Source: Pleurostoma richardsiae
Lineage: Eukaryota; Ascomycota; Sordariomycetes; Calosphaeriales; Pleurostomataceae
Direction: 5' to 3'
DNA length: 64,000 nucleotides
NCBI GenBank assembly: GCA_030052745.1
Contig: JANBVO010000080.1
Coordinates: 1 to 64,000 of the forward strand
Shown here: positions 1-64,000 of the stretch, piece by piece
Layout: each line of letters starts with the position of its first letter
How positions within the stretch are numbered: the stretch's first letter is position 1
Notes under the pieces: model-generated
Database searches by the model: none
Seen by the model: only the letters and a program-made list of their open reading frames with translations
What the model was told of the DNA's origin: nothing
Program-made: the position numbers and the translations under genes

Positions 1-1
1 C

Positions 2-30
<29 letters not shown>
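1..30. repeat. Run of 30 C residues at window start
   Basis: The window opens with an uninterrupted 30-base C homopolymer, followed by ordinary mixed sequence. It may be a real mononucleotide tract or an assembly or contig-end artefact; the sequence alone cannot decide. A second, shorter C run lies at 19031-19047. Confidence 0.95.
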
Positions 31-33
<3 letters not shown>

Positions 34-146
34 TGCGGGCATGACAAGTAATAGCAATAGCACCTTTAATTTGTTCATACAAAATGACCCAACGGCCAGT
101 AAATTCAGCATATATGAAATATCAGCACTTTATTACGATTCCACAC

Positions 147-1179
147 TTAATCCATCAATCCCTTCTTGCCATCACCATCAGCATCCTTGAAAGGATTCAA
201 TTTATCCTTCAAGGGAGCTTTACCCGAAGCAACACTGCCGGAGGCCCCATGGCCTTCAGACTCAGAGCCAACGCGAGCCTTGAATATGATGTCAGTATGT
301 CGTACTCGACAGGGAGCAAGTGAGCAGACATACATGGTCATTTTCAGTGGTTTGAGGAGTCGTTTGATCGCCAATCTGACCATTGGTCACACTATGGCTG
401 TGCCCGTGGGTGTTATTAGTGCGATGGCCGTGGCCGTTGGTGCTGCCAATGCCCTCGAATCCGTCGGTTTTTAGCTCCCTGTTGTATTCAGGCGGGCAGC
501 CTTCGAACTCGGTAACCTTGCTAATGCCTCTGCCTTCTAGTACCCCTCTCTCGTTCCTGAACTCTTCGATTGTCTTAGGCGGCAGAACCGAGGTGCCATG
601 ATGTACAGCTTCGGCATGATGAGTTTCATGGATGGGAACAGTCGTGTGGAAGACCTCGGGGGCAATTGTCTCCTTCTGAATGACGGGCTGGATGTGCTCG
701 TGGACATGATGGTGAGTGTGTTCGCCCTCGACAACTGGTGCAGTGGAAGCGGTATGGGTGGTATCGTGCCTGACAGTGGTGTCCTTGTACTTGGCAGCAT
801 CCCGCTCAAGGGTTGAACGGATGTCTCTGTCACTACCATGCTCAAACTTTTTGTGCTCTACGGGAGCAACGTTGTGCACGTGCTTTTCGGGCCTGGGGTT
901 ACATCGTCTTGTCAGCTCGCGCTCGAGACACAATGCCAAAGAACGAAGAAGGTTAAGAGGACGGAAAACTTACAGGGCCTCAGTGGCCTTAATGGGCTGG
1001 ACGGTTGTGTGGTGATGGTCTCGGTGGACCTCCTTGTCGACCGCAGTGGTCACATTCTCGTGCTTCTTCGGGAAAATATGCTCCTCGGTAACAGCTGGTC
1101 GGACCTCCCTGTCGACGCTTGTTGTGTGCTTCCCATCCCGAGAAACGAAGTTTGCAACTGCCTGCTTGGCCTTCTCCAT
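147..1179 (-). CDS. Histidine-rich stress/allergen-like protein, 3 exons
   Basis: Exons 974-1179, 334-892 and 147-278 join in frame (donors GTAAGT and GTATGT, acceptors CCCCAG and TTCAAG) to give 298 residues. The protein is very hydrophilic, with no signal peptide or membrane segment. It has two N-terminal repeats of the form DREVRPAV.EEHIFPK / DKEVHRDHHHTTVQP, a central His-rich part (HTHHHVHEHIQPVIQKE, then HETHHAEAVHHG) and a C-terminal LKDKLNPFKDADGDGKKG. This architecture matches a fungal family often labelled 'allergen' or stress-related and probably intrinsically disordered; metal binding by the His clusters is only inference. The last exon is needed for the conserved C-terminus, which supports the second intron. 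A related gene is divergently placed at 2197. Confidence 0.8.
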
Positions 1180-2196
1180 GTTGTATGTAGGGGAAATAGA
1201 AGTCCGTAAAATTGAGCTTAGAATGACTTGGGTTGTATCAGTTCTGGAGTGTCGGATTAGAGTCTTCAGAGTACACAGGGAGCGCGAGGTGCGAGGATTA
1301 AGAGGTCTTATATACACTAACGGGTGACTGAGTTGAGAATTATATGATGATGTCGTTGGTGACGAGAGAGCCGGGACATGAGGGGTGGGTGGACCGGGCG
1401 AGAACTCTACGAACACAACCTGACAGGCAATCCTTGCGTAGATCACGCTGTAGCCTCCCGCCTCGTCGTACGCGCCCCAACCTGTAGGGGAGATCTAAGC
1501 TAACCCATTGACCAACGTGAACACTCCAGTACTAACAGCCCATTGCGTGAGCAACGTGAGGCGCGCTTGGAGGTATAGTTCCAGCTGTTAGCAGATCAGT
1601 TCCAACAGCAGGCCAGGCCAGGCTTCCTTCTAGGAAGAGCTGGCTCTGGTACCGCGCTGCATGTGACGGCGAGTGGGCAGATTGGCGCCGCGGCTATGAC
1701 ATCAAGCTGTGAAATCATGGCAATAAGTCACGATGCGCAGTTGTCCCCTCGGCTTCCAGATGCATCGACCAATGACTCGCCTCAGAGGGTCTAACAGCAT
1801 GCCGGATCAAGCAACATGACAGTAGTCGCGAAGCGGGGACCTCCGCCGGCCTAGGTCTAGGCTTATGCTAGCGCCAGCTAGTTGCAGGTCGGTGCAAACG
1901 ACTCAAGCGCGGAGACGCAGCAACATATCGTCATGAACATTTCTGTACTGATCATCGCTGACGATTGCAAGTGGCCGATCTGATCGATGTTCTCGTTGCC
2001 AAAATCCCGGATCGCCTAGAGCTGTGGACAGAAAGTTTGAACCAAATACGGTCTCTCTAGATTTCAGAGACCGAGGCCCTCAAACAAACATCGGCGTGAC
2101 TGACAACATATCTTTCTGCCGCTGCCAAGTTCCTCCCTGCAAGTCTGTGCTGCAGACCAACAGCTTGCCAATTGTCTTCTTCTCTTTTTCTTCTCC
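1180..2196. other. Shared intergenic region of two His-rich genes
   Basis: About 1 kb between two divergently transcribed related genes, so it probably holds both promoters. I see no convincing ORF, RNA gene or repeat. Confidence 0.5.
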
Positions 2197-3156
2197 ATGC
2201 TTCACCGCTTCAAAGACGCCTTGCATTGGCGGAAAAAAAGCCTGTTGCGGCATGAATATTGCACAACCCACTCCGCCTCTCAGCAACATTCGGCTTCTCA
2301 AAAAACTGGTCAAGCGGTCAACGGAGATGTCCAAGACTGTCTAGAAGCACAACCGGGGACTGCTAGGCCGGACTTATTGCCCGTCAAAAGTGGCTCTCCT
2401 CTTCAGGCTGCCGCTGGGCTAGCATCAGCAACCTCGATTCCGTGCGTGACAGACGGCCGAAAGACTGAACAGGGCGGTGTTAGCATCAAATCGTCACCTG
2501 CTGCCTCTCATTATACAGCAGTCCAGCAACATGGGTCCGACAGACCTTTTCCACAGATCCAGGAATGCATCGTCCCAGAGGAGAAGCCGCGAGAAATCGC
2601 CCAGGGGCGGACTCAACGAACGAACGGGAGATACAATCCGTTGACCGACAACTTACCAGATTCTGGGGAATCTGTACAACGACACTCCCGTGCGCAGCAG
2701 GACGAGCCCGCGGTCCAGTGGAACCACGACTTGAGCGCACGCCAGTTGGATAATGCACCTCCGCAAATACCAGTGCCGGAAATCCTGAATCTGGATATGG
2801 GACTTGGGGATCCCGAGAAGTTCACCGATGCTGACGTGGACTATATAGTCGACACTCGGCCAGCGGTCGTCCGAGAGGAGATTAGACCTCATGTGCATCA
2901 CGTTTATGTACCTCACCGTACTCGCTCCATCCATATTCACGAACACCGAAGAGTGATCCAACCAATCATTAACAAAGGCCAACAGACCGCATCCGAACAG
3001 CATTTGACTGGAAACAATTCAGTGGCTGAGGTCTCCGAAAATATCGGGCGCCTAGGAGAGGAAACGGACGAAGCCCGCGGAGCAATACACGCGGCACCTT
3101 CTACGGCACATGTGAGCAGTATCGATTCACGCAAGAGGGATATCTCGTCTGTGTAG
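2197..3156 (+). CDS. Second histidine-rich protein of the same family
   Basis: A single open frame of 319 codons from ATG at 2197 to TAG at 3154. The N-terminal 170 residues are polar and low in complexity. The recognisable part is near residues 205-270: VDYIVDTRPAVVREEIRPHVHHVYVPHRTRSIHIHEHRRVIQPI, spread over several blocks. It shares the HEH..(V/I)IQPI block and the VREEIRPHVHH-like sequence with the gene on the other side of the intergenic region, so the two look like diverged paralogues in head-to-head arrangement. No signal peptide or membrane segment. The start codon is the first ATG in frame, and a shorter form is possible. Function unknown. Confidence 0.65.
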   Translation: MLHRFKDALHWRKKSLLRHEYCTTHSASQQHSASQKTGQAVNGDVQDCLEAQPGTARPDLLPVKSGSPLQAAAGLASATSIPCVTDGRKTEQGGVSIKSSPAASHYTAVQQHGSDRPFPQIQECIVPEEKPREIAQGRTQRTNGRYNPLTDNLPDSGESVQRHSRAQQDEPAVQWNHDLSARQLDNAPPQIPVPEILNLDMGLGDPEKFTDADVDYIVDTRPAVVREEIRPHVHHVYVPHRTRSIHIHEHRRVIQPIINKGQQTASEQHLTGNNSVAEVSENIGRLGEETDEARGAIHAAPSTAHVSSIDSRKRDISSV

Positions 3157-3284
3157 CTCGAACCGTGTGTGGGTGCCGTATGCTTCTCCCGGTAGCGCTG
3201 GCTAGATGAAGAGAATACGTTGCGGACCCCATCGAGGGGCGTCTTGGCCTGAAACATTTCCTAGTAACGGAAGCTTCGATGCGC

Positions 3285-3712
3285 TCAGCATCGATATCTG
3301 GAAACAACCGTTTTCCAGTCTATAACATTCTCATAATCCTCCGGCTGCAGCCCAACCTGATGAATCACACCAGGGACATTATTGGCATGGTCGGGCTCTA
3401 CCACCTTCCCACCCGCGATAGGTCCGGCGGTGCCTGAGCTGTCCTTGATCCCTCCTCTTTCTCCTTCTTTGAATTCATTCACTGTAAATAGGCTTCCGAG
3501 ACCACACAGAGCAAGAACACCAAAGAAGGATTAGTCGAACATGCCCAGAACCACTTCCCGGGTAGGGGTTGGACCGATATTATCATGACGCAGGTCGAAA
3601 ACAACGGCGCTCGCTGGAGAGGATAGTCCTGTCCACGAAGAAGAAGATGCATATTATGAAGATCAGCGGGATCAGTCAAAAGTCGATTCTCCGCGAGACT
3701 CTTCGGGACCAC
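3285..3712 (-). pseudogene. Decayed small single-pass membrane protein gene
   Basis: On the minus strand a coherent coding stretch reads SPASAVVFDLRHDNIGPTP, then TREVVLGMFD, a TAA codon at 3531-3533, a hydrophobic segment SFFGVLALCGLGSLF, and then VNEFKEGERGG to a final RYRC stop at 3285. Apart from the TAA the frame is open across the membrane segment, and the TAA sits where a CAA (Gln) would fit, a C-to-T change in CpA context as RIP produces. Upstream, a coding-like stretch (PKSLAENRLLTDPADLHN) is in another frame, suggesting a second break. A splice explanation exists (acceptor TTTACAG at 3482-3488) but would discard the membrane segment. I do not recognise the family; a small organelle inner-membrane protein is possible. 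Confidence 0.4.
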
Positions 3713-4790
3713 TGGGTATCCGCGCCTTCTTAAACAGTTTGTGTGGCGTCGGCTGGGCCCCCCATGATCACTAGTTTCTCCAGCTCTCTCACTTGTTCAG
3801 GTATGGTGATTCAGTCACACTGGTGGACTGGAGCTGACACAGAGGACAATTGGGTTAGGTCGCCGACTTTATACCTCATTATCATCCTTGGCCGTGATAG
3901 CATGGCTCAAAAAAGTCGCTCTTGGCTCCTTCTCCCATTTTCTCCGGCTGTGGCCGGGTAGCTGCCGCCTCTGCGATTATCTTAACCCTCGATTAAATAA
4001 TAGACCAAAACCCTCCGCCTATGTCTCGTGTCAAACGTCTTTGATGGCCCCGTGTTCTCGGCGATATTCTATCGTCTCTTATTCCCGCGAGGCTGTAGGT
4101 AATATCGATACATCTGGCCAGCGGAGAAAAGGTTAAGCGGTAAGCCCGGTCGGCTAGCATGCCAATGCCATTCCATGATTTCGCGGATTTAGTCTGACTC
4201 TTAAAGTATCTGGGTGTGATAGATAGCAACACCAGCTGAGACAAGGTACCCGGTAGGTATTCGACGGTGCAGGCAATGAAATAAAGCGCGTCAATGCCCT
4301 TCGAAATTGCGAGCAGAGTAAGTGGGGCTGATAAGGCATCATAGAAGTCAATAAACTTGTTCCTGACCGACAATCTCAGTGCGGAGCTCGTCGAGAATGG
4401 AGGTCGGGGACTGTCCGACCTACGAAAGTCTGCGGGATAGCCGCTTCTCCGTGGCCTAGATTCTCTACTCTACCTGGGCATTATTGTTAAGTTACCAGCG
4501 TAACATCCATCTGACGAGAGGAATTTGGCTTACCTGTACTTAATGGCCTCTTCCAAGATATTTTACTAATTCGTAGGAAATCTGGTCCAAGTAAGTCGCA
4601 TCAGTTGAAAAGCCTGTCTTCCCATGCTAAACGTGAACGGCTTAGGGGTCCCCGCGTTTGTCCTCTTAGTCGCAAAGGTTGAGCGATATAATTATAATCG
4701 AGGAGATCCTTACATCTGCTGTACGTTGGAAGCTTGCACGTCGTAATAACGTGCCCTTGCTTTATGCTACCTTCGAGGAGCTTCTGTATT
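3713..4790. other. No supported gene
   Basis: Only short overlapping open frames on both strands, none with recognisable motifs or consistent splice signals. Confidence 0.4.
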
Positions 4791-5147
4791 CTAGAAAGTC
4801 ACGTATAACCACCGGCCGGAACTGAATGGTGACAAGTCAAGGCCTATGTTCTTCGAGGCGTCCTTCCCCGGCTGACAAGTCCTCACTGAAGACGGAGATG
4901 CAAAGAGATCAATATACGCTACGCCAAACCATTCTTTGACATCCAGGAATACATCAGGCGAGGCATACCCGCTAAGTACATGCTCGACGGGTACCTCCAT
5001 GCGCAGCGCGTTGGAGCGGACAGATTTGGTGTCCGGTGTAACTGGGTCTTCTGCTTCATCTGGGATAAGCCCGTCGAGGATGGACTGGCCGCGTACTAGA
5101 CCGCTCAGCCATGGGCAAAGATTCCGGGAGGAAATAGTCTTTTTCAT
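4791..5147 (-). CDS. Unassigned ORF, possible gene fragment
   Basis: Minus-strand frame of 118 residues with coding-like composition (for example ILDGLIPDEAEDPVTPD and DVFLDVKEWFGVAYIDLF) but no motif I can name. It may be an exon or a remnant of a larger gene; no convincing flanking exons were found. Confidence 0.25.
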   Translation of the reverse strand: MKKTISSRNLCPWLSGLVRGQSILDGLIPDEAEDPVTPDTKSVRSNALRMEVPVEHVLSGYASPDVFLDVKEWFGVAYIDLFASPSSVRTCQPGKDASKNIGLDLSPFSSGRWLYVTF

Positions 5148-5209
5148 CCCGCAGGGCTGGCAAGCAACGAGTACAACCGTCCACCGATACTCTCTGAAGA
5201 AGCGCTCTT

Positions 5210-5638
5210 ATGCGCGAAGCGGGACGAGCTGAAGTCACCATGTACTGCTGCGTAGATCAGAAGGACCGTCAAGAACATATCCATGAGGTTATTTTCGATG
5301 TTTGCGGAGGGCAACGAGCTGACCATATTGATCATGGGCTCGATGCAAACTCTCGGCAGGAACTCATCGACGGTTTTAATGCCGGAGGCCTGGGGTTGAC
5401 GCTGTGTTCGCGTGCCTATTATCGTCGCCAAGCAACCGAGGTGCTATTTCCCAAGATTAGGAAGCTGTGGGACAAGAGCGTCACGTTGTGCATGAACGAT
5501 GACGACCCAACTGACTTGTACGATGTCTGGATCGACGGAGTCACGCGAAAGGACTGTATCTATTGTGGCATGGAGAAGAAGCACACGCTTCAATTGGCGA
5601 TCAATGGCGCAGAAATGTGCTGGACGGAGGAGGAGTAG
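5210..5638 (+). CDS. Unassigned 142-residue ORF
   Basis: Open frame from ATG 5210 to TAG 5636. The product is acidic and cysteine-containing (KDCIYCGMEKKHTLQLAI near the C-terminus, with a CxxC pair) and ends with the acidic tail WTEEE. No signal peptide or membrane segment, and no family recognised. It could be the last exon of a gene whose upstream exons I cannot identify. Confidence 0.35.
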   Translation: MREAGRAEVTMYCCVDQKDRQEHIHEVIFDVCGGQRADHIDHGLDANSRQELIDGFNAGGLGLTLCSRAYYRRQATEVLFPKIRKLWDKSVTLCMNDDDPTDLYDVWIDGVTRKDCIYCGMEKKHTLQLAINGAEMCWTEEE

Positions 5639-5962
5639 GTTGAGAAGGCTACTTGGATGAGCTGCAACCCATTGGCCGAGATATACGCAACAGGGACGAG
5701 GGCTATCTCACATAAGCCCCGTGGACGCGATAGCGTACTAAAATGGCGCCTTCTCTCTCCACCAAAATTCCCCTGGCGTCAATTTCGTTGTGACCCCTCT
5801 CCCGATTTCTTTCTCCAGAGCCGTCACCAGCCCAGCAACAGTATGAGATCGCGTTCACGGCCCAGATGAGTCGCTCCGTCTATCCACTACATTATTCTTG
5901 AGCTTTCATGCATTGAAAGAACAGCCACATCGACCTCAGCTACCTCGCTTACATTGCACCAC
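5639..5962. other. Upstream region of the amino acid permease
   Basis: Short intergenic stretch with CT-rich segments near 5750-5820, typical of a fungal promoter and 5' leader. Nothing else seen. Confidence 0.4.
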
Positions 5963-7710
5963 ATGGCCCAGCTGCCCGTCAAAGACGACACACTCGTGAG
6001 CGGCGCTCCGCAAGGCGACATTGCAGCTCACTCCACAGATAGCCTGCAGTACGGGACTGATCCCGAGGATGGTGATCTGGTGACAGCAGCCGAGGACCGC
6101 GACCTTCGACGCGGGTTGGAGCAGCGGCATCTGTCCATGCTGGGTATCGCCGGGGCCATCGGGACGGGACTATTCCTGGGTTTGGGCGGCGCCGTCCAGA
6201 CTGCCGGTCCGCTTGGCGCGCTGCTTGGCTATGTGACTATTGGGCTCGTCGTCTGCGCCGTGCAGTTTGCGCTCGGCGAAGTTGCGGCGCTGTTGCCGGT
6301 CACGGGCGCTTTCGTGCGGCACGCGGAAGTGCTTGTCGACCCAGCCTTGGGGTTTGCCGTGGGCTGGAACCTCGTGTACGGCAATATACTGTCGATCCCT
6401 GCTGAGATCACAGCTATATGCGTCCTCTTCCAATTCTGGACGGACGTCAGCCCCGCTCTGTGGATCTGCATATTCATCGTGCTCACCAGCGTCGTCGGCT
6501 TTTCTCTTGTCCGCGTCTTCGGCGAGGTCGAGTTCGTCTTTGCCATCCTCAAAATCCTCCTCGTTATCTTCCTCATCATCCTCGGCCTCGTGGTCGACCT
6601 TGGTGGCGTTCCCGGCACGCAGCGTATCGGCTTTCGGTACTGGAAAGACCCTGGGCCTTTCGTTGAACTGATCGCCACCGGCAGTTGGGGCCGCTTCCTT
6701 GGCTACTGGAGTGTCATGACGGGCGCCGTCTTCTCGTTTGCCGGCGTCGAGTCACTCGCCATGGCCGCTGCCGAGACACGCAGCCCCCATCGTGCCATCC
6801 CACGCGCGTGTAAGCGCGTCTTTGCCCGCATCGTCATATTTTACGTCCTTGCTGTGCTCATAGTGGGTATGCTTGTGGCCAGCGACGACGAGCGCCTCGG
6901 TGACGAGTCTGGTACGGCGGCACAGAGCCCATTTGTCATTGCGGCGTCCGCGGCGGGTTTGCCCGCCATCCCGTCCATAGTCAATGCTGTGGTGATCACT
7001 TCTGCCTGGTCCTCATCGAACCAGGCCCTTCTGTCGGGCACGAGGGTACTTTACGGCTTGGCACTCAAGAGACAGGCGCCGCGGATTTTTCTGCGCACGA
7101 CATCGTGGGGAACGCCTTATATGTGCGTCGCGCTCTTTACCTGCTTCATGTTCCTGAGCTTCATGTCCTTATCCAACGGCGCTCTGACGGTGTTCTGGTG
7201 GCTTGTGGACCTGACAGCGGCTGGGGTCCTCATCAGCTGGATCACAATCTTGCTAAATCACGTCCGGTTCCGGCTTGCACTTCGCAAGCAGATGATTCCC
7301 GCCAGCAGGTTGCCATGGTATAGCTCTTGGACATGTACGTTTTATTCTCATGCCTTCCACACTTCTCCCAGTCCCAGCGGGTTAGTAGAATCGTCACTAA
7401 AATGCCTTCTCATCCATTAGTATACAGCTCCTATTCCGCACTTTTCTTTTGCGTCGTCATTCTCCTCACAAATGGGTTCACTGTGTTTACCAAGGGGAAC
7501 TGGGACAGCGCCACATTCGTTTCCTCGTACCTCGACATACCACTTGTGCTCACCGCCTACCTCGTCTGGAAATTCTACAAAAGAACAAGCATTACATCCC
7601 TGGAGAGTATTCCCATTGTTGAGGCGCTGGAACAGGCACAACATTACCTTGACGATTCAGTGTCGAAGGGGAACGGCTGGATACGTCTTGTGAGCTGGCT
7701 GTGGGATTGA
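5963..7710 (+). CDS. Amino acid permease (APC/YAT family)
   Basis: Exons 5963-7334 and 7421-7710 (donor GTACGT, acceptor CATTAG) give 553 residues, the usual size for yeast-type amino acid permeases. After a polar N-terminus, the family signature RGLEQRHLSMLGIAGAIGTGLF lies around residues 50-70, followed by about 12 hydrophobic segments. The motif FSFAGVESLAMAAAETRSPHRAIPRA near the middle corresponds to the conserved E(x)AGE.x.P.K-like stretch of the family. It should sit in the plasma membrane and import an amino acid by proton symport; the substrate cannot be read from sequence. The start chosen is the first true ATG; an in-frame TTG lies 9 nt upstream. It lies just upstream of the metabolic block and could belong to it, but nothing shows this directly. 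Confidence 0.9.
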
Positions 7711-7722
7711 TTGACACGTAAA

Positions 7723-8178
7723 ATGTTAAGAGAACTGGCACGCTATCTAGTTACTGTACTGATCATAAATATCATTTTCGTAGATACATATAACACCGTA
7801 AGAGTGCTCTATATTTGCAGACTCAAGCAGGATGGCCGACAGATCTCTAGAACCCAAATATCTCCTCAAGAAGATACTAAGGGTTCATCTCTACCGGACT
7901 TGTTAACCGAGGATGCAGACCGTCTCACACAAGACCCCTGGGACTGGAACAACCTTGATCAACTGCTAGCGCACTGGCTTGCAGTTACGCATATTTACTA
8001 TGACGCCAAAGAGAAGCAAAGACGTGATGCAGTTTATTTTATTTATCTGTTGGTTCTCTGTTCCGTGTGCAATCGCGAAGTGGCCGCTGCAAGGGCTAAT
8101 GATCCGGGATATGGACTATGGATTCCTTATTTACAGCCCATTTTGGTGAGACAACTGTTGATTACAGTAAAGATTTAG
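7723..8178 (+). CDS. Unassigned ORF with hydrophobic segments
   Basis: Open frame of 151 residues just after the permease stop. It has a hydrophobic N-terminal segment (YLVTVLIINIIFV), a Trp-rich middle (QDPWDWNNLDQLLAHWLAV) and another hydrophobic stretch (AVYFIYLLVLCSVC). Not recognised. It may be a gene remnant, or lie in the permease 3' region by chance. Confidence 0.3.
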   Translation: MLRELARYLVTVLIINIIFVDTYNTVRVLYICRLKQDGRQISRTQISPQEDTKGSSLPDLLTEDADRLTQDPWDWNNLDQLLAHWLAVTHIYYDAKEKQRRDAVYFIYLLVLCSVCNREVAAARANDPGYGLWIPYLQPILVRQLLITVKI

Positions 8179-8296
8179 TCTATGCCGTGTACAACTCGAT
8201 GAGATGACAATACAAGGTGAAGCTTGACGGCCGTACCGCCAAGTGGTTGAGATCAAGAGAAGGTTTGGCGCCCAAGTTGGTCTTGGTGGACTCCTT

Positions 8297-9753
8297 CTAC
8301 GCCTCGCTAGACTCTCCCCGCTTGATCCAGTCGAATTCTTCCTTGAGGTATAGATGTGCTCGCAAATCCCCAGATCTGGCGTGGCCCTCGAACAGCTCGG
8401 CTCTAGCAGCCCGCCCACACAGCTGACCCAGGCGACCACTCTCCTCTGCGGAACGAACTTCTTGGTATGTTACGGTCCTCAAGAATTTGCCCACCCAGAG
8501 ACCACCCGTATATCTGGAAGCACCTTTTGTCGGAAGAACGTGATTCGTTCCAATGCACTTTTGGGCACCCGTCAGTCTCCCAGAATGCAACACTCTTGGC
8601 TGTGCAGCTTACCTTGTCACCGTAGGACACGCAGGTCATAGGACCCAGAAAGAGAGCTCCATAATTGCTCATCTTCTCTATCGCATCTCTCGGGTTAACT
8701 GTCAGAATCTGGACATGTTCGGATGCATACTCGTCGGCAACCTGATACGCCTCATCCAAAGAGTCAACTAGCACGACCTCTCCCAAATTCTTCCATGAGA
8801 CACGTGCAACAGGGCTGGTAACCAAGTCTTCGAGGAGGGTGTCGCAGCAGTCGATTGTCTTCCTACCGACCTCTGCGGAGGTGGTGATTAAAACCGCAGG
8901 ACTATCAGGACCGTGTTCGGCTTGAGACAGCAGATCTGTTGCAACCATGAAAGGGTTCGCTGTTCCATCCGCAACAACCAGTACCTCCGTCGGCCCGGCA
9001 AAGAGGTCAATTCCGATCTCTCCGTACAGTTGCCGCTTTGCTTCGGCGACAAAGGCATTCCCTGGGCCAGCGATGAAGTTGACCTTGGGGACTGTCTCCG
9101 TTCCAACGCCCATGGCTGCAATGGCCTGGATTCCCCCGAGAAGGAAAATAGCATCCGCACCTGCAAGGTGCATGGCAGCTACAGTAGTGTACGGTATCTT
9201 GCCATGGTCGGGGGGCGTGCAAGCGACAACAGTCTTGACGCCAGCAACTTTGGCAGTAAGGATGGTCATGTGCGCTGAAGCTAGAAGAGCGTACCGTCCT
9301 CCAGGAATATATCTGGCAAGCCGTACATGATTAGCCTTCCTTGATGTTCCGCGGCTAATGTAATCCGGAGTTTTATACTCACGCGCCCACGGACGTGATA
9401 GGGTTATTCCTTTGCCCGAGGAAGACGCCCGGTGCCGTCTCGATCTCAAAGTCTTTGAGCGACTGCTTCTGTGCAATCGCAAATCTCCGTACATTTGCTT
9501 GGACATTCTTGATGTCTTCGATGGTCTGCGCAGGGACTTGGGAGATGGCATGTTCAATCTCAGCCTTGGATAGTGCGAACGACTCGGGCGACCACTTGTC
9601 AAACTTCTCGCTGTACTGCCGCACTGCTGCGTCTCCTTCGACGCGGACTGCGTCAATGACACCCTTTACTATGCCGGGAATGTCGATAGACGGGCGATCT
9701 GCGCCTGTGGCAGCGCCTGCTGTCGCCGCCTTCTTAATGTAAGAACGTGCCAT
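8297..9753 (-). CDS. Histidinol dehydrogenase-like enzyme (HisD family)
   Basis: Exons 9383-9753, 8613-9312 and 8297-8557 give 443 residues, full length for HisD. The fold's landmarks are present: YIPGGRYALLASA, IAGPGNAFVAEAKR, FAGPTEVLVVAD, SQAEHGPDSPAVL (zinc Gln/His), ASEHVQIL (Glu-His pair that activates water), the Asp of YGDK, GTNHVLPT, and EGHARSG near the C-terminus (zinc His). The family oxidises an alcohol to an acid in two NAD-dependent steps through an aldehyde. In fungi histidine biosynthesis normally uses a large trifunctional HIS4-type protein, so this stand-alone form next to catabolic genes may act on another amino alcohol; that is inference. Transcribed in the same direction as the SDR and MFS genes beside it. 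An in-frame ATG 51 nt upstream is an alternative start. Confidence 0.9.
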
Positions 9754-10045
9754 TGTGTCTGTCGGTCTCTGATCGGCCTGCCAGTTACGGGCAACTACGG
9801 GCATTATTCGTTGCTTGGGGCATGTATTATTTGTATCAGTGACATACATAGTCACTACCCGAGCGCACTCACGATCACTTCTAGTTAGTGGTTTTTTAAT
9901 TGAAGCAGCTATGTTCGTAATGGAAGGACCCCCGCTCCGGTATCTGGCTCCTGTCCACCTCCCTATCTTCGGGTGCGGGGGAAGACGGAAGGTGGAGAGC
10001 CGTTGGCTGATCCGCCATCGACCGGATCGCACACAGTTTTGGTGT

Positions 10046-10864
10046 TCAGTGAATGAACAGACCGCCGTTTACGAACAAGTGCTGGCCATTCACCCAACCG
10101 GCTCTCTCCTCGCAAAGGAACGCCACCGCAAATGCTACTTCTTCCGGGGTTCCCATCCTTTTCGCTGCTGGTGTCGCGTCAATCGTCGGTTGCAAGACCT
10201 TCATGGCCTCATCGCCCGCGGCCAGGAACCCCTCAGTGACAGTGGGGCCGGGAGACACGGCGTTGACGGTACAGCCGTACTTGGGCGGCAACTCCTTGGC
10301 CCAGACCCGGGTGAATGAGTCCACCATGCCCTTGGTCCCCGCATAAATGGTCTGGAGAGGCGGGGGACCGCGAGAACTGACCGAGCAAATGTTGACAATG
10401 CGGCCCGCCGGGCGGGTCATGTGCCGGAGGGTATGCTGGGTGAGCAAGAAGGTTCCGCGGGCGTTGAGGTTCACCAGTGTGTCCCAGTGGTCCAATGTCT
10501 GTTCCTCGAATGGTAGATTGATCGCAAGAGCTGCGTTGTTCACCAGGATGTCTATGTAGCCGAAGTGATGTATAGCCGCGTCCACTAGTGCCTTTGGCCC
10601 TTCGACTGTGCTCACATCTGCGCACAGAGCCACAGACGTCGTGGGAAGACTGGCAGCGACCGCAGCGGCATCCGCGGATAAGGAAGGATAAGGATAGTTG
10701 ACCACAACGTGTGCTCCCCGAGAAGCAAGCTCTCTGGCGATAGCAAGACCGATGCCGCTGTTGCTGCCAGAGACAACGGCTACTTTGCCTGCGAGAGTTT
10801 GCGGGACTGAGGAGGACATGGTGATGTTTGATTCAGGTGAGGGTGTCGGAGACATGGCAAGCAT
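10046..10864 (-). CDS. Short-chain dehydrogenase/reductase (SDR)
   Basis: A single exon of 272 residues from ATG 10864; an internal ATG (MSSSVPQTLAG) gives a shorter plausible start. It has the classical SDR cofactor motif as SGSNSGIGLAIA, then DILVNNAA, a catalytic Ser (ICSVSSRG), the YAGTKG Tyr-Lys pair, and VSPGPTVTEGF. It ends with the usual FVNGG.. tail. Predicted cytosolic NAD(P)H-dependent oxidoreductase on an alcohol or ketone; the substrate is unknown. The first Gly of the TGxxxGIG motif region is preceded by Ser instead of Thr, a common variant. It sits between the HisD-like enzyme and the MFS transporter, all on the minus strand. Confidence 0.92.
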   Translation of the reverse strand: MLAMSPTPSPESNITMSSSVPQTLAGKVAVVSGSNSGIGLAIARELASRGAHVVVNYPYPSLSADAAAVAASLPTTSVALCADVSTVEGPKALVDAAIHHFGYIDILVNNAALAINLPFEEQTLDHWDTLVNLNARGTFLLTQHTLRHMTRPAGRIVNICSVSSRGPPPLQTIYAGTKGMVDSFTRVWAKELPPKYGCTVNAVSPGPTVTEGFLAAGDEAMKVLQPTIDATPAAKRMGTPEEVAFAVAFLCEERAGWVNGQHLFVNGGLFIH

Positions 10865-11366
10865 ATGCAAATGAGTCTGTTCGGGCGGTCTATCGTCGAG
10901 CGATAGACTTACTACTCCTTCGCCGGAAGAACGTGACGAGAAACGATTCAGCGGCCGCCAACCCCCCTAGCTTTGTAATTTTCGGAAAGTGGCCCACACG
11001 GCGACGGCGCGCATTGCTGAGTCCCTGGGAGATCCTGGCCCAAACGGCCAGTTCCAACGCAGACAGAAGTAATAATTAAGGAGTAGAATAACGCACACAA
11101 GCAAACAAAGCAACCGACGAATCACGCTCAAAATTGGTCACCAACTTTATATTAAAATCCTCATTGGGCATAGTCGGATATCCTGGTTAACAGAGATGTT
11201 TGTTCGATGGTTCTGTAACAGGACACCATGCGGGTGCATACATGGCGAATGGCATGATGTTCTATTTGCATATTGATGTGGCGGGTTCCTTACAAGACGG
11301 TGGAACGTCTTGCCATAGTTATGGCTTATTGACCAATAATTACCTGTTCGTCACATATCTAAAAGA
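10865..11366. other. Intergenic region
   Basis: About 500 bp between the SDR start and the transporter 3' end. It should contain the SDR promoter and the MFS terminator. No ORF of note. Confidence 0.4.
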
Positions 11367-13250
11367 CTACTCGCCCACTTCACGATCTTCGTGCCAGTGT
11401 GCAAGACGTCTGATGAAGGCCCAGTGCCACGTTGAACGCCTGATCCTCTCGCCGAAGACGTACATCGGTAGCCAGAATAGCATCACCGCGCCCGAGATTC
11501 CTGCCATCGCACCGTACGCCCGTTCATACCCGCTCTTCGCGATCCACGGATTTGTGTAGAATGAAAGAAGAAAGCCAAAGGCAGCTGTAAGTACGATCGT
11601 GGTCAGCCAATGCGCATCCATGTAGTAACTAGACTGAACTCGGGACCTCACACTTGAACGCGAGCTGCGTCACTGTTATCTCACCCGCCACGGGGCGGTA
11701 GGCGTCGATGGCATAGACGAGAGTAACATTGGTAGCCTGGACGATAGAGAAGTTCACTTTTGTCCCTATTAGTGATGTGCTGATTGCGTCCCTTTCGTTG
11801 CAATGACTCACGGAGAGCTAAACCCAGCGTAGGAACTATCCAGTGTAGATCTTTACCGACGCCGACGCCGAAGAGCACGAGAGCGAGCGGGGAGGTTACA
11901 AGAGAAATCGTGACAGCGGGTAGGCGCATCTCCGGTTCTCTGACTCCGCCATTCCGTACGGTTAGGGCATCAGCGATCATGTCGCTGAAACGTCCTCCGA
12001 AGAAAGCGCCGATCAATGCACCAATGACCGCTGCTATAAAGCAGAGGCCTGATTGCCAAGCTTCGAACTGGTAGGCCTCGCTGAACGCCGATGCAAAGTT
12101 GGATGTGATAGCCACGAGGAACCCGATGGTGACAGACATGACTAGGGTGGCCCACAAAACCGGCGGCAGGGTTAGCATGACAACGGGGCGGATGAAAAGC
12201 TTGAAGAAGCTCTCCTGCGTGTAGACACCCGTGAACACCCTCAGGCTCTGCAAGTAACTGAGTCTCTTTGGAGTTCCCGTAGTTGCGCCTCTGGTTGTTA
12301 GCTCGGACTCGACAATCTCCGGGTCCTGACCCTCCTTCAGGGAGCTCTCGGTGAGTATCTCAGGGTCAAAGGCAGCTCCCCCACCAGCCAAAGTGGCTGC
12401 GCGGTTGAACTCTGTCTCAGGGAAGGTGAAGATAACAAGCAACGTGCAGGTTCCAATGAGGGCTACCGCAACCCAGTAGATGTACCGCCAGCTGAGGTTA
12501 ATCGTGATGAGGCCAGCGATGATGATGCCACAGCCAACGCCACCTGAGAGCGCCGCAGTGTAGATGCTGCCGTGATGAGTCAGACCATGTCGCGCTGGAT
12601 GCTAGAGACGACGGATCCTTCGGAGAATGGAACTTACGCCATGATGGCACCTCGCTCATGCAGAAAGAAGATGTCAGAGATAGTCAACGGTGCGAGGCAT
12701 TCGGCAGCTCCGGAGGCCACTCCCATTAGGATACGAGCCGCCAGAGAGCTGCCATATGAAGTGGCTGCTCCGGCCCAGGCCGCAGTTCCCGTGTACAGGC
12801 AGAAAGAAATGACATAAATAGGTCTGCGGCCAAACTTGACTATAAGGGGCATCCACAAAAGGTTGCCCATTCCCTGAAGAAGGGCAGTTGTGGTGAAGAA
12901 GTAGGCGACCTTCGCAATCTTGGCAGAGAAGTCGGGACCGGGAGGCCCGTAGAAGGAGGTCGTGATGTCGATGATGGCAACTGTCGGCCCTGCGGCGAGG
13001 AAGTTGCTGAAGAATATGGCACAGGACACGAGAACGGCGATATAGACGCGGTACGCCTTGGACCTGCATACCATGTTAACCCGGGTTATTACGTCGCCAT
13101 CACGGAGGAAGTGTACCATGTGAGGGGGTCGTTTGGGTCTTTGGTCGGAGTCGGGACCAAAATGATCTCGTTTGTCTCATGGTGACGAAGGCGAACGTTC
13201 CCCAGTGTTTCCTTTCGTATTGGTTCGGGCTGTATGCTGTCGCTGGCCAT
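11367..13250 (-). CDS. MFS transporter (DHA1-like, drug:H+ or organic solute)
   Basis: Five exons (13117-13250, 12638-13063, 11812-12566, 11652-11765, 11367-11584) join cleanly to 548 residues. After a 45-residue polar N-terminus ending in DPNDPLTWSKAYR, which is typical of the fungal DHA1/HOL1-like group, come 12 predicted membrane segments. GNLLWMPLIVKFGRRPIY matches the MFS loop 2-3 motif G.L.DR.GRR..., and ILMGVASGAAECLAPLTISD matches the segment-5 type motif. A long charged central loop (ETEFNRAA to RLSYLQSLRVF) separates the two halves. The C-terminus carries LSFYTNPWIAKSGYERAYGAMA. Likely plasma-membrane uptake or export of the cluster's substrate. It shares a 489-bp divergent promoter with the FAD oxidase at 13740. 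Confidence 0.9.
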
Positions 13251-13739
13251 GGCGTTCTTTGCGTTTCCCCGCCAGTCGGATGAGGGTGTTCTTGTCAAGC
13301 AACTCTCAAAAGCTCGCTAGGATGGTTACTCTCGGTAGGTGGTGACCCCAGGTGGCATTCCCATTATGTAGGACCATACTTCATGCTGGGCCGTGCGGAT
13401 GGCCTTCAGGGCACACGCTACTCGAGCTGCCTGCTTCTCTGCTCGCGCCTAACAGTTGACGGAGATCCGGGGAAGTGGGGTATATCTGGGGGGATGTGGT
13501 CCCGCGAGACCCGAAAAACTCGTGTCGTGAGGGCCATAACTAACCCCACGGGGCACGACAGCCGAGGTACTGTATGTATTGGCCTGGAGCACAAGCCCCA
13601 ACCCCCTGCCTGCAAGCTACTCAAGTAGCTGGCTAGTGCCAGAATCTATCTCTTTACTGAGAGCACAGAAGGGATCCCGATCAACAATTTCGTGCCACCT
13701 GATTGGGCGTTGTTATTCTTACCTCTAACCTTCGCAAAG
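13251..13739. promoter_or_regulatory. Divergent promoter: MFS transporter / FAD oxidase
   Basis: A 489-bp region between two divergently transcribed, apparently co-functional genes, which suggests shared control. I found no good copy of the CCACATGCCGG element here. Confidence 0.55.
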
Positions 13740-15352
13740 ATGGCAAGCGAGAAACACACTTTCACACTAAGAGCTCTGCCTCCCAACTTCCCCATCTTAT
13801 GGCGAGGGGATACTGGCTACGAACGGTCGCGCATTGGCCGCGTGTTCAACTACCGTCGTCCGTCTCGCTATCCCATTGCGGTAGTCGAGGCCACGACCGA
13901 GGAGCACATCGTCGAGGCCGTCCGTCTGGCCGACGAGATTGGCTGCCGGATTTCGGTCCGCTCCGGTGGCCACAGTTGGGCCGTCTGGAGTGTCCGCGAA
14001 GGGGCAATCTTGATCGACCTGGGACGATATCATGAGTTATCCCTGGATGAGAAGACAGGCATCGCAAAGGTGTCTCCGAGCACCACAGGTAGGCTAGCAA
14101 ACAAGCTGCTGGGAGCGTCGGGACGCATGTTCCCCGGAGGGCACTGCCCAGAGGTCGGACTTGGTGGGTTCCTATTGCAGGGTGGCATGGGATGGAACTG
14201 CAAGGTAAGCACGCCTTGCGTAAACGCTACTGCACGGCTACACGCTGACTGGTCGTAGAATTGGGGCTGGGCGTGTGAGAGGGTGTTGGCCGTTGACGTC
14301 GTCACTGCAAGCGGAACGCGGCTCCATTGTGACAAGAAGGAGAACAGTGACCTATACTGGGCGGCTCGTGGTGCTGGACCTGGTGAGATGACTCATATTT
14401 TCTGCCTCTGCCATGCGGTGCGAGCGCATTTCTCACACTCACCAGGATTTCCAGCCGTTGTGACACGGTTCTATTTACAGACAATACCCAGCTTCAGCCA
14501 TATCCGCTCCTCTGCCTACATATATGAGAAAAAGGACTATCGCGAGGCCTTTGAATGGATCATCAAGGTGAGGATCTCTTTTAAAGATGCTCGCTATAAC
14601 TAAGCTCCCATGTGTAGATTGCACCAACCTTCGACGAGTCTACCGAAATCGTTGCCGTCGCTGCTTACCCTCCAGGACTCTCAGAATTGCACATCACAGT
14701 CCTTCTGGTTACCTTAAAGAACAGTGAGTCTGACGCGCGCGCAGCCCTGCAACCAGCAGAGGATTCGGCGCCTGCCGGCCATGTCGACAAGTGGTTCTGC
14801 AAGGAGAGTTCCTTGGCGCAAGAGTATGATGCTCAACATGCCGCGAACCCAATGTCGCACAGGTACTGCACCGACAACTGTTATATCAAAAATGACGCCG
14901 ATGTCGTATCGGTATTGCAGGAGGCCTTCACCTCACTACCGTCGAGAAAATCCTTCTCACTGTGGTACTCAATGGCGCCCTGCTCACGACGCAGCGCGGA
15001 ACAAGGCACCATGGAGGATATGGCGCTTTCCATGCAGTCTGACCACTACTTCGCTGCATATGCTATCTGGGAAGATGACGCTGACGACACAAGATGCCAG
15101 ACTTGGGTCAGAGAAATCTTCAAGGAAGCAGAGAAACACTCTGATGGCAGCTATCTGGGAGATTCGGATTTCCAAGTTCGCAGAACTAGGTACTGGGGAG
15201 GTGAACAGGGCCGCAAGCTCATGAAGCTCAGGAGAGAATGGGATCCTCAGGGCCGAATCGCAGGTTACTTGGATCAAGGGGACAAGAGTGGCACCGAAGG
15301 TCTCGCGAACGAGCAAGAGTGGCAGACTTTTGAGACAGCCCAGGACGCATAG
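13740..15352 (+). CDS. BBE-like FAD-linked oxidoreductase
   Basis: Exons 13740-14204, 14259-14382, 14446-14567 and 14618-15352 give 481 residues. The FAD_binding_4 (PCMH/VAO) domain holds ISVRSGGHSWAVW, whose His is the usual site of covalent 8-alpha FAD attachment. GGHCPEVGLGGFLLQGGMGWN carries the Cys that in bicovalent BBE enzymes makes the second FAD bond. The C-terminal RYWGGEQGRKLMKLRREWDP is the BBE domain end in a variant form (usually YYG.N..RL...K..YDP). No signal peptide is seen, unlike many fungal secreted BBE enzymes, so it is probably intracellular. Related fungal enzymes oxidise alcohols, amines or phenolic scaffolds with O2; the substrate here is unknown. Confidence 0.92.
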
Positions 15353-16188
15353 CGGCACATATCAAGCCTGTTCACATAGTTGATAAAGGTGCCTACCTAG
15401 TGATATCTAGACCAAAACACCCTCAACGGCGGCATTTATCTGATACTAGTTCTTCAATGTAACGGAAATCTCCCAAAAATAGAGGCGAAACTGTTTAGTC
15501 TATTTTGTTGCGTGGTAATCTCGAGCCGGTTTGGCGGGAACGACAGACCCAAACCTGTTTGTATAGAGCATGATGCACATACAACAGTTCACAAGAGCAG
15601 GGAATAATGGCTAAGGACTTGAGGACAAGATATCGGTGGCCCTCATCATGAGAGCAATCTTGCGTGATGTCATCAAATGTGCATACTTGGATTGGTTCGA
15701 CGTGGCAGTAACTACGACCAGGACTTGGACGGCGCTCCTCGCTTGCCAAGGCTACATGGGTCTTATTTCCGGAATGAAAAGCCAAAGGAAAAAGGGCCAA
15801 AGGAAAAAGGGCTCAAGATTTCCAACCTGCCGCGGGTATGGACTGAGCCCGTATGGTTTCTTCCCCGATGCCTAGCGCACCATACGTTTTGCCGGGACCA
15901 CGTCTCCGACATTCACGACCACATTCCGGCGAATATTTCCCTAAGCATGCACAAGTAAAGATGATGGATTATGCTAACATAGATAATACCCACCTTCATT
16001 CAGCCAGCCAGTCTGGGAGTACTCGGACCACATGAATAAAGGCGCGTTTCATTCAAGCTACCACTCCCTGACCCTGACCCTGATAGAACAGACTTCAGGG
16101 AGAGGCCTCGCTTCTCTGTCCTGAAAGGAGAGCTCATTACCGTCCAGCTACTGCGCCGCGTTTCTCAGCTTGATGTTTACTGGGAGCC
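15353..16188. other. Intergenic region with one regulator-motif-like site
   Basis: Holds the 3' end of the oxidase and the promoter of the monooxygenase fusion. A 15-bp direct duplication (GCCAAAGGAAAAAGG) lies at about 15780-15810. A near match to the cluster motif is listed separately. Confidence 0.5.
15919..15932 (+). promoter_or_regulatory. Near-copy of the candidate cluster motif
   Basis: CCACATTCCGGCGA, one base different from the third array copy at 23046-23060, lying about 260 bp before the monooxygenase-fusion ATG. Confidence 0.35.
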
Positions 16189-18728
16189 ATGTCTTCAACT
16201 GACGCCTTACATACAAATGGGACGGTTAACACCGGTCCCAACGGTCTTCCGAAGGGCAACAGTGCTGCTTCCCACAATAGCCTCGCTAATTCCAATGGAA
16301 TTTCTGAGATCGACTCCCAAGGCCTGCGCGTTGTCATTATCGGTGCTGGAATTGGAGGATTGACCGCCGCACTGTATCTTCGGAGGCAAGGGCATAGCGT
16401 GATCTTGCTGGAGCAGTCACGATTTGCCAATGAATTGGGCGCTGCTATGCACCTGGCTCCGAATTCAAATGGGCTTCTACGGCGCATTGGCATCTTTGCT
16501 GAGGATATCGGCGCCAACTTGATGGAAAGGGTGAGCCCCCCAGTTTGGTTAATATCACGCTGCTGGCATCATTGCATCGAAGCTGACCGTGACGGCAGGT
16601 CACCGAGTACGACGCAGAAAACAACATCACACGCGACGTTGATCTGGTAGAGGACAACAAACTCTGGCAGCACCCCTGGCACTTAGTCCATCGTGTTCAT
16701 TTACACGAGGAGCTTAAGCGCCGTGCGACCTCTCGGGACACTGATGGCGCACCTGCAGAGCTGAGAACATGCAGCCGCGTCGTGGATGTCGACGCTGTTT
16801 CCGCCACGGTTGTGTTGGAGAATGGAGAGCGGGTCCATGCTGATGTGGTTATCGGCGCCGATGGAGTCCACGTGAGTTGTCCCTATTCCCAACTATGGAC
16901 TGAGCGTAGGATCGCAGCGTGCTATGCCATTATTTGAGAGTTCTTCAATCGTGGCAAACACCATGCTAATGTAGGCTACGTCCAATAGTCTGCAGCCCGT
17001 GCCAAGATCCCTGGCGGCAACATCACCACTAAGCCGTCTGGCAAGAGCGCATTTCGGTTTTTGGTCTCCCGTCAGGCGGCTCTGGATGACCCAATAACAG
17101 CACAGTTTGCGCAGAAGGAAGGGCAGCTAATCATCTGGTACGGCAGTGATAGGCGTGTGATCATGTATCCATGCGACAAAAACAGGCAGCTCAACTTTGT
17201 GTGCATACATCCTAGGGAGGAGAGTGAGGTGGGCAAGCTCGATGGTAAGCTCACCGCTGAATATATACACAATCCAGAGATATTAACAGTGAACGAGACT
17301 GGAACACCGGCAGTAACAAAGCCAAGTTGCTCGAAGTATACAAAGCCTTTGATCCGGCTCTGCTCGCTCTATTGGGCATGGCAGAAGCCGGTTCCCTGAA
17401 GGTCTGGGAGCTGCTCGATATGGATGTGCTGCCGACGTGGGTCAACAACCGCTTGGCACTGCTCGGCGATGCGGCCCATCCTTTTCTCCCTCGTCAGTAC
17501 TGGCTCAATACCACAACCTCTTCGGACGATCTAGTAACACTGTTGCAGACCAGGGACAAGGGGCTGGCTGTGCCATGGAAGATGCTGCCGCACTGGCTGT
17601 CGTTCTCCAGCGTGGTACGAAGGCCGAGGAGGTCGAAGAACGATTGCGACTATATCAGAACATAAGGTACGAGCGTGCGAACAGGATACAAGAGTACTCC
17701 CGACTAGCAGGGCGGGACCTTGGAGAGAACAAGTTGGACAGTAAGCTACCTCCAGGATAAATGTCCAGTGGTTGCTGCTAACGTTCTCGCTTGTAGTGAT
17801 GGAGTACACAAACTACAATTTCGGTCACGACGAGTGGGATCACTCCATGGACGTTCTTCGTAGATGGAATTGGAGCCGGAAGCCCAATCTGTACTGGCGG
17901 ATGCCTATCTCTTTTGGTCCTTTTCCAGGCCCGCGTCAGACCTTTGACGGAAAGCCTAGGGTGGCGACTCACTCGACTTTCACTACTGCTTCGCTGAAGT
18001 TCAAAACATCCAGGACTCTTCTGCAGAATCTCTTCCCATCGTCGTCTTTCCGTTTCAAGAGTCCAGGTACTGTGGCTTATGCCAGCTTCTCCCAGACGAC
18101 CTTGAATAAGATGGAGTGGCTTGGAGGCTCCGGCTACCGGCACTTCGGGCTCTACGTCCACGGTGTCCAGTATATTACGAAGACTGGGGACACGCTCGAC
18201 GGCACATTCCTACCAATACTGTTCGAGAGCCTGACAGACCCCATCGTCAGTGGCCGTGAAGAGCTAGGGATGCCGAAGTTATACTGCTCGATTGATATTT
18301 GGCGTCGAGAGAAGAGCTACAGAGTCCAGGCTGGCTGGCAAGGCGCCAACTTTGCTTCTCTCGTGCTCAAGGGTTTGCATGAAGTCGACCCAAACAGTGA
18401 AAAGGGAACCATCGGAGGGGAAGACGATCAGGGAATCTTTGCGTACAAGTATGTCCCCAAAGTTGGAGAGCGCGGCAAGGCTGATGTCGAGCATGCTACA
18501 TTCGTGCCGCATGCCGAGGAAGCCAAGGTCGTTCCGAGCAAGGTCGAGAAGGTTTTCAAGGCCGAGCAGGCAAGTGTGTCATTCGATGGGCTTGACTGGG
18601 AGTCATTGCCCACCCTTCACCACGTCATATCGCGACTCGCCGAGATCCCTGTTTTCGAGGTTGTGGGTGCAAAGGTAGTCGAGGGGGTTGGTGTGCCAGA
18701 TGTCTCAAGCGCAAGGAGGATCGACTGA
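16189..18728 (+). CDS. FAD monooxygenase fused to acetoacetate decarboxylase-like domain
   Basis: Six exons (16189-16530, 16599-16871, 16989-17244, 17298-17492, 17549-17740, 17797-18728) give one 729-residue frame without interruption. The N-terminal half is a class A flavin monooxygenase of the salicylate-hydroxylase type: RVVIIGAGIGGLTAALYL at about 48-65 (FAD GxGxxG), VVIGADGVH at about 197-205 (DG motif) and LLGDAAHPFLPHQGQGAGCAMEDA at about 345-368 (GD motif). The second half, about 440-725, resembles acetoacetate decarboxylase-family (ADC) enzymes, with the family signature GREELGMPK that contains the Schiff-base Lys region. The fusion suggests hydroxylation followed by decarboxylation or a related C-C step on the same substrate; the second activity is inferred. 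The splice choices are fixed by conserved protein motifs on both sides of each intron. Confidence 0.9.
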
Positions 18729-19055
18729 GATCTGCTTGGTCGGTGCCACGAGGCGGTTTCAATGTAGTGTCGTATCCACGGTCATCATCATTATCCTTAC
18801 TCTTCAGACGCGTAATGTGGATGGTTCGGACCACCTTGCGGGCGGGGGCCCGAGGCCCTTGTTCGGGCGGCTTCTTTCCCCCACATCGGGACCCCAAACA
18901 TGCAACCGCGCTTGTGGTGTGCAACACGCCCATCCCTCTAAACCCTTTCTGTGACCAGTGCAAGTACTTCAAGCCGAGAAGTTCACCCCTCGACAGACTT
19001 GGGAGTACATTCACCGCCAGAGACCTTGAACCCCCCCCCCCCCCCCCAGCACATC
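18729..19055. other. Intergenic region before the cupin gene
   Basis: Promoter and 5' leader of the cupin gene. It ends in a 17-base C run 9 bp before the ATG. Confidence 0.5.
19031..19047. repeat. C17 homopolymer just upstream of the cupin ATG
   Basis: Seventeen consecutive C residues between CTTGAA and AGCACATC, immediately before the start codon at 19056. Such a tract is expected to vary in length between isolates and sits in the mRNA leader. Confidence 0.95.
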
Positions 19056-19607
19056 ATGCCAGCCTCCGACCAGCTCAAGGACATCCGCCCAATCCGGCGC
19101 TTCATCACCACCCACTCCCCTGATGGCAAACCAGGCTTCTCGAACGCAATCTCAGAGGAGGCGCCTTTCAAGGTGCTCCCAGACGGTGCAGAGTTTGCTC
19201 TTTGCTATGCGACCAACAAGTTCCCCGTTGAAATGACCGGCGACGTAGACCTTGTCACGTATGAGCAATACACAAAGGAACTCCCAGGCATCACCATCTC
19301 TACCGGCTCGGTTCTGCGGGTAGTGGACATGAGGCCGGGTGCATTATCGCCTATGCACCGAACCGTCAGCCTAGATTATGGCGTCGTTCTGGAGGGAGAA
19401 GTCGAGCTGATCCTCGACTCCGGGGAGTCGCGGCTGTTGAAGAGGGGCGACATTTCAATCCAGCGCGGGACGAACCACGCCTGGAAGAACACGAGCGAGA
19501 CGAGCTGGGCCAGAATGCTGTACGTTCTGCAGCCAGCACAACCGCTCGTCTTTGAGGGGCAAATTCTAGAAGATAACACTGTGGCCACGATCCCAGGGCA
19601 CAAGTGA
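19056..19607 (+). CDS. Cupin-domain protein
   Basis: A single exon of 183 residues. It is a compact single-domain cupin: MRPGALSPMHRTVSLDYGVVLEGEVELIL (first cupin motif, with the His reduced compared with the canonical G(X)5HXH(X)3,4E) and LLKRGDISIQRGTNHAWKNTSE (second motif, with the conserved PGD-like turn and a His). No signal peptide. Small fungal cupins of this type occur in many metabolic clusters as isomerases, decarboxylases or dioxygenases; since metal ligands are incomplete in motif 1, the exact chemistry is open. Its position between the monooxygenase fusion and the regulator, on the same strand, supports a role in the same pathway. Confidence 0.88.
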   Translation: MPASDQLKDIRPIRRFITTHSPDGKPGFSNAISEEAPFKVLPDGAEFALCYATNKFPVEMTGDVDLVTYEQYTKELPGITISTGSVLRVVDMRPGALSPMHRTVSLDYGVVLEGEVELILDSGESRLLKRGDISIQRGTNHAWKNTSETSWARMLYVLQPAQPLVFEGQILEDNTVATIPGHK

Positions 19608-20036
19608 GTCCACCGTGGCTCTAACACAGGCCGCGTGGCGTGTATGTACATGGTGGAGGAAGGGGGAACTCGGGCAGACTCTGGCCCCGATAGGATAGAG
19701 AACGAACGCGGCATAGAAACACGGCATATATTGTGGATGTAATTGCATCGATGGACAGAATACTCTGTACTACTGTGTACACAAACACAACAGCCCCTGT
19801 AGAACCCTCCAGTGACCAAATTTCCCCACAAAGCCAGAAGCCTGAAACTATTGCATCAAAGCTGTTGCCCCCGACCAACCCCGCACGGAGCTAGGCCGTC
19901 GGTCCTAGCCAATGCTGGTTTAGTGCCGACATCGTGTTGCGGAGGTGGATTTGCGGGGGACAAGATATGATCCTAGGGGTTGGCCGGCTTTGTAAAACAC
20001 AGCACACAACGGGAGAGGCCTGCGAAGCGGCCTCTC
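19608..20036. other. Intergenic region before the regulator gene
   Basis: About 430 bp containing the cupin 3' end and regulator promoter; no ORF or repeat that I can support. Confidence 0.4.
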
Positions 20037-22966
20037 ATGACCTCCATCACTAGGGCAGCAATGACAGACCGTCCGTCACAGAAGCAGCAGCTGAAGGGGT
20101 CTGGTCAGAACCTGTTCCAGTGTTCGGCGTGCAAACGCACCTACACTAGGGTAGACCACCTCGCGCGGCACGTCCGATCCCGTTCGTCATGTCTTCCCCC
20201 GTAACCCCACAAGCGCAGGCTCTGACCTCAGACTGGCAGATTTGCATGAGCGACCCTTCCAGTGCCCGACCTGCAACAAGGCTTTCGGGCGACTGTACGT
20301 TCATGGGCGTCTTGATCTGACTAACCCTGTGACGCTCTGACTGACCTCTTGGCCAGGGACTTGCTCAAACGACATGCCGCCTGCCATCAAGGGGATCGAG
20401 ATGGCAAGACTAACAAAAGCAGTCACAATCAAGGGCCCCGAGTGTCCCAGGCCTGCAGGTCCTGCGCAACAGCCAAGCTCAAGTGCGATGACGAGAAGCC
20501 CTGCGGAAGATGCCAGCAGCGAGGTATAACTTGCGAATACGCCATAGAAGGCCATGACCGCGCGAGATCTGCGGCAAGTGACAGGTCGCAGTCAGGTAAT
20601 GCCATTCGCTACTCCGTCTTCCCAGCCGACGAGAAACGATGGACTGGCATTTTAACATGCGATGTTGCTAACGTTATTGCTCTTGCAAGATCCCGTCTCG
20701 CCGCCTGGCCAACCCGAATCCAACATCACAGTGGCCTTGGATAGTTCTGACGCTACTACTAAGCTCTCTGTGCTTGAAACCATGATCCAGAGTAGGCACT
20801 TCCCAGTCAAACCTGATCTTCACGTGGCTTAAGAATGTGGTCAGGTCAATCGTCTCCAGCGCCGGAGGTTCCGAATGAACAGATGCCGAATTTTCAGGAG
20901 TATGACATGTCTGGATTCCTCAAGGGAGTCATGACCCCGACTGTGCCAAACTTCCCTGCTACCTGGATGGAAGTCGACAATTTCGGACCACGAGGACTCT
21001 TAGACTTTACCAGCGACTGGATCGACTTCAATGATGCAGACTTTGGTTTTCTAGACCAGTTATGTAGTGATCCCTTCAGTATGGAGCAGCAACAACAACC
21101 CTTCTCTTTTCAAGCACCCGAGGTACCTGGACTCAAAGTTCAACGAAAGAGCGTTGCCCTTGGAGCTGAAGCCTTTAAGCGTTCTACGCTCGGTATTTGG
21201 CTACCAGCCCGTCAAGACCGCACTGACGCAGAACTGGAGGACCTTTCCGCTCTGAGCGCCGAGGCTGGCTCTCCCGACACCAGAATTAACGTGGAGCGAC
21301 GTTGTCTAAGGGAGAGTCTGAACAGAATCAAGAGAGACGAAATCTTGGCAATGATCTTGCAAACATGCAAACCGGAAAGGGTGACATTCGTCGTCAAGAC
21401 GTTTCCTACCCCAGAGCTCCTGGACGATCTGATCGAATGCTTCTTTTCCAATCACCGGCAACAGACGGACTCCTTCATCCATATGCCTACCTTCAACCCG
21501 AACCAGCAGCAGCCAGAATTGGTCGCTGGAATGGCGGCGTTCGGTGCTACAATGACGGACGTGAGGTCTCTTCATAAGCTTGGGTTTGCCATGCAAGAAG
21601 CAGTGCGCACGACGGTGCCGGGGAGATGCGAGGAGGCGAATGCAACGACCAGAGAACTCTGGCTTCTTCAAGCTTTCATGTGTGAAATACAGATAGGAAT
21701 GTGGAGCGGCATCAAGCGGAAGATGGAAATAGCTGAGAGCCACACCCAGATCCCACACACGGTATGTTCTGGCAAGAGCATCAGTCTCTTCGGCACAATG
21801 GTAACTAACCGCGGCAGATGCTCCGCCGTGCTGGCAGATTCCACCGGCTCAAGAGGCCGACACCAGAGCCCGTTCCCCAGGATACTGGCAATGTCCTTCA
21901 CCGCAAGTGGCTCGAGTGGGCGGAACAAGAAAGTCTCTGCCGACTGGTGTTCCACGCGTTTATATTTGACGCGCAGGTCTCCATGGCGATGCTCACAAAC
22001 CCGATCATATCCTATTCAGAACTGTCTATTCCCTTACCCGAGTCTCGGGAACTCTGGATGGCGGAAGACGCCGATCAGTGGAAGGCATTGTTCCTCAGCA
22101 GACCCAGGTCCCATAGCCCTCAGCTCAACCTGCTGGACTTCCTGCAGCAGCCAACAGAACTTCCAGAAAATCATGACGTTCATCTCTCCAGCCTCATTAT
22201 CCTATACGGGCTGTGGGGCATGATCTGGCAACATTTACAACTTGCATCAACGCTGAAACGGCCGGGTCATACAAGCCCCTGCGTTGCCCTTAGACATCAG
22301 GAGCTTCTCCAGACGCTCCATCATTTCCGAATCAACCTACACGGGTGCCAGTCTCCTCCACGCCCAGATACGGCACTCCTTCTCGAGCTTCTGCACATGC
22401 ATCTCCACATGCATATCGGGGAGATGCAGTTGTTTGCCGGCAAAGGGGACATTGAGGACGCGCGTCGAGTGCTTCCTTCACTTCAGCAGTGGGTTGACAG
22501 CTCTGAATCACGGCAGGCGATCTGGCACGCGGGGCAGGTTCTCCGCGCCGCAAACGATTTCCCACCCAAGCAGCTGTGTCGCTTCTATGCTATTGCTGTT
22601 TACCATGCCGGTCTTACTCTATGGGTCTACGGCGTCATCTCACAGTGCAGGGTTGTACGGGACAAGTCGTTCTCGCAAAATCCCGGCGCACATGCGGTAT
22701 GTCTGGATGGGCCGGAATGTCCCGCAACACAGCGCTTCATAACGCTCGGTAAAGGCATTCCTGGTGTTGGCTTTCGTCAGGGCACAGACCCGGCAATTGG
22801 CCTGGTTCCCCTATCAGATCACGAGGCGGTCATGGATGTTGTTGTCGACACTCTCAAGAACAACTTCCCGACCCCCCTGGATACTGACGAAGCCCCGCCC
22901 TTAGTCCAAAACTTGATACAGCTCTTGCGCGATCTCGGAAAGGCAGCAGGCGGCATCGGGACTTGA
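20037..22966 (+). CDS. Transcription factor with two C2H2 fingers and a Zn2Cys6 cluster
   Basis: Six exons (20037-20181, 20240-20294, 20357-20595, 20690-20791, 20845-21761, 21818-22966) give 868 residues. Two C2H2 fingers come first: FQCSACKRTYTRVDHLARHVRSH (about 27-49) and FQCPTCNKAFGRLDLLKRHAACH (about 55-78). Next is a binuclear zinc cluster at about 101-127 with spacing C-x2-C-x6-C-x5-C-x2-C-x6-C. The large C-terminal part has the character of the fungal transcription factor (Fungal_trans) domain, for example LIECFFSNHRQQTDSFIHMPTF and WLEWAEQESLCRLVFHAFIFDAQVSMAM. Introns interrupt both C2H2 fingers' coding region, and the joins are confirmed by finger spacing. Dual C2H2/Zn2Cys6 regulators are a known fungal class; a role as local activator of the surrounding block is inference from position. 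Confidence 0.92.
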
Positions 22967-23004
22967 ACAACGGTCCACCCGGTGCCTGAGCGTTCTGGCC
23001 ATCC

Positions 23005-23060
23005 TCCACATGCCGGGCGACGTGTCCACATGCCGGGTGACCTGCCCCACATGCCGGCGA
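23005..23060 (+). promoter_or_regulatory. Three 20-bp direct repeats, candidate operator array
   Basis: Three near-identical elements at 23005-23020, 23025-23040 and 23046-23060 share CCACATGCCGG followed by GCGA, GTGA or CGA. The spacing is 20-21 bp, about two helical turns, so all would face the same side of the DNA. The array lies about 215-270 bp before the hydrolase ATG at 23276 and just after the regulator's stop. CCGG-centred sites suit zinc-cluster regulators. Confidence 0.6.
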
Positions 23061-23275
23061 CATCCACCACCACGCAGTTCCCTCGCACCAACTAGGGGGT
23101 ATTGGTAGCGACCCCACTCATTCTAGAGTGTCGTGCGCGATCATTGCATTCGTTTGGTCTTCGTTCGGGGTGTTTGAAATTGGGCTTTTACTCGCATTGT
23201 TGCCGACACCACACCATTCTATTATCTTCTCCTCGCATAGCCTGTACTCTGTCCTGCAGACCTGCTTAGCCGATC

Positions 23276-25269
23276 ATGCCGAATCAAGTAAGGACCGACC
23301 TTCATCGTATTGACGAGGCAACTTTCCCCTATGTCTTCGAACAGAATGCCACGGTGAAACTTAAATCCAGTGATGGACTGGTAAGATGCAATGTGTATCG
23401 ACCGAAAGGTTCCGGTCCGGCCAAGACGGTTCCCGTTCTCGTTATGTATGGCCCTTACGGAAAGGACACATATTACGGAGAGTAAGAACCTAGCGCTGTG
23501 TCCTTGCCACAGGGTGATGTTGCATACTGACCGCGCCAAACGTTTAGTTTCCATGCCAAATCCTTCTCAGAAGTCAATCCAGAACACAGATCTGCGCACT
23601 CCGCCTGGGAAACTCCAGACCCTGGTTTCTGGACAAGCCATGGCTACGCCGTTGTACGCGCAGACGAGCGTGGCATAGGACAGTCAATGGGCATGTTGGA
23701 CACAATGTCCCGTGGCACCAGTGAAGCTTTCTTTGAAGTGGTGGAATGGTGTGCTGACCAGCCATGGTCGAGTGGAAAAGTTGGTCTCTTAGGCATTAGC
23801 TACTATGCTGGGAGCCAATGGCGGGTAGCCGCCCGCCGGCCGAGAGGTCTCGCCGCCATGATCCCTTGGGAGGGCATGTCTGATTACTATCGTGATCGGT
23901 GCCGGCACGGAGGGATATTGTCGAACAATTTCATCAAGTTCTGGTGGAATCGGCAGGTTGTGGCAAACCAGTACGGCCGGCCTCGAGACGAAGAAATCAT
24001 TACGGTCAAAGACATCGCAGGCGAAGGCCCGAAGCGGCCGCAGTCAGCCCCGGAGTCGATCGAGGGCAATCTCCCGGAGGCTGAACGCGCGCAGAATCGT
24101 CAGGACCAAACAGTGGATAATAGGGAAAACCGTTTCCGCGACGACGAGTATTACGCATCCAAGGAGTACGACCTAGGCGACATTGAAGTCCCATTGCTGT
24201 CGGTAGGCAATTGGGGGGGCATCTTACTACATCTCCGGGGCAACATTGAGGGGTACAACCATGCCGGCTCAGAGCGGAAATGGTTGCGCATGATCACCGG
24301 CCGCCACGATCTGCCATTCTACTACAAGGAGGAGGTTGACATTCAAATGTCGTTCCTTGATGCCTTTTTAAAAGGCGAGGACCGTGCGGGGTGGACAAAA
24401 GGGCAAGTCCCGCCTATAGACCTGGTGCTACGGAAGGGCGACGTCGGGTTCAACAAACCGGAGGCTGAGAAGCGCTTCCCTCGGCGCTGGGAAAACGAGT
24501 GGCCCATTGCCCGTACACAGTGGACAAAATGGTACTTGACGCCTCAGAAGGGGTTAATGCCAGATATCCACAGGGTGCAAGCGGCCAGCAAGACACGACA
24601 GAAGCTTACGTACGAAGCTATGGGAACCCTTGACGACCCACGGTTTGTCCAGTTCAGCACGGAACCATTCCAGCACGAGACTGAAATTACTGGCAACATC
24701 GTGGTACATCTCTGCGTGAGCGCTACCGCTGAGGCTCGCGGCCCCACGCCTTCCGACATTGATCTCTTCGTCACGCTCCGCCACATTTCTGCCCAAGGAA
24801 GCGAGGTATTCTACACTGGAACGGCTGGTGACCCAGTGCCGCTAACGAAGGGGTGGCTGAGAGTCAGCATGAGGAAGGTGGCCACCCACCATCGCAAGCA
24901 CCGGCACTACCTTCCCTGGAGAGAGTACCTGAGCACAGACGTGGCGCCAGTCGTGGTTGGGGAGATCTACGATGTCGATATTGAGGTTTGGCCGACTTGT
25001 GTAGTAGTTGAGCCTGGTGGAAGGATCATCTTGGAGGTAGCCAGCGGAGACACCCAAGGATCCGGCATATTCAGGCACGACGATGCTCTCGACAGGTGAG
25101 CGAGTTCCTGGCTTCTCATGCGATTCGTACTTCGCCAAGAAACGTGACTAACTGTTCCATGTTTAGGGCACCCAGCAAGTTCCAAGGACTCAACCACATC
25201 TGCTTCGGGCCGCAAGATCTGAATTACGTTGTCTTGCCAGTAATTCCAACAAAGGATACAACGCAATGA
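23276..25269 (+). CDS. CocE/X-Pro dipeptidyl-peptidase-family hydrolase (S15)
   Basis: Exons 23276-23481, 23548-25095 and 25167-25269 give 618 residues. An alpha/beta-hydrolase core begins with a substrate-facing strand (VPVLVMYGPYGKDTYY), then GYAVVRADERGIGQS and the nucleophile elbow LLGISYYAGSQW with Ser at about 153. GRHDLPFYYKEEVDIQMSFLDAFLKGE gives the catalytic His/Asp region. The C-terminal half is the jelly-roll X-Pro_C domain (ITGNIVVHLCVSATAEARG..DIDLFVTLRHI). No signal peptide, so probably cytosolic. The family cleaves esters or amides (cocaine esterase, X-Pro peptidases, glutaryl acylases). In this setting it may release an acyl or amide group before ring degradation; that is inferred. 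Confidence 0.92.
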
Positions 25270-25581
25270 GTGTGTCCTTACCGTAGGGCCCCTCAAGTGA
25301 CAATTTTCCTGCCATGTATGAGGCCAGGAGCAGAAATCTTGCCCAGCAAAGCTCGCTCCAGTTCTAGGTAGACTAGCCTCATGAATCAGACTATTAATTT
25401 GCCATCATATAACCGCCACGAGATAACAAGAGCATCGACCGTTTTCATCAACAGGACAGTCCAATATAATGTGGACAGACTCACGGATGGAATCTCAGGT
25501 TGTCTTTCGACGTATGTGCCAGGTGATCGTCATTGTCTCCCAACCGTATGATATTGCACACCTTTAGAAAATACTGAAGTT
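25270..25581. other. Convergent intergenic region
   Basis: 312 bp between the 3' ends of the hydrolase and the dioxygenase, so it should hold both terminators. Nothing else seen. Confidence 0.4.
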
Positions 25582-26550
25582 TCACGCTGCTACCGTGCTA
25601 CGATATCCCTTCCAAGTCCCGAGAGTGTACTGACTGTTGCACATATTTGTCAGTTCCCAGTCCTCTGCACCAAGGACACCGGCCATTGCTCCATCTTCAG
25701 CTCTCCCAGCCGCCCCGGCGGCAAAACACATAGACATGAAGTGGTCATCTGTCGCGTGAGCGTCCCTGAACAAAGGATGTTTCATCAGCCTAGTCACGGC
25801 TCTCCGCAGCTTGGGACCGCCACCTCTCCTCAGCACATCCTCGACACTTTGCCGGAATTCCAAAGCCCAAGGACCCGGTGGAGTTGGCTGAGCAAAGTTG
25901 TCTCCGTACAGGATCATAGGATCCCACACATTACGGTACAGATTATGGACCGCGCCTCCTGAGCCCACGAGGAGGTAGCCGTCAGCGCGGAGAGGTCGAA
26001 GAGCTAGGCCGACACGCATGTGGTAATGCGGGTCATATCTCGGATTCATAGACACTATGGTCGTCGGAGGACACCCGCTGGGGAACATGCGGATTAGAAT
26101 GAGATAAGTGTCGTGGATCCAGTCGAAGGACGGGTTGGGATGGGCGTTGAAGCCGGCTTCTCGGAGGAGTGAGACGCAGTGCTCCGCCGCCACCAGATCC
26201 GGATTAAGCTCGTAGTCCTTGTACTTGGAGGGATGCACGTATGCCACTGGAGATTTCTTGGGGTTCGGATTGGTGCTGATTTCAATCGAATCTGTCTGAG
26301 CGGCCCAATGCGCACCCTGGGATGTTTCTGTTAGATCATGGACGGACGCAACGGGCGCCAACAGGCATCATAGACTCTGTCCTACAGGCGCCCAGTGGTA
26401 GTACGCAAAACTCACCATTATTACGACGCCTCTGATCCCGTTTGCAAGTGCCTCGTCGCCGCATTTCTTCCAGTAGTCTGCGGACTCGGAGTCCTCACCG
26501 AGCATCATGGTTGAGCCATGGGAGAAGAAATGCACCGGCGTCAAAGACAT
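25582..26550 (-). CDS. LigB-type extradiol aromatic ring-cleavage dioxygenase
   Basis: Exons 26416-26550 and 25582-26316 (donor GTGAGT, acceptor CATCCCAG) give 289 residues, the usual length of the class III (4,5-DOPA dioxygenase-like) family. The N-terminus VHFFSHGSTMML carries the first metal-ligand His; GVVIMGAHWAAQ supplies the second HW motif; further His residues occur in the DWIHDTYLILI region, and VGSGGAVHNLYRN matches the conserved GSGxxxHNL. These enzymes use Fe(II) and O2 to open catechol-type rings next to the hydroxyls. Placed beside a flavin hydroxylase, this is strong circumstantial support for an aromatic-degradation route. The protein has no targeting signal and is probably cytosolic. 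Confidence 0.9.
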
Positions 26551-26946
26551 GTTCTAACAAATGGTTGCCTGTGATGGTGGATGGGAAGGTCGACTAGCCC
26601 TATTTACCAGTTGTTGTCACTTAGACGTCTGAAATAGACAGTGTGTCCCTCGAACAGCGATCGGATCTATTGGAGGATATTGATCCTGAAGATCTCCTTT
26701 GAGGGCGCTTTAGGTGGCAACTCCACTGGGCTCGGGCTCGGGATGTGGGGAGTGGCGAAAACTAACGCGGCGAAACGGCCGCTTTAGCTGAGTCTCTCTT
26801 TACAAAGTCCAGTGGTGGAGAGGGCTGTTATCTAGCGATCCCAAAAGCATTGGGAATGTGAAAGGCGTCAACACCTCTGCGCGATTGAATTCAAGCCGGT
26901 GAGGAGATACTTGAGAGAACTGATGAAAAATAGCGACAACCCGCGC
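26551..26946. other. Intergenic region
   Basis: About 400 bp between the dioxygenase promoter and the ALDH-like 3' end. No ORF and no clear copy of the cluster motif. Confidence 0.4.
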
Positions 26947-28591
26947 TCACTTGGTGAGCACATAAACCGCCTTTTGCAAGCCACGGTAAGCTAAGGCGCT
27001 CAGTCCAACCACCACGGGTGTCATGCTTGTAGCAAGCCCAACAAGGACTGCCCCTTCGAAATATCCCATGACGTGCTTGACCGGAAGTCTCCTTTCCACT
27101 TCGATCTTTTCCAGAAGGTCTATTTCCGCAACTGGCGCTGTCTGCCCGCCGTCTGTTATTCTCCACAGGTGCTCAAAGGCCGTTGTACTCTTGGCGAACC
27201 TCGGGCGTGGGGCGGTGAACAGGCTTGATGGGTACCGTGTTGAGAGAGTCAAGGGATGGCCTTCCGGGGCGGCTGGTCCTACTTTTCAGGAGCACTAAAG
27301 TCAGAACTCACCCAAGTGCAGTTTCAAATAGCGACGTACCGAGCAGCTCCGTTGGGATCCAGTTAGCGAAGCCAGCAGAGGATGGAGTGAATTGTAGCAA
27401 ATAATTGCAAGTCTGGAGATCTCCGAATGAATATACAGCCAGAAGAGTCTCAGGAGACAAATCGTTCGCAATTTCGATAGCATCGTCCAAGCTGCTGACT
27501 CCATGGACACGGATGGACCTCTGCGTAACCTTTCCTAACTCGGGTAACAAAGCCCTGGTGAACAGGTTAGTGCCTACATGAAAGAAGTGAACGGACAAGT
27601 GCCGCTTTGAAGGACTTGCCTATCACGAATGTCCACTATGCTGCTGTTAGCTCCTGAGGTGATGGTCCTGATGCCACTTTGCGTCGTCACTGAGCCATTA
27701 AGCTTCGCATCACTACTGTTGAGCCACTCGTGATTCTCGGCCAGACTGCCCTTCTCCTCTGTCATGTACCTTATTGAATGTCTCGCAGCGGCATTCAGGA
27801 AGTCTGTCTTGGCGAACTCATTTACGAGGATAATATCCGGTGCGTAGGGGGATCTTCCCCTGAATTGCATTCGTGCGTCAACCAATGTCTTTGCGGCTTC
27901 CTCTAGATCTGCTGTGCGATCGACTATAGCGACCACTAGAGAGCACGGTGACGACAAGAGCGTCTTCGGGGTCTGCAAGGCCACATCTCCTGTTTGGATA
28001 ACCTGGATGCAATTTGGGCTAACATTCCGGGGCCTTGTCTGGGTCGACTCGTAAATGTCTTGGCCTAAGGACTCCCGTAGGATGTTGGAAAGGATTGAAG
28101 GGAGTGTTAACAGAGTTTGTTCAAACTAGAAAAGGTACGCAGAGTTAGCACTTTCCGTTAGGAGTCTTGTATGTTCTTCTACTCACCACAACAGCGACAC
28201 AATTCCCAGCCGCGATGGCAGCTGCAAGCGGTACGATCACCGAATACACGAAGCTGTGTTTTTGCGGGGTGATCAACGCTATCCCAACGCCTTCCCGCGC
28301 ATCAGGGGCATCTCGGCCCTTAGCGACCCGATATTCTTCGTCTAGCTGCTCTTCCGGCTTCAGCTCATCATGGTACGACTTGATTGCTGAAAGAGTCAGG
28401 TAGAGTTCCACAAACGCTTCCGTTGGAGCGTAATCGGAGTCTTGGATAATTCCGTCTAGAAGAGCATCCTTGTGCTTCAATAGAGTGTCCCGAAGCTGGC
28501 GCAGCTGGTCTCGACGGAAGAAAACATTGGCAAGACGCCCGTCTGCCAAGGTGTCTTGGAGCTTTGGAAATATTGTTGTAGAGTCCGACAT
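26947..28591 (-). CDS. Aldehyde dehydrogenase-fold protein, probable pseudoenzyme
   Basis: Exons 28187-28591, 27620-28125, 27340-27554 and 26947-27278 give 485 residues. ALDH-superfamily features are recognisable: PQKHSFVYSVIVPLAAAIAAGNCVAVV (the NAD-domain start), ARMQFRGRSPYAPDIILVNEF (aligned to the active-site G(Q)xC.APD region), VHGVSSLDDAIEIAND and SAGFANWIPTELLGGPAAPEG. In that alignment the catalytic Cys position holds Pro (GRSPYAPD against GQTCVAPD), and the usual Glu and glycine-rich cofactor motifs are not evident. The C-terminus has a hydrophobic segment (GYFEGAVLVGLATSMTPVVVGLSALAY) that could anchor it in a membrane. Intron 2 uses a GC-AG pair (donor AG|GCAAGT). Loss of activity is inference from sequence; a non-catalytic or altered role is possible. 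Confidence 0.78.
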
Positions 28592-28716
28592 GTTGCACCT
28601 GCTAGAGCTCCTACTGGCCTGGGGCAGACTGGCGAACTCGAAGAGAACCCAAAGTTCTCTTTACCTAAGCTTACCCTACATAGTACGTGCAAATTTACCT
28701 GCAAGGATGTTAGGGG

Positions 28717-28738
28717 ACCACATGCCGGGCGATGCAGG
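28717..28738 (+). promoter_or_regulatory. Fourth copy of the candidate cluster motif
   Basis: CCACATGCCGGGCGA, identical over 15 bp to the first array copy at 23005-23020. It lies about 130 bp before the ALDH-like start codon, in the promoter of that minus-strand gene. Confidence 0.5.
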
Positions 28739-28898
28739 CTGCACCCGGACCCCACCATCCGATTAAGCCAGCACCAGCTACCTGCCAACATTCAACCCTG
28801 CCAGCATTCCGTTCTCTCTGTACTTCTCAGTTCAGTGACTCCTTGGAGCCGATGCGTGTTGAAAAGTCGTTCTAGCGAGCCAATTCAGAGATCCCGCC

Positions 28899-29195
28899 AT
28901 GTCCGTGACCACAACGGAGAGCGTCAGAGCTTTGCGCCCTGTCTTGGCGGACTATGACATCCATCAATCCAAGCCGCCAGCAGCATCATACCTCCAGTAC
29001 ACGGAAAATCCAGAATCATCCCCATCTCAGAGATCATTGGGCCCAGCAAGTTGGCCGACAGACCACCGCCGTGTGCCACCATATCGTCCGGTAAATCGAC
29101 ACCTTGACTGCAGTCAGCGCATTGTCTTCCAGGATAGGATGGAACGAATTTTCATCACCACGATGTTCTTTGGCATACGGGTAGTAACAGTATGA
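28899..29195 (+). CDS. Short ORF, possible gene remnant
   Basis: Open frame of 98 residues starting MSVTTTESVRALRPVLADYDIHQSK. The first 40 residues look coding; after that, protein-like sequence (IPISEIIGPSKLADRP) continues in a different frame, which suggests a frameshifted relic or a missed splice. Family not recognised. Confidence 0.25.
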   Translation: MSVTTTESVRALRPVLADYDIHQSKPPAASYLQYTENPESSPSQRSLGPASWPTDHRRVPPYRPVNRHLDCSQRIVFQDRMERIFITTMFFGIRVVTV

Positions 29196-30995
29196 TCACA
29201 TCCATTACAGACAGATGACGGCTAAGAGGTCCCGAGCTAACAATTTTTCCTAAACGCGGCAGGCAGCACATCGAACCTGGCGAGCTACAGGTGGGAAGGT
29301 CAACGATGGGATATTTAGATACAACGTCGGTGGAGAGTACTGAGACTCATTTAATAGAACGTTTCGCTTTTGAGAAAGTCCTGCTGTACAGGATATAGTT
29401 GCTACATCGCCGTCATGATGAAGTTGTATCCATGGCAAGGATTGGCGGGGGGTGAGCAATCAACGCTCTCCAGCAGATTAGCTTGTCGACACCGTTCACG
29501 ACAGGCGCGAAGCAGTTCCGTATATCTCTATAGTCTTGAGATTTGTGCGGCCGATGACGTTGGCACACGGAACGGTTTTCTACATCCCCGTGAACAGAAA
29601 TACTGGAAGGTACACACCAACCCAATCCGCCGATATTGTTTCCCCATGGTACCGTAATTAGGATACTTGATCTTCGTCAGGTCTGATTACTAGGCCGTTA
29701 CAATCAGCCGATTTTATTAGGGACCTCTTTCCGATCAGCTTTCCGGCGCAATGGGCCACCAGACGTATCTTCCTTTCTACTAATTGAGCGTTTTCGCCTC
29801 TCGCACCTTTTTGTGTGCTATGGCCTCTTTGTGTCTCGGGCCCCTTACTACTAGGCCGAGGCCATCTAAGCGGTCACTCATTTCTTAACAACTTCATCTC
29901 TTCGTCATTTTACCCCCTGGCCTGCTGCGACGTGCATTTTGAAAATCTGGTGGAAATCTGGTAATAACTAGCCCGAACTGCTAGGAGAAAAGATCGGTGG
30001 CGAGCGTGTTCTATGTAGCGTGACCGAATACATCTACAATGTTCATCAACGTTTCGATATTCTATATCTTAACTGGGTTTTCCCCACTAGGAACTGAGCC
30101 TATCGCGCTTATATTCCTGCCGTAATACTATACCTTATAGTGTGCCCATAATTTTGTTGAATATCTGTTACGGGAACTTTGAGATGGGCAGCGGTCCTCG
30201 GTCCTCGGGTCTCTCGGTATGGAACTTTCCTGCGTTGAGATCTTTGCAGATGCAGCTACGGAGTAGCGATACGCAAGTATCATGGAGCCTCCACACTCTA
30301 GGCAATAAAGGCGAAAATGAAGCGTGGGTCTCAGGTGGGTGTGCGATCAATGGTATGAGCTAGACAAGCTCTTCGAAGTTGTTGGGGAAGAGCAATCGTT
30401 TACGGGACTGGAATGAAGCCATAACCATGCCTTCTGCTCCGGCTACGTATAAAGTGCATATGACAAGGATATATAATGTGTATATCTCAAGCATGACTGC
30501 TAGGGTGTCAGAGAACTCGCTCCACGCAGGTCCCCTAGAGAGGCTGATAAGAACCAGCGCGTCTAAAGGGGCTCATTATGGTTTTTAGAGCAGCCGTAGG
30601 CTTAATTAAACTAGGATTGCTGATAGGCCAAAATATTGTAGAAGTAGGGTCTTTCTGCGGCACACGACAGAGTCGGACTTCGAGACTTTCAAACCTAGGC
30701 AGGGTTCCCTGTCAACCGTGGCAAGCAAGTAATCGAACACGTGGCTTCGACCGATTGAGGTAATTGAATAAGCCTTTTTTACACTTAATCCTCCGTGATG
30801 CGAGTGCCTTGGCTGAACGGATAAACTCGGAGGCGTGAGTGGCACTTCCACTTCGCGAGAACCCTGTGTGGTAGAAGTGGGTCATGCCAAATCAAAGGAG
30901 GAACTAGACATAGATGAAATTTCACTGTATCATCATTCGGAAGTATTGAGATGAATATGGGCCCAGTGAGAGACGAAGTACATACAAAATAACGA
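29196..30995. other. 1.8-kb region without supported gene
   Basis: Only short overlapping frames, with moderately AT-rich parts near 30000-30150. No motif, RNA gene or clear repeat seen. Confidence 0.4.
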
Positions 30996-32500
30996 TCAAG
31001 GCCTTCTCCCCCAGACAAAGTAGACCGGAAAATAGAGGTGAATGGAAGGATCCTTAAGTTCCTTCTTTACCTTGGCAATGAAGACTTGGGTTTCGACTTC
31101 ATCCCAGCCGAGTATCCGTGTAAAAATCCCTGGTGTGTATGAGTCTACTGCTTGTAGCTCCTGGTGATGCTGAACCCCCCCAATCTCCTTGAGTTTAGGA
31201 TCTTTAGGCCAAGGTCCAATTGGTATCTTCACTGGTTAGGGTTTGACTCACGGCTTTTTTATGTAGGAATATACGACTCACTAACCTTAAGGACTTCTTC
31301 TTCTACATCCACGAAGCCTGCAGCTCGCAGCTTTTCCTTCCATTGGGGTGCGTTGTCTATGGGCTTACCAAATTTCGTCATGCCGTCACACAGGGTCTTC
31401 ATCCAGAGCTGGGCATTAGTGGCCTTTTCGGCTGTCTCGTCATCAGAGACGAACCGTGTGTAAACAGCCTGCAGCTCGATAAATCCACCAGAGGCCAGAT
31501 GTTGGAAAGCTCGCTGGAACAACTGCTCCTCGTTGGCTATACATCCCCCGAGTTCCCGGGCGTGAATAAAGTCGAATGGAACGCGATATAGCCATTCTGA
31601 TTCAAAATCATCGACTTCAAATACGCAGTTTGGTGGAGTCCTGTATAAACTCATTATTAATTGATAGCCTAGCGAGTATGGGGGCAACTTTTAACCATTT
31701 CGGTTGGATCGGACTCAGATCCGTCCCAATTACTTCCGCGGTAGGATGTTCACTGATGACGGAAATATCAGTTACAAGTCAATACCTTTAAAAAAACAAC
31801 CGTAGAAGTACTCTGCAAAGTCCATTGCCCAGATCCCGGTCCCGGTGCCGAGGTCTAGCACACGCTGAGGATGATCGCCAATAGGCGCAAGGTGCAGCTT
31901 TCCTCCGAGAACAAGGCGATATATGTGGTGGACTAAGTCCATTCGATCTTGCTCTTCTTCATCATTTGGCTATCAATAATCCAGTCAGCTGTGTAACATA
32001 TTTACTAAAGGTGCTGTTTGGTAAATACCACTAAATATGCCCCCTCGCGAAATGCATGATACCGGCGCCCGTTCTGCAGCGTTGTTAGCACGCAGCAGCA
32101 CATATTATTTCACACACTCACTTGATATCTAATCAAGCATAATACAACGTGTCAGAAGAATTTTGACGTCCATGACGGTGCAAAAACCTACTTGTAGTTG
32201 ATAATGCTCGATCGTAGAGAGGTCACATAGCTAGGAGATCCGCTGGACAATCTAATCAGACAAATCGACAGGTTTGCATCACAAAGACGTACGCATCATC
32301 GTAGGCGGAATCGTTATCGGACAGAACATCCTGAATAATTATGTCAAATATTCCCCTTGCTAGACACTGATGAGTTCCGCAGAGTTACTTACATCTGCCT
32401 GTAAAGGATTCTCAGCTAGTACGTCCTGCAATTGCGGCGTCGGGGTCTGTGAGTCCGGGCTCCGCTCTCCAGTGACGTTCTCGGTAGTTTCATCAGCCAT
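30996..32500 (-). CDS. LaeA-like SAM-dependent methyltransferase, 9 exons
   Basis: Nine exons (32393-32500, 32293-32330, 32192-32251, 32122-32128, 32032-32073, 31812-31969, 31696-31752, 31282-31640, 30996-31231) give 354 residues, standard for this family. The N-terminal 60 residues are disordered and acidic. Then come NYKYQNGRRYHAFREGAYL, PNDEEEQDRMDLVHHIYRLVLGGKLHLAPI, the SAM-binding motif VLDLGTGTGIWAMDFADEHP, EVIGTDLSPIQP, FDFIHARELGGCI and KIPIGPWPKDPKLKEIG, all in the order seen in LaeA-like proteins. Exon 4 is only 7 nt long (codes the end of Lys, then Tyr-Gln), yet both flanking introns have good GT-AG signals and the family sequence requires it. The family is broad and includes regulators and secondary-metabolite methyltransferases; its specific role here is unknown. 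Confidence 0.88.
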
Positions 32501-35149
32501 GGCTCGGGGACGGCTCTGGGACGGCGGTGGGACGGGACGAAGAGAAAACAGATGCTCAAGGCCGGTCCCCCTATCCTTATAGCCCCACTGCTCCGGCAAT
32601 TGCCAGTACATTATCTCGCCAGATGGCCTTCCCGATGTAGCAGTGTACGCGTTGAGCCCGCATTTACCTCCCACTTGGATGCATGTCCTGAGCCAATAGG
32701 AACGAAAGCCGGCCGGATGCAGCTGCACACCGACTGGTTGGTTGCTTGCCAAGCCTAGAATGGTGGGATTGGTTCGGCTTGGCCGCTTTCCGAACAACAC
32801 TCGCGAATCAGGCAGCAATAAAGCTCAACGACTGTGTCCTGATACGAAAAGACATGCTGTTCCGGCTGTAGTCGAAATATGAGACATTAAGCAATGCGCC
32901 ACTGGGCGTGGGGGACAACATGTAGGTAAGAACAGTCCGCTGTTAGGCCAACTTCCTTTCGTCCAAGATCGCGGTACTGACGTGAAATATTCTCCATGAG
33001 GTACAATAAGAGAAAGTTCAACTGGCGTCTGAAGCAGTTGGCAAGAGAGTGCCACCCTCCTAATGAGGGGCTAAGTTCTTTCCTGACCGACAATTATGCG
33101 CAGGACCGAGGTTTAGTTCGCATGCTAGGCTCTATGGTTCTCGTTGCAACCCGTAAACAATAGCATCGCTACAAGATAAAGAGTAATCTGGAATAACCGC
33201 GTCAAAAACCATTCCTGGGTGGGCGGCCTTCGCTGGGCGACGCCTGACAACTGTTCTCTTCTCTAAATATTTGGTGGATATCAGAAAATTCTCTTCGATT
33301 CAACGGCGTCGTACGACACCTCTAACTGTTCAGTTGCTATTTTCAGGATACTGTTAGAGATCAAGTTTCTTGATGCTCTCTTTGAACTTCTCTCCCGAAG
33401 TTGTTACTACACAGTAACTTGTGGTTGAGAGTCACTGTCCCAGAAGGAATGACTATCAACGATCCTTTTCCTTTGTTGTCTTGGGCGACTACAGTACTGC
33501 AGGGATGCTGTGTTAGCTGAATCCGGACAATGCAGAGGTTGAGAATGCCAGCATCAGGCTGAACCATGCGAGGTGTTCAGTCATAATTTGCTCGCCTATG
33601 TTGAAAAGGCCTGGAGAAGATGGATAATAGGATGGGGTGGGTGTTCACGGATAATGAAAGCTTCTGTGTGTGCCGAACGACGTTAATCGCAAAGGTGTTG
33701 CCATTTCACCTCCCTCGGACGACAACATTCTGTAGTGGTGGCGGGATCGTGTTCTGGACGAATCTGAACTCGGGGTTAATGTGTAGCAGTGTTTTTACTT
33801 TATAGTGCCGTGTTCGGCTAATATGAGGGAACCTAATAGTGTCTCTGATGTTAGCCTTTGACCTGTAAATAAAGGCCCTAAAATACTCCTTCCGGCCGGT
33901 CTGCCCGCCTATATCTCTGGTCCCCTTCCTCTCCACAGGTACGGACCCGGTGTAACGGTGGATCGACAACCATGGTGGATGGATAGTATTATCGACGACT
34001 TTACAGTATATCATGGAGCCGGTAGCACAGCAATCATGAGGATGCAGACTCACTGATTGGCTCGACGCCAGACTGGGAGAGGAAAACTGGTCCGCAGTTC
34101 GACGTGGAGAAGAGCGGGAGTATATAATTCGCTAGACGCTCATGATCCAACCGCTACGGTTGTCTGAGAAGCACCGATGGAAGGTTTTCGAAAAACCTCT
34201 GCGACCCTTCCGATATGGAAGTTTAGAGACCGATGCGCGGATACTTTGGGCCGTGGACTTGATGGAGCCCAAAGGGAAGGAAGCTGTTGCCCTAAGGAGA
34301 ACAGGGCTGACTGTATTTCCGGACTCAAGCGGGAGACAAGGGCTTACCTCTCCACAGTGGACAAATGCGGAAGGGATGATTGGGCGCAACAAGAGAACCT
34401 CCTACGTAGAATGTAGATGGGAGAGCCTCGGCATGGTGAGGTAGTATGGGTAGAACCGTGGAATTCGGCGAACGGGTGCGAGGATGCTATTCTGTTTCTT
34501 GAGCTGCTTCTGCAGTGCCTCGCCGTTGTTTGTCCGTCCTCAGCATCACAGGCCTGCGCGCACTGCGTCATTGCTCCTCTGTAGGCATTTCCAGGTGGCT
34601 ACTCAGGGTGAACAGGGCAGCGGCGAGCGCATACTCAGTTCTTCTTCTTCTGCCCAGCCTCCGCCGTGAGCTTGCAGGCGCGTTCCTCCCGTTTAAGTGC
34701 CGTTTCCCTCTCCATCTCGGCTCCTGCATCGTGCCGCGGGGTAATGATCAGCTCTCGGAGTCATTGCGCGATATGCGCAGGAACCATTACCGTTAAAGGC
34801 CGTTACGCTCTAGTCCTGATTAGTTATTTCGAAATGTATTTGATTAGACCTGGAGGAGTGGAGAACGGTCTGCCACTGACTGGGATGAGGGTCATTATCC
34901 TTCGTGTACCTGGTGCCCGGAAGAAAAGTAGCGAGGTATCTTTGTTCCACAGTCTATCGCGTGAGGTAGTATCAACACCAGCTCAAAGCCACACCCTCAT
35001 TGGCGCGTCCACCCAATACACCCGGCCAGGAATAACTTAAAATCTCCGCTTTTCCGGCATCTCTCGGAGAGTGTTCCAATTTTCAACCGCCCTCAAATTT
35101 TGTAACGCTGTTGTAATTCCAGGCGCGTTTCTCAGACTATCTACCCGAA
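32501..35149. other. 2.6-kb region without supported gene
   Basis: Separates two divergently oriented methyltransferase loci. Several short frames exist on both strands but none has family motifs, convincing start or splice structure. Confidence 0.4.
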
Positions 35150-36731
35150 ATGGCAGATACTGAGGGTTCGGTACCATCTATTCCTGTACAGCATACGCCA
35201 GAGGACAACGCGCCGACACCGAACCCCCCAGCAGCTCAAGCGCAGCAGGGCTTGGTCGAAGTCGATGATGACCTTGTAATAATGAAGCCAGCGTCCCATA
35301 CTTTGGGTGGCACGTACTGGGACTGCCTCGTTCAGTTGAACGATAATGATTCGGCAATCGGTGACACTGCGTGAGCCGCCCTCATCGAACATCCTTGTCG
35401 ACATGTGCAACTGACATGAATGGGGAGTGACAAGCTCGTCTACACCGCATCCCTAGCATCAAGCGTCGTTGATTATCCTGTCGAGCATGGCTGTCGTTAT
35501 TACGCCTTTCGGGCCGGGAGTAAATCGGCCTCTTGCCAAAAGCCTCGCACAAACCGCTGACAGCTCTATCAGGGTACACGCGACCAAACGACGAGGTGAG
35601 CGCGCGTGTCACAACGCTCCAGGCAGTATGACCAGGCCAGACATTGGACAACGTTCTGATGGTGTCTCCCAAAACTCATCGGCGGACTCCATCTTGCGCC
35701 GATCGACAGAGACAAGACGCGGTACGTTCTAGATATTGGAACGGGAACGGGTATTTGTAAGGCACAAGACCCTGCTCGATCAGTATGTTTACTTATTATT
35801 ATACTCAAAGGGTCTATCTCGATTGCCGACGAATTTCCTGAAGTTGTCGTAAGAATCGTCCCCTTTCACCGCTGATCCCTCTCGTCTGTTCAGTCTCCGC
35901 CTTGTTGGGCTCTTCGCTGACACTATGACCATCCGCCTCCTTATCTTAGGTCATCGGAAACGATATTAGCGCTCATATGCCTACCTTTGTTCCGCCAAAC
36001 GTCAAGTTCGAGGTCGACGATGTTGAGAGCCCGTGGCTTTATGAGACTAAATTTGACTGGATATTTTGCCGATATATGGCAGCCAGCATCTTCGACTGGT
36101 CTAAACTGGTCAATACCACTTATGACTTCGCTTGCAACCCTTCTTTGCTCTTTGCCTCTTATGAAGCTAGATTCCTGTTTCTATGGGCATAGGCTAATTT
36201 CTATAACGAGCAGAAATTTGGAACCGGGCGGCTGGGCTGAGTTCGAGGACTTCGACTCGCAGTATTACTCAGAGGATGGTTCTTTGAAGCCCGATGACCC
36301 GCTGCTCGTTTGGATTTCCACTCTTCTGGATGCCGCGCGATCGCTGAACCGGGACCCAAACCCTGGCTCAAAGCTCAACCTTTGGGTTACAGATGCTGGA
36401 TTCAGGAATATCGTCCATAAGAAGTACAGAGTTCCGATTGGCCCCTGGGCTAAAGATCCTGTACTCAAAGAGGTTGGTAGGCATAACTACGTGCAAATCG
36501 ATGGGGGACTCGAGGGGCTCTCTTTGAGGCTGTACACCAGTGTCTTGAACTGGAAGGAGGAGGAGGTCCTCGTTCTCCTATCACAGGTGCGGAAGAGCCT
36601 AAGAAATCCAAATATCCACGCGATGTTTGACCTGTGAGTTTTGCTGCGATCTGTTCGTCTCGACAAGCTCGCAAACCTGCGCTGATCTCTCTCCCAGTCA
36701 TGTTGTCTATGGCCAGAAGGTGGAAACGTAA
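35150..36731 (+). pseudogene. Second LaeA-like methyltransferase, apparently decayed
   Basis: Family blocks appear in order: an acidic N-terminus from ATG 35150 (donor at 35371), VVDYPVEHGCRYYAFRAG (35464-35519), RYTRPNDE, LIGGLHLAPIDRDKTRYVLDIGTGTGI (SAM motif, near 35675-35760), ADEFPEVV, VIGNDISAHMPTFVPPNVKFEVDD, WIFCRYMAASIFDWSKL, NLEPGGWAEFEDFD, KYRVPIGPWAKDPVLKEVG, and a last exon HVVYGQKVET ending at 36731. Two joins fail: upstream of LIGGLHLAP the frame meets TGA or needs a one-base shift at an AAAA run, and between SKLVNTTYD and NLEPGG (about 36120-36215) I find no splice pair that keeps frame. These defects suggest a pseudogene; unusual splicing is the alternative. Confidence 0.65.
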
Positions 36732-37275
36732 GCCTTTCTAAAGGGTGTATTCTTGTTTCATTTGTTACCGACTGTTTCCGTACCTATCGCCGGGTCAACT
36801 CGTCTATAGACAATGAATAGCTACAGTTGTGTTTTGCATAGCGCGTGGTGTTATGTGTCTTATGTGGGATTTCTATCTGTCCTTCGTTGAATGCTGACGT
36901 CCATCCACTGAAGATAGAGTGTGGGTTAAACATACATTGACTTTATTTATCGAACGTGAACACCGGGTTGGGATTTTCTCCTACGCTCGTTATCTGGATC
37001 GTACAGTTTTTCCGATACATAGTATTTGCACTCCTATGACTAGTCGTTAGGAAATTTCGGCGCTGCTAACACCGCCGCAGAGGGGGAGAAAATTGTTTTC
37101 ATTCCTCCACCTAACGCTATAAGATATCTTCTGTCATTATTGCACTATGTAATTAGCACCCCGCACGGCGACGCTGAAGTCATTTCTATATCCGTCACTA
37201 ACGAGGTACTTGTGAATTTCAACAACTATCCAGTCCACTACCACGTGAGATACGCCCAACTTTACGGGTGATCTC
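36732..37275. other. Convergent intergenic region
   Basis: 544 bp between the 3' ends of the methyltransferase relic and the nucleoside hydrolase. No feature supported. Confidence 0.4.
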
Positions 37276-38268
37276 CTACGTGGAGCAGATTGTATTCACT
37301 AGCAAGTCCAGAAATCTTTGGGAATCTATATCAGAGGCGGCTTTGATGACTGGTAAATGAGTCCAAGTGAACTTCTCCCTCCTATCCACGATTGTCTGAC
37401 CTAGCGACAACTTGCTGGTCGTCTCTACCGCAACTCTGACGGGCTCAAAAGTCATGATTTCTGGATCAAGCAATGTCGCGACGGCGGTCGAGTCGATTGT
37501 AGTGCACCAGGTGTTAAAGTTCAAGCTATGACCCCATTCAATGACGCCCAGGAGGAAGGCAGCTGCAGGAATCCCGCGGTCTTTCGCTTTCGCCAGCTCC
37601 TGAAGATGCTTGCTCGAGAATTCGACGTCCGGACGCGTAGCGACGTCCAGTCCAAGAGCAAACAGGTTGAATCCAGCCTTAAAAACCATATCTGCGGCTT
37701 CGGGGTCGACGTAGACATTCCATTCCGAGACGGGATTGTCGCCGGTGCTCCGCGTAGAGCCGGTAGCGTGGAAACCAAAAGATCCAGCGATACATAACAC
37801 CCTGTCGACTTTCGACGGGAGGGACGGATCTTTCATCACAGCCAGCGCAATGTTCGTCAGCGGGCCAAGACAGAGGATGTTGAGTTTTGATAACCCCCCC
37901 GACGCGTTGAACACGGCGTTTGTTGTGTCGATAATAACGTCGGGGGCGAATCGTGGGTCCTCAATAAGCGGTGAAACCGCGATTCCCAGCTCGCCCAGGC
38001 CGTCGACACCATGTGAGAACGGATCCCTTGGGTACGGCCGGACGAGCGGCGTCTGCCTCCCTTTTGCCACAGGAATCTTCGCCGCCTCCGGTCGCGATGA
38101 GAGGGTCAAAATCTTGAGCGCATTCTGTGCGCAAGCGTCCGCCTGCAAGTTGCCTGACACGGTAGTGATGGCATGGACTCGTAACCGCGCAGACGAAAGG
38201 GCGAAGAGGATTGCCACGGAATCGTCAATCCCTGGATCGCAGTCGATGATGACGTCCATTAGGGGCAT
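37276..38268 (-). CDS. Inosine-uridine-preferring nucleoside hydrolase family protein
   Basis: A single exon of 330 residues, the normal length. The N-terminal IIDCDPGIDDSVAILFAL is the family's calcium-binding DxDxxxDD cluster. LCLGPLTNIALA, GSFGFHATGSTRSTGDNPVSEWNVYVDPEAADMVF (with the Asn-Asp substrate contacts) and the C-terminal IDSTAVATLLDPE (a further Ca/ribose ligand Asp) complete the active site. It should hydrolyse the N-glycosidic bond of a ribonucleoside to base and ribose. A second Met at residue 4 is an alternative start. It is divergently paired with a sugar transporter. Confidence 0.92.
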   Translation of the reverse strand: MPLMDVIIDCDPGIDDSVAILFALSSARLRVHAITTVSGNLQADACAQNALKILTLSSRPEAAKIPVAKGRQTPLVRPYPRDPFSHGVDGLGELGIAVSPLIEDPRFAPDVIIDTTNAVFNASGGLSKLNILCLGPLTNIALAVMKDPSLPSKVDRVLCIAGSFGFHATGSTRSTGDNPVSEWNVYVDPEAADMVFKAGFNLFALGLDVATRPDVEFSSKHLQELAKAKDRGIPAAAFLLGVIEWGHSLNFNTWCTTIDSTAVATLLDPEIMTFEPVRVAVETTSKLSLGQTIVDRREKFTWTHLPVIKAASDIDSQRFLDLLVNTICST

Positions 38269-38772
38269 GCATGAGGATATTACTGCGCTGGTTATCGTGC
38301 CCGACGTTTATGTATGGTTGAAATTGCGTCTAAAGGTTCATATTTCTTGCGGCCTTCAGGGAGGGAGGCTCGACGCAGGTAGCGGGAATGGCGGCGTTTG
38401 CCGGCTTCGGAATGATAAGCAGATCACGCGAAGGATTCGCCGCTCTTAGCACTAAGAATCTATCAGGAGGTGCTACTCGGAGGACCAGTCTCGTCCCATG
38501 GACATTAGCGCCGCCGTATCGCTATGCCACAGCAGATTCGGGGTGTGCCGGTGGATGATTACCGGCCGGCACCCTTATCTTGACTCCTTCGCGCCGCGGG
38601 CAACAGGCTCAAGTAAAGAAGGCACGCCATATAAAGCCCGGCGCTCAGACCCTGACGAGATGGACTTCTGTTGAAAAGCTAAGTCCTATCTCCCATGGCC
38701 TTTATGGTGTCATGAAGTCGAGGTCTGGTCCAAGATAATTGACATCGATAGCAGAAAGATTATATCGGCACG
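38269..38772. promoter_or_regulatory. Divergent promoter: nucleoside hydrolase / sugar transporter
   Basis: A 504-bp shared upstream region. It contains an inverted pair GTGCCGG ... CCGGCAC within about 38545-38575, a symmetrical site that could bind a zinc-cluster dimer. Confidence 0.5.
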
Positions 38773-40315
38773 ATGTTCCCTACAAGTAGATTCGTCTCTA
38801 ATAACCACCTGGTTATCATGTTCCTGGTATTCGCGACGGCCGTATTCAATGGCTGCACCCAGGGATATGACCAGAGCATGATGAACAATCTGAACCTATA
38901 CGACACTTATGTTAACTGTCGGTTCTTGCCACCCCTTCAGTCCTCGGGCTAGATATCGCTGACTCACAAGGACTTTCGCCATAGATTTCAATCTCGATGA
39001 CAACCTACTGGGCTTGAACGTTGCATTGATCAACGCTGGATCCGTGTTCGGCGGTCTGTTCGCTGGTCAGGTCTGTGACAGATGGGGACGCCGAGCCGGC
39101 ATCGCCTTGGCAGCGGCGCTGACACTCGTTGGTGTCATCATCCAGGCTGCGGCCGTCCACGAGTCCATGTTCTGCATCGGCCGCTTCCTACTGGGTGCGT
39201 CTATCACGGTGAACGGCGCTGCAGCCCCAACATGGGTCATGGAGATGGCGCATCCCAAATACCGCGGCATCCTCGGCGGCATGTACATGGCCATCTGGTA
39301 TTTCATCGCGACCATCGTTTCGGGCATCTCAATCGGGACCTACTTCTACGAGACAACCTGGACATGGCGTGGTCTTGCCATCGGGCAACTCGTGCCTAGC
39401 CTACTAGCGTTGTCCTTGCTGCCGCTTGCTCCTGAGTCGCCGAGATGGTTGATCTGTCAGGACCGCCACGAGGAGGCTTTGGCCCTACTAGCCACCCTGC
39501 ATGGCGGCGGCAATCCCGAACATCCTCTTGTTCAGGCAGAGTACCATGAGATCACCTCGGTACTGTCTTACGAGAAGTCCCTCCCTGCGCAGTCCTTCAA
39601 GACACTAATCAGCCCGTCCACCAACCTGCGCCGGTTTTTGATCGTCATCGTACTCAACATCTCGGCGCAGGTCATCGGATCTAACATCATCTCATCCTTC
39701 ATCGGCGTCGTACTTGAGTCCGCGGGCATCACCGACACTCACCAACAACTGCTCATCAACTTAGGTATGAACATATTCAACTTCGCCTGTGCCGTCGCGG
39801 GCTCCTTTGCTATGGAGAAGCTGGGGCGCAAAGGTATGCTCTTTGGCACGACCTGCTTCATGACGCTGTTGCTCGTCCTTATGGCCGTCCTCTCTGCTCT
39901 GTTCGGCGGCGGCGGGAACGTCTCGGCTAGCAATGGCATGGTGGCTATCATCTACCTCTTCCTCGGCGCGTATAGCTTCGCCTGGACGCCCCTGACGTTT
40001 GTGTACCCCATCGAAATCCTAAACTACACACAGCGGACCAAGGGCCTCGCCGTCGGCCAGATGGCGTGCTACGCATTTGGGTTCGTGAACCAGTACACCA
40101 CGCCCATCGCGATCGACAGCATCGGCTGGAGATACTACGCCATTAATGCCGCGTGGGATGTGGTCATCTGCATCATCATCTGGTTCTTCTTCGTAGAGAC
40201 CAAGGGTCTGGCACTGGAGGAGGTCGATGAGTTGTTCGATGGCACGATTCATGCTGAGGGAGTCTTTGTTGGCCGTGGAGATAATGTGACGACCAAGGCT
40301 GATGAAGCTGCTTGA
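38773..40315 (+). CDS. MFS sugar transporter (hexose/lactose permease-like)
   Basis: Exons 38773-38917 and 38985-40315 give 491 residues with 12 predicted membrane segments. Sugar-porter signatures are clear: NGCTQGYDQSMMNN in segment 1, GQVCDRWGRRAGI (loop 2-3), IGRFLLGASITVNGAAAPTWVMEMAHPKYRGILGG (loop 4-5, PESPR-type motif follows as LAPESPRWLICQ), EKLGRKGMLFG (loop 8-9) and FFVETKGLALEEVDELF at the end. Likely plasma-membrane proton-coupled sugar uptake. The divergent pairing with a nucleoside hydrolase hints at ribose or nucleoside-derived sugar use, but the substrate is not readable. The splice join restores the conserved DTYVNYFNLDDN context. Confidence 0.92.
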
Positions 40316-41219
40316 TAGAGCGTCCTTCATTAGGTAGTGACATTTGCGCAACGGTGAGTCTCATCAACAGACCCAGTGTCGTTGCTCAATAGCGTCCATG
40401 TTTGAGATAGATAGATATGGACTCGATGTCGTGACAGCATGTCCTGGTATGTAACAGCTTTAAGCCCTGTTGATTAGGAGTAATGGAAGAGCCTGGACGA
40501 TGGAGCAAGTGGCAAGGCAAAATATCAGAGGAAATGATAAGCTCTTGGTATCTAATCGTTTCTGTCAAGCAGACGGCCAGAAGCATGAGTATGAAGGGTT
40601 TGGCCATCGCCACCCATGTTCGCTCGGGGGTAACCGGACCGGATGATTCAACGAAGGCAAAAAGGGGGCTCTCTGCCCCTGAACATGCCACTGGCAAACG
40701 ACAAAAGATACCACGTGCAGCAAGTGATGCAGCAAGTAACTGAAGGAGCAAGCTACTAGTTGTCAAATATCAACCGATGTGGGATCATCGAGTCCGTATT
40801 TGCCGACATCGGATTCCTGAGCTCATGGAGGAGAGAAACTTGTCCTCGGAGGGAACAGTACGAAGCAGTAGCTCCGGCCGTCTTCCTCGGCGATGCCCTC
40901 AAAAGAGAAAAGGGCCACCGAAAGATCAGCTGACCACATTACGCCCAGACAATCCGGTACCCGAAAGCGTTTCCAGGCGCGCGCGCTAGCCAGCACCTCA
41001 GGAGCGATCCCTCGTGGGTGTCAGTCGCCGTACGCTCGCCCAACTGCAGTCTCCCAACTGCAGTCTCCGGTGGTACGACCCCTACAAGTGCAGGTCTAAT
41101 TAGGCAACACGAGCCGGGCCCGTCGCCGAGGACCCCTGTCCATCATCCAACAAATATCCATGGTCGGGGGCAAGCCCGCTCCTACACCTTATAGCGTGAA
41201 AAAACTTGCTGGGCGCAAT
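40316..41219. other. Intergenic region
   Basis: No supported gene. A 14-bp direct duplication (CAACTGCAGTCTCC) occurs near 41040-41067. Confidence 0.4.
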
Positions 41220-41568
41220 CTTATCAGATCCGTACTTGATCTTATCAGATCGATCTAATCAGATGCCCCTGCAGCATCTGCCCCATTGGCACGTTTATGC
41301 CGCATGCTACTTTACATTGTATGCAGAATGCGACACCGCAACTTAACGCGGTCCACCCGCAGCAGTTGATACCATCACCCGATTTAATCGGGGGCCCATG
41401 TGGGCTGGTAACCAAGATGACTAGAGATCCACGCCGTAGATCGGACATGGCTCTACTGTAGCCGTCATGGGGTTGTTGATATATAAGCGCTCAATGTTAT
41501 AAGTTGACATGGACCCCTCGGCACCATCAATATGTCCACCGCATCCTGATCGCTCCCTTCCCCTTATC
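41220..41568 (+). promoter_or_regulatory. Subtilase promoter with GATA-factor sites and TATA box
   Basis: CTTATC (reverse complement of GATAAG) occurs at 41220-41225, 41241-41246 and 41563-41568; the first two lie in a repeated CTTATCAGATC 21 bp apart. HGATAR sites are the known targets of the fungal nitrogen regulator AreA, which often controls secreted proteases. A TATA-like ATATATAAG lies at about 41479-41487, some 110 bp before the ATG. Confidence 0.5.
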
Positions 41569-41597
41569 AGCCTACAGATCCTCAACACAGGTCCATC

Positions 41598-44500
41598 ATG
41601 GGTGCCGTGAAGTCACTCGTTTTCTTGGCATCACTATCACTCTGCGGAAATGTGCTTGGAGATTCCCCGTTTGACTCGGGTAACCACAATCACGGGAGGT
41701 ACATTGTCAAATTTTCTCAGAACGGGTCGACCAAGTTTAAGAGAAGTGATGGAACCCATGTAGGTGATACCTACTTGACAAACTTATTTGTCTATTACCT
41801 TGCTAGTAACTAAGCCTATGATGCAACCTGATAGGACTCGACTGCCTTCTACTCCACTCTTAGTAGCAATGGCAAGAACGCGAGCCCTGGCCTATCCTTC
41901 AACTCACATATCTTCTCTGGCGTATCATTTAATCTTGAGAACTCTGACAACCAAACCATTGCTGACATCCAAGCTCTCCCTGAAGTGGAAACAATCTGGC
42001 CTGCCGCTCTCTACTCTATACCGGTCACGGGAAGTGCCACTGTGATAGACAATGTCACCTACTCACCTTGGACTGCCCATAACGACACAAACGTTGCCCT
42101 TATGCAGGCTCGCGGCTTTCTCGGCGATGATACCATTATTGCTTTCATCGACAGTGGTATAGACTATACCCATCCGGCTCTAGGCGGCGGCTTCGGGCCT
42201 GGTTACAAAGTAGAGTCAGGATATGACCTGGTCGGCGATGACTACGTCGCTGGAGGGGAATTGAGCCCCGATGATGACCCTATGGACTGCCTTGGACACG
42301 GAACTCACACCGCTGGCATTGCCGCGAGTGGTGACTCATTAGTCCCTGGCGTTGCACCTAATGCTCGGCTTCGATCCTACAAAGTTTTCGGCTGCAGCGA
42401 CGGGACTCTTGAAGATGTCATAGTTGCAGCCTTCCTCCAGGCTTATGAGGAAGGTGCTGACATTATCAGTGCCTCACTGGGCTCTGATAGAGGATTCTCC
42501 GATACTCCGATGGCTGAGGTTGCTACCGCCATCGCTGCTGAGGGTGTCTTTGTCTCTATTGCTGCGGGCAACAGTGGCGCAAACGGTGTGCTAAAAGCCT
42601 ACATTTATTCGGTTGACAGATCGGCTAATCCATCCTCCAGGTCCTTTCTACACCAGCAGTGGCGGGAACGGGTACGGCAGCATCGCGGTTGGGAGCGTGC
42701 AAGCTGAAGACTGGGTCGGTTTTACTACCGTTGCTTCCTCCAGCAGCGGGGAGGAGCGCGAGATCGTAAGCAATACGACGATCCGAGACAGGGTACGGCA
42801 CTGATCAGCAATGATAGGTCTACTTGAGTGCGGAGCTCACGCAGTTTCGTATAAACGGCACTATTTCAGCCTATGTACCGCCTGACGCCCGCAACCTCAC
42901 AGCTTGCTCCTTTTCTTTACCGTCCGCCCCGAGCGGAGACCTCTACGTGATTCCGTGAGTCGCACTATCGTCACGGTAATCCACCCTTGCTGATGGCAAA
43001 AGCCGGGGAACTTGCCTGTCGCAGGTTCAGGATAGCACATTGTATGGAAAGGCATCGTATGTTTTCTATATCCTAAACGGGTCGGACTGGGAGGTACCTG
43101 ATCGGGAGGTCTACTCTAGCGAGCAACCTGCAGGCTGTGAGTTTAACTCCCGGTCGCCATTGACGTTCAGACTAACAGCACCTTTTCCTAATGCACAGCC
43201 GCTGTGATTCTTTACGATGACGGCAACTGGCTCTTAAACCAGGTTGAAAGTGGCTACACTGTCAACTTTACGTTCGCGGATGACCATGCGTCCGTCGGCA
43301 TTCCCCGCGCCTCATACCTGAATGGCAGGATCAACGATTACAGCTCCTGGGGTCCGACCCTTGATGGCAGAATGAAGCCAGAAATTTCCGCCCCAGGTAT
43401 CACTATCTAAGTAAGCCCTTGAAATGCCATCCTCTAACTAATTACCACTCTGTGTTTAGGTGGTTCTATCCTGTCTACATGGCCTGGGGGGACATGGGCT
43501 ACGTACTCCGGTACTAGTATGGCATGCCCTTATGTACGTTCCGACAGTGAAAAGGCCAAGAGGAGTTTTCTGTTAATGCCTAATCTAGATCTCGGGCGTT
43601 GCAGCGCTGTTTTTCGCATCTCGTGGCGGCCGCTCCTCCTTAGGGGCGGATGGGGCTTTGATCGCTCGAGAGAGAATCATTTCTAGTGGGAAACCGGTTC
43701 TCTACAATGATGGCACAAATAGTCTCGCGTGAGGATTCCCTGTCTGACAACCATTCATGGGTCAGTAATTCTCACAAGTTGGAAAAAGGTCTGTGGCAAA
43801 ACAAGGCGCCGGCCTAGTTGATGCCCAGAAAGTCATTGAGTACATGACATCTGTGAGCCCCGCGAATCTGAATCTCAACGACACGGTACATTTCCAAGGA
43901 ACACACGAGGTCAGCGTAAGCAACGCTGGTGATGAGCCTGTCACGTATCGTTTCAGCCACGAGCCTGGCGTTACGATTCAGACCAAATCTGCCGGTACCG
44001 CGTGGGTCACACTTGAGCCTCCTTATTCGAGCGGGAATGGCAACGTTGCCGACGTATCCTACTCCGCTGTGAAGCTCACTGTTGGGCCCGGTGAAACAGC
44101 TAACTTAGGTCTTCAGTTTACAGAACCTGCATCTGTCAACGCAAGCTATCTACCGGTGTATGGCGGCAGAGTCCTACTGACTGGATCGAATTCAGAGGTT
44201 ATCGCCGTGACGTACATGGGTAATGATAAGAGAGGCAACATCCCCTTGTGAAAAGCCGTACTGACCTTAAGGGTTCTAGGAATCAAGGGAAGCGTCTACG
44301 CCAGCGACATCTGGGAGATGGAGCGAGGTGTTCCGATGTATCTCAGCGGATACGGTGGACTCATCGAAGAGGGCCACAACTACACTTTCGACGACGGCTC
44401 TGATGTACCTCAGCCATACTTCAACGTCCTATGGTCAACCCGGGAGATCAGTTTTGATGTATGGGCCATGGTGCACCTAATAAGCGATACACTGTTCAGC

Positions 44501-47234
44501 TAATAGTTGAACTCCGCAGTACGTTACGAAAGACTGGGAGCCCAGTGACTGGACCTACCCTCCCGCGGCTGGACAAAACAACTGGGTTGGGCATTTCCGC
44601 CTTGTCCCCAATCCACTTACCGGAGAAGTTGTCGATTTCCCTCAGATGGACTACCCCCGATACACCGCAGGAATGTACGCGGAACCTCAGGGTACCTTCA
44701 GCAATGGGACCACGATACCGAGTGGCGAATATAAGATACTTGGAAGAACCTTGCGCACGTACGGAGACGCTTCAAACCTGGATGACTGGCAGTACAAGGT
44801 CTCACCCTGGTTCCACATCAATCGTGGTGAGAACTTGAATACTACCTCGTCTGCGACCACTAGTGCAGCTATCAGCACGTTTTTCATCTCGTCATCACAA
44901 GTCACCTTCTCCGCTACCGCCACGTCCACCAGCGCGTCCTGCGCCACTGATACGGCACGACCTGTCTCTCTCACAGCTTATGCTGGAAATTCCTCAGAAG
45001 GCCATTCCTTCTACGTGTATTCCGACTTCCTAGCTGTGGACTTGAGCGACAGCCAGACACACTTAGACTGGCAAATGGCTGATAACGGTACTCATCTCAG
45101 AACCTCTGCCAATGGTGCCACTATCTACGCATCAGTTCATACGAACACAAACAGTCTGGTCTACATGTATTCCGCGACACGGATTCAGAGCCCCTGGTCG
45201 TACCTTGAGTGTTCAGTTGATGCCGACAAGCATCTGCACTGCATATCCGATGAGAAACAGTACTTTTATGTCTGTGACTCCTCTCAAGGACTCATTCGTC
45301 ACGGCACGACGGTGCTCGATGGATGTACATCTTTAACAATCAACGTCAGCTACTACGACGATATAAGCTGTCCTGGAAGGACGGTCACATCGGTCAGCAG
45401 CACGACATCATCTGTCCAGACCAGCACGTCAAGCCCCTCAATCACCTCAACGGCGATGACAACCAGCTTCATGAGCCCCACAAGCACAACTTCTGCCGAG
45501 CAGTGCAGCGGTACGGCCGAACCAATATCGCTAAATGCCTATATTGGAAATAGCACAGTAGGCTATGACTTCTATGTCTACTCCGACTTCCTGGCCCTTG
45601 ACCTTGACGCTAGTCAAAGCAATCTCGACTGGCAAATGGCGAACAATAGTCTTCTTCAGACGTCAACCAACGGTGTGACAGTGTTCGCAGCAGTTCACAC
45701 CAACAACAATAGTCTGATCTACTTGTATCAACCTTCAAGGATCCAGTATCCATACTCTGACCTTCAGTGCACCGAGGCGGACGGAGTTCTTACCTGTGAA
45801 TCTGGGCTGAAGGAACATCTCTATGTCTGCGACTCCTCCACCGGCGTCTTGCGTAATGGACCCGAGGTCCTGAGCGGCTGTACCACTGTGAACTTCGGAG
45901 TTCAGCACCTGTGCGCCCATATGCCGACGTCGACCAGCGAGGCGCAGTCCACGACGCAATCGTGGTCACTCTCTTCTACGGAGCTACCACTGTCCTCATG
46001 GCAGTCATCATCAGTCTTCTTGAGTACTGAGACCTCCACCGCCTCCCCCATTTCGACATCATCTAACCCTAGCCCCACTACACTGAGCGCCTCGACTTCC
46101 ACGTCTCTCTCGCGCAGTGCCATTGATACGAGCTCAACAATGTCGACGATCTCATCTGTGCAGTCTACGCAGTCTAACAGTGTTCCAACGGAGTCTATTG
46201 GTCGGTCGGCATCCATGACATCCAGGTTGCCTGCCCAGTCCAGCGCAGATTCAGCTGCATCATCTCATCTATCCACCACTGGGACAACTACCACCTCTTT
46301 ACCCTCGCCATCTGATACAAGACATTGGTCTACTACTCTGGCCCGCAGCAGTGATTCCTTATCTACATCGCCTGTCCAGCCTACTGTTATAGCATCAGTT
46401 TCGGCTACTGCATCGGGATCGACGGCTCCGGCCGTGAGTTCGTCTGTTAGCACCTCAACTCCGATCACTTCGCGGGAGACATTGGAACCTATTACAAAGT
46501 CGGATTACATCCCGAGCACTTCTAACCTGCGGTCAGGGTTGAGATCAAGCACTACGGCTACAACATCCCGAAAAGCGACCGGCTCGAACCTGTCTTCGCA
46601 TACCGTTAGCTCTTTGTCGATTATGGGAGCTGCAACGGAATCTTCAACGAGCTTCACGACTTCCACGATATTTGCGACATATCTCGTCACAGTTACTGCC
46701 TGCCCCTCTACCGTCACAAGATGTCCTGTGTCTGCCCGTTCTACCACCGTTACTACCAAGATCATCGCGATCAGCACCACAGTATGCCCGGTCAGCGAGT
46801 CTACGGTGGAGTCCTCAAGCCTGCCTTATGGACCTGGTACGCCGTACCAACCTGCTGGTACTCGTGTCTACCTCTCTACGACAATCGAGCAGAAACATAG
46901 CATTTTACCTAGTGCACCGGATTCGCAGGGCTCTAGACAACAGACACAGAGCGAGGAAGCTGGTGTGAGTGTCATCAAGTCGTCCACTCAGAACCTCCAG
47001 ACCAAGGCGCAACAAGCTAGCTCACAAATCACTAAAATCACGGCAGCTGTCCCAACTTCAAGCCTTGATAACCCGAGCGTTAACAACATTGGGACTAACA
47101 TTAGCGCATCCACTACGGTGCAATCCCCTGCTCTCCCGACCGTCGTCGTCGGCGGCGCTATGCCGCGAAACACGGGTGGATGCTCTAGTGTTATGAGAGC
47201 TGTTACCCTCCTTCTCTTCGTTCTGCTCGTGTAG
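41598..47234 (+). CDS. Secreted subtilisin-like protease with GPI anchor, 11 exons
   Basis: Exons 41598-41759, 41835-42585, 42641-42765, 42818-42946, 43025-43136, 43199-43396, 43460-43533, 43589-43728, 43789-44219, 44280-44458 and 44520-47234 give about 1,671 residues. Order: signal peptide (MGAVKSLVFLASLSLCGNVLG), short propeptide (GRYIVKFSQNG), S8 catalytic domain with Asp in IIAFIDSGIDYTHP, His in GHGTHTAGIAAS and Ser in YSGTSMACPY, an inserted PA-like region, an Fn3-like (C5a-peptidase type) region, two roughly 140-residue repeats with several Cys, a long Ser/Thr-rich stalk, and a hydrophobic tail (MRAVTLLLFVLLV) fitting a GPI signal. Likely cell-wall or membrane bound and heavily O-glycosylated. 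Exon 4's donor (GTGATT) is the least certain join. Confidence 0.85.
44940..45913 (+). repeat. Two diverged Cys-containing repeats inside the subtilase
   Basis: Codes two units, about 44940-45372 and 45504-45913. Both contain (S/N)AY.GNS..G..FYVYSDFLA.DL, LDWQMA, VHTN.NSL.Y.Y...RIQ, LYVCDSS.G..R.G..VL.GCT. A Ser/Thr linker separates them. The domain is not one I can name; a wall- or glycan-binding role is a guess. Confidence 0.8.
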
Positions 47235-48765
47235 ATGAGGTAGCAGGTATAAATGTTGTCCCTTCAGATCAGTTATACAGTGCAACACGAAGGGATGACG
47301 GACTTATGTCTCATCGAGAACTATTGTATAGGGTAATAGTTTCTCTTGAAAGTCATAATCGAGCAGGAACAACACCTTAGACACCGATAGAAGACTCTTA
47401 GAGAAATACCTGCTCTACCTGGTTACTGCTAAACCGTTCGCGAGTAAAGTTCTATAAATTACCGTATCGGGTTCCTTCTTAAAGCTGTAGCCTTACCATA
47501 CGATTACCTTACTGAAAACATGTACATTAGATAGCTTCTAGCTAAGGGAAGTTTCACGGGCGAATAATTTTTAAATTTATCGATATTAGAAAATCAATAA
47601 TCCCTCAACTATGGATAATTTCAGTAAAAGCACCATTACCATCTTTCTAAATCCTACCACTATTATTTACTCTATCTACCCAATAGTTCATACTGGCGTA
47701 CTTCGTGAAGAACATAGAGATGGTAATTCGATTAGAAATAGTTTAGAATAGTAAAAGAAGGGTCTTATCTTTGAGCAGGATATAAATAATTAGAGTACTA
47801 GTATTTTTCAAACGAAACATCTAGTAGGAGTATATTTATAATAGAGATAATAGGTTTAAGACTTTATAAAATTGAAGTAAGCGGACTACCCAAGACTATC
47901 GATTCGATAGTAAAGAACTATTATATTTTTAATGCTTACGCTCGTGCTTCAGGGTTTAAGATTACCTATGAAGTCTGTCAATAGTTTTATATCGTTTAAA
48001 GCCGTAAAGATATTAGCCCCGTATTAGTACTACGGAGAAGGCTTACAAGAGGATAATATCGAATGAACCTGAGTTTTAATCGGTCTTATTAATGTCCATT
48101 ACGTTTAGAAGTAGGGTAATTCGTGTAATACTCTTACTTTTATATAGCTTCAATGCCGCTTAATTACTAAGATTAAAATGCGTTAAGGCGTACGAAGTTT
48201 AAAAATACAATGTTATATTAATTACGATCGCATTCGATTCGCTAGTGTAAGAATTGGCATTAATCGTAAGTATATTATAGAAGTAGTTACGGTTGTTTAA
48301 CTAGTTAGAACAACATCAAAACTAATATCTTCCATTATTGTAACTCTAAAGTTGGGGAGGAGAGTTAAATGTAAGAACTATTGCCATCGATACTAATAAA
48401 AGTTAAGAATGCCTAAATTTAACATTGATGCTACATACAAGAGCGCGAATGTGTAAGCCGGACGCCCTTTCCGTAGGCCTTGAGCTCCTCTGAACTAGGC
48501 CGAGCCAGTGACATCTCTAGCGGTGAATATTAACTGGATGAGCTCGTTGCAGCTAGTAACGACTTATAGTATCTAGACCGTTCGGCCTTACAGCGTTGTA
48601 GTAATTGTTATTTCTCATGGCTGCGCTGTGCTTAGGGCTAACTCCAGCAATACGCCTTACACAATAGCTTCTCAAAAGGTTACCTAATTTAAATGGGAAG
48701 TAATGAATCCTTTAGTTCTTCATATATTTCCAAGTCTCATTCAGCACTCTTATATGATAATAATA
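47235..48765. other. AT-rich stretch, probable RIP-mutated repeat relic
   Basis: From about 47400 to 48430 the sequence becomes very rich in TA and poor in CA/TG compared with neighbours, with no open frame over about 70 codons. This is the pattern left by RIP on a repeated element. The element's family cannot be told. Base composition returns to normal near 48440. Confidence 0.5.
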
Positions 48766-49035
48766 CTAGCTCGAGAGGGTTACTACGCCAGTAGCAGTCT
48801 GTGATGCTTCCCAAACGAGGTAACTCAACCTCAGCTCCTCCGCAGAAAAGTGTGCTAAGGCATCTTCAGCACAAATATGCCGCATCAATTCATCTGGATA
48901 GACAGGTATGAGATTGTGAAGGCGCACGCCGGCGCCGCCGCCGCCCTCCGCCAACGGGACTGTCTCCAGTCCGGCGCATGTCAACACGGTGAGTCTCGAC
49001 CCTGAGTCTCGATCCGTAATCACCTGCGACTCCAT
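48766..49035 (-). CDS. Small ORF with EELRL motif, possible 3' exon of the FG-rich gene
   Basis: A frame of 89 residues from ATG 49035. Near the C-terminus, ALAHFSAEELRLSYLVWE resembles the (S/F)(P/F)EELRL(A)DY motif that follows FG/SP-rich regions in several Aspergillus proteins. It directly follows the FG-rich frame on the same strand, so it may be that gene's final exon; the 15-nt gap is too short for an intron, so the join is unresolved. Confidence 0.4.
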   Translation of the reverse strand: MESQVITDRDSGSRLTVLTCAGLETVPLAEGGGGAGVRLHNLIPVYPDELMRHICAEDALAHFSAEELRLSYLVWEASQTATGVVTLSS

Positions 49036-49050
49036 CAGATTACCTAATGT

Positions 49051-49942
49051 TTAATTCTCCTTGGGGGGGCTAGACTGAAAGGAAGAGCCAAACGGGCTTG
49101 AAATTGACTGCTGTTCAAATAATGTAGAAGTGCTTGGCGGTGCGGATGTATTTGAAGTCCCCGTGCCAGAAAATATTGAGGAGCTTACTTGAGGCTTCGC
49201 AGGCATCCCAAAGCTGGAGAACAGCATTTTCCCCTTCGAAGACTCCGGCGACTTGTTAGATGGCTTCAAGCCCCATGGGCTGCTGGTACTCTGTGAAGAG
49301 CTGAAGCTATTTGTGCTACCGAGTGTGACAGAAGCCGAAGAGGCCCCAGAGAGCCCTGTGGTAGGGTTAGAAGTACTAGTTGTAGAAGCCGACGAGACAC
49401 CGAAAAGCCCTGTAGGAGAGGGCGCAGTACCAGGTGCGGAGGCTAAAGAGGGACCAAAAGGGCTCGTGGTCGGAGGATCAGTGCTAGGTTTAGAAGCCGA
49501 AGAGGCTTTGAAAAGCCCTGTAGGAGAGGGTGCAGTACCAGGTGCGGAGGCCAAAGAGGGACCAAAAGGGCTCGTGGTCGGAGGATCAGTGCTAGGTTTA
49601 GAAGCCGAAGAGGCTTTGAAAAGCCCTGTAGGAGAGGGTGCAGTACCAGGTGCGGAGGCCAAAGAGGGACCAAAAGGGCTCGTGGTCGGAGGATCACTGC
49701 TAGGTTTAGAAGCCGAAGAGGCTTTGAAAAGCCCTGTGGTAGGGAACACAGTGCCGGCGCCTAAAGTAAAGCCTGTGGAAGTGGACTTGGTCGCCGATGG
49801 AGGAACCGCTTTTGTTGCGTTGGACGGTGTCGCCAACTGTGACGTCCCGTTTAATTTTGCGGTCGAAAACGGCCTCGAGGCGAGAGGTGTCTCTTCTGGA
49901 CTCTTTGCAGCGGGCACCGATGGTTCGGGATCTTTTACGGAT
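49051..49942 (-). CDS. FG-rich nucleoporin-like region, probable tail of the dynamin-like gene
   Basis: About 297 codons of low-complexity Ser/Thr/Pro/Ala protein with repeated SPFG, TGLF and SSFG motifs, ending FGSSFQSSPPKEN. This composition resembles FG nucleoporins. It probably continues the dynamin-like protein just upstream: the GED-containing exon ends ...QMTG in phase 1 at 50127, and an acceptor at about 49943 (AAAAG|ATCCCGAACC) would give DPEPSVPAAKSPEE in frame. An extra small exon in between is possible. Alternatively it is an independent gene starting near 49917. Confidence 0.5.
49403..49726. repeat. Three tandem 108-bp coding repeats
   Basis: Units begin at 49403, 49511 and 49619 with almost identical sequence, and a diverged unit follows. 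On the minus strand each codes 36 residues: GLFKASSASKPSTDPPTTSP then FGPSLASAPGTAPSPT. The frame is preserved because 108 is a multiple of three. Confidence 0.92.
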
Positions 49943-50126
49943 GAGCGTCAACTTAGATGATGGGCTACCGCTTGCCTCACCCGGTGAGAGTGTAGGCAAC
50001 TGATGATGTACTCACTTGAAGGATTTTGCTTCTTTTCAGGACGCGGAGAAACACACACAATGGAGGGAGGCACTGTGCACACAGGTTAGCTCTAGAGAGC
50101 GACAGAAACCAATAGACAAGAGATAC

Positions 50127-52382
50127 CCGTCATTTGGATGGGTCGGTGGCGGTTGCATCGCGTCAACGCCTCTTCCAGCATCTTTACTTCCTCTTGGAGG
50201 ATTTGCCTTTCGATCTGGACTTCCTCGGATTCCAACGCCAGCTCCCTCAGGATGTCGTCAGGCATCTTGTCAACCTTCCGAGTGGTCAAGATGCTTGGAA
50301 GGTCGCACACTAGGCAGCCTTCCACCGCGAGATTGATGACATTCTCAGTGAACGTTCTGAGGGACATCTACAAATATATATCAGCTTATTGTAATTATGG
50401 ACTTCTGTTGATGGAGAAAATACATCGTAGTAGGTCACCATCATGTCAACAACGTCATCTGTACCGAGATGGCTATTCATGAAGCTCTCTGCGTTGAGAA
50501 GAGTCTCTAGAGCCTGTTTCCTGCGGGGTCGCGACCCAGACTTGACAAGGATCGTGTCCAGACCATCGTCGTCGCCTAGCACACCTGCGAGACGATCTGC
50601 CAGTCGGTTAAGGGTCCTCCTAGAAAGTCTGCCATGGAATTCAGTCTCGAGGGGGAGGGTATAACCGTTCACATAGGGGCGCAGAATTTCATGAAGCTTT
50701 TCTCGAAGGACCCGCTTCTTCTGGTCGAAGAAAGGGTTGACGCAAGACCTCAGGACAGCCGCAATAGTAGTTCTGTCGGACCCGATAATGTACTCGAACA
50801 GCTTCTCCACGAATGACTGGGCATAGCTAAGAACAAGGTCAATATAAAATTGCGCAATGTCTTTCCATGGCTTCGCCTCCTCCCTGAATAGCTGGAAAGC
50901 GAGGTTGCTGTTGGGTACTCCTGGGAACTCCCTCCCTTGATTCCGTGAGGCAGGAAGTTCAAGCCTCTTATTGAGGGCCGATTGCGTGATAGGGGCCGGG
51001 TTTGGGAAGCTGCTGTATAGATTGACAAAGCGTTGCAGGTATTCGTCAACCATTCCATCTTCATCCCTAGAAGCTTCGGCCTTGTTGTGGCCATGGCTTT
51101 TCCTTTGATCGTGGTCCTCCTCCTCGATTTCATGAGTCCCACCCTTCATACGCAACACAGCATCAAAGGCGCGGTTCAAGTTGCGAATCAACGCCCGCAA
51201 CTTCTTGTCTTCGTCATCCATGGTTCCGAAAAACTGGTCGTTGTATCTGCCCTCCAGAGCATCGTCGGTAAGATTGTGAAACCTCTCGGCAATGTCGAAT
51301 AGATATGACCTCAGCTCTCGTGAGGTGGACCTCGGCTCTCCCAGCTGTTGCAGCTGCTGTCTCCGCGTCTCCAGATTATGCTCGATGTCTCGAATAAGAC
51401 CCGGCAGATTCGCTTTGATATGATCCAGAAGCACAGTGCTGAGTTTTCTCCGTAAGCTTTCGATGCCTCTGTTGGTACGACGAATGGCGCTCCACGGTCC
51501 AGATTCAAAGAAACGCTTCTCATTTCTGTCTCTTTCTTCAAAGCTGGCCGTCCTCTCCTCCTCGGACTGGTTTCGTAACACAAACCAGCCGAGTCTCAAT
51601 TCGTGAGTAGTCTCGAGACCTTGAGCAAGGTCGAGATACCTACGTCGATTATTGCCGCTGCCGGCAAGATCCGGTTTCGTGATAACACCCAGTGTGCGTT
51701 CCCTGGCCGGATCGTGTTTTTTAGCCTGTTTCGTGACAATTTGATTGGCGAGTTGATTGTTCGCAGCGACAACAGCCAGGATTATACTCTTATCCTGTTT
51801 CATGTAGCCCTCGACCAGCTCATTAACAAGCTCCAAGTCTTCTTGTGACTGGTCGGCTGTCTCCGAATGGAAGTAACCCGGGAGGTCAACGAGTGTCAGA
51901 GGGTACACGTCAGGCCCGGAAATCTCCACGCGCAGGACATCCTTGGAGAAGCGTCTCTCACCGCGGATTCGGATGCCCATGTGCTCCTTGGCCTCATTGA
52001 TGATGTCGGGCAGTGCCTCCGTGTCGAATTCTGTTCTTCGAAACGGTTGCTGGGGGCTGTCTCGCTTCCCTGCTGTTCTGTCGGAAAACTGTATGCTGAC
52101 ATCGACCCGGGGCTCGCTCGCCCGCCGAAGGACCAGCTCTGTGGCGAAGCGGGTGCACACGTCACCGTCAACAGGGAAGCGCACGCGGGACAGGGCCTCG
52201 AGCACGGAGCTCTTGCCCGATGATTGATCACCGACCACGACTATCTGGGGAAGGCTAATGATCTCGCCAATCTGAAGCTGACGGAGTTGGTCGATGGTGT
52301 CAAGGAGGGCTTTGGAGTCCGGACTGTTAAGTTGGGCCAGTGTATTCCCGTCGAGGCTAACATCTCCTGCGCTGGTTTCCAT
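50127..52382 (-). CDS. Dynamin-like GTPase
   Basis: Exon 1 50424-52382 (653 codons) and exon 2 50127-50367 (donor GTATTT, acceptor TTTGTAG). The GTPase domain has P-loop GDQSSGKSS, switch I CTRFATELVL, DxxG as LVDLPGYF, and TKPD, as in Mx/dynamin proteins. The middle/stalk region follows (LRSYLFDIAERFHNLTDDAL, FPNPAPITQSALNKRLELP). The GED is at the end, spanning the exon junction: DVVDMMVTYYD joined to MSLRTFTENVINLAVEGCLV, then PSILTTRKVDKMPDDILRELALES. No PH domain or proline-rich domain. It should form membrane-remodelling or stalk-mediated oligomers; Mx-like fungal members lack a clear assigned role. Start chosen as METSAGD; an upstream in-frame ATG-like start would add 35 residues without similarity. 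The phase-1 end suggests another exon follows. Confidence 0.88.
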
Positions 52383-53833
52383 GGCCGGCCTGCTATCTAA
52401 TGGTTTGCTATCCTGTCGTGATGGATGATGCTGGAGATAAAAACTGAACGAGGGCGTTGTGAGACTTGAAAAAAATGACAGGAGCACAAACTCGGACTTC
52501 TTTCGTCGAGCGGAGAGAGACCCAAGCTGGCTTTAATGGGATCGCCGGAGTATTTTACCATCCTAAGTGTCCGAGCGTCACACCTAAGGGTTCCAAACTG
52601 TTCTGTACCTGGAACCAACAGTTGAGGTTGCGGAAAATGTGATTGGGCGTAGTGGGGGCCGGAAGTACGGAGCGGGTGTTAAGCGGCAAAGCCTGCGTCT
52701 GCCTGGCTAATAATGTGATGGTAGCGTGCTAAACCGGGGCCACGGAAAACTGCCTTTGTTTCATGAAGATGCAGGGTCTGTGAACGGGCGCCTTGCATCC
52801 CTGTAAAGGCGAACTCAGCTCTCCCTCTGCGGCAGGCTCGTTGGCAATGTCCGGGGCTCGGGCAGCCCCTGCGCGCTTCCCGACACGCACCTGCCCAGGT
52901 GGGTAATTGAATCCGCTACCGGCTCGTGCTAGTGGTAACGGAAGGTGTTCCGCGCTGCTAAGCCACTGGCACCCCCTTATTTCTAAACCCGAAGATCCCG
53001 GATACTGCAGCACACAGGGGAGGGAGGGGAGGGGCTGGGCTGTGGAATGTGGACGTCCCACCGAGTAAACGAGTACCTAGGTAGAGACGGGATTTTGCCG
53101 CCGCTTACTCCTATGGCGACTCAAAACGACTGGTGTGCGGTAGGTGCATGTATCCAGAAGGCAAAGTCTATCGATCCCGTCGAGTCTAGTTGAATCCTTT
53201 GTTTTGGCCTTCTCAGGTAATAAACGTATCTACCCATCTTAAGCAGTCTTGGACTCAGCTACAGCGTATAGGCCAGGGGGAGCATTAGGCCCTACCCTAC
53301 TACCAAACTTCAACACATAACGCTACGGCGCGTAAGGTACAGGCTGCATCGTAGCTGCTGCCTCTTCCCTCGCAACCCTTTCGTTTCCACCTTCTACGTC
53401 CGCTCCTACAACCTCCTCCCTTTCATCTTCACCACGATTACCTTGCTTCCCTTACCTTTTGTATTGGGAAGTTCACAAACTGCCGCAGGACTAACTAGTT
53501 GATGTCCTAGCATCTGGTGGGTTTTTTTTTATCTTATTTATGCGCACAGGACAAAGGCCGTCCTCCACCTACAACTTTATATACGGCTTTACCTACGCCG
53601 CTGCTATTAGTCCTCGTCCGTGCCGTGGTACCAGAAGGCAGTGCCAGCGGATGCAGTGCAGCTTGCGGACCCTCGTTAGTAAGAATGCCCAGTCTAGGTA
53701 TAACAGGCTTTGACTGATTCGCACTCTGCTGCAGAAGGACGCTTTGCCTCGTGCGCAGCCGTCTCACTATGTCAAGGATTTACGGGGCAGAATAGACAGA
53801 TTAAGACTCTGCGACAAATGGGAGCCAACCACA
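52383..53833. other. Intergenic region
   Basis: Contains the dynamin-like promoter and a CT-rich stretch near 53380-53460. I see no supported gene. Confidence 0.4.
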
Positions 53834-55755
53834 ATGAAGCACGGAGGGCGGAGGATTGGTGCGCCCGTGGTTCTTGGACGCCTGTTCTGCGGCGGCGGGA
53901 AAGCAACAGTAGAAGCGCCGCGCGCACTGCAGCGGCAAGACCCGGCACTCCCCTGTCCGATTGCGAAGCTCTCGGATGATCTCATCCTGCACATCTTCGA
54001 TTTCGTCCAAGCGGCCAGCTCGCAGAGTGCCGCCAGCCTCGCCCTGATGCCCCCGCACTTCTACCGCGAGGCCCGGTGTGTGCAGCACCGCAGCGTGGCC
54101 ATCGACCTGGACGACAACAAGCACGAAGCGGCAGGAAAACGTCTCGATCTCATCGAGAAGGATGGCCTGCTGATCGCCATCCACGAGCTCCACGTGCTCA
54201 GTCGCCATAGCAAACCGAACACGCAATGTCTCCAGCGGCTGGCGGCCATGGTCGCCGGAATGACGGGCCTCCGCTGTGCACTGGGAGTATACCCCTATGC
54301 CAGACACGGTGCTTGAGAGCCTACCCAAACTGCCTTTTTCTGTGAGGCTCCACGTTGTCTTCAGAGACAAGAGCAGCCGCGACCCGGCGGCCAGACAGCT
54401 TCTCGCCGCGCTTGCCGGTTGTGGCGTCCTAGTCTCGACCACACTGGACGCAGCGTACTTGAACGCCACCGACTGCCTCAAGCTCTCACGGCCGCTGAAG
54501 CAGTTCTTGCTCACCTGTCCCAATCTCTTAAATCAGTCGGTGGACCTGCACCTCCCTCGGAAAGGCTGTATCAGCTATGCCCCGCGCCCGGTCGAGTATC
54601 AGGGCCTCGGCTTCTCCGGCGGCGAGAGCCCGCTGCGCCCACTGGAGTATCTGAACATACATGAGTACCCTTGCGGGGGAGGAGGAAATGTACGGCCACT
54701 TCGCCTTCCACTCCCGAGGCTATCTCGGCCCGGGCCAAGAGATGGACTACAGGCCGCGAACTTCAGCTGGTCGACTCTGCAGCGGTTAGGTTAGAGGTTA
54801 CCTTGCTATCTACACAGGTCCTCCTTGCCATCGCCCTAGCCCCGATGCTGACGCCACTGCAGAAGGTCCGCTTCACGTCGGCCCGCGATCCGCTCGGCAA
54901 CTCGCTCGAAACATTCTTTGACCAGGTACCGTCACCCCTGGAGGCCATCAGCGGGCCCAGCCTAAGCCTTTGCCCGGCACGCGCCGAAACTGGGCAGGCT
55001 CACAGTGCACCAGCCCGAGGCGTCGCCCGCGAGCGCGTGGAAAGAGCATCTACTCTTAGGGGAGGCGCTGGGTGAACTCTTTGAGAGGGCCCCGCACCTG
55101 GAGGGCCTGGGCATCGACATGCTGCAGGTCAGCGGCGACTGGCCGCGTGCGCAGCTCGACGTACTGGCCCGTTTCCCTCACCTCCGTGTATTGGAGCTGT
55201 GGTTTGGATTCAGCGACTGGAGGGTTCCCAGCCGGCAGCAGCCTGCCCTCACGACATCATCCGCGGCACGGCTTTTCACCGTCCTGCGTCACGCAAACGG
55301 CGAACCCGACTCTACGGCAATTGCGCGTGCACTCGGGCTGCCCGCAACCGCCGGAGATTAGCTTGCTGGCTGACTCCGCGTGCTACTCCGAGGACAACAG
55401 CGCGAGCTTCGATCGTCGCGTCCCCGAGCGGGACGACGATGCTGGGGCTGGGGAGGTCGCCGTCGCTAATTTCAGCCTGAGCCCGCGGCTGGATACGCCC
55501 ATGTAGCGGATCCTTAAGGGCAATGAGGAGCGGCAGGACGTCCAAGGGAATTTAATCGCGCTGCAGGTCGCGCTCGATGAGCCTATGCAATATGTAGATT
55601 GGGAGCGGTGGAGGAAGGAATGGCCCACCCCAGACTTCCCAGCACTTACGGACGCGGCTGAAGGGAGGAACGGATCCAGTAGTCCCTTTTTCCACGTCAG
55701 GGCGGCCGCAAAGACTGAGGCACGGCGAAGGGGTTATCCCGTCAGGTGGTACTAA
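53834..55755 (+). pseudogene. Broken F-box-like (LRR-type) family gene
   Basis: Coding blocks run in order from MKHGGRRIG at 53834 to RGYPVRWY and a TAA at 55755, but in changing frames. They are KLSDDLILHIFDFVQAA (F-box-like), MTGLRCA, then a shift to LHWEYTPMPDTVLESLPKLP near 54275, LKQFLLTCPNL, a shift near 54770 to EVTLLSTQVLLAIALAPMLTPLQKVRFTS, a shift near 54990 to HQPEASPASAWKEHLLLGEALGELFERAPHLEGLGID, a shift near 55310 to LRVHSGCPQPPE, an in-frame TAG at 55504, and IALQVALDEPM. I count at least four frameshifts and one stop. Base composition stays GC-rich, so the decay looks recent and not RIP-driven. Intact relatives seem to be an expanded uncharacterised family in Aspergillus-type genomes. 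Confidence 0.75.
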
Positions 55756-57361
55756 GTGTCAGCTAGCCGGCTACGTAGTCATCTCGTTGCATCGCGCCAG
55801 CTCTCAGGTCCTTCTTCCCTGAACGGAGTATTTCGCCGTCCTAGTTACACGACGTGACGAAAAATTTGAGATGAATTAATGAAAGATCAATGGCTGGAGT
55901 ATCCAAGGAACAAGCTCTCCGAACAGCCCTTTAGACTGGTAATGCTTCGCAGCTCTAGCAGAACAGCAAGCAATGGTTTAGGATGTGCTGATATTTGACG
56001 GACAGTATTACGGTCAGGTTTCCGGCAAACACGTTCGATGTTGATTCATGCACCGTTCGACATCCCTCCTTGCTGTCTCCAGCTACTGCTCGCCGTACTT
56101 CTCTCTCACCAACTCCGAACCAAAAGAGGCTACGATTCGGGGTTACGGGAGATGCTATCGGTACGAGCTATGAAGTTCGATGCTGAGGAGACTTCCTCGG
56201 TCAGCCGTCGATCTAGCGCAGTGTGTACAACCTGACGCGATGTCCGGGACCGCCTTGCGCCCTATGCCCACACTGCTGGCGAGACAACCTTGGCAAGCGA
56301 CACTACACGCTGAAGACGTACCACCAGAGGAAGCTGATCTAATTCGTAGAGCAGGGCCACCGCGACCCCCATGGGGACCCCGTGGCTCATGGCCACCTTG
56401 TCTGAAGCCATGATTTGACATTTCGAATAAACACCAGAAAATTCGAAATCTCTCCCTTCCATCACTGGTTCCCGAGGCGTTTGCCGGCATGTAGAAGGTC
56501 TTCTTGAGTGAGATGAACCGGCGCTCGGGCTGGTCTCGTGCCCCATCGTTGCACTGGTCCCTAGTCGTCGAAGAGGTAGCAAGTGGTCGAGAAGTCGCCC
56601 TTCTGGCAACGGCCAGACAGGTAATTCCGCATCTTGTTCTCCATAACCACCCAGAATCCATCTTCCGGGCACCACAGAAGCCTCCGTCTGCCACGCTTGT
56701 TGGGACTGCTACAATACTGTAATATTGAGTGTTTGGAGGGGTTCCAGTCAGTTGAGTCGCCTCCTAGGCAGTTAGGCTTCTATCACCCCTCAATCGGGAA
56801 GCGAGATCTGCACAGCAAAAACATACCCGCTGCCGTAGTCAAGAGGCATTTCCTTGGTGTCTTTGGCGTGAAAAGCCTGAACGTAAAATACAGTAGAAAT
56901 CCCAATCACGTCTGTTCAAGCCCATCCGCTTCAAGGTCATGGGAAGCTGAAGTTGGGTTTGATCGTACCAGCACAAAACCATCTATAATTAATACTAACC
57001 GGTACCCTCCAGAAAATTATGTCGTTGCTAGCGCTAAGAGACCTCTGCTTAGCAGGTTAGAGAGACGTGGAGCCTAGCAGAAAGAAGAAACTAGGAGTGC
57101 TTACACGACCGTTCTCTTTGTCGGAATTCGGATCACATAAATCCGGGGCGCTCAGGAAATGAAGATGGTTGAGGAATGTCGCTAAAATTTGCGGAGGGCA
57201 GGGAAACAAACGTGAAGCACTTCCAGCACGTTGGGATAACCCCACACGGGCCTATAAAACCCTGATCAACATGCCGATCTTTCGTAACCTGCAATGAAAT
57301 GGCACCGAAGCCACGAGGTATATCAAGCTAAATATAATACAGAAATCATACGATTATTAAG
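55756..57361. other. Region without supported gene
   Basis: Short frames on both strands only. AT content rises towards 57000-57360. Confidence 0.4.
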
Positions 57362-57566
57362 GTAGACTTCACTTTATACGACAGCCTCGTTTCGGTACTA
57401 GAAGGCTAAGACATAGTCATCGACATAACACTTACTACTACCGAAGGAGAAGTTACAGCAATCCTTATCTCTACCGCGTAACTGAGCACAGTTCTGGCTG
57501 TAGCTTAGTGGCTTTTATGGTGCCTAGCTTAAGGTCTAATCAGTACTCTAACATCCTCAAGAACTA
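57362..57566 (+). pseudogene. Relic of an NmrA-like NAD(P)-binding protein
   Basis: VDFTLYDSLVSVLEG, DIVIDITLTTTEGEVTAILISTA and, in the next frame, VAFMVPSLRSNQYSNILKN resemble the conserved NmrA/isoflavone-reductase run VD..S..SL...L.G.DAVV......G....LI.AA followed by RF.PSEFG. Stop codons of the TAG/TAA type and a frame change interrupt it. Only a fragment remains. Confidence 0.45.
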
Positions 57567-58027
57567 GCTACTAATGAACTCTAGCCGCATGTTCCTACGA
57601 ATGCTGTTGTCTATGATTTACCGCACATGTTTCTTTCTTCCTTGACAGGTGATTGAAAATAAAGATTTCTCTTAAAACTTAATCTTGGCTCCCCGGAAGA
57701 TCATAGATATGGCAGGGGGACTTTTCGAGATGAACGTTGTCGTGTGGCTACTTTCAGCTAGCTTGGCACATACATTAAGTTTAGCGGCGGCGGACGGAAC
57801 ACTTTGATTGGAATGGACTAAATATGCACACACATACGGAGAATGCTGACGTGTCACCGCAGATTCTGGGCTGCAGCTGGATCCTTCTTTTGGTCGTCCA
57901 GTCCATCAAGGAAAGCAGTCTGTTCTTCCTTCTAATCCGACCTCTCCCCACCGGGAATCTGCTTAAACCAGATATATTCATATCTTTCCCGGCTACGAAG
58001 AAACTTTCCCAACCCATAAATTCAGTC
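57567..58027. other. Intergenic region
   Basis: Upstream region of the orphan membrane protein. In-frame open sequence extends to 57824 but looks like leader and not protein. Confidence 0.4.
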
Positions 58028-60247
58028 ATGTCCATCGGCAAGGCTACTACATGTCTCGAGGATGCCAACTCGACTGACTGTCTCCTCCAGCTGCTTCTTC
58101 AAACACTGGAGGACCAGATTGCTACCGACAATGCTAAGTTCGATTGGGATCCTCTGACTTTCGCCTTTACCGTCCCGATTGCTCTTATTGCGGCTCTTTT
58201 CGCCCTCGTAACCATTTTCCAAGCTATCCTAGCGGCTGGTCCGGGTCGCCGCAAGTCTAGGTATCGTGCCATCGGCCGCTGGGCCGACCAAACGCGAATG
58301 GAGTGGAGCTGGCCTGACATGACTTGGATGTCCATTGCCACTACACCTCTGCTCCGACACGGGGATCTCTCTGCCTTCTTGGATGAGGGTACAAGAACTC
58401 TGGGCAACACAATGAACCCCCAAATGACTAACCGTGGAAGAACTGATACTAAAGCAACTGGCAAGTCAAGGAGAGAGGGTGTAGGAGGGGCTACATGGTT
58501 GGATTTGTTGGAAGTTGTCGGATTGGGAGATTTTTACCTCCATGAAAAGGGCGAGAACGTCAAGCACCTGCCGACCACGGCCGATTATCTCCCTGGTGAC
58601 CTTCTAGCCGTGCCCGCCTACCTAGATGTCGGCCTCATTGTTGCCCTAACAGCCACCGCAGGGGCCCAATCGATTCGGGCCATTGGGACCGACTCCATGC
58701 CGTACCCCGTCATTCTCGGTGACAACTTCCAGTTCGATTTCCGCCAGCACCCAACCCTCGGCATTATCGGCGCATTCTCATACTATGGGAAGGACGACAA
58801 CGGGCTTCTTTCCCCCACCCCCAACACAAATCACCTCGCCAGAACCATTAAGCACGCCCAAGGCCGTATGAACATCATCCAAATGTCGTCAGGATTGACA
58901 CACGGCTTTCTTTCCGACGACTCGATAGAAATTTCAACTATCGACCAATGCATACCTAGGGACGATACAGGGCTGATTCTCAAGCACAGATTTCATCAGT
59001 CTGCATCTGCTTGTTCACACTGCCCGATATTCAATCGTGAGGACCAACACCATCTACTATGGCTATTTTGTGCTGCAACGCCGGCGTGTGTACCAGCAGT
59101 CTTCCCGGTCGAGATGTCACACTGCAGTCACAAAGCATTGAGTCTACTCGCTCTCAATAGCGGATTTTGGTCAGACCCCGACGTCCGGCGACTTGCCATG
59201 AGCCCACAACCGGCTGGTAGTCAAACCGAAGACATAAAACCTTGTATTCTACCTAAAACAGAGAGGTGCCCAGAGGTATACCCTTTTAAGGACGATGACA
59301 TATTTTCAGAGATTGAGAAGAAACTTCAAGTGCAGGATATCTCTAAAGTGCTCTTAGGCCAAGATCTTACAGGGCGACCACCTGTAGCCTGCCCCGGGAA
59401 GGCATATGTATTCACTGGAGTACTTCGTCGCTGTTGGACATTTCTCTACGATCCAAACGGATTTAAGTTGTGGATTGAATCACTAGACAGTCTGCGGAAA
59501 CAGTACTTCCGCCGTCTCGTTCTCCTTCAGATCCAGCATTTGGACTACTGGTTTGGCAATCACCCTGATCTTGCTTGTTACATCACCGCCCTCTTCAACA
59601 CTACAGTGGCGCTTCTGGACATCGAAGAGATGGTATCTGATTGCTCTGGCGGGAACACCCAAGACCGTGACAACAATAATGAACCTGGGCGCTGGCACAG
59701 TTTCCGAGCAAAGCTCGGTGATATTTCGATCTCGCATATCGACACCCTCGAGAAAGTCGACACAATCTGCAGTCGCTATTCAGAGATTATAGAGGACAGC
59801 GTTGATTCTGCTGCTCTTGTTAAATATTACGAACGTGATAATAGGAAAGGCGTGGCTATTCCTTTGGGCAACGTTCCAGCTGTGAAGGACGCCTATGGGA
59901 ATGTTCTTCGCTATATGCTTGGAAGACTGCAAACGGTTTCAGACCGCACTTACCAGATCTACACGAGAATTCTGGGGACACACCAAGACAACCCTAAGGT
60001 CAGGGGTTTCGACGAACAGCAACGACACGAAGAAGGGGGTGAGAATCATAGTAAGCAGCATGATGAATCTACACAAATGAAAGCTAGGAGAAAGCCTGAC
60101 GAGCTAATTAACCTAGCGGCTCGTGAAAACGTAGAGGATGCGATTGTGTGGAGAGTACTTCTTATTGCCATGCTGTTCTGGACAGCTCCCGACAGTAGCG
60201 AGGTGTTAAAGTCTAGTATCTGGGATCTCGTCATTCCTGTCATTTAG
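58028..60247 (+). CDS. Uncharacterised 739-residue membrane protein
   Basis: A single open frame from ATG 58028 (MSIGKATTCLEDANSTDC) to TAG 60245. An upstream in-frame start would add 68 residues that look non-coding. There is a predicted membrane segment at about 45-70 (FTFAFTVPIALIAALFALVTIFQAILA) followed by a basic GPGRRKSRYRAIGRW. The bulk is soluble, with Cys/His-containing blocks (ACSHCPIFNREDQHHLLWLFC) and a charged stretch near 660-690; a hydrophobic segment (VWRVLLIAMLFWTA) lies near the C-terminus. I do not recognise a domain; similar single-exon proteins seem to occur in Aspergillus and Fusarium-type genomes. It abuts a RIP-like repeat field yet is fully open, so it is likely functional. 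Confidence 0.75.
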   Translation: MSIGKATTCLEDANSTDCLLQLLLQTLEDQIATDNAKFDWDPLTFAFTVPIALIAALFALVTIFQAILAAGPGRRKSRYRAIGRWADQTRMEWSWPDMTWMSIATTPLLRHGDLSAFLDEGTRTLGNTMNPQMTNRGRTDTKATGKSRREGVGGATWLDLLEVVGLGDFYLHEKGENVKHLPTTADYLPGDLLAVPAYLDVGLIVALTATAGAQSIRAIGTDSMPYPVILGDNFQFDFRQHPTLGIIGAFSYYGKDDNGLLSPTPNTNHLARTIKHAQGRMNIIQMSSGLTHGFLSDDSIEISTIDQCIPRDDTGLILKHRFHQSASACSHCPIFNREDQHHLLWLFCAATPACVPAVFPVEMSHCSHKALSLLALNSGFWSDPDVRRLAMSPQPAGSQTEDIKPCILPKTERCPEVYPFKDDDIFSEIEKKLQVQDISKVLLGQDLTGRPPVACPGKAYVFTGVLRRCWTFLYDPNGFKLWIESLDSLRKQYFRRLVLLQIQHLDYWFGNHPDLACYITALFNTTVALLDIEEMVSDCSGGNTQDRDNNNEPGRWHSFRAKLGDISISHIDTLEKVDTICSRYSEIIEDSVDSAALVKYYERDNRKGVAIPLGNVPAVKDAYGNVLRYMLGRLQTVSDRTYQIYTRILGTHQDNPKVRGFDEQQRHEEGGENHSKQHDESTQMKARRKPDELINLAARENVEDAIVWRVLLIAMLFWTAPDSSEVLKSSIWDLVIPVI

Positions 60248-60477
60248 GTTCGTTGAATTATATAAGCTAGACAGGTATTTTACTTTAAGATGTTAGGTTT
60301 TACATACTTAGTTATAATAAAAGTAAAACAGATAAAACTACTAAAAGTTTCGAAACTTAAAGTTAAAAATAATTAAATAATTCTTTAAAATATAAAAAAA
60401 CGTTAAAATAATAACCTTATTAAATAAAAGAAAATTAAACTTTATTTATTTTTAAATTTCATTCTATAAACCCTAAG

Positions 60478-60534
60478 TATTAATCCGTAAGGTAATAATT
60501 ATAATCGAGTAAAATCTATCATATAAAAGTTTCT
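60478..60534 (+). repeat. Direct repeat copy A (57 bp, more AT-rich)
   Basis: Aligns without gaps to 61799-61855. All differences are transitions and nearly all leave this copy richer in A/T, as expected from RIP. Confidence 0.8.
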
Positions 60535-60803
60535 ACTCCTAGTATAATTATCTAAAGTACAGTACATTTCATTTTCTAGCCCTATAAAACATAAGAGTAA
60601 ACTTTATTTCTCGAGACCCGTAAAACGGAGTATAGACTATAATTTCTAATTAGTTAATAGACAGGACGGAGAACCCCTAAACGCCCTTTATATACTCGAG
60701 TAGCCGTCGTAAAGAACTAAAGAAAGCTTCTTATAACTATTATTACTAAGTAGTTCGGATTAGGATTAGAAGATTTTACTTAAATCTAACTAATATAATC
60801 ATC

Positions 60804-60957
60804 TAGTTAACCTAGTTCGGTCATTTAGTTAACTTAGTTCGGTTATTTGGTTAACTTAGCTTAGTTATTTAGTTAACTTAGTTTAGTTATTTAGTTAACT
60901 TAGTTTAGTCGTTTAGTTAACTTAATTTAATCGTTTAATTAACCTAGTTTAATCGTT
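60804..60957 (+). repeat. Minisatellite, seven 22-bp units
   Basis: Units related to TAGTTAACTTAGTTTAGTTATT start every 22 bp at 60804, 60826, 60848, 60870, 60892, 60914 and 60936. Confidence 0.9.
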
Positions 60958-61093
60958 TAGATAATTAAGTTAACTAACTTAATTATTTAAATAATTTAAC
61001 TCGGATTTAATTTATTTAACTTATATTAAATTAAATTAATTATTTAAGTAATTAACTTAGTTATTTAATTAACCGAACTATTTACTAGTTAAT

Positions 61094-61201
61094 TTTCTTA
61101 CTTATATTAATCTTCTTATTTATATTAATTATCTTACTTATATTAATCTTTTTACTTATATTAATCTTCTTATTTATATTAATTTTCTTACTTATATTAA
61201 T
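61094..61201 (+). repeat. Minisatellite, six 18-bp units
   Basis: Units related to CTTCTTATTTATATTAAT repeat every 18 bp from 61094 to 61201. Confidence 0.9.
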
Positions 61202-61368
61202 TAAATTTCCGTTTCTTTTACTTTTACCTTTTTATAATCTATTTTACTAAGGGCGTAATAGGGATATTAGTAATTAGTCCTTGAAAAGGGTTAGTTTTTA
61301 CTAATAAATAGAATTATTATATATCTAAGAAAAGTCTAAGGCCAAGCCTAGCTATAGGCTAAAGGCCA

Positions 61369-61390
61369 AGGGCCCCGGAAGTGGGGCCCT
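61369..61390. repeat. Perfect GC hairpin in a less-mutated island
   Basis: AGGGCCCC, a 6-base loop, then GGGGCCCT form a perfect 8-bp stem within an otherwise AT-rich field. It lies in a GC-richer island of about 61340-61600. Confidence 0.7.
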
Positions 61391-61798
61391 AGCGTTTTAC
61401 CGGGCGGTAAGTTAATTCTCACCCTACTCTTAAGTCCTATCTAATCTATACGTAACCTTTAAGGCTTAAGGCCTAAAAGCCCTACTAGCTATGGCCAGCC
61501 AATGAGAGCCCCCTACGGCTCCCGTAGTAAGTGCCGGGCTTTAAAACTATCGTCGTCTTCGACGATAACCTAAATAAGAAAAAGTAAGGCTATTCCTACT
61601 TGCTAGCCTTTAGGGTTTTTCCGCTTCTAAATCGTCGGTAAAATAAGTTCCTAAACGGTTTAAATTTAATCGCTTAAAGAAGGCTTAATTACACGCTTAA
61701 TTTAACGATATTTCTCGGGTTTTTTAATTACTTAATTAGTAGGCTTTTTAGCGCGTTTCCGGCCGCGTTTTCCTATTAATTTTACCTATTCTCCTAGG

Positions 61799-61855
61799 TA
61801 TTAGTCCGCGAGGTAATGGTCATAATCGGACAGAATCTACCATACAAAAGTTTCT
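61799..61855 (+). repeat. Direct repeat copy B (57 bp, less mutated)
   Basis: The better-preserved partner of 60478-60534, 1,321 bp downstream in the same orientation. It may mark the edge of a repeated element. Confidence 0.8.
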
Positions 61856-64000
61856 GGTAGCCCGTGCATTCTGTCCATGCAGTTTCGGTCCAAGCCCGGC
61901 CGTAGATTAGTCAGAAATTTTTAAGGTAGGTCCAGCCAACTCCAAGGTTAGGGTAACCCGTTTGGAGTACGCGATAAGGTTATATGGGTAATAATTGTAC
62001 GGGTCCGGTTAAGTTAACGGAGAGTATAAACGATATAATAACGTAGAAGCGAACACGGTAGTAATTATAAGAAACTAATAGGTAGCTATTAATTAACCGT
62101 AGTAAACACAATCGATAGAAAGGCGGCCGATGTAAGAACTAGCTTATCGAACTTAAATTTATAATAAATTACTATTAGTCGGGTAATTATAAACGTAAAC
62201 AGCTGATTATATTGTACGTTCGTAAGTACTATACCGGGATACGGTATTTAATACTTATAAACGTAAAAAAAGGAGTTTATTTACGTTTATAAGTATTATA
62301 TTATTCGTGAAAGTTAAATTCCGAGAAAATACGACGAAGGCCGAAACGGCGTTAGTTAAGAATTACGATAGGAATTCGCAACGGGAATACGTAATAGGGA
62401 ATAAAAATCGCGTTTAATAATATATATATATATATAGTTAATATTTATAGTAGTAAATAAATAAATAAATAATAGTAAATATTTTATAGTAGTTACGATA
62501 AAACAACTTATTATTATTAATGAAAAGTATAAAATATTAATCTACCGTTTATATAATAATATTATCCGGCCCAGTACGGGCATTTAAAAGACCAATATTG
62601 AAAACTATTTCCGTACGTATAAGATTAAAAGTTAGATATTAAAGGACATTATAGATTACTATAACGCGATATAGTTAAATAACTCGTTTACCGTTAAATT
62701 ACTAGAAAATAATTCGGTACTAATCGAAAGACTACGAATATTATACGAGTTTAATTATACGTAATATTAGTTTATAATTATCGTAAGAGATAATATTACG
62801 TAATACTAGAAGATAACCGATTACGTAGTAAACGACGGATTATACTAGATTAAAATACGGTTTTAATTATAAATATAACTATAGAAGAAGTACGTATAAT
62901 ATTAGATCGTTAAAAACGGAATCGAAAGTTAAAAAGTTAACAGTTTACCTAAAAATAACGTAATAGAAAAGATAATTAAAAAATATATAGCAGCGTTTAA
63001 AGCCGATAATATAACGCGGCTCCGGAAAAAGAACATCGAAGAAAGTTTAAACTATAACTCGACGTAAATAAAAAAACTAAACTAAGTACAGCACTTTAAA
63101 TCGTAAAATAAACTCGACGTATATAAAACGACCGAGTAAATAAAAGTTCTAACGGTAAACAGTCGAGAGATATAAGCGGAAAACGAGGCGGCAATCCGGG
63201 AGCGTATACGGCTAATACGGTTAACGTAAAGTTTCGACTACGAAGTAAAGCAGTACTACTAGCGGCTAAATAACGTACCGATAAAAACGCTATAATAACT
63301 AGCTAAACTATCGACGACGACTATAAACGGCGTACCGTTCGAGCGGAAAGGAAAGGAAGCGTCGATAAGCAAATACCGGCTAATCGGACAGTATTACTTA
63401 GAGTTTTACTTACGGATATACAACGCCGAATATAATAAAACGTTCGAACAGTAAGCTATTAATTTTACCGACGAATAGTAAAGTTTACTAAAAAACATAA
63501 CGTACGAGCTAGTAACGTTGGAAGGTAATAGTTAAAATAATAAATACGTTAACGATTAAAGAGAAAACGAAGATGATAACGAAGACGGCGAGAACGGTAG
63601 GAAAGACAACAAAGACAATAAAGAAGATAACGTAGACGGCGAAGAAGAAGGAAGGTAATAAACCGAAGCGTTCGACCGAACGGTATTTTTATTTTTAGTA
63701 GCTTTTATTAAGTAATACGTCGGCGGTAAGATATACGCGAACCCGTTATTATACTTTTATACGGCGTTAAATATTAAAACGTCGCTACTAAAATATACGG
63801 AGCCGTATTTATATACGGGGATACTAGTAATAGTACTATAATAGTCGCGGCTGTTTTTTTTAAAAGCCAAGTTCGAAAGCTAGTCGAAGAAACTAAACGA
63901 AGTCGAGGCGGAAACAGTACTCGCGTTTTAAAAGGAATTCGCGAAGTAAATATTTACAAGTACGTATATAATTACAAGTACGATTATCGGATAAATAACG

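Follow-up and report, generated by a model that had tools for sequence, protein, structure and literature searches.

A locus of two gene modules in Pleurostoma richardsiae, of degradative gene content and with a predicted LigB-type extradiol dioxygenase

Introduction

Among the described systems closest to the locus reported here is cluster 2 of Grosmannia clavigera (Hesse-Orce et al. 2010, PMC3091685, Table 6), in which adjoining genes encode an S15 hydrolase, a predicted protein, an aromatic ring-opening dioxygenase, a PutA (ALDH-type) protein, a cupin and an SDR. Three of its transcripts were specific to pine phloem extract libraries (p = 0.03 for the cupin), and its authors suggested a role in the degradation of aromatics, e.g. 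phenolics. By its authors' account, conservation does not extend to four further groups of fungi. Gentisate catabolism (GC) clusters (Greene et al. 2014, PMC3914699) combine a salicylate-hydroxylase-type flavin monooxygenase (FMO), a cupin, an ALDH, a C6 regulator and an MFS transporter, and open the ring with a gentisate 1,2-dioxygenase of the cupin fold. The degradative classes ARD and SAH (Gluck-Thaler and Slot 2018, in the part relayed by PMC10735191) are bioinformatic classes set by their core genes, of the ring-opening dioxygenase and salicylate-hydroxylase types. Two individual clusters are also relevant. Cluster 32 of Aspergillus flavus, which we compared by description only, holds a salicylate hydroxylase and a ring-opening dioxygenase and has been connected with aflatrem and nepA in the literature. 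FVEG_03387-03405, a BOA-induced cluster of FAD, cupin, ALDH, FAH-type and other genes, has no LigB in its gene list and resembles the GC type more.

As to ring cleavage itself, excerpts of one paper give intradiol cleavage as the only kind described in fungi, and cite a 1987 hint of an extradiol gallate enzyme in A. flavus (PMC10512348). Passages of a 2025 review describe fungal extradiol dioxygenases as less common (PMC12388069), and those of a 2025 paper present an extradiol DOPA enzyme for a pigment of A. sydowii (PMC12653660). A LigB gene lying beside hydroxylase, hydrolase and regulator genes opens this gap in fungal extradiol catabolism to direct testing.

Results

Ten intact neighbouring genes occupy positions 8297-28591 of a contig of Pleurostoma richardsiae (JANBVO010000080.1, of which the first 64,000 nucleotides, hereafter the window, were analysed). 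They form a composite of two modules, A and B:

8297..9804, minus strand: HisD-like (HpsN-type) predicted NAD-dependent alcohol dehydrogenase, module A; 460 aa; exons 9383-9804, 8613-9312 and 8297-8557
10046..10855, minus strand: short-chain dehydrogenase (SDR), module A; 269 aa; one exon
11367..13250, minus strand: MFS transporter, module A; 545 aa; five exons
13740..15352, plus strand: BBE-like FAD oxidase, module A; 481 aa; four exons; RSGGHSW and GGHCPEVG motifs
16189..18728, plus strand: fusion of a flavin monooxygenase and an acetoacetate-decarboxylase-like domain (FMO-ADC), module B; 729 aa; six exons
19056..19607, plus strand: small single cupin, module B; 183 aa; one exon
20037..22966, plus strand: transcription factor with C2H2-type fingers (below Pfam cut-off), Zn2Cys6 and Fungal_trans, module B; 868 aa; six exons
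23276..25269, plus strand: CocE/NonD-type (S15) hydrolase, module B; 618 aa; three exons; GISYYAG nucleophile motif
25582..26550, minus strand: LigB-type class III extradiol dioxygenase (predicted), module B; 289 aa; two exons; His 11, 48, 113, 169 and 237
26947..28591, minus strand: ALDH-fold protein without the catalytic Cys (GRSPYAPD), module B; 486 aa; four exons

The initial annotation had spoken of ten adjacent intact genes, and this was confirmed: all ten models, built with GT/GC-AG introns, gave complete frames with zero internal stops, and they matched public P. richardsiae proteins at 100%. For LigB the match covered 289 of 289 aa; for HisD it covered 96%, the public protein starting at internal Met18 (position ~9753). 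Pfam scores exceeded the cut-offs for Histidinol_dh, SDR (adh_short), MFS_1, FAD_binding_4, FAD_binding_3 with ADC, Cupin_2, Fungal_trans with Zn_clus, Peptidase_S15 with PepX_C, LigB and, narrowly, Aldedh. The gene labels first given stand as to their domains, with two amendments, the HisD-like enzyme being nearer to HpsN and the ALDH-like protein lacking its catalytic Cys. Likewise the regulator is present as a Fungal_trans and Zn2Cys6 factor, to whose label the C2H2-type fingers were added. It is carried by module B only. The statement that no PKS, NRPS or terpene synthase occurs was borne out for all ten genes, among which domain searches found no tyrosinase either. Rfam at gathering thresholds and ARAGORN gave no match in the window. 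No 8-mer was shared by at least four of the nine promoter regions (0.17 such 8-mers expected from Markov shuffles), and no CGG dyad of common spacing occurred in at least five of them. The RSGGHSW and GGHCPEVG motifs of the BBE-like oxidase are candidate bicovalent FAD sites.

The ten genes are not the fixed set that a single cluster would imply, as both modules were also found apart in the same genome. Module A recurs without module B on another contig (C136), in the order BBE-MFS-SDR-HisD. Module B occurs without module A in two further clusters, from one of which the ADC domain is absent. Of the module B genes, LigB and CocE show the greatest similarity when the window is compared with the two paralogous clusters, which suits consecutive steps. 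The paralogous cluster on contig C45 holds in addition a gene with an FAA_hydrolase domain (FAH), and its LigB groups with other relatives than that of the window, so that these two clusters need not have a common substrate.

Set against the described systems, module B resembles G. clavigera cluster 2, a likeness of annotation names; that cluster was annotated by best matches alone, and FMO-ADC, HisD, BBE, MFS and the transcription factor are absent from it by name (PMC3091685). An FMO-ADC-cupin protein (P0030) and a HisD (P0130) of G. clavigera lie on one 4.4 Mb contig, possibly at another place than cluster 2. A cluster of this kind was thus already known in 2010, and the initial remark that the exact combination is not recognised as a described fungal pathway has to be qualified for the core combination, which is in print, by gene names, as a putative degradative cluster. 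The P. richardsiae locus shares with GC clusters a salicylate-hydroxylase-type FMO, a cupin, an ALDH-type gene, a C6 regulator and an MFS transporter. It has LigB, CocE, an ADC fusion and a HisD-like gene in addition; its cupin is single-domain and falls outside the GC definition; neither a fumarylpyruvate hydrolase-type (FAH) gene nor a stilbene dioxygenase was found among the ten genes. A LigB-type core gene clustered with catabolic genes (at most six genes between them), as in the ARD class, was found here, the likeness to ARD and SAH being one of class description as relayed in part by PMC10735191.

Linkage in other fungi was counted from the best 120 of 424, the best 120 of at least 8000 and the best 120 of 790 matches, in rows copied by hand. 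With an identical printed size taken as the same contig, which does not make two genes neighbours, and with several pairs coming from different strains, 14 of the 25 taxa that could be compared had FMO-ADC and HisD on the same contig, for a chance expectation of 0.74 that assumes 40 Mb genomes and random placement. On the same count FMO-ADC and LigB shared a contig in 7 of 21 taxa, and HisD and LigB in 8 of 21, Pleurostoma itself being one of the eight (8 of 18 without Sporothrix bragantina, Aspergillus spectabilis and A. tetrazonus, where the contigs differ). Locus tags of FMO-ADC and HisD were neighbouring in five of the 14 taxa, at six loci, and consecutive in Clarireedia. FMO-ADC-cupin proteins (P0030, P0037) and a HisD-cupin protein (P0146) exist as well, and tie these three genes together, unless they are merged gene models. 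We concluded that the grouping of FMO-ADC with HisD exceeds chance, and that of LigB likewise, less strongly. The cluster proposal, which the initial annotation had made dependent on synteny in related species and on expression, survives this comparison as to synteny.

The HisD-like enzyme scores 446 bits against TIGR00069 (cut-off 243.8). Among solved structures it gives 362 bits to HpsN, the sulfopropanediol 3-dehydrogenase (8v35), and 267 to the best HisD, which rules out a true histidinol dehydrogenase as closest solved relative. By these scores the enzyme is closer to HpsN, and it may have an HpsN-type activity. Contig C82 has a further HisD match, in a frame of 896 aa, that would fit a HIS4-type gene.

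Actinobacterial HisD relatives are ~62-70% identical to the fungal enzyme. Out of 426 loci 80 were kept; an SDR starts at most 400 bases behind HisD in 46 of them, and this SDR is just ~30-40% identical to the fungal one. Two such loci (L065, L074) carry LacI, MFS and 3-hydroxyacyl-CoA-dehydrogenase-type genes nearby, and no ring-cleavage gene was seen among the ORFs scanned there. In the closest relative (L056, 70%), HisD is followed not by an SDR but by a lyase and an alpha/beta hydrolase. In tblastn searches of the 80 loci (E 1e-8), SDR-like matches were obtained in 56, FMO-like in 2, permease-like in 1 and CocE-like in 1 (L084, directly behind HisD), and LigB, cupin, ALDH-like, BBE or MFS matches in none. 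No bacterial operon with the full gene set was present among them at this threshold. When 27 fungal HisD sequences were placed in one tree with 33 of the 80 actinobacterial ones, the two groups fell on separate sides; the tree is unrooted and so gives no direction of transfer.

For the FMO-ADC fusion, the best NCBIfam match is 3-hydroxybenzoate 6-monooxygenase, below cut-off, and 3-hydroxybenzoate 6-hydroxylase is also close to relatives of the FMO domain. The top sequence match of a Fusarium relative (P0007, FMO domain) is decarboxylative vanillate 1-hydroxylase, and the top fold matches of a Monosporascus relative (P0002) include vanillate and 4-hydroxybenzoate 1-hydroxylases, tied with TrlE (8rqh). 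The fungal decarboxylative 1-hydroxylases for vanillate (8x38) and 4-hydroxybenzoate (8r2t) are among the closest solved relatives, but they have no ADC domain and are ~30% identical to the FMO domain, so that their substrates cannot be transferred to it. The ADC domain scored 48.6 bits (Pfam cut-off 29.8); fold matches to it do not appear among the top ones listed, which the FMO domain takes up entirely. A candidate lysine that aligns with 3cmb is present in the window protein and invariant in 32 of 32 relatives; we take it to be the Schiff-base lysine.

LigB scored 50.9 bits (Pfam cut-off 26.3). Its His 11, 48, 113, 169 and 237 align with DODA/YgiD structures (8in2/2pw6), and none of the five varies in an alignment of 11 fungal sequences that contains this LigB itself. 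By domain and metal-site histidines it is a class III extradiol dioxygenase, for which catechol cleavage is predicted. Its nearest PDB relatives are DOPA 4,5-dioxygenases; as a 4,5-DOPA dioxygenase it was rejected, with 70.9 bits against the equivalog NF007914 (cut-off 233). The search returned 790 proteins, and the best 120 of these are fungal wherever named. Scans of genome contigs and viral contigs, each with two short conserved fungal peptide patterns only, turned up 6 and 32 pattern matches, none of which was confirmed as a relative. We found no catabolic substrate for these fungal relatives in the published literature. An A. niger strain deprived of 17 ring-cleavage genes, LigB types included, still grew on gallate, and reveals no LigB substrate.

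CocE scores 205 bits against TIGR00976 (cut-off 66.3), with GISYYAG as its GxSxxG nucleophile. The nearest structures to the single-domain, 183-aa cupin are 3es1 and 8x0u, and no NCBIfam family matched it at 1e-5. The Aldedh match is marginal (28.3 bits for a cut-off of 23), and GRSPYAPD stands at the site of GQTCVAPD in 9pxh. The catalytic Cys is gone, as it is from the C45 and C49 copies, that is from all three paralogues. The protein is probably no dehydrogenase, and the oxidation step first assigned to it is unlikely.

Discussion

The reading we favour, and hold to be rather probable, is that the two modules together make up a cluster that degrades a plant-type aromatic compound. Within module A, the MFS transporter would take up the compound and the enzymes would oxidise its side chain, the BBE-like oxidase and the SDR acting on alcohols and the HpsN/HisD-type enzyme converting a primary alcohol beside an OH or NH2 group to a carboxylate. 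Module B would then destroy the ring: the FMO would hydroxylate it, probably with decarboxylation, LigB would cleave the resulting diol in extradiol fashion, and CocE and the ADC domain might turn the ring-opened acid into small acids by hydrolysis and decarboxylation (or aldol cleavage). An ancillary role is possible for the cupin and the Cys-less ALDH-like protein, and the Zn2Cys6 factor would turn on the gene set. As for the initial view of degradation and not synthesis, the gene content does have a degradative character, and the sequence of reactions is one that we infer; no result points to an N-heterocycle in particular, which had been offered beside an aromatic compound.

That two independent catabolic clusters lie side by side by chance, A for a polyol, hydroxy-acid or sulfonate-like compound and B for an aromatic one, seems to us unlikely. 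It would account for module A standing alone on C136, for the frequent actinobacterial HisD-SDR pairs and the two loci among them with no ring-cleavage gene in the ORFs scanned, and for a regulator in module B only. The contig sharing of FMO-ADC and HisD, their consecutive tags in Clarireedia and the cupin fusions, possible merged models included, argue the other way, as do the low identity of the actinobacterial SDR and its absence behind HisD in the closest relative. Quite unlikely, and overlapping with the degradative reading, is detoxification, in which the same chemistry would remove antifungal plant phenolics and not serve growth: Grosmannia expression on phloem extract with defence compounds suits it (PMC3091685), but full ring opening followed by hydrolase and ADC functions would exceed the need.

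BBE-like oxidases, MFS transporters and SDRs are frequent in biosynthetic clusters, and the kinship of LigB to DOPA 4,5-dioxygenases might likewise suggest a pigment or specialised metabolite made without PKS or NRPS, e.g. betalain-like or a pyrone from a LigB-opened catechol. We regard this as very improbable: LigB lies far under the DODA equivalog cut-off, no tyrosinase is encoded among the ten genes, and both the FAH-domain gene on C45 and the pine-extract expression in Grosmannia fit breakdown. Moreover, in the A. sydowii assays as excerpted, which covered AsLigB1 and AsLigB2 too, L-DOPA gave a yellow product only with AsDODA1 and the plant and bacterial DODAs.

Several observations were counted against the two-module degradative reading, namely the limited linkage of LigB with FMO-ADC (7/21) and with HisD (8/21), the lack of a shared promoter motif, module A alone on C136, the different groups of the window and C45 LigB, the gallate growth of the A. 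niger strain, and the Grosmannia match by names.

Beyond this locus, it is possible, and we propose it only tentatively, that the genes represent an extradiol (meta-type) route for the breakdown of aromatics which occurs widely among ascomycetes and whose biochemistry is yet to be described. It would comprise an enzyme with both hydroxylase and ADC functions, a LigB clade of fungi with no bacterial relative by two peptide patterns, a CocE-type hydrolase for the ring-opened product, and a module for side-chain oxidation whose HpsN-like enzyme would be common to fungi and Actinobacteria via horizontal transfer.

Gene content of the cluster

The initial annotation had placed ten adjacent intact genes at 8297-28591, and this description held: all ten gene models were intact once spliced, and their main domains exceeded the Pfam cut-offs, except for the C2H2 fingers of the regulator, which fell below. 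Public proteins of Pleurostoma richardsiae (Sordariomycetes, Calosphaeriales) matched the HisD and LigB models at 100%, both being encoded on one 73,965-base contig.

Genes of the cluster and its flanks, from left to right

5963-7710, left of the cluster: amino-acid permease
Left block, minus strand: HisD-like, SDR, MFS
Middle block, plus strand: BBE-like oxidase, FMO-ADC fusion, cupin, regulator, CocE
Right block, minus strand: LigB, ALDH-like (26947-28591)
Right flank: methyltransferase-domain fragment (31262-31690), nucleoside hydrolase, sugar transporter

A stretch at 35921-36634 resembles the methyltransferase fragment by eye, with no Pfam match; introns may divide the gene or genes, or they may be broken. 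The cupin start codon is preceded by a run of C (19031-19047). G+C content is 0.32 at 60001-64000 versus about 0.46-0.61 elsewhere in the window, and this end is possibly repeat-rich or RIP-affected.

A composite of two modules

When set against other contigs of this genome, the cluster proved to be a composite of two modules, A (HisD-like, SDR, MFS, BBE-like) and B (FMO-ADC, cupin, regulator, CocE, LigB, ALDH-like). The genes are adjacent, as proposed, but the single unit of ten did not stand, as both sets also occur separately. On contig C136 (29.9 kb), relatives of BBE, MFS, SDR and HisD keep the order and relative orientation of the window, and none of the module B genes was found there by comparison with the window proteins. 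The spliced HisD proteins are 87% identical, while BBE, MFS and SDR reach 65-71% in tblastn pieces, the C136 BBE covering only residues 1-288 of the window BBE. This copy of module A adjoins a second SDR, a relative of the regulator, one gene with an FMN-reductase domain and one with a glyoxalase domain (C136, 1-15 kb).

Module B has two paralogous sets. The first, at 422-441 kb of contig C45, comprises ALDH-like, cupin, regulator, LigB, CocE and FMO-ADC genes with a fumarylacetoacetate-hydrolase-domain gene, and no HisD was found at this cluster. The additional gene lies between cupin and regulator (424.9-426.5 kb); the window cluster has none. The second, at 17-31 kb of contig C49, holds CocE, ALDH-like, an FMO lacking the ADC domain, LigB, regulator and cupin; in the whole genome, just two ADC domains were found. 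It is adjoined at 32.9-39.0 kb by a further CocE-type gene of greater divergence, by fragments resembling CocE and, at 37.8-39.0 kb, by a PhyH-domain gene.

LigB and CocE are the genes most alike between the window and these clusters. LigB is 71% (C45) and 66% (C49) identical to the window copy, and CocE 70% in C45 and 62, 83 and 74% over the main pieces in C49, with 42% for the N-terminal piece. Identity is 60% and 30% for the cupins, 43-45% for the FMOs, 37-39% for the ALDH-like proteins and 29-34% for the regulators. Such a pattern would fit consecutive action of LigB and CocE on one intermediate while the hydroxylase adapts. In a tree, a supported clade (98) joined the window LigB to sequences from Ophiostoma, Sporothrix, Sarocladium and Fusarium lateritium. 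The C45 copy grouped with Phialemonium atrogriseum at 91, short of the 95 mark, with further Sordariomycetes around them; the C49 copy stayed unplaced. The three clusters look like old paralogues, which need not share one substrate.

Conservation in other fungi

Co-occurrence was scored from the contig sizes and locus tags of the 120 best matches from each of three protein searches (FMO-ADC, HisD and LigB), with random placement as chance expectation. Within these matches, FMO-ADC and HisD lay on the same contig in 14 of the 25 taxa listing both, against 0.74 expected; five of the 14 had neighbouring locus tags, at six loci.

Nearby FMO-ADC and HisD locus tags

Sporothrix stenoceras: 005979/005983 and 003910/003917
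Monosporascus ibericus: 006463/006468
Verticillium albo-atrum: 006157/006161
Fusarium lateritium: 005236/005245
Clarireedia jacksonii: 011417/011418

Among the same best matches, FMO-ADC and LigB shared a contig in 7/21 taxa (0.92 expected), a metagenome contig of 14 kb being counted among the 7, and HisD and LigB in 8/18 (0.63 expected), or 8/21 once three omitted taxa were added. Five taxa had all three together on a single contig: S. stenoceras (tags 003910, 003915, 003917), Lophiostoma macrostomum (46.6 kb), and Lophium mytilinum, Lophiotrema nucula and Baudoinia panamericana (contigs of 0.8-2.7 Mb). Single proteins combine FMO-ADC with cupin in Grosmannia (P0030) and Zopfia (P0037), and HisD with cupin in Fusarium chuoi (P0146); these may be merged gene models, yet even so adjacency is implied. 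The linkage of FMO-ADC with LigB and HisD is seen in part of the taxa. Many others show no same-contig linkage; for two of them, V. albo-atrum and P. atrogriseum, the LigB protein falls close to the C45 copy in the tree.

Predicted enzyme activities

LigB retains five histidines when aligned with structures of DODA (DOPA 4,5-dioxygenase) and YgiD, and scores 70.9 bits against a DODA cut-off of 233, far below. L-DOPA seems an unlikely substrate, because in the Aspergillus sydowii assay, as its account in PMC12653660 goes, a yellow product appeared only with AsDODA1 and with DODAs from plants and bacteria; the assay also included AsLigB1 and AsLigB2.

For the FMO, the best sequence match of a Fusarium relative (P0007) is a decarboxylative vanillate 1-hydroxylase. 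The FMO domain of a Monosporascus relative (P0002; model, mean pLDDT 79.6) has vanillate and 4-hydroxybenzoate 1-hydroxylases among its top fold matches, with TrlE level with these and 3-hydroxybenzoate 6-hydroxylase close. On these matches, the FMO would likely act decarboxylatively. In the ADC domain, the lysine of GR(E/D)EL(G/A)(M/V)PK is invariant in 32/32 relatives and aligns with structure 3cmb; it is the candidate Schiff-base lysine.

The initial annotation had listed an ALDH-like protein. Its fold is that of an ALDH, but the catalytic cysteine is absent from the window protein and from both paralogues (C45, about 422.1-423.1 kb; C49, about 20.5-21.4 kb), and an SPYAPD stretch is invariant in all three, the paralogues being only 36-38% identical to the window copy. 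It is therefore a conserved protein of the ALDH fold that probably does not act as a dehydrogenase. By eye, the C-terminus of the window copy is hydrophobic and could be membrane-spanning.

The HisD-like label was right as to kinship, but HpsN (sulfopropanediol 3-dehydrogenase) is nearer, at 362 bits versus 267 for true HisD; a separate HisD match lies elsewhere in the genome, within an 896-aa frame. HisD and HpsN both oxidise a primary alcohol adjacent to nitrogen or oxygen to a carboxylate, which suggests that the window enzyme would do the same on a side chain.

Proposed pathway and known clusters

We lean towards catabolism of a plant-type aromatic. Module A would take up the compound and oxidise its side chain, before module B would carry out hydroxylation, extradiol cleavage, then hydrolysis and decarboxylation; this exact order is tentative and may well be wrong. 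The separate copy of module A on C136 would suit two independent clusters that are merely neighbours, and the 14 taxa with FMO-ADC and HisD on one contig would suit a joint pathway; mere neighbourhood seems unlikely, though it keeps some weight. Detoxification without growth, which overlaps with the catabolic reading, is rather improbable, and biosynthesis very improbable.

The cluster had also been called possibly undescribed. The core combination is in print: in Grosmannia clavigera, Hesse-Orce et al. (2010) list an S15 peptidase, a predicted protein, an aromatic ring-opening dioxygenase, a PutA dehydrogenase, a cupin and an SDR (PMC3091685). Going by its gene names, this set corresponds to module B, which means that the core had been published as an uncharacterised gene group. 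In the account given, three transcripts occurred specifically in libraries from pine phloem extract; overrepresentation had p = 0.03 for the cupin and was not significant for the remaining five (PMC3091685). In four other fungal groups the cluster is reported as not being conserved. For the full combination, no characterised cluster with FMO-ADC, HisD-like, CocE and LigB was found in open-licence PMC literature; one may exist in subscription papers. Gentisate catabolism clusters, as far as their description in PMC3914699 goes, have FMO, ALDH, cupin, regulator and transporter in common with it, but their ring-cleaving enzyme is a gentisate dioxygenase of the cupin type. Clusters built around a ring-opening dioxygenase or a salicylate hydroxylase are recognised under a name of their own, as a bioinformatic class, in the relevant part of PMC10735191. 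One paper states that only intradiol cleavage had been described in fungi, cites earlier work hinting at an extradiol enzyme for gallate in A. flavus, and reports that A. niger could still grow on gallate after the loss of 17 ring-cleavage genes (PMC10512348); a 2025 review, where it treats extradiol enzymes, calls them less common in fungi (PMC12388069). The core gene set is known, and the biochemistry of the cluster is testable.

Actinobacterial relatives of the HisD-like gene

Many Actinobacteria carry a HisD-like gene that shares about 62-70% identity with the fungal gene. An SDR starts at most 400 bases behind HisD in 46 of 80 actinobacterial loci, with only about 30-40% identity to the fungal SDR; the closest relative (L056) has no SDR behind HisD. 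At two loci (L065, L074), the genes near HisD include a LacI regulator, an MFS transporter and one of 3-hydroxyacyl-CoA-dehydrogenase type. In an unrooted HisD tree, fungal and actinobacterial sequences form two supported sides, compatible with one transfer in either direction; horizontal transfer between Actinobacteria and fungi is possible. In Streptomyces hygroscopicus (L084, 10001-14483), a CocE-type gene 39% identical to the window CocE stands directly behind the HisD-like gene, and about 70 residues of the HisD-like protein of Streptomyces sp. NBC_00986 (P0205) appear to be duplicated internally.
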